Shown here piece after piece: positions 1 to 34,938 of a stretch of 34,938 nt of DNA. Below the pieces are notes generated by a model, which was not told where the DNA came from, did no database searches, and saw only the letters and a program-made list of their open reading frames with translations. Source of the stretch: Piscirickettsiaceae bacterium CG07_land_8_20_14_0_80_44_28 (GTDB taxonomy: Bacteria; Pseudomonadota; Gammaproteobacteria; Thiomicrospirales; Thiomicrospiraceae); assembly GCA_002779995.1 (NCBI GenBank), contig PEWX01000071.1, positions 10,522 through 45,459 on the forward strand. Reading direction: 5' to 3'. A program made the translations under genes and the position numbers. Numbering within the stretch: position 1 is the stretch's first letter; each line of letters begins with the position of its first letter.

Positions 1-25
1 GATCAGCAATGAAACTAAATCCCCA

Positions 26-186
26 GTCATTGCGAGGAGCAAAGCGACGTGGCAATCCACCCCCACCCCCCTCGTCATTGCGAGGAGCAAAGCGACGTGG
101 CAATCTATATTTCAGGTGGTGCAGGACTCAAGATGGATTGCTTCGCCTCCGGCTCGCAATGACAGAGGGGGATGGCTTGCAATGAC
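26..186. repeat. REP-like palindromic repeat cluster
   Basis: Two nearly identical direct copies start with GTCATTGCGAGGAGCAAAGC and end with GTGGCAATC (26-58 and 74-105). A third unit is inverted (135-163: GGATTGCTTCGC ... GCTCGCAATGAC), and a decayed fourth lies at 171-186 (GGCTTGCAATGAC). Spacers are runs of C or G (CCCCCACCCCC, AGAGGGGG). The direct and inverted copies can fold into long hairpins. Similar GTCATTGCGAGG...GGCAATCC elements are familiar as dispersed intergenic REP-like repeats in many bacteria; the family name is not certain here. Confidence 0.75.
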
Positions 187-359
187 AGAGGGGGTGGGTT
201 CACGACTGCCGTTTCGTTATTGGCGGTTACTGTTCCTTTAAAGATAAGGCATATCTTTCCATTATGCGCCGGCCTTGACCGTTTAAATGGGCAGGTCTGT
301 TGTCGGTGTATCGTCTTGAAAAGTGCATTGCTCAGGGTTTTCGGTGTCTTCAGTTGAAT
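187..359. other. Intergenic stretch, no gene recognised
   Basis: Between the REP-like cluster and the terminator of the lipoprotein gene. The one plus-strand frame open through it begins inside the repeat cluster and gives a protein with no recognisable family. I see no RNA gene, promoter pair or further repeat. It could hold decayed sequence. Confidence 0.4.
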
Positions 360-388
360 AAAAAAACGGCCATAATTTCAGGCCGTTT
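360..388 (-). terminator. Rho-independent terminator of the ankyrin lipoprotein gene
   Basis: Read on the minus strand: AAACGGCC, a 9-nt loop, GGCCGTTT, then a T run continuing to position 360. The 8-bp perfect stem starts about 30 nt past the stop codon at 419, so it very likely ends that transcript. Confidence 0.85.
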
Positions 389-418
389 GTGTGAAGTATC
401 GAGGCATCGCTAATGCGT

Positions 419-1498
419 TTATGGATTTATTTTTTGCAGTAAAGCATTATCTGCATTTTTTTGTTGTCGTTCTTGAACCTTGACCAATGCATTAATCATT
501 GGCGTATTTTGATCTTGAATTGCTTGCATTAACGGTGTCCAATGATTGAAAGTGCCAAGGCCGGCATCTGCTTTTGCATTGAGTCGCGCCACAAAAACGT
601 CCGGACGATTATTTTTCACGGACATTAATAAAGGCGAATCCCCTTTGGCTGTGCGCAAATTAACATCCGCGCCATGATCAATCAAAATTTGTGCAATATC
701 CGCATAATCCTGTTGGGGGTTTTTGGGGTCGTGAACTGTGTAATGCAACGCTGACAAACCCTTCCGATCTGTCTCATTCGGGTTCGCACCAGCTTTTAGC
801 AATGCCTTTACCATGTCAATACGATAATCATAAGTGGCTTGCATCAAAGGGGTTCTGCCATCAGCTCTGCCAATGTTCGGGTTGGCTTTGGCAGCCAATA
901 ATGTATTAAAAACGTCTATTCGATTGTTAACAACCGTTAAATATAAAGGGGTCACCCCGTCTTGTCGTGTTTGGTTCACAAAAGCGCCGTGATCGATGAG
1001 CAATTGTGCAATCTCGACATAACGCTTTTGCTGATTGCGAAGGGGTTTCGAGGTTAAATGAAGTGCTGTCCAACCTTGCGGAGTTGGGGTGTTAGGGTTG
1101 GCGTCGGCGGCTAATAATTGTTTTACCATGTCGGTTTGGTGTATATCCACTGCCTTCATTAATGGTGTCCAGCCCTGTTTATTGGCGGTATCGACCGATG
1201 CGCCTTTTTCAATTAAGGCTTTTAGAACTTCTGGGTTTTGATAATCAACTGCTAACAAAATACCGGTATGACCGAAGGTATCTTGCACATTTAATGCTTC
1301 ACCTTTTTGAATATAATTTAAAGCAGTTTGGGTGTCGCCTGTTTTGATGGCATGAAAAAACTGCCGGGCTTCATCGCTGAGCTTCACAGCCGGCGCTGAT
1401 TGGCTTGGATTTGAAAGGGGTTTTTTGGAAGGCGCTTGGCTACAAGCAACCAGCGTTAATGCACAACAAGTAAGTGTGATGAATTTAAAAGCGTTCAT
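419..1498 (-). CDS. Ankyrin-repeat lipoprotein
   Basis: An exported lipoprotein built almost wholly of ankyrin repeats, probably a protein-binding scaffold in the periplasm or at a membrane. The N-terminus is a signal peptide ending in the lipobox L-V-A-C (Cys19 from this start). About nine ankyrin units follow, with the usual G-x-TPL-x-A and LL-x-x-GA-x-x-N signatures. Three consecutive units (33+39+33 residues) form a 105-residue block that is repeated once. An in-frame ATG six codons upstream (1516) is possible, but it adds a glutamate-containing stretch before the hydrophobic core; the ATG at 1498 gives a cleaner lipoprotein signal. A terminator follows at 360-388. The binding partner is unknown. 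The ankyrin and lipoprotein assignments are firm; the role is not. Confidence 0.85.
   Translation of the reverse strand: MNAFKFITLTCCALTLVACSQAPSKKPLSNPSQSAPAVKLSDEARQFFHAIKTGDTQTALNYIQKGEALNVQDTFGHTGILLAVDYQNPEVLKALIEKGASVDTANKQGWTPLMKAVDIHQTDMVKQLLAADANPNTPTPQGWTALHLTSKPLRNQQKRYVEIAQLLIDHGAFVNQTRQDGVTPLYLTVVNNRIDVFNTLLAAKANPNIGRADGRTPLMQATYDYRIDMVKALLKAGANPNETDRKGLSALHYTVHDPKNPQQDYADIAQILIDHGADVNLRTAKGDSPLLMSVKNNRPDVFVARLNAKADAGLGTFNHWTPLMQAIQDQNTPMINALVKVQERQQKNADNALLQKINP
548..1177 (-). repeat. Internal duplication of a three-ankyrin block
   Basis: Coding positions 863-1177 and 548-862 each encode 105 residues in the order 33+39+33. The middle unit of both copies carries the same 6-residue expansion. 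By hand alignment about 51 of 105 residues match. The ankyrin after the second block again resembles the first unit (WTPLMQA), as if a third copy had begun. Confidence 0.75.
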
Positions 1499-1655
1499 AG
1501 TGACTTTAGATTCCATAGTTTAGTTCGAAAATAGCTTTTTAGAGACCTTTGCATTCTACTCATGCAAGGCCTCAAATGTTGATTGATACGACTGCGCACA
1601 AAAGGAAAATATACATCGATAAGCTGAATAGAGGCTTAATAGCCCAGAAAAATAG

Positions 1656-1665
1656 CCAGGCCTGG
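1656..1665. repeat. CCAGGCCTGG palindrome, copy 1 (intergenic)
   Basis: The only exact copy outside a gene, between the aminotransferase stop and the lipoprotein start. Its symmetry extends to GCCAGGCCTGGC, and A/T runs flank both sides (AAAAATAG ... CCATTTTT). Read on the minus strand, the short stem plus TATTTTT might also act as a weak terminator for the aminotransferase gene. Confidence 0.8.
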
Positions 1666-1696
1666 CCATTTTTGCTGATTAAAAAGAGGGGGGTGT

Positions 1697-2881
1697 TTAT
1701 TTTGTGTTGATAAATTGGTCAATCCGATCTAAAGCCTTAGCCAAGTTTTCCATACTGGTGGCAAAAGAAATACGCAAGTGTCCTGCTGCACCAAATCCAG
1801 AACCGGGCACCGCTGCGACATCGACACTTTCTAAAATGGCAGTGGCAAAATCTGCGTCCTGATCAAATCCCTTTTGCTTCATGGCATCTTTAACATCCAT
1901 AAAGGCATAGAATGCCCCCGCTGCGGGTAAACATTTAAACCCTGAAATGGCATTGACTCGCTTTACCACAAACTCATGGCGTTTTTTGAATTCAGTCAAC
2001 ATGGTTTGAATACAGTCTTGAGGGCCATTTAAGGCTTCTACCGCAGCCGCTTGCGAAATAGAGCAGGGATTTGAGGTGCTTTGAGATTGAACTTTTCGCA
2101 TGGCAGTAATTAAGTCTTTGGGTCCCCCTGCATAGCCAATGCGCCAGCCGGTCATCGAATAAGCTTTAGATACGCCATTCATGACAACCGTGCGGTCTTT
2201 TAACTCAGGACAGACTTCAAGAATATTGGTGAAGGGCGTGTCATTCAGCAGGATATGTTCATACATATCATCAGAGGCAATGATTATGTTGGGATACTGT
2301 AACAGTATTTCGGCCAATGCCTGTAATTCGTTGGCGGTATAAATAGCGCCAGTGGGGTTGGATGGACTGTTGATCACTACCATTTTGGTTTTGTCGGTAA
2401 TGGTCGCTTTCAGTTGAGAAGCGGTGATTTTGAATTGTTGTTCAATGTCCGTTTCAATGATAACCGGAACGCCGCCCGCCAGTAAGGCCATGTCAGGGTA
2501 AGAAACCCAGTAAGGCGCAGGGATAATCACTTCATCCCCGTCGTTTAACAAGCCTTGGCAAAGGTTAAAGAAACTTTGTTTACCCCCGGAGGAAACCAAA
2601 ATTTCATTACTTTGAAAGTTCAGGTGGTTGTCACGTTTGAACTTCTCAATAATCGCCGATTTCAATTCTGGTGTGCCGTCAACCGCAGTATAGCGGGTTT
2701 GTCCAGCGTTAATGGCCGCAATACCAGCCGCCTTGATATGATTCGGTGTGTCAAAGTCAGGTTCACCGGCACCTAGGCTAATAATGTCTTTTCCTGCCCG
2801 TTTCAATTCGGCTGCTTTGGCGGAAATAACAAGGGTTAAAGAAGGTTGGACACGATTAACACGATTTGACAATCTAGACAT
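1697..2881 (-). CDS. aspC: Class I PLP-dependent aspartate aminotransferase
   Basis: Cytosolic PLP enzyme predicted to interconvert aspartate/2-oxoglutarate and oxaloacetate/glutamate. The full-length 394-aa protein shows the fold-type I landmarks: substrate-loop motif GAGEPDFDTP near residue 38, NSPSNPTGA (171-179), the D205/Y207 cofactor contacts in ASDDMYEH, and the Schiff-base lysine K239 in SKAYSMTGWRIGY followed by the phosphate-binding Arg. A C-terminal Arg in GHLRISFA would bind the substrate carboxylate. The sequence resembles the subgroup typified by Thermus rather than the E. coli AspC type, so related amino or keto acid specificities (for example prephenate) cannot be excluded. 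Transcribed divergently from uvrB. The gene symbol is a functional guess. Confidence 0.85.
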   Translation of the reverse strand: MSRLSNRVNRVQPSLTLVISAKAAELKRAGKDIISLGAGEPDFDTPNHIKAAGIAAINAGQTRYTAVDGTPELKSAIIEKFKRDNHLNFQSNEILVSSGGKQSFFNLCQGLLNDGDEVIIPAPYWVSYPDMALLAGGVPVIIETDIEQQFKITASQLKATITDKTKMVVINSPSNPTGAIYTANELQALAEILLQYPNIIIASDDMYEHILLNDTPFTNILEVCPELKDRTVVMNGVSKAYSMTGWRIGYAGGPKDLITAMRKVQSQSTSNPCSISQAAAVEALNGPQDCIQTMLTEFKKRHEFVVKRVNAISGFKCLPAAGAFYAFMDVKDAMKQKGFDQDADFATAILESVDVAAVPGSGFGAAGHLRISFATSMENLAKALDRIDQFINTK

Positions 2882-3110
2882 GGGCGTAGGATCTCATCAA
2901 TAGTAAATGGGTGTCATGAACCGGAGACTCAGCCGCTTAAAAATAAAGCGCTTATAAGGTTTCGTACAGTGACACGCTCAGGTAAAATATAGGGTTCATT
3001 TTACAACCAAATGAATTTCTTTTTAAGACAAAATTTTTAATTGAAGGGTCATTTGTTATTTGGGTTTGAAAGATGTTCGATAAAGGGTAAAAAAGGACTT
3101 TCCACTCATT

Positions 3111-5156
3111 ATGGCCAAAGCATTTCAAATTGAATCTAACTATCAGCCTGCAGGAGATCAACCGACGGCTATCGCTGAGTTGGTAACAGGACTTGAGGAT
3201 GGTGAAGCCTTTCAAACTTTATTAGGGGTTACCGGTTCCGGAAAAACCTTTACCATGGCCAATGTCATCGCTCAGGTGCAACGCCCAACGATTATTTTGG
3301 CGCATAATAAAACCTTAGCAGCCCAACTCTATGGCGAAATGAAGAGTTTTTTCCCGCATAATGCGGTTGAATATTTTGTGTCTTACTATGATTACTATCA
3401 GCCCGAAGCCTATGTCCCCGCATCGGACACTTATATCGCCAAAGATTCATCCGTTAATGAACAAATTGAACAATTACGCTTATCTGCAACCAAAGCACTA
3501 TTGGAAAGGTCGGATGTGGTTTTGATTGCAACCGTCTCTGCCATTTATGGGTTGGGGGATCCTGATCAGTATTTAAAAATGATTTTGCAATTGCGTTTGG
3601 GCGATAAGCTGTCGCGACAAATGATTTTAGAAAAATTGGCGACCATGCAATATACCCGTAATGATATGGAGCTTTGGCGAGGCTGTTTTCGGGTGAGAGG
3701 GGATGTCATTGATGTGTTCCCCGCAGAAGCTGAAGAGTATGCGGTGCGTATAGAGTTGTTTGATGATGAAGTGGATGCTTTAGCCTGGTTTGATCCCCTG
3801 ACGGGAGAGGTGTTAACCCGTCCGACCCGGGTGACGGTTTATCCCAAGTCACATTACGTGACGCCAAAAGAGCGGGTCTTAGAAGCCATTGAAAAAATCA
3901 AGGTGGAATTGAAAGACCGTTTGGCAGACTTGCGAGAAAATCATAAATTGGTTGAGGCGCAGCGCTTGGAGGAACGAACTCGGCTGGATATTGAGATGAT
4001 GACGGAACTGGGGTATTGCTCAGGTATTGAAAATTATTCTCGGTATTTGTCCGGGCGGGCAGAAGGTGAATCGCCACCAACCTTATTGGATTACCTACCT
4101 GCAAATGCGTTAATGTTTATCGATGAAAGTCATGCCACCATTCCTCAGATAGGGGGCATGTATAAAGGGGATCGATCCCGTAAAGAAAATTTGGTGAATT
4201 TTGGATTTCGGTTACCCTCTGCTTTGGATAATCGTCCGATGCGTTTTGATGAGTTTGAACAGATTTTGCCACAAACGATTTTCGTGTCAGCAACCCCATC
4301 AACTTATGAAGCGGAGCATCAATCGAAGGTGGTTGAGCAGGTTGTGCGACCGACGGGGTTGTTAGACCCCGAAATTGAAGTCCGCCCCGCGTTAACCCAA
4401 GTGGATGATTTGCTGGGTGAGATTCGTTTGAGAGTGAATGCAGAAGCGCGGGTTTTGGTCACCACTTTGACCAAACGTATGGCAGAAAATTTAACGGAAT
4501 ATCTGGAAGAGCACCAAGTGCGGGTGCGTTATTTACACTCAGATATTGATACAGTGGAACGGATCGAAATCATCCGTGATTTACGGTTGGGTGAGTTTGA
4601 TGTGTTGGTGGGGATTAACTTATTGCGAGAAGGTTTGGATATCCCGGAAGTATCCTTGGTGGCTATTTTAGATGCCGACAAAGAGGGGTTTTTACGCTCT
4701 GAGCGATCTTTAATTCAAACCATTGGTCGGGCAGCGAGAAATGTGGCGGGTAAGGCCATATTGTATGCCGATAAAATCACGGTTTCGATGCAAAAAGCCA
4801 TAGATGAAACGCAACGTCGCCGCACCAAACAGATTGAGCATAATCTTGCACAAGGCATTACCCCGCAAAAATTAAATAAAAAAATTACCGATATTTTAGA
4901 AGATTCACCCTATGCATCAAAGCCGGGTGCCTCTGCTGCTCAATTAAAGGCGGCTGAAATAGAAGGGCACTATGATGATCAGAGTGTCTCTCCTGTGAAA
5001 CGAATGACCCCCGCACAGCTTGCTTCTCAGATTAAACAGATGGAAAAACAAATGTTTAAAGCGGCAAAGGATTTGGACTTTGAAAAGGCCGCAGAACTGC
5101 GTGATCAATTAAAGTCGATGAAATCTTCACTGGTTGGAATCGGGGATTTGCGATAA
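3111..5156 (+). CDS. uvrB: UvrABC excinuclease subunit B
   Basis: Damage-verification helicase of nucleotide excision repair; it takes the lesion from UvrA and positions UvrC. At 681 aa it has the usual length. Visible landmarks are Walker A GVTGSGKT (39-46), the beta-hairpin segment [12 protein letters not shown] that clamps DNA, helicase motif II DESHAT (338-343), the ARNVAGKAI region of motif VI, and a C-terminal UVR domain ([16 protein letters not shown]) that contacts UvrC. The start MAKAFQ followed by YQPAGDQP matches the family N-terminus; an AAGGA-type ribosome site lies upstream. I found no clear LexA box of the E. coli type in the 229-bp divergent region, so SOS control is not evident. 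Confidence 0.97.
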
Positions 5157-5230
5157 GATAGCGCTTTATTTTGAACGGAATAACGAGCGGTGCCCGAGCA
5201 ATAATGATTGAATCTACGAAGGTTGAGTGA

Positions 5231-6064
5231 ATGTTGGTAAAAGGCGGGATGATGAAACTAGGCTGGCAAGTGATAGAAAAGTCAGCTTGGGTTGGTTTGA
5301 TGGCGGTGTTTTCGCTGTCGTCAGTGCAGGCGAATCCAGATTCAACGCTACAACAAACCTTGCAAAAAGCTGAAGCTGCGATGCAGCAGCAAGATTTTAA
5401 AACCACCATTGATTTATTAAGCCCTTTGCACCAGGCGAATCCGACCAACTTAACCATCGGCAATAATTTGGCAGTTGCCTATATTCGTCAACAGAATTAT
5501 CAGCAGGCGCAGCAGGTGTTGGAAACCCTGCTCAATAAATTGCCAAAAATCGCAACCTTGCGTCAAAATTTGCAGCAAATCTACGCTTACCAAGCCCAGT
5601 TGGCTTATCAAGACGTGTTTCATTCTAGAGAGGTTGAGCAGCCAAAAGGGCAATGGATTTTATCAGCAGATATTGAAGTCGACCCAGATGAAGTGGTGGC
5701 TTTAAAGCAGGTAGAATTTGATATTGCTGAGGTGACGCAGCAGCTTGAAGCTTGGCGAACCGCTTGGTCAGCTCAAAATCTTCGGACATATCTGGCCAGT
5801 TATCAGTCGGATTATTATGCTGAAGACTTCAAAAATCGCCAGGCCTGGGAACAAAATCGCCAAGCCAGCGTGACAGGACCAAGCTTTATTCGTGTTCAAC
5901 TGGAAGATATTACTGTGGTTCCTATCGCTAAAAATGTGATTCAGGTTGGTTTTTGGCAATCCTATGAATCTAATCGATTTAAAGATAGGGTTCGCAAAAA
6001 ATTACTTTGGCAAAAATCCCCGCAAGGCTGGAAAATTATGCAGGAAGCAGTGATTTATGAATAG
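5231..6064 (+). CDS. Exported TPR protein with C-terminal NTF2-like domain
   Basis: Probably a periplasmic partner of the L,D-transpeptidase encoded next to it. A signal peptide (hydrophobic core then VQA-NP near residue 35) precedes two or three tetratricopeptide repeats (NNLAVAYIRQQNYQQAQQVLETLL) that would bind protein. The last 100 residues (from about 175) form an alpha+beta module of the NTF2/SnoaL type, often found beside L,D-transpeptidases (W-x-x-AW-S-x-x-x-x-x-YLASY ... KLLWQKSPQGWKI). The downstream gene overlaps by 8 nt, so the two are translationally coupled. Two further in-frame ATGs at 5249 and 5252 follow a GGCGGG stretch, so the true start could be six or seven codons later. 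The function is inferred from architecture and context. Confidence 0.75.
   Translation: MLVKGGMMKLGWQVIEKSAWVGLMAVFSLSSVQANPDSTLQQTLQKAEAAMQQQDFKTTIDLLSPLHQANPTNLTIGNNLAVAYIRQQNYQQAQQVLETLLNKLPKIATLRQNLQQIYAYQAQLAYQDVFHSREVEQPKGQWILSADIEVDPDEVVALKQVEFDIAEVTQQLEAWRTAWSAQNLRTYLASYQSDYYAEDFKNRQAWEQNRQASVTGPSFIRVQLEDITVVPIAKNVIQVGFWQSYESNRFKDRVRKKLLWQKSPQGWKIMQEAVIYE
5839..5848. repeat. CCAGGCCTGG palindrome, copy 2
   Basis: Lies in the TPR protein gene and is read as CAG-GCC-TGG (Gln-Ala-Trp). The upstream flank is AAAAATCG. Confidence 0.8.
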
Positions 6065-7169
6065 CTGGCTTCAAAAACCCCTTCACAAGCTAATAATGCT
6101 TTGGCTTTGCTGTTTGCCGATGCCTCTATTGGCAGACGCTTCGGATGCTGTTGCGACAGAGAAGCAATTGATTAGTGGGCTTCAGGCCATTCAATCTTTT
6201 GCATTTGATCGTGGGTTGGATGACTTTGAAAGTTTGTCTAAACAGCTTCCACGTTATCAGCTAGCGAAGATGCTTAAAGGGGACTTGTACGCCATTAAAG
6301 CCGGACGACTGGATTTGTTGCAGCGGGTTCATACCCAACCTAACGCTCAGGCGTTATTAATGGAAGCAAAAGTTCGGTGGCAGGGTCATCAGCATGCTGA
6401 ATCGAATCGAGGAGATTGGCAAAGCATACTGGCACAATATGTTTTGAAAACGAGCCAAGAGCAGCATTTATTGATTGTGGATACCCTCGCACATCGAATT
6501 TATATTTATCAATCGGTTGAAAATGGCTATCAAGAGGTAGCCAATTTTTATGTCACCTTGGGGCAGAAAGGCATTGGTAAACAATCTCGGGGCGATATGA
6601 AAACGCCGATTGGTATTTATCGAATTGAAAAAAATTTGGCGGATGAACAATTGCCGGAATTGTATGGAGTCGGTGCCTTGACCTTAGATTATCCCAATAG
6701 TTGGGATAAACAAAAAGGGCGGACGGGTTCCGGTATTTGGTTGCATGGTACGCCAAGATCGACTTACAGTCGGGCGCCCTTGGCCAGTCGTGGCTGCGTG
6801 GTTTTAAATAATTCGGCGATGCAGGCGTTGCTGCGTCAATATCGTTTACCGCCAGCAACACCGGTGATTATTAGCCGGGGGCTGACCAACTCAGGCCTCA
6901 GAGATGAGGGCGAAAAAACGGCCGTGCTGTCGCAAATTAATCAATGGTTGAGAACACAACAAACCTATCAAGTTGACTGGCAAAAAGTAAGTGTCTATCG
7001 CTATCCGGGAGAAGCGGAGCTATATTATGTCAGCTTTGTCACTGACAACGGACAATGGGTTGAGCAATATTGGCAACGTCAATCAGGACAACAAGTTGCT
7101 TGGCAATTAATTCATGAATCCGTTCAGCCATCTCAGCAAACCATTCAATTATTGAGCGCATCCCTTTAA
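6057..7169 (+). CDS. L,D-transpeptidase (YkuD family), exported
   Basis: Predicted periplasmic enzyme making 3-3 peptidoglycan crosslinks or anchoring proteins to the wall. After a signal peptide (core LIMLWLCCLPMPLLADA) and a helical region, the YkuD domain spans about 135-260: LLIVDTLAHRIYIY, GDMKTPIGIYRI, and the catalytic HGTP ... SRGC motif with H230 and nucleophile C247. The C-terminal 80 residues resemble the NTF2-like module at the end of the upstream protein. The start ATG lies inside the end of the upstream gene with an AGGAAG site before it. The domain is certain; whether it crosslinks, anchors or edits is not. Confidence 0.88.
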   Translation: MNSWLQKPLHKLIMLWLCCLPMPLLADASDAVATEKQLISGLQAIQSFAFDRGLDDFESLSKQLPRYQLAKMLKGDLYAIKAGRLDLLQRVHTQPNAQALLMEAKVRWQGHQHAESNRGDWQSILAQYVLKTSQEQHLLIVDTLAHRIYIYQSVENGYQEVANFYVTLGQKGIGKQSRGDMKTPIGIYRIEKNLADEQLPELYGVGALTLDYPNSWDKQKGRTGSGIWLHGTPRSTYSRAPLASRGCVVLNNSAMQALLRQYRLPPATPVIISRGLTNSGLRDEGEKTAVLSQINQWLRTQQTYQVDWQKVSVYRYPGEAELYYVSFVTDNGQWVEQYWQRQSGQQVAWQLIHESVQPSQQTIQLLSASL

Positions 7170-7181
7170 AAAACCTAAAGT

Positions 7182-8060
7182 CTAATCCGGTTCGCCAATC
7201 TTGGTTTCTACCCAGTTTTCGATATCTTTAAGCATAATTTGAATTTCTTGAGCAGAAGGCATGGTGCCAGCTGATCTGAGCTCTAAAGTGAGCACGGGAA
7301 TATTTAAATACTCCCCGGCATAGCGCCCCAAAGAACCTGGATAGGTTCCGAGGGCACGATGACGAAGGTGGCCGATTTTGTTCGGTAGGGCATGTTCCGG
7401 GCCATCATAATCTAGCAGTCCATAGGGGGCGTGGAGCGAAATAATGGCATGGGGGTGGAAACGTTCTATCAGTTGAACCAGCCACTGGGTTTCCGGTTCG
7501 CTATTGGCGTTTTCTCCGGGAAATCGTCTCGGGTTTTTGCCTGTGTGGGTTTGCCAGGTTTTTAATGCCAAGCGGTTCCAGTCCGGAGAGGGGAAGTTGC
7601 GGTTTAAATCAACCGAGTTGGCATTGGTTCGGGTTGCAGGAGATTGAAATAATCCATCCGGGTTGGCTAAGGGTAAAAATAGCCAGTGATAATCTGTCAT
7701 GGTTGCAGGGTCTAATAGCGTTTTTAGCCAAATATAAGTAAGGCTAATGGCGGCATATTCATCGCCATGAATGCCGCCAATAAATAAAATACGTCCCTTT
7801 GGTGGAAGCGTTTTGGGCTTAGGAATCACTTCCTTATAGGTTAAGAGTCGTTGCTCAACGCTTTGGTGTTTGAAGCTGGCATGAAGTTGAAGCGCCAAAC
7901 AGTCTTGGTGTTTAACGGTACGCAATTTTTTGGATAGGTCGTAACAAAATTGTTGTGTCATGTTGGTGAGACTGGGCGGAGCGGCTTGTAGCTGGCCGCT
8001 GCCAATAACCGCAAAAAGCAGCAAGAATCGCCAGGCCTGGGAGTTTTTGGTCATTTTCAC
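7182..8060 (-). CDS. M14 zinc carboxypeptidase, murein peptide amidase-like
   Basis: An exported metallopeptidase of the M14 family, close in layout to MpaA, which removes diaminopimelate from murein peptides during wall recycling. Zinc ligands are H98 and E101 in GGIHGDE and H210 in SLHAPYG; R154 in DLNRNFP would bind the substrate carboxylate and E260 in LTLELR is the catalytic glutamate. Unlike E. coli MpaA, which is cytoplasmic, this protein has a signal peptide (core FLLLFAVIG, cleavage near QAA-PP). The start is GTG at 8060, whose GTGA overlaps the pilU stop; an ATG two codons later (8054) is an alternative. It ends 12 nt from the convergent L,D-transpeptidase gene, so both neighbours act on the wall. 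Confidence 0.85.
   Translation of the reverse strand: MKMTKNSQAWRFLLLFAVIGSGQLQAAPPSLTNMTQQFCYDLSKKLRTVKHQDCLALQLHASFKHQSVEQRLLTYKEVIPKPKTLPPKGRILFIGGIHGDEYAAISLTYIWLKTLLDPATMTDYHWLFLPLANPDGLFQSPATRTNANSVDLNRNFPSPDWNRLALKTWQTHTGKNPRRFPGENANSEPETQWLVQLIERFHPHAIISLHAPYGLLDYDGPEHALPNKIGHLRHRALGTYPGSLGRYAGEYLNIPVLTLELRSAGTMPSAQEIQIMLKDIENWVETKIGEPD
8031..8040. repeat. CCAGGCCTGG palindrome, copy 3
   Basis: Lies within the signal-peptide coding part of the M14 peptidase gene and is read as Gln-Ala-Trp. The plus-strand left flank is AAGAATCG. Confidence 0.8.
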
Positions 8061-9229
8061 GCTTTATCCTTATCCTCTTGGGGAGGGGTGTCTTGCATCG
8101 AAAGTTTGGCTTCGTCGGCCTGTGCAGAGGCTATGTTTTCCGGCAAGGGTCGTTGGCTATTGAGCTTAATATTAAGACGCAAGTCATTGAGTGAGTCGGC
8201 ATTGCGCAAAGCGTCCTCATAGCGGATGGCATCTGCTTCATAGAGGTCGAATAGCGCTTGATCAAAGGTTTGCATGCCTTGCGATTGGGAGGCTTGTATG
8301 AGCGCTTTCATTTCCCCAACCTGACCATTAAAAATCAATTCGGACATACGTGGCGTATTGATGAGCACTTCTACGGCAGCAATGCGTCCACCGCCGTTTT
8401 TGGGCAGGAGGCGTTGTGAAATAATGGCTCTGAGATTGAGAGACAGATCCATTAACAGTTGGTCACGGCGCTCTTCCGGAAAGAAATTAATAATGCGATC
8501 TAATGCTTGATTGGTGTTATTGGCATGGAGTGTTGATAAGCATAAATGCCCCGTTTCGGCAAAGGTAATGGCATGTTCCATGGTGTCTTGTGAACGAATT
8601 TCACCAATCAGAATGACATCGGGCGCTTGGCGTAAGGTGTTTTTTAATGCGGTTTCATAACTGTCCGTATCCACCCCCACTTCCCGTTGAGTGACAATAC
8701 AACTTTGGTGTTGATGGACATATTCAATCGGGTCTTCAATGGTGATGATGTGACCCTCGGTGGTGCGGTTGCGATGGTCGATTAAACTGGCCAGCGAGGT
8801 GGATTTCCCGGAACCGGTACCGCCGACAAACAAGATTAAACCGCGCTTTTCTAAAATCAATTCTTTCAGTATGGTTGGCAAATTTAGACTTTCAAATGAG
8901 GGGATATGGGCTTCAATGCGGCGAATCACACAGCCGGAAAGGCCTTGTTGCATAAAAGCACTGACTCGAAAACGGCTGATATTGGCTAATTGATAAGCAA
9001 AATTGGCTTCGCGTTGTTGATTAAACTCGGTTTGTTGTGCGGGGTTCATGAGCGCTAAGGTGAGTTGGCGTGCCGCATCGGCTGTGAGCGGATCTTTGGT
9101 TAAGGCTTGAATGCGACCACTCACCTTCATTGAAACCGGGGCGTGAGCAGTTATAAAAAGATCGGATCCTTGTTGTTTAACAAAAGCATTTAATAGCGCA
9201 TGAAGTTGTTGGTGTAAGGTTGCCGTCAT
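8057..9229 (-). CDS. pilU: Type IV pilus retraction ATPase, PilU type
   Basis: Hexameric ATPase that works with PilT to depolymerise type IV pili during twitching and DNA uptake. The 390-aa protein has Walker A GGTGSGKST (136-144), the Asp box around ITIEDPIEYVH, Walker B DVILIGEIR, and the His box ETGHLCLSTLHANN. The tail past the common core (to residue 390, ending in an acidic/lysine stretch) and the TVLxS-free N-terminus fit PilU rather than PilT. It lies 11 nt behind pilT with an AGGAAA ribosome site, and its stop overlaps the M14 peptidase start. Confidence 0.92.
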   Translation of the reverse strand: MTATLHQQLHALLNAFVKQQGSDLFITAHAPVSMKVSGRIQALTKDPLTADAARQLTLALMNPAQQTEFNQQREANFAYQLANISRFRVSAFMQQGLSGCVIRRIEAHIPSFESLNLPTILKELILEKRGLILFVGGTGSGKSTSLASLIDHRNRTTEGHIITIEDPIEYVHQHQSCIVTQREVGVDTDSYETALKNTLRQAPDVILIGEIRSQDTMEHAITFAETGHLCLSTLHANNTNQALDRIINFFPEERRDQLLMDLSLNLRAIISQRLLPKNGGGRIAAVEVLINTPRMSELIFNGQVGEMKALIQASQSQGMQTFDQALFDLYEADAIRYEDALRNADSLNDLRLNIKLNSQRPLPENIASAQADEAKLSMQDTPPQEDKDKA

Positions 9230-9240
9230 GAGGTTTCCTA

Positions 9241-10278
9241 TTAAATAAAGTCGGTTTTATTAACCGCTTTTTGACGGGCGGCTTCTTTGCTGATGGTTTG
9301 TTTTTTAACGAGACGTTGTAAATCTTGGTCGAGGGTTTGCATCCCCATTTTATTGGAGGTTTGAATAATCGAATTCATTTGTGGCACTTTATCTTCGCGA
9401 ATCAGATTGCGAATGGCAGACGTCCCTAACATAATTTCGTGCGCGGCAACGCGACCGCCGGTTGGTTTTTTGAGTAACGTCTGAGAAATAACGGCTTTTA
9501 AAGATTCGGATAACATGGAGCGTACCATGGCTTTTTCAGCAGCCGGAAACACATCAATAATCCGATCAACCGTTTTAGCAGCAGAGCTGGTATGCAGGGT
9601 TCCAAAGACTAAATGACCGGTTTCGGCTGCCGTCAGCGCGAGGCTAATGGTTTCTAAATCGCGCATTTCTCCGACCAAAATGACATCAGGATCCTCGCGT
9701 AACGCCGAGCGCAAGGCAGCACCGAAGCTTTGGGTGTCGCGATTGACTTCGCGTTGATTGACTAATGAACGTTTTGATTGGTGTACAAATTCAATGGGGT
9801 CTTCAATGGTGAGAATATGGGCAGCTTGGGTTTGGTTGATATAGTCGATCATAGCTGCCAGTGTCGTCGATTTACCCGAGCCGGTGGGCCCTGTGACCAA
9901 TACAATGCCTCGAGGGGTATTGGCAATGTCCTTAAAGATTTCGGGTGCATGAAGGTCTTCCAGAGAAAGCACGGTGCTCGGAATGGTTCTAAAGACCGCG
10001 CCGATGCCGCGGTTTTGTAAAAACACATTGACCCGAAAACGTGCCAGTTTGGGAATTTCAAAGGAAAAGTCCACTTCAGATTGAGCTTCAAATTTTTGGC
10101 GTTGTGCATCATTCATGACATCGTATACTAGAGTTCGCATGGCATCTCTGTCGAATGCGGGCATATCAATGCGATGGATTTCACCATCCGTTCTGAGCAG
10201 GGGGGGCATGCCTGCTGAAAGGTGTAAATCTGAAGCATTTTGCTGCACACTAAAGCTTAATAATTGCGTAATATCCAT
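9241..10278 (-). CDS. pilT: Type IV pilus retraction ATPase PilT
   Basis: Main retraction motor of type IV pili at the inner-membrane base. At 345 aa it matches the family. It shows Walker A GPTGSGKST (130-138), the Asp box ILTIEDPIEFVH, Walker B DVILVGEMRD, the His box ETGHLVFGTLHTSS, and the C-terminal AIRNLIRE motif needed for retraction. A GAGG ribosome site lies before the ATG. It sits 10 nt after holC, so pepA, holC, pilT, pilU and the M14 peptidase gene form one tight run. Confidence 0.95.
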   Translation of the reverse strand: MDITQLLSFSVQQNASDLHLSAGMPPLLRTDGEIHRIDMPAFDRDAMRTLVYDVMNDAQRQKFEAQSEVDFSFEIPKLARFRVNVFLQNRGIGAVFRTIPSTVLSLEDLHAPEIFKDIANTPRGIVLVTGPTGSGKSTTLAAMIDYINQTQAAHILTIEDPIEFVHQSKRSLVNQREVNRDTQSFGAALRSALREDPDVILVGEMRDLETISLALTAAETGHLVFGTLHTSSAAKTVDRIIDVFPAAEKAMVRSMLSESLKAVISQTLLKKPTGGRVAAHEIMLGTSAIRNLIREDKVPQMNSIIQTSNKMGMQTLDQDLQRLVKKQTISKEAARQKAVNKTDFI

Positions 10279-10288
10279 TGCTTAAACC

Positions 10289-10735
10289 TCACGGTATTTT
10301 ATGGAGTACTGGGTCAAATCCTAGGGATTGGTATCTTCTCCATCTATCACGTCCGCGTTGAATCAGCTCTGGAGACTGATCTAACACTTCAATGGTTCTT
10401 TGATAGCTTTGAAAGTAAGTCTGAAAGTCTGGGTGTAAGTTGACTAATATATCATGGCAAGGTCGGTCCACCTGGTCGAACCATAGTTGGATTGGCGCAG
10501 GGGGATTTTGGGCAATGGCATGGGGAATAAAGGCTTCAGGTTTAAATAGCCAGATGGCTTCATCCAGGGCGGTTAATTCGGCCGGGTGGTGACAGCAAAT
10601 ATCACAGTGACGATTTTGTTGCCAAATCTTTTGAACCAGTTTGCAGACAAAGTGCTGCCTTGATGCCAAGTCCGAGCTATTTAATACATAAAACAACACA
10701 TCGGGGGTATCAGAAGGCATGGCGTTAGTGTTCAT
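10289..10735 (-). CDS. holC: DNA polymerase III chi subunit
   Basis: Clamp-loader accessory that links SSB to the psi subunit. The 148-aa protein shows the chi pattern: FYVLNSSDLASRQHFVCKL, then a Cys/His-rich DICCHHPAELTALDEAIW, FIPHAIAQ, and a late VDRPCHDILVNL ... RWRRYQSLGF. It overlaps the pepA stop by ATGA, the familiar pepA-holC order of gammaproteobacteria; valS, the usual next gene, is replaced by pilT. A second ATG five codons in is possible. Confidence 0.88.
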   Translation of the reverse strand: MNTNAMPSDTPDVLFYVLNSSDLASRQHFVCKLVQKIWQQNRHCDICCHHPAELTALDEAIWLFKPEAFIPHAIAQNPPAPIQLWFDQVDRPCHDILVNLHPDFQTYFQSYQRTIEVLDQSPELIQRGRDRWRRYQSLGFDPVLHKIP

Positions 10736-12213
10736 TGCTGGCGGAGTAAGTAGTCAACCAAAGCAGGTACCGGACGGCCGGTTGCGCCTTTGCTTTTACC
10801 GCTGATCCAAGCCGTCCCCGCTATGTCTAGGTGTGCCCAGTGGACGGATTCCGTAAAGCGGGCTAAGAATTGTGCTGCGGTAATTGTGCCGGCAGGGCGG
10901 CCGCCAATATTGGCCATATTGGCAAAATTTGATTTGAGTTGTTCATCATACTCTTCACTTAACGGCATTTGCCAAAAACGATCATAAGTTCTCAGACCAG
11001 ATGACAAAAGATCCGCTATCAGCGGCTGATGATTGCCTAATAACGCAGACATCTCATGTCCTAAAGCAATAATGCAAGCACCGGTTAGGGTCGCCATATC
11101 AATAATTTTGCAGGGCTTGTAGGTTTGCTGAGCATAGGTTAAGGCATCGCATAAAATCAGGCGGCCTTCTGCATCGGTATTGAGAATTTCAATGGTTTGC
11201 CCTGATAAAGAAGTGACAACATCCCCAGGCTTAATGGCATTACCGGCGGGCATGTTTTCAGTGGCAGGTATGACCGCCACCACATTAAGTTTGGGCTTGA
11301 GTTGTCCAAGCGCTTTAAAAACGCCCAAGACAGTGGCGGCGCCTCCCATGTCATATTTCATTTCATCCATGGCGTCGCCGGGTTTGATAGAGATACCCCC
11401 GGTATCAAAGGTCACGCCTTTTCCGACTAATGCAATCGGAGCCTCTGTTGGATCTGCACCGTGATAAGCAAGACAAATCATTTTTGGTGGGGTATGTGAC
11501 CCTTGAGCAACCGCCATAAAAGCGCCCATGCCCATTTCGATCATTTCTTCGCTATCGAGAATGTTGACGTCAAAGCCATATTGGTCACCCAGTTCAACGG
11601 CGGTTTCGGCGAGATAACTCGGTGTGCAAAAATTACTGGGCATATTCGCCAGGTCTTGGGTTAAAGCCATCCCTAATGCAGTGGCCTGTGCCTGCTCAAG
11701 TTGCGATTTTAAGGCCTCGCTGGCAGCAACATTAAAAGTGATTTGAGCCAGTTTTGGGTTTTTAAGCTCCGCTTTATTGCGGCTTTCATGTTCATAGTCG
11801 TAAAGGCTACGCTGAATCATTAATGTGTTTTGGTAAATTGCCCAGGCCTGGTCGTTTTGGGCAGGAAAAACATCGATTAAACCGTTTAAAACCCGTTGCG
11901 CACCGCTGTTGTCTAAGGCTTTAGCGGCCGCATTTAAACTGTCTAAATAGTTTTTGTTAGAGAGGGTTTTGGCCGATCCCATGCCAACCAATAGCAGGCG
12001 TGTGCATGGCGAGTCGGGGTGTTGTAGCAGCATTTGAACCTCAGCAGGCTTGCCTGAAAAATCGCCTGCCTTAACCAAATCAGCGGTAAGGGTCTCAAGG
12101 TGAAACTGCTGACCCAGTTCGGTGGTGTTGCCCTGCTCAAACACGGGTAAAATTAGGGTGTCATAATCCGATAAGGTGTTGGTTTGTTGCAGTTGGAACT
12201 GGATTTGTTTCAT
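10732..12213 (-). CDS. pepA: Leucyl aminopeptidase (M17), PepA
   Basis: Cytosolic dimanganese/dizinc aminopeptidase; in E. coli PepA also binds DNA and assists Xer recombination. The 493-aa protein has the M17 signature NTDAEGRL (345-352), with metal ligands K265, D270, D288, D347 and E349 in VGKGVTFDTGG, KYDMGG and the signature. The N-terminal macro-like domain is present. A MITE-like element begins 36 bp upstream of the ATG, so part of the original promoter region may have been displaced. The gene carries one CCAGGCCTGG copy. Confidence 0.95.
   Translation of the reverse strand: MKQIQFQLQQTNTLSDYDTLILPVFEQGNTTELGQQFHLETLTADLVKAGDFSGKPAEVQMLLQHPDSPCTRLLLVGMGSAKTLSNKNYLDSLNAAAKALDNSGAQRVLNGLIDVFPAQNDQAWAIYQNTLMIQRSLYDYEHESRNKAELKNPKLAQITFNVAASEALKSQLEQAQATALGMALTQDLANMPSNFCTPSYLAETAVELGDQYGFDVNILDSEEMIEMGMGAFMAVAQGSHTPPKMICLAYHGADPTEAPIALVGKGVTFDTGGISIKPGDAMDEMKYDMGGAATVLGVFKALGQLKPKLNVVAVIPATENMPAGNAIKPGDVVTSLSGQTIEILNTDAEGRLILCDALTYAQQTYKPCKIIDMATLTGACIIALGHEMSALLGNHQPLIADLLSSGLRTYDRFWQMPLSEEYDEQLKSNFANMANIGGRPAGTITAAQFLARFTESVHWAHLDIAGTAWISGKSKGATGRPVPALVDYLLRQQ
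11842..11851. repeat. CCAGGCCTGG palindrome, copy 4
   Basis: Lies in pepA and is read as Gln-Ala-Trp (DQAW). On the coding strand the flank is AAAACGA. Confidence 0.8.
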
Positions 12214-12249
12214 GCGTTTGCATCCCTTCTTGTATAATAATTGACTTTA

Positions 12250-12511
12250 GGGCACCTCGAATAACCCCGACTTGACTTCTGCGGGACTTAAAGCGGCCTT
12301 ATTCTAGGCGTGACGCGCGGGTCTTAGCATTCTATGGCCAAGCGTCACAACAACGAAGAAGGCTGCTTTAAGTCCCGCCCGAAGGGGCATAGCCAAATGG
12401 TTCAGCTCTGCGTTGTGACCTTTTGCAAGGTGTGGACATTGCTGAAACGTCACGCCTTGACCTGAATCATTTGGCGTTGACAGAAAACAGCCGGGGTTAA
12501 TCGAGGTGCCC
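12250..12511. mobile_element. MITE-like element with terminal inverted repeats
   Basis: This 262-bp element begins GGGCACCTCGAATAACCCCG and ends with its inverse (12492-12511), one mismatch in 20. It is flanked by TTTA on both sides (12246-12249 and 12512-12515), a likely target duplication. Two more inverted pairs lie inside: GCGGGACTTAAAGCGGCCTT (12281-12300) with 12359-12378, and GCCAAATGGTTCAG (12392-12405) with 12462-12475, each with one mismatch. No transposase is encoded, so it is a non-autonomous element or a deleted insertion sequence. An outward TTGACA lies at 12477-12482. The parent transposon family is not identified; a 4-bp duplication would suit an IS5-like source, but that is a guess. 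It fills most of the 339-bp gap between pepA and lptF. Confidence 0.88.
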
Positions 12512-12552
12512 TTTATTTAATGTCGTTATTCTAACGCTTTGGTGACTGTTTT

Positions 12553-13662
12553 TTGCGAATTCTTGACAAATATCTAACCCGAGAACTGTTTGCCACTTTT
12601 TTTGCAGTCCTGTCGGTTTTACTGCTGATTACCTTTGGCACCGAAGCTACTAAGCTGTTGACGATTGCGGTGGAAGGTTCACTCCCATCCTCTATTCTTT
12701 TTCAAGTCTTATTGACCAAAATCCCCCCTGCTTTAGAAGTGATTTTGCCGTTGGTTGCGCTTTTGAGTGTCATGCTGGCAATTGGCCGCTTATACCAAGA
12801 TCAGGAAATGGTGGTATTGCAAAGTTGCGGCATTGGCATGGGCTATTTTAAAAAACGGGTGTTTTGGTTTTTATTGCCTTTGGCGTTGCTCACGGCTTGG
12901 ATTTCGCTTTGGCTGATTCCATGGAGCTATAGTCAAGAGCGTAGCTTGATTGAAGAGGCTCAGGTATCTTCGCCGTTAGCCGCATTGGTTCCTGGAAAGT
13001 TTAATCCGTTATCAACTGGGGAGGGGGTATTTTATATGCAATCTCTGGAAGAGGATGGCACCATGCGTTCCGTCTGGGTACGAATGCGTTCTGAAGGAAA
13101 TGATGTATTGCTGATGGCGCCCGTTGGTCGTTTTGAATGGGTGGGGGAACGTTTGGCGTTGGTATTGTATCGAGGTCACAGTTATGAGGGGTTATCGAGT
13201 GATCAGCCCTTGATTGTAAGGTCGTTTCAGCGTTTTGAAGGGTTTATTCCTGAGCTTCAAACGAAACCGGCAAGAGCGCGTCAGTTTGAACGCGAAACAG
13301 CCTTGCTTTGGCAGTCGAGTGATCCGGCCGATATGGCACTGTTACAATGGCGATTAATTACGCCATTGAGCATTGTTGTGTTGGGGATGTTGGGCTTGAA
13401 AATGAGTCGAACCGGGCCAAGGGAAGGTCGGTTTGCTAAGGTGTTTTTTGCGTTAGTGCTTTATGTAATTTATAACCAACTGCTGGTGACCTTTAGAGAA
13501 GCGGTCGCAGATGGCACCTTATCGCCTTGGATTGGATTATGGCCGGTTCCGCTATTGTTTTTAGCCTATGGCTTGCGTCATGCGTCACTCAAACCAGCCT
13601 GGCTACAATGGCCGCAGATGGCTTTGCCTAAGAAATGGACCTCTAAAGGGGTTAATCAATGA
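12553..13662 (+). CDS. lptF: LPS export permease subunit LptF
   Basis: Inner-membrane half of the LptB2FG transporter that extracts LPS toward LptC/LptA. The 369-aa protein has an N-terminal pair of membrane segments after RILDKYLTREL, a large periplasmic beta-jellyroll (about 130-270, FNPLSTGEGVFYMQSLEEDG), and a second group of membrane segments (from about 275). The start is TTG: it lines up with the family N-terminus and no ATG or GTG fits better. A weak GGTGA site lies upstream. The MITE-like element ends 41 bp before the start, so the promoter must lie in or across it. lptG overlaps by ATGA. Confidence 0.92.
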   Translation: MRILDKYLTRELFATFFAVLSVLLLITFGTEATKLLTIAVEGSLPSSILFQVLLTKIPPALEVILPLVALLSVMLAIGRLYQDQEMVVLQSCGIGMGYFKKRVFWFLLPLALLTAWISLWLIPWSYSQERSLIEEAQVSSPLAALVPGKFNPLSTGEGVFYMQSLEEDGTMRSVWVRMRSEGNDVLLMAPVGRFEWVGERLALVLYRGHSYEGLSSDQPLIVRSFQRFEGFIPELQTKPARARQFERETALLWQSSDPADMALLQWRLITPLSIVVLGMLGLKMSRTGPREGRFAKVFFALVLYVIYNQLLVTFREAVADGTLSPWIGLWPVPLLFLAYGLRHASLKPAWLQWPQMALPKKWTSKGVNQ

Positions 13663-14762
13663 ATTTGATTGAACGCTATTTAGGCCGTGTACTGGTTAGC
13701 CATACTCTGTTGGTGTTGATGGTGTTATTGATTATTCTCGGTTTTTCTGAGTTTATGATTCAGGTCGGCAAACTCACCGACGAATACACCTTAAATAAAG
13801 GGGTGCTTTATACCGTTTTGAAATTGCCGGTGTTTGCTTATGAAATTTTCCCGGTTGCGATATTGATTGGTACTTTGATTGGCTTAGGGGGCTTGGCTAA
13901 CCATGCAGAACTGACGGTATTACGCGTCACCGGCTGGTCAATTCGACGCATTTTTATCGGCGTCATGAAGTCGGCGATGTTGATGTGGTTGATTGTTGCC
14001 ATTATGGGTGAATGGATTGCGCCGGTGAGTGAAGGCTTTGCTAAAAAAATGCGCAGTGAAGCGTTACATCAGAATTTTTCGATTGGTGCCAGTGAAGATT
14101 TTTGGATGCGCGATGGTGAAAAAGTGATTCATGTTGGCCAAGTCATAACCGATTCGCAGTTTTATGATATTTCCATTTATCGGGTGCAGGCAGGGGCTTT
14201 AAGTGAATATTGGCGAGCCAAAACGGCACGGTTTTCAAAAAAAGATCAGCAATGGCGACTGTATGATGTCGTTCATAAGCAGTTGAACTGGACGGCGATT
14301 GAAACCCCGAAAGCCCCTATTAATCAGTTATTGGATTTTAGGGAAACCCTTAGCGCATCCATGCCGGTTGAGCTGCCGGTCACGCCAACACTGATTTCAA
14401 CCTTAAATGTCGAAACGCGTTATATGGGGGTGATTGATTTATGGTTGTATATTCAGTTTCTAGAAGCCAATGCCTTAGATGCCGAGCCTTACAAATTAGC
14501 GTTTTGGCGTAAAGTGATCATGCCATTGATGATCGTGGGCATGATTTCATTAGTGTTCCCGCTCATCTTTGGTTCTCAGCGTCAGGTCAGTATTGGCCAG
14601 CGGATTTTTGTCGGGATTATTATTGGGATGAGTTTTAATTTGCTCAATCAAATTTTTGGTAATCTGAGTGTGGTTTATCAATTTCCTGCCATTTTGGGCG
14701 CTTTTTTGCCTTCTTTAGTATTGCTGCTGGTGGCTTGGTGGCTGTTAAAGCGACTGCGCTAA
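13659..14762 (+). CDS. lptG: LPS export permease subunit LptG
   Basis: Partner of LptF in the LptB2FG exporter. The 367-aa protein starts MNLIERYLGRVLVSHTL, has three N-terminal membrane segments, the AELTVLRVTGWSIRRI coupling region that meets LptB, a periplasmic jellyroll (about 130-265), and three C-terminal membrane segments ending in LLKRLR. It overlaps lptF by ATGA with an AAGGGG ribosome site, so the pair is cotranslated. It ends 4 nt from the convergent glycosyltransferase gene, with no visible terminator between them. Confidence 0.94.
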   Translation: MNLIERYLGRVLVSHTLLVLMVLLIILGFSEFMIQVGKLTDEYTLNKGVLYTVLKLPVFAYEIFPVAILIGTLIGLGGLANHAELTVLRVTGWSIRRIFIGVMKSAMLMWLIVAIMGEWIAPVSEGFAKKMRSEALHQNFSIGASEDFWMRDGEKVIHVGQVITDSQFYDISIYRVQAGALSEYWRAKTARFSKKDQQWRLYDVVHKQLNWTAIETPKAPINQLLDFRETLSASMPVELPVTPTLISTLNVETRYMGVIDLWLYIQFLEANALDAEPYKLAFWRKVIMPLMIVGMISLVFPLIFGSQRQVSIGQRIFVGIIIGMSFNLLNQIFGNLSVVYQFPAILGAFLPSLVLLLVAWWLLKRLR

Positions 14763-14766
14763 CTGG

Positions 14767-15984
14767 TTATTCTTGCCGTAATTCTATCTCAATCTGTTTA
14801 TAAACCGACCCGACGGTAATGGCATCCATGCAAACCGGCTCAGTACAGGGCGTTTTGCGGTGATTGGCGGCACTGACACAAGGCGAACAGGCCAGTCCGG
14901 CAAAAATTGGGGTGCTATTACCGAGAGAACCATAGAGCTTGGGGGTTTCAGGGCCGAATAACACATAGGTTTTTAGGGGCGTAATCGACGAAAAATGCCC
15001 AGGCCCGGAGTCATTGGTGACCATCAGTCTCGACACGGAATACAGAATGGGCATTTGCAATAATTTAAGCTGACCGGCAAAGTTAATACAACGCGGGTTA
15101 GCAACTTTTAGGCGCAAGGCTTCGGCTTCTTCTTTTTCATTCGGTGCGCCGGTGATTAAAATCAAGGCGTTTTCATAGCGCTGCAATAGTTGCTGCATCA
15201 GTTGAATGAAATTGTGCTTGGGCCAGCGTCTTTGTGGTAATAGATCACTGGCATTGGGGTTAATGAGCAGTAGCTGGTGTTGGGTTTGATCGTAACCTGC
15301 ATAGCAGGCACTGATTTTTCGATAAACGTCTGCTTTTTCGTCATCGCTGAAAGTCACCTGATCCAGTTGGATGGCATCATCGGTAATCAGCACTTTGGAA
15401 TAGGGGACTTCCGGGGTTTCGGCTTTGAGGGCATGAATCAAGGCCATAAAGTTTTTGGCAATGTGGATGTGGGGATTGTAGCTGACTTTGTGTGTTAAGA
15501 GGTCGCCTCGATAGAGGCCTTCGCCATGGAAATTGTGATAGCCCACGCGATTGCCGGCACCGCTAAAGCCTGTAAGCAAGGCCGAGACGCGGGAAAACAA
15601 TTCTAAATCCACCGCAGTATCAATGTGGTGTTTTCGGCACCAGATTAAATAGCGAATGGCATCGCGCATTAGTGTCCATAAGGAATCCTCGCAAAGTGTA
15701 AAAATATGATGCTGAGGAATGGTGTTGAGCAGATCCAAACTGGGCTTGTTTTTGCTAAAAATAACAAAAAACAATTGCGCATCAAAGTGCTTTTGAGCAT
15801 GCTTCATGGCGGGATCCGCCAAAATGGTACTGCCCATTTCGGACAACTCTACAAATAAGATATTTTTAGGGGGCGTGGTTTTCGGCTTGCGAATCCGGTG
15901 GGCGGTTTTGAGTAGTAATGTGCCTAAAAAGGTTAAGGGGATTCCTAGGTGATGGTCAAGTTTGCGCATTAAATCGACGTTCAT
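14767..15984 (-). CDS. Glycosyltransferase family 9, heptosyltransferase-like
   Basis: Likely transfers a heptose or related sugar in LPS or another surface glycan. The 405-aa protein has the GT9 two-domain layout: an N-terminal domain from NILFVELSEMGSTILADPA and a C-terminal nucleotide-sugar domain with NPNASDLLPQRRWP and NDSGPGHFSSITPL. Near the C-terminus is a Cys cluster, ACSPC followed by KTPC and PVC (four cysteines), as in some heptosyltransferase-like proteins; it may bind metal or form disulfides. It lies 7 nt after the flippase-like gene. The acceptor and sugar are unknown. Confidence 0.82.
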   Translation of the reverse strand: MNVDLMRKLDHHLGIPLTFLGTLLLKTAHRIRKPKTTPPKNILFVELSEMGSTILADPAMKHAQKHFDAQLFFVIFSKNKPSLDLLNTIPQHHIFTLCEDSLWTLMRDAIRYLIWCRKHHIDTAVDLELFSRVSALLTGFSGAGNRVGYHNFHGEGLYRGDLLTHKVSYNPHIHIAKNFMALIHALKAETPEVPYSKVLITDDAIQLDQVTFSDDEKADVYRKISACYAGYDQTQHQLLLINPNASDLLPQRRWPKHNFIQLMQQLLQRYENALILITGAPNEKEEAEALRLKVANPRCINFAGQLKLLQMPILYSVSRLMVTNDSGPGHFSSITPLKTYVLFGPETPKLYGSLGNSTPIFAGLACSPCVSAANHRKTPCTEPVCMDAITVGSVYKQIEIELRQE

Positions 15985-15991
15985 AACAGTC

Positions 15992-16900
15992 TCATAAATA
16001 TTTGTGTTGGCTGGTTAGATAAAAATACATGCCGGGTAAGGCACTGAAAATAAGTAGGATGCCATAAATGAGTGACATGGCAATTACGTGCGTTTCTTCG
16101 ATGCCGATCATCATAAATAACACCACTAAAGCGCCTTCGCGCACGCCCCAGCCGGCGAAAGAAATCGGTAAGATGGTGAGCAGGATGGCGGGTGGAATAA
16201 TCACCAGATAATTTACCAGCGGTTCATTAATGCCAACACTGTGACCGACACCAAAAATGGCAATCATCGACAGTAGATGAATCAAAATGGAAAGCCCGAG
16301 TTGTTGGCTGATGCGTTTGGGGGTTTTGTAAATAAAACGAAATCGTTCCGAGAGTTGGTAAAAGGGTCGAGTGATTTTTGAGCGATTGAATATCGAGAAT
16401 TTGTGAATGGCCATTAATACAAATAAGCCAAATAACGCTAAAATCAAAATAACATTGATGGTCATAAAGATTTTATAGGGCATGAGGTCAGATTGAATGC
16501 TATTGGCTAATAAATTTAAGAGCAGTAATCCAACCAAACCAACGATTCGGTCGATAAAGACGCCATAAAAGGCCTCGCGAACCAATCCGCCATGCGCGGA
16601 GACTTCGGCAATGCGAAACGCATCACCGCCGATGCTGGTAGGGAGCACTTGATTGAAAAGGCTGCCTTTGAAATAACTGCGTAAATAAAAGCCACAGGGG
16701 TGTTGGAATTTGAGCATTTCCATAATCAATGACCACCGATAAGCGGCAACCGTTTGGCTGAGTATTTGCACTAATAAGGCGGCAAGAATCAATCCGAAGT
16801 TCGCGTTGAGAATCGTCTGCCAAACTGCGATCAGGTCAAATTTTGACAGAATATAGCCAATAATCGCAATGGAGAGGCCAACTTTAATCAAATTGCTCAA
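15992..16900 (-). CDS. Lysylphosphatidylglycerol synthase-type TM / flippase-like protein
   Basis: A 302-aa polytopic membrane protein of the family named for the membrane half of MprF, often found beside glycosyltransferases and suspected of flipping lipid-linked substrates. About seven or eight hydrophobic segments are visible. Family landmarks are LVQILSQTVAAYRW, GSLFNQVLPTSIGGDAFRI and the late PISFAGWGVREGALV. No catalytic aminoacyl transferase domain is fused to it. The start is TTG at 16900 with an AAGGGAA ribosome site. Neighbours on both sides are glycosyltransferases, suggesting a role in surface glycolipid assembly. Confidence 0.78.
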   Translation of the reverse strand: MSNLIKVGLSIAIIGYILSKFDLIAVWQTILNANFGLILAALLVQILSQTVAAYRWSLIMEMLKFQHPCGFYLRSYFKGSLFNQVLPTSIGGDAFRIAEVSAHGGLVREAFYGVFIDRIVGLVGLLLLNLLANSIQSDLMPYKIFMTINVILILALFGLFVLMAIHKFSIFNRSKITRPFYQLSERFRFIYKTPKRISQQLGLSILIHLLSMIAIFGVGHSVGINEPLVNYLVIIPPAILLTILPISFAGWGVREGALVVLFMMIGIEETHVIAMSLIYGILLIFSALPGMYFYLTSQHKYL

Positions 16901-16994
16901 AAGATTCCCTTGATGATATCTGCATAAATGAATGTCAGCTATTATCGCAAACCCCGCCCAAAACTGCGAATTTATTGCACAATTTTGATTGCTG

Positions 16995-18527
16995 TTATTC
17001 GAGGTACTCTAATGGATTGTTTGCTAATTCCGTTACCCAGCCATGATATTGAACTGTTTGAAAGTCTTGGCAATGATAAAAATAATAGCGTACCACTGTA
17101 TTTTGATGACGAATAATCGGCAAGGTTTTTAAGTGTCGGCAATGGTTAAAATGACCAGGCCTGGCTGTGGCGGGTGGATGGGTTTCGTAACCGGGAATAA
17201 TAACTAATCCATCACTGCCGGTCGGCGGGTTACCAAACCACAAATCGAACTGATCAAACCGATTGTCGGTAACATAGACCGGTTGTGGAGCGGCATACCA
17301 AGCAATGCGACTGGCTTGTGTCCAATTGCTGGCAAATAACGGTACTTTAAGCGATTGTTGCAGTTTTTCGGCCTCTGCTATCGCTTGCGGCCAGCCATGG
17401 AGTTCACGGACAAGGTTGTTTTTTTCGGTTAACGGCATCCAAGGCGTTGCCAATTGACTGTTTAACAGCACTGAAAGCGTGAGGGTGAGTGCGCTACTGA
17501 AATAAACGCTGATGCGTAACCATCGTTGTGACCAGTGTTGCCAGCAATAATAAACAATGGCCGGGCTCATCAATAGCCAAGCCGGTTGCGTCCAATGAGG
17601 GAGACTCATTTCATAGCCGGCATTCCAGCCGAATAACACAATAATGGGTAAGCTAAAACTGCTTAAGATTCGAATGGCTGCTTGGGTTTCAGCGTTCGCT
17701 GTGGGTCGCCAGCAAGTTAACATCAGCGCAATGCCTGCGATAAACAGTAGCAGTGAATAGACGCCCATTTGTAACAGTTGTGAGTTGACAAATCGTTGCC
17801 ATTGCCAGTCGGTGTTTTGGGTGCCGTGGTGAATTTGGTATAAAAAAGACAGCCAATCATGCTGGACATTCCACCACAAAATGGGTGAAGTCATTAGCGC
17901 AGTCAGTGCAATCGCCAGCCAGAGGCCACGGTTTTTTAGCCAGTCAAATCGGCGTTCCAGCAACAGAATAATCACTAAGGAGAACACAAGGGTGATGGCG
18001 GTGTATTTAGACAGGGCAGCAATGCCAAGCCAAAATCCCAGCCATAAGGCACTGCGAAATGCTTTGGGTGAGGTGGCGGCTTCTTCCCGTAAATTGAGCA
18101 GGGACCATACCACCATTAAGCTGGCGAGCATTAAAGGGGTATCGGGTAGCATCGAAACACTCAGTAACTGAAACATAAAAGCGCTATTAATCAGCGCCAA
18201 TGTCCAAAAACCGATCCAATCAAAGTCTGGAAAAAGTCGTCTCGCGATTCGGTAAAGAACGATGTTGGCCAATGCAAAGAATAGCACGGGGAGGGTGCGA
18301 AGGTGCATCTCGCTTTGTCCAAATTGCAGTGCAACGGCATTGAGCCAGCCAACCATCGGTGGATGGTCAAAATAACTCCAATCCGGTTTTAGGCCATATA
18401 GGGCATAGTGGGCTTCATCGACACTGAGGGTCACTTGACCCGCTAAAAAAAGGTGCCAAATTGAAAGGACGAGCACCAGCCAAAAACTGGCTTTCGCCGA
18501 GGGGGTTTGTGGGCGCCAGTGAGACAT
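16995..18527 (-). CDS. GT39/ArnT-type membrane glycosyltransferase
   Basis: Predicted to move a sugar from a polyprenyl-phosphate donor to lipid A, a glycan or a protein on the periplasmic side. The 510-aa protein has about ten membrane segments. The first periplasmic loop carries the catalytic-type acidic pair VDEAHY (D37, E38), followed by SYFDHPPMVGWL (D54), the PMT_2 family hallmark. The C-terminal 130 residues are soluble. Its start overlaps the epmB stop (TAATG), so the two are coupled. A 94-bp gap separates it from the flippase-like gene. Not every family member modifies lipid A, so arnT is not assigned. Confidence 0.82.
   Translation of the reverse strand: MSHWRPQTPSAKASFWLVLVLSIWHLFLAGQVTLSVDEAHYALYGLKPDWSYFDHPPMVGWLNAVALQFGQSEMHLRTLPVLFFALANIVLYRIARRLFPDFDWIGFWTLALINSAFMFQLLSVSMLPDTPLMLASLMVVWSLLNLREEAATSPKAFRSALWLGFWLGIAALSKYTAITLVFSLVIILLLERRFDWLKNRGLWLAIALTALMTSPILWWNVQHDWLSFLYQIHHGTQNTDWQWQRFVNSQLLQMGVYSLLLFIAGIALMLTCWRPTANAETQAAIRILSSFSLPIIVLFGWNAGYEMSLPHWTQPAWLLMSPAIVYYCWQHWSQRWLRISVYFSSALTLTLSVLLNSQLATPWMPLTEKNNLVRELHGWPQAIAEAEKLQQSLKVPLFASNWTQASRIAWYAAPQPVYVTDNRFDQFDLWFGNPPTGSDGLVIIPGYETHPPATARPGHFNHCRHLKTLPIIRHQNTVVRYYFYHCQDFQTVQYHGWVTELANNPLEYLE
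17155..17164. repeat. CCAGGCCTGG palindrome, copy 5
   Basis: Lies in the GT39-type gene, in a different reading frame from most copies: codons read Ala-Arg-Pro-Gly. The plus-strand flank is AAAATGA. Confidence 0.8.
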
Positions 18528-19483
18528 TAATGGCTTTCCTGTGTTGGGAAAATGAGGGTTTTATAGGGCTCGCCAGCGATTTCTGTCACCAATCTCGGCA
18601 CTAAATAGCCCGGCAGTTTTTGGCGAAGCTGGTCGAAAAGTACCCAGGCCTGGTCATTTTTGACTTCAAAATGAGCGGCTCCTGCCACCTTATCCAACTG
18701 ATGGCAATAGTAGGGCAGCACGCCTTGTTGAAACAGTTTTTTACTCAGTTGAGCTAAGGTTGTAACGTTATCATTCACCCCTTTTAATAACACTGACTGA
18801 TTGAGCAGGGTGATGTTTGTGGCTTTCAGGGTTTGAAATAAACGCGCAGTTTCATCGCTAAGTTCATTAGCATGATTGCAGTGAATGACCAATACAATGT
18901 GTAATCGACTCGCTTTGAGCAGTTGCCATAATAACGGCATTTCAGCACGGTTTGGTGCCACGACGGGTGTTCGGGAGTGAATTCGAAGTGTGGTCAGGTG
19001 GGGAATCTGCTCCAGTTTTGTCAAGAGTTCCATTAAACTGTTTTGCGATAAACTGAGCGGGTCGCCGCCGCTTAAGATAACTTCTTCAATGGACGGGTTG
19101 GCGGCGATTTGTTCCAGCGCGGTTTGCCAGTGCTGTTTTTTGGCTTGTTGGTAGGGAAAGTGACGGCGGAAACAGTAACGACAATGAATCTCACATCGGC
19201 CACTGGCAATTAATAGCGCGCGCCCTTGGTATTTGTGAATCAAACTGGGCGTCGGGTTGGCCTTTAGGTCGCCGACCGGATCGAGGCTAAACCCTTCAAC
19301 AACCGTTTTTTCAGCCAGGCCTGGTAGAATTTGGCGCAATAATGGGTCATTTGGCCGGTGCTTTTCAATTTGCAGTGCAAAGTGTTTGGGGACTTTCAGT
19401 GGGAAATCAGTTTGAAAATCGCAGCCTAAGTCGGCAGCCGAAAGCCCAATTAAATCACAGAGTTCAGTGAGTGAATGAATCAT
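18527..19483 (-). CDS. epmB: EF-P lysine 2,3-aminomutase EpmB
   Basis: Radical-SAM, PLP-dependent enzyme that makes (R)-beta-lysine, which EpmA attaches to EF-P. The 318-aa protein shows the radical SAM triad C97-x3-C101-x2-C104 in CEIHCRYCFRRHFPY, the ILSGGDPLSL motif, and LLKGVND. A lysine near the C-terminus (QLDKVAGAAHFEV) would hold PLP, as in lysine aminomutases. It is divergent from efp-epmA across 98 bp, the conserved neighbourhood of this modification pathway. Two palindrome copies lie inside it. Confidence 0.95.
   Translation of the reverse strand: MIHSLTELCDLIGLSAADLGCDFQTDFPLKVPKHFALQIEKHRPNDPLLRQILPGLAEKTVVEGFSLDPVGDLKANPTPSLIHKYQGRALLIASGRCEIHCRYCFRRHFPYQQAKKQHWQTALEQIAANPSIEEVILSGGDPLSLSQNSLMELLTKLEQIPHLTTLRIHSRTPVVAPNRAEMPLLWQLLKASRLHIVLVIHCNHANELSDETARLFQTLKATNITLLNQSVLLKGVNDNVTTLAQLSKKLFQQGVLPYYCHQLDKVAGAAHFEVKNDQAWVLFDQLRQKLPGYLVPRLVTEIAGEPYKTLIFPTQESH
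18644..18653. repeat. CCAGGCCTGG palindrome, copy 6
   Basis: Lies in epmB and is read as Gln-Ala-Trp (NDQAW). On the coding strand the flank is AAAAATGA. Confidence 0.8.
19315..19324. repeat. CCAGGCCTGG palindrome, copy 7
   Basis: Lies in epmB but in a third reading frame: codons read Pro-Gly-Leu. The coding-strand flank is AAATTCTA, so the A-run is interrupted. Confidence 0.8.
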
Positions 19484-19581
19484 AACGGACGATTTGAATG
19501 GCTCTGCAATGAAAACTTTCCCAGTGAGGGTCAGTTGCGTTAAAATATTGCGCTATTTTACATCATTCAGGAAAAAACATC

Positions 19582-20148
19582 ATGGCATCAGTGAGTACAA
19601 ATGAATTTAAAAATGGGTTGAAGTTTTTAATGGATGGACAGCCTTGTAATATTGTGGATAACCAAATTGTTCAACCGGGCAAAGGTCAGGCCTTTAACCG
19701 CGTAAAATTCCGCAACTTGATTACCGGGCGCGTTTTGGAAAAAACCTTTAAGTCGGGCGAAAAAGTAGAAGCCGCCGATGTGATGGATACCGATTTACAG
19801 TATCTTTATAATGATGGTGAATTTTGGCATTTTATGGATCCGGCCACGTTTGATCAGTATCAGGCATCAGAAGCTGCCGTAGCGGATGTTCAGAAATGGT
19901 TGATTGAACAAGATATGTGTACCGTGACGCTTTGGAATGGTGATCCGATTTCGGTGATGCCGCCTAAGCAGGTGGTATTGGAAGTGGTTGAAACCGACCC
20001 GGGTTTAAAAGGCGATACCGCCGGAACGGGTGGCAAACCTGCCACCTTATCAACCGGGGCAGTGGTGCAAGTTCCGCTGTTTATTCAGATTGGTGAAAAA
20101 GTGATTTGTAATACGCAAACGGGTGATTATATTTCACGTGCAAAATGA
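19582..20148 (+). CDS. efp: Translation elongation factor P
   Basis: Relieves ribosome stalling at polyproline stretches. At 188 aa it has the standard three-domain length. K34 in the loop QPGKGQAF is the residue beta-lysylated by EpmA/EpmB in gammaproteobacteria. The C-terminal signature is also present ([29 protein letters not shown]). An AGGAAAA ribosome site lies 9 nt before the ATG. epmA begins inside the last codons, so factor and modifying enzyme are coupled. Confidence 0.97.
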
Positions 20149-21145
20149 TCTAACACTTGAACACGCCAAACGGAATTGGCGTCCCTGTGCAAAGATTGAG
20201 ACCCTGCAAAAACGTTCGCAATGGCTCAGGCAATTGCGAGCGTTTTTTTATGCGCGCGAGGTGATGGAGGTCGATACGCCTATGCTGTCGCAATCAGCGA
20301 CCCCTGATCGTCATTTAGATTCTTTAAAAACAGCGGTTCGTCTTCCCGGTCAGTCGTCCACGCACATCTATTATTTACATACCTCCCCTGAATACCCAAT
20401 GAAAAGACTGCTTTGTGCGGGCAGTGGCGATATTTTTTATTTGGGAAAAGTGTTTCGCAATGGTGATTTAAGCCCGCGTCATCAAGTCGAGTTTACGATG
20501 TTGGAATGGTATCGTTTAGGCTTTAGCCTAGCGGAAATGATGCAAGAAACCGCTGAAGTGATTCAAGTGGTATTAGGCAATTTGCCGATTGAAGTTCTCA
20601 CCTACCAACAAGCATTTCTGCAATATGCGAATTTAGCGAACATTCATAATGCAACGGCGGCAGAATGTAGAGCTTGCTTAAGGGCATTTAATCTCCCTGA
20701 AGTGGTGGGTGTGGAAGCTGATGATAAAGCGTTATGGGAACAACTGGTTTTGACAGAAGTGATTGAACCTCAACTTGGGGTTGATCGCATTACGTGTTTA
20801 TCGCATTACCCTGCTCGTGAGGCGGCTTTGGCGCAAATTTCAACTGGGAACCCTCAAGAAGCGTTGCGTTTTGAAGTGTTTGTGCACGGAATGGAACTGG
20901 CAAACGGTTATCAAGAACTGCAAGAAGCGGGTGCCACGCATCGGCGGTTTCAGCAATCCTTGCAGCAGCGTCAAGCGGATGGCGTTGAAACGGTTCCGCT
21001 GGATAATCGATTGCTTGCCGGTTTGACTGACGCCGGTTTGCCTGCCTGTTCAGGTGTGGCATTGGGCGTGGATCGGTTGTTTAGCTTAGCGATTGGCGCC
21101 CATCAATTGTCAGAGGTCATGACCTTTTCAATCGAAAATGCTTAA
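20138..21145 (+). CDS. epmA: EF-P--(R)-beta-lysine ligase EpmA
   Basis: A LysRS-like ligase that activates (R)-beta-lysine and joins it to K34 of EF-P. It is the class II catalytic core without the tRNA-binding domain. Motif 2 lies at [19 protein letters not shown] (VFRN near residue 105) and motif 3 at [11 protein letters not shown] (near 306-316), with the amino-acid pocket sequence [11 protein letters not shown] between them. No ATG fits. GTG at 20138 gives 335 aa, near the family length of about 325; GTG at 20123 would add five residues. Either start overlaps efp, and neither has a clear ribosome site, which suggests coupled translation. Confidence 0.93.
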
Positions 21146-21182
21146 TGTTCGAATTCAATAACGAATAACAGACTTAAGGGGG

Positions 21183-21199
21183 TGCGACAATTTGTCGCA
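21183..21199 (+). promoter_or_regulatory. Predicted RegA (PrrA-type) binding site
   Basis: TGCGACAATTTGTCGCA consists of 8-bp inverted arms around one base. It fits the published RegA/PrrA pattern, GCG-N-C and G-N-CGC half-sites with a short spacer. Its centre lies about 44 bp upstream of the start predicted from the -10 box at 21223, a class II activator position. The regA homologue is the next gene downstream of the receptor, facing it. Confidence 0.6.
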
Positions 21200-21222
21200 T
21201 TCTCTTTCTCCCTAGCCCTCTT

Positions 21223-21228
21223 TATAAT
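21223..21228 (+). promoter_or_regulatory. -10 box of the copper receptor gene
   Basis: A consensus TATAAT. The hexamer 17 bp upstream (21200-21205, TTCTCT) is a poor -35, and the predicted RegA site abuts it, as in activator-dependent promoters. The start codon follows 38 bp later, with GGAGAGAG as ribosome site. Confidence 0.6.
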
Positions 21229-21266
21229 GCCTCTCAGTTAATCATTGTAATCATTGGAGAGAGCGT

Positions 21267-23456
21267 ATGAAGAAAAAATTATTAACTTCGTTAATGGTCA
21301 CCGTATTTTGGCAACCGGTTTCTGCACAAAAATTACCCGCGATTGATGTGGTTGCTCAACCAGACAGTCAAGCTCCGCAAAAAGTCTCTAAACAAACTAT
21401 TGTCAATCAGTCAGGTGCAAAGGGTGACTTGGTGGGCATTTTGACACAGGCACCGGGTGTGACAATGAATCCGGCGGGAGGTTTATCAGGCTTTCCTGTG
21501 ATTCGCGGGTTAGCGGATCATCGTTTAGACGTGCAAGTCGATGGTATGCCGTTGATGTCATCTTGTCCAAATCATATGAATACCCCTTTGTCTTATATAT
21601 CCCCCTCTCAAGCTGAAGCGGTTGATATCTATCCAGGTATCACGCCAGTCAGTGTGGGCGGTGATAGTATCGGTGGAAGTATTGTGGTTAAAACGAAAGA
21701 TCCGCTATTTGCCGCTCAAGATCAACAGGTAACAGAAGGGGAATTAGGTGCGGTCTATCGATCAAATGGTCAGGCTAAGGAGGGGCATTTGAGTGTGACA
21801 ACCGCCAGTGATCAACTGAGTTTAACCTATAAAGGGAATTATGCCCAGTCTGAAAACCATCAAGCTGCGGATGATTTTAAAACCTTCACCACAACGACTA
21901 AGGCTGAGTCAGGAACAGAGTTCACCTCTGGGACTGAAGGGACGACTACTAAAAAGAATGAAGTGGCTGGATCAGCCTATGAATCGATTAACCACAATTT
22001 AAATATTGCTTATAAAGGGGATGATAGTTTGTTGTCGTTAACCTTAATTAATCAGACTACGCCTTATCAGCAATATCCCAATCAGCGTATGGATATGACG
22101 CAGAATGATAGTAACAAGGTGAATCTGGCGCTTAATAAAATGATGCAATGGGGGGAGTTGACCCTTCAAGGTTATACTGAACAGGTAACCCATAAAATGG
22201 CGTTTATGGATTACAAAACGTCTACGCAGATGCCAATGGCAACTGATAGCAAAACGCAGGGGTTAAAACTGTCAACTATTATGTCCGCTACGGCGTCAAG
22301 TGATTTGAATATGGGCGCTGAGATTCAGCAATATCGTCTGGATGATTATTGGGATCCTAACCCGAGTGCGGCGGGTATGAGTCCAGGCACTTTTCAAAAT
22401 ATTAATGGCGGTGAACGTGATCGATATAGCCTATTTGCAGAGTGGACAAACCAGCTGGATAGGCAATGGAAAACAACGGTCGGTACACGTTATGAAATGG
22501 TTAAAACGCATGCCGGTGATGTGAATGGCTATCATGATACAGATAGTTTTATGATGGGAACAAAAGTGACCAATGAGGCAAGTGAAGCCGCAGCCTTTAA
22601 TGGTGCTGATCGCGCTAAAACCGATCATAATTTAAATATTAATGTTTTATCTTCTTATGAAGCCAATGAACAATTTGATATGGATTTTGGCTTGGCTCGT
22701 CAGGTTCGCTCACCAGATTTATATGAACGTTATACTTGGTCAACCTGGAGTATGGCGGCTTTGATGAATAATTTTGCTGGAGATGGTAATGGTTATTTAG
22801 GGGATATGGATCTTAAGCCGGAAACAGCTTATACCTTGAGCGCCAATTTTGATTGGCATTCGCCAAAGCAACCAGCATGGGGGCTGCAAGTTATGCCTTA
22901 TGTGAGCCAAGTAGAGAATTATATTGATGCGACCTTAGTCAAAAACTACGGTGATTTTAGCGTTCTTAAATATGCAAACCAATCGGCTCGCCTTTATGGT
23001 TTAGATCTGGCTGCGCATTATCAGTTAGCTGAAAATAAAGCGGGCAATTGGGTGATGAAACTCGATGTTAATTACACCAAGGGCGATAATTTGGATAGCA
23101 AAGATGGCCTTTATAATATGATGCCATTAAATGGAAAACTGACGTTATCGCAACATTTGAACGTTTGGAATAATGCGATAGAAGTCGTGATGGTTGATGA
23201 CAAAAATGATGTTTCAACTTTGCGTAATGAATTGAAAACGGCTGGTTATACATTGGTTAATTTAAGAAGCCGTTATCAGTGGCAATCGGTACGATTGGAT
23301 TTTGGTGCTGAAAACCTATTCGATGTGTCTTATCAGTTGCCGACCGGCGGCGCTTATACCGGCGAGGGGAATACTATGTCAGTAACCGGGGTGCCTTTAT
23401 TAAGTATTCCTGGCAAGGGACGAAATCTCTATGTGGGGGTAAATGTTCAGTTTTAA
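21267..23456 (+). CDS. TonB-dependent receptor, OprC/NosA copper type
   Basis: An outer-membrane beta-barrel predicted to import copper with energy from TonB-ExbBD. It has a signal peptide (cleavage near VSA-QK, residue 20), a plug domain (about 40-145, with LTQAPGVTMN, FPVIRGLADHRLDVQVDG and the conserved DSIGGSI), and a barrel ending in the terminal Phe typical of outer-membrane proteins. C100 and M104 in SSCPNHMN form the CxxxM motif, and H309/M311 in THKMAF the HxM motif; both are copper-binding features described for Pseudomonas OprC. Extra methionines cluster around QRMDM. The promoter has a predicted RegA site, and a terminator follows at 23493. Substrate assignment rests on the motifs, not on a search. 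No TonB partner genes lie nearby. Confidence 0.85.
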   Translation: MKKKLLTSLMVTVFWQPVSAQKLPAIDVVAQPDSQAPQKVSKQTIVNQSGAKGDLVGILTQAPGVTMNPAGGLSGFPVIRGLADHRLDVQVDGMPLMSSCPNHMNTPLSYISPSQAEAVDIYPGITPVSVGGDSIGGSIVVKTKDPLFAAQDQQVTEGELGAVYRSNGQAKEGHLSVTTASDQLSLTYKGNYAQSENHQAADDFKTFTTTTKAESGTEFTSGTEGTTTKKNEVAGSAYESINHNLNIAYKGDDSLLSLTLINQTTPYQQYPNQRMDMTQNDSNKVNLALNKMMQWGELTLQGYTEQVTHKMAFMDYKTSTQMPMATDSKTQGLKLSTIMSATASSDLNMGAEIQQYRLDDYWDPNPSAAGMSPGTFQNINGGERDRYSLFAEWTNQLDRQWKTTVGTRYEMVKTHAGDVNGYHDTDSFMMGTKVTNEASEAAAFNGADRAKTDHNLNINVLSSYEANEQFDMDFGLARQVRSPDLYERYTWSTWSMAALMNNFAGDGNGYLGDMDLKPETAYTLSANFDWHSPKQPAWGLQVMPYVSQVENYIDATLVKNYGDFSVLKYANQSARLYGLDLAAHYQLAENKAGNWVMKLDVNYTKGDNLDSKDGLYNMMPLNGKLTLSQHLNVWNNAIEVVMVDDKNDVSTLRNELKTAGYTLVNLRSRYQWQSVRLDFGAENLFDVSYQLPTGGAYTGEGNTMSVTGVPLLSIPGKGRNLYVGVNVQF

Positions 23457-23492
23457 GTTGTTTGTAGCTTCTCTCCCAGGGGGACAAAAGTT

Positions 23493-23524
23493 AACCGTGT
23501 TCGTATAGCGCACGGTTTTTTTTA
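23493..23524 (+). terminator. Rho-independent terminator after the copper receptor gene
   Basis: AACCGTG, a loop, CACGGTT, then a run of T. The 7-bp stem starts 37 nt past the receptor stop codon, and the T run reaches the stop codon of the convergent regA gene at 23522. Confidence 0.85.
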
Positions 23525-24082
23525 TTTATGGACGGGACGTTTTTGTAATTTTCTTTGCAGCGTTCTACGGTGCATATTGAGCGCTTCTGCTGTTGCACTG
23601 ATATTCCCATTATGTTCTATCAAAACTTTTTGAATGTGCTCCCATTCTATTCGCTTAACGGACATGGGTTCGAAGTTGACTGTTTGTTGTGTTGTGATGG
23701 AAGTCGGTTCGGTGCTGGCATTGTCGAGTTGTAAGGCTTGGCAAATATCCGCTGCGCTGGCAGGTTTGCATAAGTAATTCAGGGCGCCTAGTCGCATGGC
23801 TTCTACGGCGGTTGCCACGCTTGCATAGCCGGTGAGAATCAGTACCTTACAATGAGGGCGTTGATCAACCAGTTCGCTTAGCAAATTTAAACCACTTTCA
23901 CCGTTGATGTTTAAATCTAAAACTGCATAGTCAAAAGCGTGGGATGCCATTAATTGGGTTGCGTCTTCAGGGGTTTGTGCGGTGATTATGTGACGATTGG
24001 TTTTCTCTAGCGATTGTTCCAAAATTGCCAAAAAAGTGGCATCATCATCGACCAATAGAATTGAGGTTTGTTGAGATTTCAT
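23522..24082 (-). CDS. regA: Redox response regulator RegA/PrrA/ActR family
   Basis: DNA-binding partner of RegB in global redox control (respiration, oxidases, CO2 and N2 fixation in other proteobacteria). At 186 aa it matches the family. The receiver domain has the acidic pocket VDDD (11-14), phosphoacceptor D56 in AVLDLN, and K107 in CKPAS. After a linker, the Fis-type helix-turn-helix (about 157-184) reads GNISATAEALNMHRRTLQRKL, nearly the canonical RegA recognition helix. The start overlaps the regB stop (ATGA). The predicted site in the receptor promoter fits this recognition class. Confidence 0.9.
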   Translation of the reverse strand: MKSQQTSILLVDDDATFLAILEQSLEKTNRHIITAQTPEDATQLMASHAFDYAVLDLNINGESGLNLLSELVDQRPHCKVLILTGYASVATAVEAMRLGALNYLCKPASAADICQALQLDNASTEPTSITTQQTVNFEPMSVKRIEWEHIQKVLIEHNGNISATAEALNMHRRTLQRKLQKRPVHK

Positions 24083-25401
24083 AAGTCTTTTGGGTTACCT
24101 GCTGTTGATGAAATGGGTAGCGTAATCATCGCCATTAAGCCATCTTTGTTATTCTGGTGGATGTTCTGAAAACTTAAGTTCCCGCCAAACCGTTCTATAA
24201 TCATTCGACTGAGAAACACACCCATACCAATGCCGTGATAATGTTGCTGTAACTGCTGCTGGCCCAATGTGTTTAAACGAGTCTCTGGTAGTCCGCCTCC
24301 TTCATCTAAAATGCGAAAGCAAAGGTTGGAATCTATTTGTTCTAAACTGATTTGAACGGCGTTGGGGCTGAGTCGCGCTGCATTGTCTAGTAAGTTCATA
24401 ATGGCAATTTTAAAACTGGTATCAATATTGATTTTTGGATCAATGGTCAGGGTATTACGGATCATGAGCTGGCTTTTTGGGTGCATGAGTGCAAATTCGT
24501 GTTTGAGTTCTGTTAGGAGCTTGGTGGCAGAAAACTCGAGGTGTGTTTGGTGGTTTGCTTGATCAGCACGTTCTCTCAGGGTTTGTAAAACGTGTATACA
24601 GACCTCAATTTGCTCAGACAGCGTTTTTAACTGTGCCTTGCCAACATCAGAGTGAACTTCGTTTTTGAGTAAATCTTTGAGCAAAAATAAAGTGTTTAAA
24701 GGCGTGCTGAGTTGATGAACTGACGCAGATGCTAGACTGCCAACCGATAGCAGGGTTTCATTTTGCAGGGCAAGTTGTTGTTGTTGGTTGAGTGCCGATT
24801 TTTGTGCTTCGAGTCTGCTTTTTAATGGAAAGATTAAGATGGCGAGTAATAACACTAACCCCAAAAAAACCAACATGGAGCCTTGCAAGTACCAAGCAAA
24901 AAAGGCTTGTAAACTGGTGACTTTTAAGGACAATAGCGGCACATAATAATGCGTTAATAAGGTGTAAAGTAGCCCTGCAATGCCCGCTAAAGCTAGAAAC
25001 CAATGCGTTGTTAGAATGAGCATGCCCAAGGCAATCGGTAACAGTAAAAAATGAATAAGGGGATTGATGGTGCCGCCTGTTTCATAGAGCAATCCGGCAT
25101 TTATAATCAGCGTCCAGCTCAGTAGGATAAATCCTAGAAGGTCTTTATGTTGTTGTATTTGTTTTTGACGGATGTCTGCTTGGGAGAAGGCTAAAAAAAT
25201 CGTTGTGATGAGCGTCAGTAACAATAGCCCTAACCAAACCCCTACCATTGAAATGTCAAAGTGCATTTCCAGTTGAAAGTAAAACCAGCTTAAGGTAAAT
25301 CCCCACAACAAGCTTAAAGCGGTGATTAGCGCCATGAGGTACTTGAGTTCGGGAGCGGCGTTGAATTGCATTTTGAGATTCAAATTAGAGATCCTAGCCA
25401 T
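24079..25401 (-). CDS. regB: Redox sensor histidine kinase RegB/PrrB/ActS family
   Basis: Membrane sensor of the quinone pool and redox state that phosphorylates RegA. It has about six membrane segments (20-192). The ubiquinone-binding heptapeptide, usually GGxxNPF, reads GGTINPL (109-115), with Leu in place of Phe. The phosphoacceptor is H229 in SVHQLSTPLNTL. C268 in QIEVCIHVL aligns with the redox-active cysteine of Rhodobacter RegB. The ATPase domain has an N box (IAIMNLLDNAARL), DEGGGLP and GIGMGVFLSRMI. No clear ribosome site precedes the ATG; a second ATG at codon 11 follows an AGGAT and is possible. Few gammaproteobacteria carry this pair. Confidence 0.88.
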   Translation of the reverse strand: MARISNLNLKMQFNAAPELKYLMALITALSLLWGFTLSWFYFQLEMHFDISMVGVWLGLLLLTLITTIFLAFSQADIRQKQIQQHKDLLGFILLSWTLIINAGLLYETGGTINPLIHFLLLPIALGMLILTTHWFLALAGIAGLLYTLLTHYYVPLLSLKVTSLQAFFAWYLQGSMLVFLGLVLLLAILIFPLKSRLEAQKSALNQQQQLALQNETLLSVGSLASASVHQLSTPLNTLFLLKDLLKNEVHSDVGKAQLKTLSEQIEVCIHVLQTLRERADQANHQTHLEFSATKLLTELKHEFALMHPKSQLMIRNTLTIDPKINIDTSFKIAIMNLLDNAARLSPNAVQISLEQIDSNLCFRILDEGGGLPETRLNTLGQQQLQQHYHGIGMGVFLSRMIIERFGGNLSFQNIHQNNKDGLMAMITLPISSTAGNPKDL

Positions 25402-25671
25402 TGAGAACTGAGCTATGTTAATAGCATTGATTTAAAAAAACCAGTTAAATAGCGCAATTGTCGATGTGTCTCAATGATTATCGCTTAGGGTTGGTTTGAT
25501 CGAATACTTAGGATGAAAAAAGTGGGCTTGACAGGCAGGGTATAATAATCTAAAGAGCACGCTCAACAGATCTTTTCGTTGATTTTGTTGTTGGCTCTTG
25601 ACTAGGCCTTGCCGATAGTGCAGATTGCAAAAGGCCATAATCCCTATGATACTGACTTTCAGGAGAAACAC

Positions 25672-26313
25672 ATGTCAGATTTGCCTATCACGCAAAGATC
25701 CGTAATGACTTTATTTTCAGATTCGAAAAGCCCAAGTTCCCATCGTGTGCGTTTGATGGCGCAAGAAAAAGACATTCCACTTGAAATTATTGAAGTTGAT
25801 ACATCCGCAGGCATGCCGGAAGATTTAATTGAATTAAACCCTTACGGGACTTTGCCAACCCTCGTTGATCGTGATTTGGTTTTATATGAACCTCAAGTGA
25901 TTGTGGAATATTTAGATGAACGTTTTCCGCATCCGCCTCTGATGTCAGTCGATCCGGTTGCTAAAGCTCGAGCACGGCAAATGTTACGTCAAATTGAACA
26001 GGAATGGTACCAGTTGGCAGATACCATTGTGCAGAAAGAGGATGAAGAAGCGGCAAAATTGGCTCGTCGTGACTTGCAAGAACGCATCATTCAGATGATT
26101 CCGGTCTTTGATCATCAGCCTTATTTTATGAGTGAAGAATATTCTTTGGTTGATGTCAGTTTGGCGGTATTGATGTGGCGCTTACCTTACTTAGGCATTG
26201 AATTACCAAAGTCGGCAAAAGCCATTCAAGATTATTCAGATAAAGTGCTTTCTAGAGAGATGTTTATGGAAAGTTTATCGGATGATGAGCTGGATATGAG
26301 AGAAGTCTATTAA
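25672..26313 (+). CDS. sspA: Stringent starvation protein A
   Basis: RNA-polymerase-associated protein with a glutathione-transferase fold, involved in stationary-phase and acid-stress transcription. The 213-aa protein starts MSDLPITQRSVMTLFSDSKS, directly after AGGAGAAACAC, an excellent ribosome site; the frame is open for 21 more codons upstream but without a comparable signal. The thioredoxin-like domain contains LNPYGTLPTLVDRDLVLYE and the helical domain contains YSLVDVSLAVLMWRL. sspB follows 12 nt later, the normal arrangement. Confidence 0.93.
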   Translation: MSDLPITQRSVMTLFSDSKSPSSHRVRLMAQEKDIPLEIIEVDTSAGMPEDLIELNPYGTLPTLVDRDLVLYEPQVIVEYLDERFPHPPLMSVDPVAKARARQMLRQIEQEWYQLADTIVQKEDEEAAKLARRDLQERIIQMIPVFDHQPYFMSEEYSLVDVSLAVLMWRLPYLGIELPKSAKAIQDYSDKVLSREMFMESLSDDELDMREVY

Positions 26314-26325
26314 AAGGATCGCAAT

Positions 26326-26724
26326 ATGCTTTCAAATCGCCCTTATTTAATTCGTGCTATGTTTGATTGGATTGTTGATAATCATTGGACGCCACATGTG
26401 CAACTAGATGTGAATTATCCGGGGATTACGGTGCCGAGAGAATATGCTCAAGAGGGTGTTTTGGTCTTGAATATTCATCCCGAGGCGATTCGTGATCGAC
26501 AGTTTCACAATGATTGGTTTGCGTTTAAAGCTCGGTTTCAAGGTGCTGAGCGAGAAATTGGCTTTCCGCCTGAAGCCGTGTTAGCTATTTTTGCACGTGA
26601 AAATGGTCAAGGGATGCCTTTCCCTCCTGAGCCTTATCCTGATGCAGCGTCTAATTTGCAAAATCGTGACTCTGAAACAGACACTTCTGCTAAAAAGAAA
26701 CCCCATTTATCTATTGTGAAGTAG
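26326..26724 (+). CDS. sspB: ClpXP adaptor SspB
   Basis: Delivers ssrA-tagged proteins to ClpXP. The 132-aa protein has the SspB core (NRPYLIRAMFDWIVDNHWTPH, the FKARFQG strand and the substrate groove) and a flexible acidic linker. It ends in HLSIVK, which fits the ClpX-docking tail (E. coli LRVVK). An AAAGGA ribosome site precedes it. Its last 14 bp overlap the end of the convergent mvaD gene. Confidence 0.93.
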   Translation: MLSNRPYLIRAMFDWIVDNHWTPHVQLDVNYPGITVPREYAQEGVLVLNIHPEAIRDRQFHNDWFAFKARFQGAEREIGFPPEAVLAIFARENGQGMPFPPEPYPDAASNLQNRDSETDTSAKKKPHLSIVK

Positions 26725-27730
26725 GCTTTTTGTAGTCCTCGTTAAAAGGTTGAATAATTTTGAGATGTGGGAAGCTTGACTGGAGTTGCTGTTGATCTTT
26801 CTCTAAAAACAGTAACTTGAGATTAGGCCCCGCATCCATCGTGAAGTAAACTTCGGTACCTTGTGCGCGAAGTTGCCAAACTTGTTGCATGGCTTGGATA
26901 CTGTCGGGTTGAAAATAACAGATGGGTGGCCAAGTGGCGAGCATCGTGGCATGCATGCTTAACGCATTGTTTTCTGCTGTGGTTCCTAACAGGGTGAAAT
27001 CCTGTTGGCTAATCGCCGTTTGTAAAGTCTTAAAATCTGTTTCGGCTTTTTCGGGCCAAGCCTGGTATAGATCGCAGTGGTTGACGGTTTGTTGCATGCC
27101 TTGTGTTGAGCCAATGGGCTTTTCTGAAAGATCGATTTCTAATAATCCAATATTCAAATTTGGCCAGGCCTGGTCAATTTTCTCAGCAAAACTGTCCATC
27201 CCATCAGGTTGTCGGCCTTGATGCCACATCACAAATCCAGTATCTATCGAGCGGCTGGCACTGCCACTGCCTAAACGAGCCAATAAAGAAAGCGATTTTG
27301 GGTCGAGTTGCCATTGAAAACAATCATTTAATGCTAACACCAAAGCAGCATACCCTGAAGCAGAAGAGGCAAGCCCTGCCGCTGTGGGGACGCTATTGTG
27401 CGTTTTTATGTCGAAGCCGCCTTGGGGGTTGGGGCGAAAGGGATCTAAAAATTGGCTGATTCGTGTCGCAAAGGGCTGTTGAGGGGTGCAAGGTTGGTTA
27501 TTTAATGTCACAGTGTCTTGGCTGCTCTCAATCCATTGTAGGGTGGTTTTAGTTCCCAGGCCTGGCAAACTGATTGATAAGCTACTATTGGTGGGTAGGT
27601 TAAGCTCAATGTCTCGTTTTCCCCAGTATTTTGCTAGGGCAATATTGACATTGGCATCTCCCTGTCCCACTTGTTTAGGGGTTCTGTGCGGGATGATTCG
27701 GTGAATAAATTGATGTTTTGGCGATGGCAT
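26711..27730 (-). CDS. mvaD: Diphosphomevalonate decarboxylase
   Basis: Last step of the mevalonate pathway: ATP-dependent decarboxylation of mevalonate diphosphate to isopentenyl diphosphate. The 339-aa GHMP protein has the hallmark ANVNIALAKYWGKRD (26-40), TNSSLSISL, the phosphate loop PTAAGLASSASGYAAL, and RLGSGSASRS. It is the third of three minus-strand GHMP genes and starts 8 nt after the upstream one. Two palindrome copies lie inside it. Confidence 0.93.
   Translation of the reverse strand: MPSPKHQFIHRIIPHRTPKQVGQGDANVNIALAKYWGKRDIELNLPTNSSLSISLPGLGTKTTLQWIESSQDTVTLNNQPCTPQQPFATRISQFLDPFRPNPQGGFDIKTHNSVPTAAGLASSASGYAALVLALNDCFQWQLDPKSLSLLARLGSGSASRSIDTGFVMWHQGRQPDGMDSFAEKIDQAWPNLNIGLLEIDLSEKPIGSTQGMQQTVNHCDLYQAWPEKAETDFKTLQTAISQQDFTLLGTTAENNALSMHATMLATWPPICYFQPDSIQAMQQVWQLRAQGTEVYFTMDAGPNLKLLFLEKDQQQLQSSFPHLKIIQPFNEDYKKPTSQ
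27164..27173. repeat. CCAGGCCTGG palindrome, copy 8
   Basis: Lies in mvaD and is read as Gln-Ala-Trp (DQAW). On the coding strand the flank is AAAATTGA. Confidence 0.8.
27556..27565. repeat. CCAGGCCTGG palindrome, copy 9
   Basis: Lies in mvaD and is read as Pro-Gly-Leu, the same frame as copy 7. The flanks lack a clear A-run. Confidence 0.8.
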
Positions 27731-27738
27731 AGTTTAAC

Positions 27739-28677
27739 TCATAAAGGTTGAACATCCAGTCCAAGTGAGTGGACTTGAATGTGTATTTTTTGATAGGTTT
27801 TTAAAGTACTTTCGCTCATCCTGCCCAATGCAACAACACAATCGCCCAGACCGGATCCAGAGATTTTACTGGCCGTTATATTCGGGTCTTGACGCAGGGC
27901 ATAGACGAGATGCGATAAAGTCGCATCATTAACCCCTAAGGTGTCCATTAAGCCTTGGTAACGATTAAGTTGTTGTGAAAACTGGCTCCAGTTTTGTTGG
28001 CAAAGCGCTTGATAACCGAGTTGCGTGGTTTCAGCCATTAACTGATAAAGGTGTTGCAATTGATTCGGTGTCTCTGACCAACTTTGCGCGACTTTTTGTA
28101 GAACTTTCGCCGTTGGGGTTTTGTAGCCACAGTAGACCAACGATAGATCTAAGTGAATGGAGAGCGGGTCAATCTGTTGTGTTTCCGGCTGAAAATGAAT
28201 AATACCGCCATGTAAGCTGGCTGCTAAGTCGCTACCGGAGCCACGCCCCTGAATTTGCTGAATGATTTTGAGTCCTGTGGCAAATTGTTGACTTAATGAA
28301 ATCGGCGTATTTTCAAGTAAATAATCCAACCCGCCAAGCATGGCCGCGAGCACCGCCGCAGAGCTGCCCAGACCGAGCGTGTCGCTAAAATCACTTTTAA
28401 TGGTGATGCTGAGTCCGGTTTTGAGTTGGCTGTGATAGTGTTGCAGGCAGCGGATAACCCAAATGAGTTTTGAAGGCGGGAGATTTCCCGGCAGCGCCTG
28501 TCGAGTTGTTTGCAAGTGCCCCAACTCTGAATAAATGATTATTTGGTCGTCATCTCGTGTTTGCCAATCAATGTGTATTCGTTGTGTGAGGGCGCAAGCA
28601 ATCGCCGAATGGCCGTGAACAACGCTGTGTTCACCCATTAACATGAGATTGGCAGGGGCGCTAGAACGCCACTTCAC
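27739..28677 (-). CDS. mvaK2: GHMP kinase, probable phosphomevalonate kinase
   Basis: Second GHMP kinase of the cluster, predicted to convert phosphomevalonate to mevalonate diphosphate. It shows APANLMLMGEHSVVHG, the phosphate loop DTLGLGSSAA, and GSGSDLAASLHGGIIHF, which fits phosphomevalonate kinases better than the SGxDN form of mevalonate kinases. The GSGLGDCVVAL motif closes the active site. Start: GTG at 28677 has AAGGAAG at good spacing, whereas the ATG at 28695 has none, so GTG is preferred; either way it overlaps the upstream kinase gene. The roles of the two kinases could be swapped. Confidence 0.75.
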   Translation of the reverse strand: MKWRSSAPANLMLMGEHSVVHGHSAIACALTQRIHIDWQTRDDDQIIIYSELGHLQTTRQALPGNLPPSKLIWVIRCLQHYHSQLKTGLSITIKSDFSDTLGLGSSAAVLAAMLGGLDYLLENTPISLSQQFATGLKIIQQIQGRGSGSDLAASLHGGIIHFQPETQQIDPLSIHLDLSLVYCGYKTPTAKVLQKVAQSWSETPNQLQHLYQLMAETTQLGYQALCQQNWSQFSQQLNRYQGLMDTLGVNDATLSHLVYALRQDPNITASKISGSGLGDCVVALGRMSESTLKTYQKIHIQVHSLGLDVQPL

Positions 28678-29707
28678 AGTGACTTCCTTGTTCATTCAGG
28701 GTTAGAGGAAGAAGTGCGTATTCAAATTCTTCGCAGAGGGCTGTTGGGGGTTGATGGCTGAGGCATAAAATGACGCCGGCTTGGTTGCCTGTGATACTGC
28801 CGGCACCGCATAGTTTGGCCGCTTTATTTGGGAGTCGGTTAATGCGCTTAATAAAGGCTTGAACTCTTTGGGGGACGACCCCTATGTTTTCCAAAAGCTG
28901 TTCATTCTCGGTGATGGCTTCTTTTAAACCAATGGCATTAGCAGATTGCCAGGCCTGTTCAATTTGTATTGAGGCGGTTTTGAAAGCTTGCCAAATTAAA
29001 TGGTGATGATGAAAGTGCTTGTGAACATGACTGACGACCTGGCCAGTTGTCGATTGGGGTTTGCCGGTATCAATTAACCAACCATGAAAATTTTGCATGG
29101 CGAGCGGTTCGATGGGTTTTCCTTGTTGAAAACGGATTAAGCCGCCTTTAAAAATCGTGGTGGTATCTAATCCACTAGACTGTCCATGTTGAAAGGATTC
29201 AATTTTTTGCGCTAGGGTAAGCAGATCTTCTTCAATAATCGGTTGTTGATGATGGACGAAAAGGCTGTGCAATAGGCTAATAATAATCGATGCAGAACTG
29301 CCAAGCCCTTTCCCGCTAGGGATTTTAGACTGGATTTGGATGCTCCAATGCCCTTTTTTAAGCGGGTGGTGCGTGTGAAAAAAATAAAGGCTTAATAGCA
29401 CAAGATCCATAGGGGTTCTGCAAACGGCTTGGATCGCAAGGGCATTTTTTTCATAGAGTGCATATCGAGATTGGATGTCGATAATATGATGTTGCCATTC
29501 TGAAAAAGAATAACGGTGTTTGATTTGGTAGTCACACAGCTCAATATTGAAATCCAATTCCGCTGGAAGGGTGGGAGGGGTATAGGTCATTTCACACTGG
29601 GTAAAAAAATTGACTGCCATGCTTAATGCAGGCGAGCCGAACAATACAGCATGTTCACCAGTTAGAATTAATTTTGCAGGCGTGTGACAACAAGTTCTCA
29701 TTGGCAT
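28661..29707 (-). CDS. mvaK1: GHMP kinase, probable mevalonate kinase
   Basis: First gene of the lower mevalonate cluster, predicted to phosphorylate mevalonate. The 348-aa protein has PAKLILTGEHAVLFG (10-24), the ATP loop IPSGKGLGSSASI (129-141), and catalytic D181 in SSGLDTTTIFKGG, close to the mevalonate kinase form. KLCGAGSITGNQAGV is motif 3. An ATG two codons after the first is an equally good start. A near copy of the dispersed palindrome (CCAGGCCTGT, 28949-28958) lies inside. HMG-CoA synthase and reductase are not in the window. Confidence 0.8.
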   Translation of the reverse strand: MPMRTCCHTPAKLILTGEHAVLFGSPALSMAVNFFTQCEMTYTPPTLPAELDFNIELCDYQIKHRYSFSEWQHHIIDIQSRYALYEKNALAIQAVCRTPMDLVLLSLYFFHTHHPLKKGHWSIQIQSKIPSGKGLGSSASIIISLLHSLFVHHQQPIIEEDLLTLAQKIESFQHGQSSGLDTTTIFKGGLIRFQQGKPIEPLAMQNFHGWLIDTGKPQSTTGQVVSHVHKHFHHHHLIWQAFKTASIQIEQAWQSANAIGLKEAITENEQLLENIGVVPQRVQAFIKRINRLPNKAAKLCGAGSITGNQAGVILCLSHQPPTALCEEFEYALLPLTLNEQGSHCEVAF

Positions 29708-29858
29708 TATTCTTAGGGTTTACGACATTATAACGTAGGATTCTAGTCCATATTAGAAACATTTTGGCGTGCGATATTCACAATCTTTGCACATTATCAT
29801 TTTGTAAAAAAACTATCTTGAATCCCACAGTGTCGTTAATGAATCGATAACGATATGA

Positions 29859-29886
29859 CCACAGGGGTAATGTTGTTCGCCTGTGG
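29859..29886 (+). promoter_or_regulatory. Hairpin upstream of the GlcG-like gene
   Basis: CCACAGG (29859-29865) pairs perfectly with CCTGTGG (29880-29886) across 14 nt. No T run follows, so it is not a terminator. It sits 48 nt before the start codon and could be an operator or a 5'-leader structure. Confidence 0.4.
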
Positions 29887-29934
29887 CACAATCAGAAAAA
29901 ATAGTGAACAAACTAAATAGGAGTGGTTACGAAA

Positions 29935-30441
29935 ATGGGGTATCTTAAAGCAATGGGCGCTTCAATGGTAATGGCTGCAACAATGGCTGTACTACCACTG
30001 CAAGCTCAAGCAGAAGAGCCGATGGTGGTTCAGGTGAACAGAATAACTTCGGAAGTTGCCAGTACCATTGCCAAAGCATCAATGGATGCTTGTCGAAAAA
30101 TGGGCATTTCTATTTCGGTCACGGTTGTTGATCGTAATGGCATTCCTCAGGTGCAGATGCGCGATACGATGGCACCCCCGGTTTCTTGGGGAATTAGTCA
30201 AAAGAAGGCTTATACTGCTGTGATGTTTAATGCAAAAGGGTCTCAACTTGAAAGTCGCGCTTCGAGTCCTTTGCAAACCCTGGGTGAGAGCTTGGCGTTT
30301 ATGGCGGGTTCGGTTCCGATTAAAGCTGGTGGTAAGTTGTATGGCGCGGTTGGTGTCAGTGGCGCGCCTGATGGGATGGATGACGAAAAATGTGCCACAG
30401 CCGGTTTGGATGCGGTGTTGATGGATTTAGAAATGCAGTAA
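29935..30441 (+). CDS. Exported GlcG/HbpS-like heme-binding family protein
   Basis: A small secreted protein of the GlcG/HbpS fold. Some family members bind heme or cobalamin-like ligands and others act as accessory sensors; the actual ligand here is unknown. The 168-aa form has a signal peptide (MVMAATMAVLPLQAQA-EE), then SVTVVDRNGIPQVQMRD, the SQKKAYTAVMF helix and GAVGVSGAPDGMDDEKCA, all typical. A GTG at 29923 would add four residues but abuts the AGGAG site with no spacing; ATG at 29935 is 12 nt away and preferred. Monocistronic, with the tRNA-Ser promoter just downstream. Confidence 0.8.
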   Translation: MGYLKAMGASMVMAATMAVLPLQAQAEEPMVVQVNRITSEVASTIAKASMDACRKMGISISVTVVDRNGIPQVQMRDTMAPPVSWGISQKKAYTAVMFNAKGSQLESRASSPLQTLGESLAFMAGSVPIKAGGKLYGAVGVSGAPDGMDDEKCATAGLDAVLMDLEMQ

Positions 30442-30471
30442 GTTTCTGATAAAGCGTTGTTTTGGAAAAAA

Positions 30472-30500
30472 CTGGCAATTTAACGCTGTTTGGGTATAAT
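30472..30500 (+). promoter_or_regulatory. Promoter of tRNA-Ser
   Basis: CTGGCA (30472-30477) and TATAAT (30495-30500) with a 17-bp spacer. The predicted start is about 30507, just before the tRNA at 30515. Confidence 0.7.
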
Positions 30501-30514
30501 TCTCTCTCTTATTT

Positions 30515-30605
30515 AGAGAGGTGTCTGAGCGGTTTAAGGAGCACGCCTGGAAAGCGTGTATAGGTTAATAGCCTATCGAGGGTTCGAATCCCTTCCTCTC
30601 TGCCA
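30515..30605 (+). tRNA. tRNA-Ser (anticodon GGA)
   Basis: A complete 91-nt class II tRNA. The acceptor stem AGAGAGG pairs with CCTCTCT, followed by discriminator G and encoded CCA. The anticodon stem CACGC/GCGTG encloses loop CTGGAAA, giving anticodon GGA for UCC/UCU codons. A long variable arm (TATAGGTTAATAGCCTAT) and a T loop with GGTTCGAATCCC are present. Its 3' end borders an integrase gene, so it is the likely insertion site of the element to the right. Confidence 0.97.
30581..30605 (+). other. Predicted attL core at the tRNA-Ser 3' end
   Basis: Integrases of this family usually cross over in the T arm to CCA part of a tRNA gene. This segment is followed by the element-encoded integrase in the expected orientation. 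The matching right-hand copy is not in the window, so the exact core cannot be fixed. Confidence 0.4.
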
Positions 30606-30617
30606 GTTTTATCAATT

Positions 30618-30642
30618 AAGCCCGCTTATGTGGGCTTTTTTT
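30618..30642 (+). terminator. Terminator after tRNA-Ser
   Basis: AAGCCCGC, TTAT, GTGGGCTT followed by T5: a stem of eight pairs including one G-U, 13 nt past the tRNA CCA end. It lies on the element side of the predicted junction, so the element may supply a new terminator for the tRNA. Confidence 0.85.
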
Positions 30643-30726
30643 GTGCCTTAAAGCACCTTTTATAGGGGGTTTGGTGTTTTTTGTGTACTATCCGGAACTA
30701 AGAAAAACTATGCAAGCTTGATTGAA

Positions 30727-30863
30727 AGCGGGTAATATTGCGGGTAACGAAACGAATTACCCGCTGTTTATCTCTAGCGTTACCCGCTTTTTATCGAATC
30801 GACCATGATTAGAGGGCTTGCAATATGTTGACTGATGCCAAAATAAGAAAACTCGTTACCCGC
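30727..30863. repeat. Five GCGGGTAA sites around the integrase start
   Basis: Forward copies lie at 30727-30736 (AGCGGGTAAT) and 30739-30748 (TGCGGGTAAC). Inverted copies lie at 30756-30765 (ATTACCCGCT), 30779-30788 (GTTACCCGCT) and 30855-30863 (GTTACCCGC, inside the integrase gene). The set lies where integrase arm-binding sites or excisionase/AlpA sites are expected. The first four could also fold into nested hairpins in the integrase leader. Confidence 0.7.
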
Positions 30864-32057
30864 ACAAAAGTTTATAAAGAATCTGACGAAAACGGTTTAT
30901 ATGTTGAAGTACGCCCATCTGGGAAAAAGTTTTTTCGTTATCGTTATCGCCACCCTCAAACTAAAAAAGAGCAAGTTTTAACGCTTGGTCAGTACCCTAC
31001 AGTTGGATTGGCAGTAGCGAGATCTATGCGTGATGATGCACGCGCATTAATTGTTCAAGGAATAGATCCGAATCAACATAAAAAAGAAGTCAAGATAAAA
31101 CAGCAAAACAAAGAAGACTCTGTACCCTCTATGACTTTCAGTCAGTTATTTGAAGAATGGCATAATCACAATGAAAAATCGCTTGTTTACAATTACTCGA
31201 AAGACATTAGAGAACGCATAGAAAAACACCTATTGCCACATATTGGCAGCAAAGCCTTAGATGATATCAAGCCAAAGGATATGATCAGGGCTTTAAAAAC
31301 ACTTGAACAAGCCGGTATACTCGAAACTATGCGGCGTATAAAGCAGTATGCAAATCGAATTTTTAAATATGGTGTTGGATATGGCTATTGTGAAACGAAC
31401 CCTGTGGCAAACCTGCCAGATGATATTTTTCAAAAAGTCGAAAAAGGCAATTTTGCTCATACCACCGACCCAAAAATCTTGGCGCAAATCTTAAAGGCAC
31501 TTGAAATCTATACAGGTGATATTTGTACTGCTAAAGCGTTACAGCTACAGCCCTATGTTTTTTTACGCTCAAAGGAACTAGCGGGGATTAAATGGTCTGA
31601 AATTGACTTAGATGCGGGAATGATTGAAATCCCTGCGGAGCGAATGAAAAAAAAGAGGCCGCATCTAGTGCCAATCACAAAACAGATATTAAGCATAATT
31701 GAATACATGCGGCCATTAAGCGCTGATTGTGATTTTCTATTCCCCAGCCCAAGAACAAAAACCAGGCCGATTGGAGAACAGACCCTAAACCCCGCATTAC
31801 ACCGGTTAGGGTTTAAAGGCATACAAACCTTTCATGGTTTTAGGCATACTGCCAGCACATTGTTAAATGAAATGGGCTTTATCGGTGACGTAATCGAAAA
31901 ACAATTAGCTCATGAACAAAAAGGCGTAAGAGCCGTATACAATAAAGCCCAATATTTACCACAAAGAAAACAAATGATGCAGGCTTGGGCAAATTATTTA
32001 GATGGCTTAAAATCTGGTGGCGAAGTCCTGTCAATTCATAAGCACGCTTCAGGTTAA
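30825..32057 (+). CDS. Tyrosine integrase of the P4/DUF4102 type
   Basis: Catalyses insertion and excision at the tRNA-Ser gene. The 410-aa protein has an N-terminal DUF4102 arm-binding domain (about 1-90: LTDAKIRKL, GLYVEVRPSGKKFFRYRYR, LGQYPTVGLAVAR), a SAM-like core-binding domain (about 103-195), and the catalytic domain with R248 (FLRSKELAGIKW), H280, H337 and R340 (FHGFRH), H363 and nucleophile Y372 (AVYNKAQY). All catalytic residues are present, so it should be active. The ATG lies 220 bp from the tRNA end, downstream of the GCGGGTAA cluster. Confidence 0.96.
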   Translation: MLTDAKIRKLVTRTKVYKESDENGLYVEVRPSGKKFFRYRYRHPQTKKEQVLTLGQYPTVGLAVARSMRDDARALIVQGIDPNQHKKEVKIKQQNKEDSVPSMTFSQLFEEWHNHNEKSLVYNYSKDIRERIEKHLLPHIGSKALDDIKPKDMIRALKTLEQAGILETMRRIKQYANRIFKYGVGYGYCETNPVANLPDDIFQKVEKGNFAHTTDPKILAQILKALEIYTGDICTAKALQLQPYVFLRSKELAGIKWSEIDLDAGMIEIPAERMKKKRPHLVPITKQILSIIEYMRPLSADCDFLFPSPRTKTRPIGEQTLNPALHRLGFKGIQTFHGFRHTASTLLNEMGFIGDVIEKQLAHEQKGVRAVYNKAQYLPQRKQMMQAWANYLDGLKSGGEVLSIHKHASG

Positions 32058-32173
32058 TTTTGAAGCAAGCCCCTTTATTCGATGTATGTGTATTTACATA
32101 TTGGAATAGCCAGGTTATTAATTGTTGCGCAAAGAGTTCGGTCTAATCTGTTGCATGGAGGAAAAAAAGAATT

Positions 32174-33073
32174 ATGAAACTCTTTTCAAGAGAAAGTCTT
32201 ATGACCTTAGAGGAATTGCTTGAAAGATGGGGGCTAATAATTCCTTCATACGATTCTGTAAGTCCAGATGATCATTTAAAAATAGCTAATAAAGTCGTAA
32301 AAAGACTAGTTGATGAAAGCATGTTTCATAGTTTAGCTCTCTATTTAACGGAAATATACTTAATAGCTGATAATACCCCTGTTACAGATGAGAGTTTATT
32401 GGCCGAAATTAAAGCTAGATCGTTGTATTCAGCCAGTGGGTGTCAAGCCGTTGATGGGTATGTGAGAATTCCGATAAATCAATATCGATGTAGAATGCGC
32501 CCAATTACTCCAGACGATGTTTCCGGGCCAGAAATTCTTGAATCAGTTTTTTATGGTTTTTTACCCATGAATGGTCGGCTCGGATTTTCACCGTTCAATT
32601 TAGGGTTGTATGATGATGAGCTTGATGACCGTGCAGCTATCAAGATAAAATATACTCGAAAGAATGGCGAATCAATTACTGTTTGCGCTAAGGGTCCGGT
32701 GATTCATCCACGTGATATTTTTGTAGAAAAATTAAACGTCTTGGAAATTGAAAATGAATATATGGGAAAAAACCATGATCTAGATTCCTATAGAACCAAT
32801 CAAAATCGATTATCAGAAGCCGAATTAGAAGCGCTTTCTATATGCTTAGATCCTAAAAGCGATTTATATGCAGCTGAACTTGATGTCGCTATAAAAGCTT
32901 ATAAAGCAATATTTATAGATAAAATTTATGGTGATTATCAATCAAATACGCAAAAAATAATTTCATTCGTTGAGCATGAATGTCCCGGTACTTCGGATGC
33001 CTGTAAGGAGCGAATAGCTTCGGTTGTCAATCCTAAAAAGACATTGCCTCCCGCACCACTAGAAAAAAGTTAA
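32174..33073 (+). CDS. Hypothetical protein of the integrative element
   Basis: I do not recognise this 299-aa protein with certainty. It starts after a strong GGAGG ribosome site. It has no signal peptide or membrane segment, is rich in Asp/Glu, and has two recognisable parts. The N-terminus (TLEELLERWGLIIPSYDSV) resembles the domain-recognition or winged-helix-like start of several island proteins. A C-terminal helical segment (DPKSDLYAAELDVAIKAYKAIF) resembles a segment common in hypothetical proteins near AlpA genes. The tail ends PKKTLPPAPLEKS and is probably disordered. A terminator follows 10 nt after the stop. It may be a regulatory or replication-linked element protein; this is weak inference. 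Confidence 0.7.
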   Translation: MKLFSRESLMTLEELLERWGLIIPSYDSVSPDDHLKIANKVVKRLVDESMFHSLALYLTEIYLIADNTPVTDESLLAEIKARSLYSASGCQAVDGYVRIPINQYRCRMRPITPDDVSGPEILESVFYGFLPMNGRLGFSPFNLGLYDDELDDRAAIKIKYTRKNGESITVCAKGPVIHPRDIFVEKLNVLEIENEYMGKNHDLDSYRTNQNRLSEAELEALSICLDPKSDLYAAELDVAIKAYKAIFIDKIYGDYQSNTQKIISFVEHECPGTSDACKERIASVVNPKKTLPPAPLEKS

Positions 33074-33078
33074 AAAAA

Positions 33079-33216
33079 GGGTGACCCCAAATGGGGTTGA
33101 TTTTTACAGCCTTTCTCCTCCAAGTCGTCTTCAATTACCCTTAAGGTCACCCATCTGGGTGTTCACACTTATGTTTTGAAACCCCGTTTAATAGTTTTAA
33201 GCCCGAAGGGGTAATT
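33079..33216. repeat. Inverted-repeat-rich leader between the hypothetical gene and alpA
   Basis: GGGTGACC (33079-33086) is inverted as GGTCACCC (33145-33152). CACCC-ATCT-GGGTG (33148-33161) is a compact hairpin. AATTACCCTT near 33134 is almost inverted at 33206-33216 (AAGGGGTAATT). No reading frame of note lies here. It could be an operator region for alpA or a small structured RNA. Confidence 0.45.
33084..33105 (+). terminator. Terminator after the 299-aa hypothetical gene
   Basis: ACCCC-AAAT-GGGGT followed by TGATTTTT, 11 nt after the stop codon. The stem is short but perfect and GC-rich, with a broken T run. Confidence 0.6.
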
Positions 33217-33235
33217 ATTAAATGAGATTTAAACA

Positions 33236-33448
33236 ATGAAAACATATCAATCGGCTCCAAAACTTCTAAAAATAGATGAAGTTGCGAAGATCACCAAACA
33301 ATCAAAAACAAACATCTATACATTGGCGCGGAATGGAAAATTCCCACCTCCCCGAAAGCTCACCGCAAACTCTTCCGTTTGGCTCGAATCTGAAATTGTC
33401 GAATGGATAAATCAACGACTTGGATTTAATGAAAAAGAAAGAAAATAA
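33236..33448 (+). CDS. alpA: AlpA-family transcriptional regulator / excisionase-like protein
   Basis: A small MerR-type winged-helix DNA-binding protein. AlpA of CP4-57 activates integrase expression; relatives act as recombination directionality factors. The 70-aa protein reads LLKIDEVAKITKQSKTNIY, then LARNGKFPPPRKL and SVWLESEIVEWINQRL, the full family pattern (helix-turn-helix, wing, W-x-x-x-E-V-x-x-WI). No strong ribosome site precedes the ATG (only an AT-rich AGATTTAAAC stretch). Candidate binding sites are the GCGGGTAA cluster or the inverted repeats directly upstream. Confidence 0.88.
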   Translation: MKTYQSAPKLLKIDEVAKITKQSKTNIYTLARNGKFPPPRKLTANSSVWLESEIVEWINQRLGFNEKERK

Positions 33449-33618
33449 GGTGACTTCAAGAATTGCGAAAACTTGGATGAAGTAATGCCTTAATTTCGAA
33501 CAAAGTAACGGTAAAAAGAACTGCCATTTTTTCAGTTAATTTGCGTTACTGAAAACAATGTACTGTTATTTAGGTCAATAAAAACTAAAAGCAAGAGATT
33601 ATTAAAAAGGATAGCAAA
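33449..33618. other. Spacer between alpA and the ParB-like gene
   Basis: AT-rich, with no gene. An imperfect inverted pair, TCAGTTAA and GTTACTGA, lies near 33534-33554, and AAGTAACGGTAA near 33500 repeats part of it. It is a possible operator or partition-type site for the downstream ParB-like protein, but the symmetry is weak. Confidence 0.35.
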
Positions 33619-34938
33619 ATGAATGAAAATGAGATTGTCACAAAAGAATTATCACCAACTGAACTTCAACGCGCGATGGAATACAATCTTGAGGTTATGA
33701 CAAGTCGTTCAGGGATTTCGCTAGATGAAAATCAAATACTGTTCCATCTGACGGATGAATACGTCAATGGAGATACGGCGACTAATGAAGTAAGCCAGCA
33801 TGAAGAATTAGACGACAAAGAAGATAAGCCGATAGAAGATGGGCTGACTCAACGCAAAGCGTACTATGAGCAAGATAAGCCGCCTTATGAGGTAGTAGGC
33901 GTGGAATGTAGTCAACTTCAAGCAAGTCCACAACAAAAGCGGGAAGACTTTAACGAAAGGGAACTGAATGCCTTAGCAGACTCAATAGAAAAGGACGGCT
34001 TACTACAGCCAGTACCCGTATATCGTGTCTATGATGACCAATACCAGTACAGCTATCATTTAGTTGGCGGAGAAAGGCGTAAACGCGCCTGGGAAATCGT
34101 TAATAACAGACAAGGCACAAACGACTTAATTCCCTGTACAGTCCTCGCTGAATACACCGAAGCCGCCTTTAATGAATTAGACAACCAAATAGGAATGTTA
34201 CTAAAAGGCATTTCGGAGAATCGCTATAGAGCCAGCTTAAACTTTATCGAAATGTCAAAGGCCATAAGCGCCTACAAGGACTTCATGGGCGAATCAAACG
34301 ATGCCATAGCTGAGCGCATTTTTTACGAACCTTCTGATAATGCAGAAAAAGGTGAGGAAGACTTGTTTACGCGCGTAAACAGCACTAATTCGTCAAAAAA
34401 AAGGAGAGGGCTTCTAGTTTTTCAATACCTAAAAATAAGCCAACTTTCAGATGAGGTACAGCAAGCAATATTGGAAGCAAATAAAGAACATCAGGTAATC
34501 AGCAAGCGCCATGCTTATGAAATCACTGGTTTGGTGGCACCTGGAAGTGAAGATGACCCCGAAAACCAAGCCAAAATGATAGCCTGCCAGCTAAAAGTAA
34601 TAAAAGCGATACAAGAGGAAAGTTTATCGACTAGGGCAACCAAAGAGTTAGTGGATAAAGTAAATAGAGGTACGCCATCTGAAGAAAATCAATCTAAAGA
34701 GCAAGATAAATCCCTGCAAGTGACAAATAAGAAAGAGCAAGAGCACACTAAATTTCAAGCTAAAAAAGCGGCAGAAAAAATAAGTAAGAATATGGGGGTG
34801 GAAGTCTCCACTCAGATAGAATATGACCTTGGTGGCGTTTTTACTAAAGGTGTAATCCTGCTTACTTGTGATGATCTAAAAAAGGTCCGCCAGATTGAAA
34901 AGGTACTAACTCAAATCATTGATAAACCCAATTTTAAA
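33619..34938 (+). CDS. ParB-like protein of the integrative element (3' end cut off)
   Basis: A partial gene: 440 codons are open to the window edge with no stop. The ParB/Srx-like nuclease-type fold starts near residue 92 (VVGVECSQLQASP), with ADSIEKDGLLQPVPVYRV, the GGERRKRAW box (150-158) and the GISENRYRASLNFIEMSKAI helix (198-214). The first 90 residues are acidic and probably flexible. After the helix-turn-helix region a Lys/Glu-rich segment and a compact C-terminal part (from about 385) follow. Such proteins stabilise or regulate integrative elements, as in SPI-7/PFGI-1-type islands; no parA is visible. An AAAGGA ribosome site precedes the ATG. Confidence 0.85.
   Translation, partial: MNENEIVTKELSPTELQRAMEYNLEVMTSRSGISLDENQILFHLTDEYVNGDTATNEVSQHEELDDKEDKPIEDGLTQRKAYYEQDKPPYEVVGVECSQLQASPQQKREDFNERELNALADSIEKDGLLQPVPVYRVYDDQYQYSYHLVGGERRKRAWEIVNNRQGTNDLIPCTVLAEYTEAAFNELDNQIGMLLKGISENRYRASLNFIEMSKAISAYKDFMGESNDAIAERIFYEPSDNAEKGEEDLFTRVNSTNSSKKRRGLLVFQYLKISQLSDEVQQAILEANKEHQVISKRHAYEITGLVAPGSEDDPENQAKMIACQLKVIKAIQEESLSTRATKELVDKVNRGTPSEENQSKEQDKSLQVTNKKEQEHTKFQAKKAAEKISKNMGVEVSTQIEYDLGGVFTKGVILLTCDDLKKVRQIEKVLTQIIDKPNFK

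Follow-up and report, generated by a model that had tools for sequence, protein, structure and literature searches.

The ten-mer CCAGGCCTGG is probably the core of the candidate DNA uptake sequence of the Hydrogenovibrio species to which the window (the whole stretch of 34,938 nucleotides analysed) belongs, and one dialect of a family-wide system. On the best reading, this system of words adds a third family to the known DNA uptake sequences and has dialects like those of the Neisseriaceae; the palindrome is the symmetry of one dialect.

Over-representation of the ten-mer

The window contains nine copies of CCAGGCCTGG, where 100 dinucleotide-preserving shuffles gave a mean of 0.02 and at most 1, and the word is the most over-represented 10-mer of the window (0.021 expected with an order-3 Markov model). 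In 372,491 bases of the source genome, including the window, 71 copies were found against 0.16-0.34 expected with Markov orders 1-4 (0.27 with order 4); the expectations with orders 5 and 6 (3.4 and 26.5) are higher because the word feeds its own sub-words. A whole-genome Markov count had been set beforehand as the test of the original prediction, with restriction of the copies to the window named as its refutation. The 2.28-Mb genome holds 404 copies and none of the reversed word; the copies are thus neither near expectation in number nor limited to the window. The word is rich (100-856 copies) in 27 of 62 genomes of the family; outside the family, no more than 46 copies per genome were found in 365 sampled genomes of the class.

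Copies in the window

The exact and one-mismatch copies are listed below, together with the ORFs and peptides into which they fall.

1656..1665, unstranded: core site 1, CCAGGCCTGG, intergenic, footprint about 1648-1673 (AAAAATAGCCAGGCCTGGCCATTTTT)
5839..5848, unstranded: core site 2, ORF 5231-6064 (TPR / Cds6_C), peptide RQAW
8031..8040, unstranded: core site 3, ORF 7182-8060 (peptidase M14), peptide SQAW
11842..11851, unstranded: core site 4, ORF 10732-12213 (M17 aminopeptidase), peptide DQAW
17155..17164, unstranded: core site 5, ORF 16995-18527 (PMT_2 mannosyltransferase), peptide ARPG
18644..18653, unstranded: core site 6, ORF 18527-19483 (EpmB-like radical SAM protein), peptide DQAW
19315..19324, unstranded: core site 7, the same EpmB-like ORF, peptide PGLA
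27164..27173, unstranded: core site 8, ORF 26711-27730 (diphosphomevalonate decarboxylase), peptide DQAW
27556..27565, unstranded: core site 9, the same decarboxylase ORF, peptide PGLG
14999..15008, unstranded: one-mismatch copy CCAGGCCCGG
27056..27065, unstranded: one-mismatch copy CCAAGCCTGG, new relative to the original prediction
28949..28958, unstranded: one-mismatch copy CCAGGCCTGT

All nine exact copies first reported are present. Eight of them are genic, as claimed, but they occupy six ORFs and not seven, since the radical SAM gene, which we take to be EpmB, and the decarboxylase gene hold two each. The reported reading of these copies as x-Gln-Ala-Trp (five), Pro-Gly-Leu (two) and Ala-Arg-Pro-Gly (one) was correct; for the one-mismatch copies, those at 14999 and 28949 were recovered, and the total is three instead of two. 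Depletion in mobile or newly acquired DNA is expected of uptake sequences; no copy of CCAGGCCTGG lies beyond 30.8 kb, where the window carries an integrase, but that end is only about 4 kb long.

The A/T-tract footprint

In Hydrogenovibrio the ten-mer sits at the centre of an extended site that includes A/T tracts, the flank reading outward as CCTGG-Y-n-R-ATTTT. In 66 sites of genome G000, A accounts for 57-79% from position -8 to position -4, a pyrimidine occupies -3 in 98%, and the other side mirrors this. Both arms are rich in 27 of the 71 G000 sites, one arm in 31 and none in 13, where independence expects 25, 34 and 11; since the arms are independent, neither an obligatory dyad nor an obligatory single arm is demonstrated. 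Six Thiomicrospira-like genomes have weak tracts, with A at 27-51% over positions -8 to -4, and in G020 and G031 the tracts are patchy (19-50%).

Dialects and their replacement at orthologous sites

Four Hydrogenovibrio genomes without the palindrome (G003, G004, G008 and G009) carry non-palindromic relatives of the word with one tract (CCCAGCCTGGYAGATTTT, CCCAACCTGGYAGATTTT and CCACCCCTGGYGATTTTT); seven congeners are palindrome-rich. Exact copies of CCCARCCTGGYAGATTTT number 273 in G003, 265 in G004 and 325 in G008, the remaining 57 of the 60 genomes having 0-1 and the reversed word being absent; the dialect word of G009 is CCACCCCTGG. In 80 kb of each of three other genomes we found 34 copies of ACCGGCCGGT (G026), 15 of CCCGGCCTGT (G022) and 8 of ACAGGCCTGT (G023, with 31 of the inner CAGGCCTG). 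CCTG is common to all seven dialect words compared, with the exception of ACCGGCCGGT. A basic word that differs between the species of one family is a mark of the DUS/USS class, and it is seen here. In 60-80 kb each of G014, G024, G028, G029 and G030 no clear word stood out, and neither did one in 20 kb each of G042, G050 and G051. A sample of 20 kb proves little: G021 shows no copies in its sampled 20 kb despite 397 genome-wide.

At the EpmB site at 18644, all nine Hydrogenovibrio genomes compared carry their own dialect word, aligned at one codon block, and the encoded peptide shifts with the dialect (DQAW/HQAW/AQAW, TPAW, TPTW/PPTW, RQGW). A second case of replacement was found in a YbeY-like gene, between G000/G007 and G009. 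When the genic sites of G000 were compared with other dialects, 4 of 24 comparisons showed the other dialect's word, all at the EpmB site; in same-dialect comparisons the word was held in 14 of 24. Protein-level selection as the cause, already discounted in the original prediction, is excluded by the three reading frames, the intergenic copies and the amino acids that track the dialect. Both single-gene trees place G003, G004 and G008 in one group (100/99), the MiaB tree covering 9 of the 11 genomes; the position of G009 and the root are uncertain in them, and we therefore make no claim about the direction of dialect change.

Genomic placement and alternative explanations

The footprint in G000, dyad-symmetric and with A-tract arms, would also suit a chromosome-organising or regulatory protein (nucleoid-associated, or SlmA/Noc/MatP-like) that binds the palindrome and its arms as a dimer, with hundreds of sites selected. 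The copies are indeed spread across the sampled G003 chromosome, where 25 of 27 stretches (532 kb) have at least one copy and one of the two copy-free stretches is the most GC-poor. However, the one-arm non-palindromic words of the four congeners are hardly the product of a homodimer, and divergent gaps, in which promoters are found, hold only 1 of 49 placed intergenic copies in G003, against 22% of gap length, and 1 of 23 in G000. Restriction along the ori-ter axis is absent in the sampled half of G003 as well, and we regard such a protein as an unlikely cause of the excess.

The original prediction had also likened the word to HIP1. A HIP-like element, made and kept by a cytosine methyltransferase together with mismatch repair, would accord with a word composed of two abutting CCWGG sites around GGCC/AGGCCT, and the alternate HIPs of cyanobacteria match methyltransferases, according to Elhai (2015, PMC4390886). 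Against it, four of the seven rich Hydrogenovibrio genomes lack PF00145 and two of the four without the word have it, PF01555 is missing from four of the seven, and G002, G006 and G007 have neither family, although the test is coarse because Pfam families do not predict methyltransferase specificity (Elhai, PMC4390886). The four congeners moreover use asymmetric words. The HIP1 analogy is thus not supported, and a methyltransferase origin appears very improbable.

A primary role as a transcription terminator or dispersed REP-like repeat is suggested mostly by G003, the best-sampled genome, where 49 of 66 placed copies are intergenic, 48 of these 49 lie in tandem or convergent gaps with a median of 32 bp to the stop codon, and 24 of 50 intergenic copies have an inverted partner (up to 5 mismatches). 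Closeness to stop codons is not general, the medians being 200 bp in G006/G010 (4 copies) and 85 bp in G026 (9 copies). The intergenic copy of the window follows the stop codon of ORF 1697-2881 (minus strand) by 31 bp and folds to -15.9 kcal/mol (z -2.24) on the minus strand and -11.5 kcal/mol (z -1.43) on the plus strand; it was not among the results of a consensus terminator scan of the window. In G003, G004, G008 and G009 there are 17 inverted pairs 22-32 bp apart, with the T-tract outside, in terminator order, in 10 and in the loop in 7. The G000 sample contains no close inverted pairs, and there the palindrome alone can fold. As a primary function, termination is nevertheless highly improbable, given that 47 of 70 placed copies in G000 and 34 of 35 in the six Thiomicrospira-like genomes lie inside ORFs. 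In addition, the 18-mer is preserved with at most 2 mismatches in all 17 genic copies of G003, and none of the 17 has an inverted partner within 90 bases, indicating that the A/T tract is more than a terminator tail; among genic copies elsewhere, the flank is less well kept in G009 (3 of 6 within 2 mismatches) and an inverted partner is present in 2 of 6 in G008. Some copies near stop codons, single or in inverted pairs, may double as terminators.

A Chi-like or KOPS-like site guiding RecBCD or FtsK would be over-represented, species-specific (Chi words differ among species) and mostly genic, as the word is in G000 and the Thiomicrospira-like genomes, and three genomes carry slightly more copies of the asymmetric 18-mer on the plus strand as published (plus/minus 155/118 in G003, 149/116 in G004 and 176/149 in G008), but we give this possibility scarcely any weight, as a palindrome is unable to point one way, the intergenic excess falls in tandem and convergent gaps, and in G003, whose sampled stretches hold 35 plus and 32 minus copies, the positive-skew half is not polarised by replication strand (28 plus vs 25 minus, the other half being thinly sampled).

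Candidate uptake machinery

Of the two analogies drawn originally, only the one with DNA uptake sequences is supported, by the dialects, the orthologous replacement, the A/T footprint in Hydrogenovibrio, the intergenic copies near stop codons with their inverted pairs and the lack of polarity in the tested half. Against it weigh the weak tracts outside Hydrogenovibrio and the 7 of 17 pairs that are in the wrong order for a terminator. If the word is a DNA uptake sequence, the core and the adjoining A/T tract would be bound by a receptor on the cell surface, for which a type IV minor pilin is the likeliest candidate, pilus retraction would draw the DNA inward, and ComEC would move it over the inner membrane. 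In such competent cells, DNA of the same dialect would be preferentially taken up and recombined, so that the word would build up at tolerated places of the chromosome, and a shift in receptor specificity would be followed by the sites.

Of 60 genomes, 55 have the comEC gene (PF03772), among them all 11 of the genus. It is also found in G014, G024, G028, G029 and G030, which gave no clear word, so comEC does not track the word. The window itself encodes candidate motors:

8057..10278, minus strand: two T2SSE-family ATPases (PF00437 matches), candidate pilus retraction motors

Judging from the gene pair, we assume that these are PilU/PilT-like. A search among the family genomes for a dedicated, dialect-following receptor of the ComP or ComN kind, with PF12019, PF07963 and a minor-pilin profile, A2, named no receptor. 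GspH/FimT (PF12019) passed the threshold in just 3 of the 60 genomes, each with 1-3 copies of the word, and profile A2 was rejected because it gave no clean link: it matched 53 of 60 genomes, some of which have no detected word. PF07963 pilins form a cluster of 4-5 genes, GspG-K-like by our reading of gene lengths, in six of the seven palindrome genomes; the cluster is absent from G002 and the four asymmetric genomes, a distribution that may reflect phylogeny.

Comparison with known systems

Among the literature matches listed (titles and abstract openings, mostly from non-subscription journals) there was no earlier report of the CCAGGCCTGG motif, and among those listed for the ten-mer string none was, by title, a work on bacterial genome motifs. 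In the Hydrogenovibrio genome paper PMC6501319 the motif text is absent and the sole 'palindrom' is within 'CRISPR'.

We lean toward a third, independently evolved uptake system, in which the word has moved between palindromes (CCAGGCCTGG, ACCGGCCGGT, ACAGGCCTGT) and one-arm asymmetric words, dragging along hundreds of sites and in places amino acids. To our knowledge, no families other than Neisseriaceae and Pasteurellaceae have established uptake specificity through genomic words, and perfectly palindromic cores are untypical of DUS or USS. The third family consists of free-living chemolithoautotrophs, Hydrogenovibrio and its relatives being sulfur bacteria; uptake words would then not be confined to host-associated bacteria. 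The dialect pattern would predict which species exchange DNA, and the genus would offer a natural experiment on the change of a self-recognition code and on species isolation. Orthologous codons allow the dialects of close congeners to be compared, which makes the joint change of a receptor and hundreds of scattered sites directly testable.

The USS flank resembles the outward flank YnRATTTT found here. Published work describes, for Haemophilus influenzae and the Pasteurellaceae, a GC-rich core beside A/T tracts, as in our sites, with the tracts important for uptake (PMC7811141), ComN as receptor candidate (PMC12616744) and inverted pairs that form terminators (PMC5217627). Inverted pairs are also present here, where a terminator role is only suggested. 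Unlike USS, the core is unrelated, the palindromic dialect has arms on both sides, and there are several dialects within one genus (G000, G003, G008, G009).

HIP1 and the alternate HIPs (Elhai 2015, PMC4390886) share with our word a highly iterated GC-rich palindrome that is exchanged for another word in some relatives. In contrast to HIP1, the distribution of the two methyltransferase families searched does not match that of the word, and asymmetric dialects, A/T flanks and inverted pairs are found here.

The Neisseriaceae DUS (Frye et al. 2013, PMC3630211) are likewise very over-represented ten-mers with species dialects in one family and a short shared core, of which CTG is required for transformation. 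The copy number here is lower (100-856 per rich genome versus 1,892 in N. meningitidis, as quoted in PMC7811141), and, unlike DUS, the cores of this other bacterial class can be perfect palindromes, accompanied in Hydrogenovibrio by A/T tracts.

RESULTS

Excess of the word in the window and its genome

The palindromic ten-mer CCAGGCCTGG (the word) occurs in nine exact copies in the window, all of them at the coordinates of the original prediction, compared with a mean of 0.02 in 100 shuffled versions of the window. The predicted split into eight genic copies and one intergenic copy, with three reading frames used, was reproduced, but the genic copies are held by six ORFs and not by seven genes, and three one-mismatch copies were found instead of two. 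The excess extends to the whole genome: the 2,279,771 bases (122 contigs) contain 404 copies of the word and none of the same word read backwards, and in 372,491 bases of this genome we counted 71 copies, where a Markov model of order 4 predicts 0.27. Other features of the window are as follows.

30515-34938: tRNA-Ser (gga), then a phage-type integrase (30825-32057)
33619 onward: ParB_N protein
26711-29707: diphosphomevalonate decarboxylase and two kinase-like ORFs (kinases named by reading)

The region 30515-34938 is the edge of an integrative element, and no copy of CCAGGCCTGG was found in it. The genes at 26711-29707 belong to the mevalonate pathway, here in a gammaproteobacterial host.

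Distribution of the word and its dialects

The window belongs to genus g1, which we assign to Hydrogenovibrio. Seven genomes of this genus contain 404, 367, 599, 461, 677, 367 and 673 copies of CCAGGCCTGG, and the remaining four contain 0-1 each. In the family, which we infer to be Thiomicrospiraceae (with genus g6 as Thiomicrospira and g5 as Thiomicrorhabdus), the counts were 100-856 in 27 of the 62 genomes, 15-44 in five and 0-8 in 30, and the reversed word never exceeded two per genome. Among 365 genomes from outside the family (class-wide draw, n=369) the maximum was 46; this count and the next, 45, come from genomes of 4.8 and 5.7 Mb. The named carriers of the word are Hydrogenovibrio sp. 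SC-1 (stretch L016) and Thiomicrospira sp. WB1 (L017).

The congeners without the palindrome bear different words that are built in a like manner. When words were counted in 100 kb from each of G003, G004 (H. marinus) and G008, and in 70 kb from G009, the outcome was CCAGGCTGGG for G003, CCAGGTTGGG for G008 and CCAGGGGTGG for G009. CCAGGTTGGG is also the dialect of G004, where it was found by a directed pattern, the top of the word-count list being an unrelated repeat. This repeat dominates the counts at about 18 copies per 100 kb (stretches L106-L110), and no tandem array of it was seen in L108. Read in the opposite direction, the words of these four genomes are CCCAGCCTGGYAGATTTT, CCCAACCTGGYAGATTTT and CCACCCCTGGYGATTTTT; their A/T tract is confined to a single side. 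Genome-wide, CCCARCCTGGYAGATTTT is present 273 times in G003, 265 times in G004 and 325 times in G008; G006, G010 and G022 have one copy each, 54 of the 60 genomes have none, and the reversed pattern is absent from all 60. In genus g5, the word of G026 is ACCGGCCGGT (34 sites in 80 kb), G022 has the asymmetric CCCGGCCTGT (15 sites in 80 kb), and the word of G023 is the looser ACAGGCCTGT, found 8 times in 80 kb, with 31 occurrences of its inner CAGGCCTG. CCTG is common to six of the seven words, the exception being ACCGGCCGGT. The palindromy itself is the symmetry of one dialect.

Longer footprint of the site

The Hydrogenovibrio site extends beyond ten bases. At the first 66 sites examined in G000, the window's own genome, A occupies positions -8 to -4 in 57-79% of cases, a pyrimidine position -3 in 98% and A or G position -1 in 84%, and the opposite flank is the mirror image of this pattern. 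With five sites added, genic and intergenic copies had the same pattern, weaker in genes. It is also present in G001 and G006/G010 (small samples), and weak in six Thiomicrospira-like genomes (A in 27-51% at -8 to -4) and in G020/G031 (19-50%). In G009 (L121-L125, L258, L272) the bases past the A/T tract appear patterned as well, being T-rich 8-9 bases further out; no such patterning was seen in the other dialects examined.

Replacement at orthologous positions

At the site at 18644, in an EpmB-like gene, all nine Hydrogenovibrio genomes compared (G002 and G005 were left out) have the word of their own dialect in base-for-base alignment: CCAGGCCTGG in G000, G001, G006, G007 and G010, CCCAGCCTGG in G003, CCCAACCTGG in G004 and G008, and CCAGGGGTGG in G009. 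The four amino acids encoded there differ with the dialect: DQAW/HQAW/AQAW is replaced by TPAW, TPTW/PPTW and RQGW. The asymmetric word has one orientation in G003, G004 and G008 and the opposite one in G009, which would be compatible with an origin from the palindrome. A YbeY-like gene provides a second case: G000 and G007 have CCAGGCCTGG at the codons where G009 has CCAGGGGTGG, and no word is present there in G001, G003, G004 and G008. Conservation at orthologous positions, raised in the original prediction, was seen in 14 of 24 comparisons within a dialect (G000 as query), but across dialects in only 4 of 24, all at the EpmB site, the cross-dialect proteins being somewhat more divergent than the same-dialect ones. 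In-place replacement is not a general rule among sites.

Strand, placement and inverted pairs

In G003, the GC skew of sampled stretches switches sign between 1.12 and 1.16 Mb. The positive-skew half has 28 plus and 25 minus copies (21 sampled stretches); at least one copy was found in 25 of the 27 sampled stretches, the negative-skew half being thinly covered. Genome-wide, the 18-mer shows a mild excess on the published plus strand (plus/minus 155/118 in G003, 149/116 in G004 and 176/149 in G008).

ORFs were called mechanically, so genic fractions are approximate. The intergenic copies of G003 with both neighbours known lie in tandem (25), convergent (23) and divergent (1) gaps, divergent gaps making up 10,761 of 49,780 gap bases, and a median of 32 bp separates these copies from a stop codon. 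The corresponding numbers for G000 are 14, 8 and 1, with a median of 28.5 bp. This proximity is absent from G006/G010 (median 200 bp, 4 intergenic copies) and G026 (85 bp, 9 copies). Seventeen inverted pairs no more than 32 bp apart were found in G003, G004, G008 and G009; the A-tract and T-tract lie outside in 10 of them, an arrangement that would fit a two-way terminator, and in the loop in the other 7. Termination is ruled out as the common function, because 47 copies in G000 are genic and 23 intergenic, and 34 of 35 copies in the six Thiomicrospira-like genomes are genic. Genic copies of G003 (n=17) match the 18-mer exactly in 10 cases, with one mismatch in 5 and two in 2, and none of the 17 has an inverted partner. 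All four genic copies in G004 and all six in G008 have at most one mismatch, two of the latter with an inverted partner; in G009, three of six have at most two mismatches and the other three have three.

Methyltransferases

PF00145 is present in five of the 11 genus genomes. Three of these have the palindrome, namely G001, G010 and G000 (in the last as a pair of contig-end fragments), and two, G008 and G009, do not; no match was obtained in the palindrome-rich G002, G005, G006 and G007. Of the same 11, only G000, G004 and G010 scored above the cut-off for PF01555; the match in G005 was weak and broken. Neither family is therefore present in G002, G006 and G007, three genomes rich in the palindrome.

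Competence genes and pilins

ComEC (PF03772) is encoded in 55 of 60 genomes, including all 11 of Hydrogenovibrio. Since it also occurs in genomes without a detected word, it is required by the uptake proposal but is not diagnostic. The window encodes two T2SSE ATPases, by reading PilT/PilU-like candidates. Profile searches of pilin families revealed no pilin that tracks the word. Four to five N-methyl (pseudo)pilin genes (G000:C70:4198-6176 and counterparts) are present in six of the seven palindrome Hydrogenovibrio genomes, G002 excepted, and were not found in the four asymmetric-dialect genomes; gene lengths suggest a GspG-K-like cluster, and its distribution possibly reflects just phylogeny. 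A second, minor-pilin-like cluster beside miaB, with LPCPD motifs, is kept in nine Hydrogenovibrio genomes (L254-L262, L265). In five of these (G000, G001, G006, G009 and G010) it is followed by a response regulator and an extra ORF, HATPase_c in G000, and in G001 and G007 it has a C-terminal repeat extension.

DISCUSSION

None of the rival explanations accounts jointly for asymmetry in some dialects, A/T tracts beside genic copies and the occurrence of inverted pairs. We infer uptake, competence and a receptor. Taken as a whole, the excess of the word, its dialects inside a single family, the in-place replacement, the A/T footprint in Hydrogenovibrio, the gene-end intergenic copies with inverted pairs, and the lack of strand polarity where tested are similar to what has been described for DNA uptake sequences (DUS, PMC3630211) and uptake signal sequences (USS, PMC7811141, PMC5217627). 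The CCTG of six words is also similar to the CTG required in DUS, a likeness that may be due to chance.
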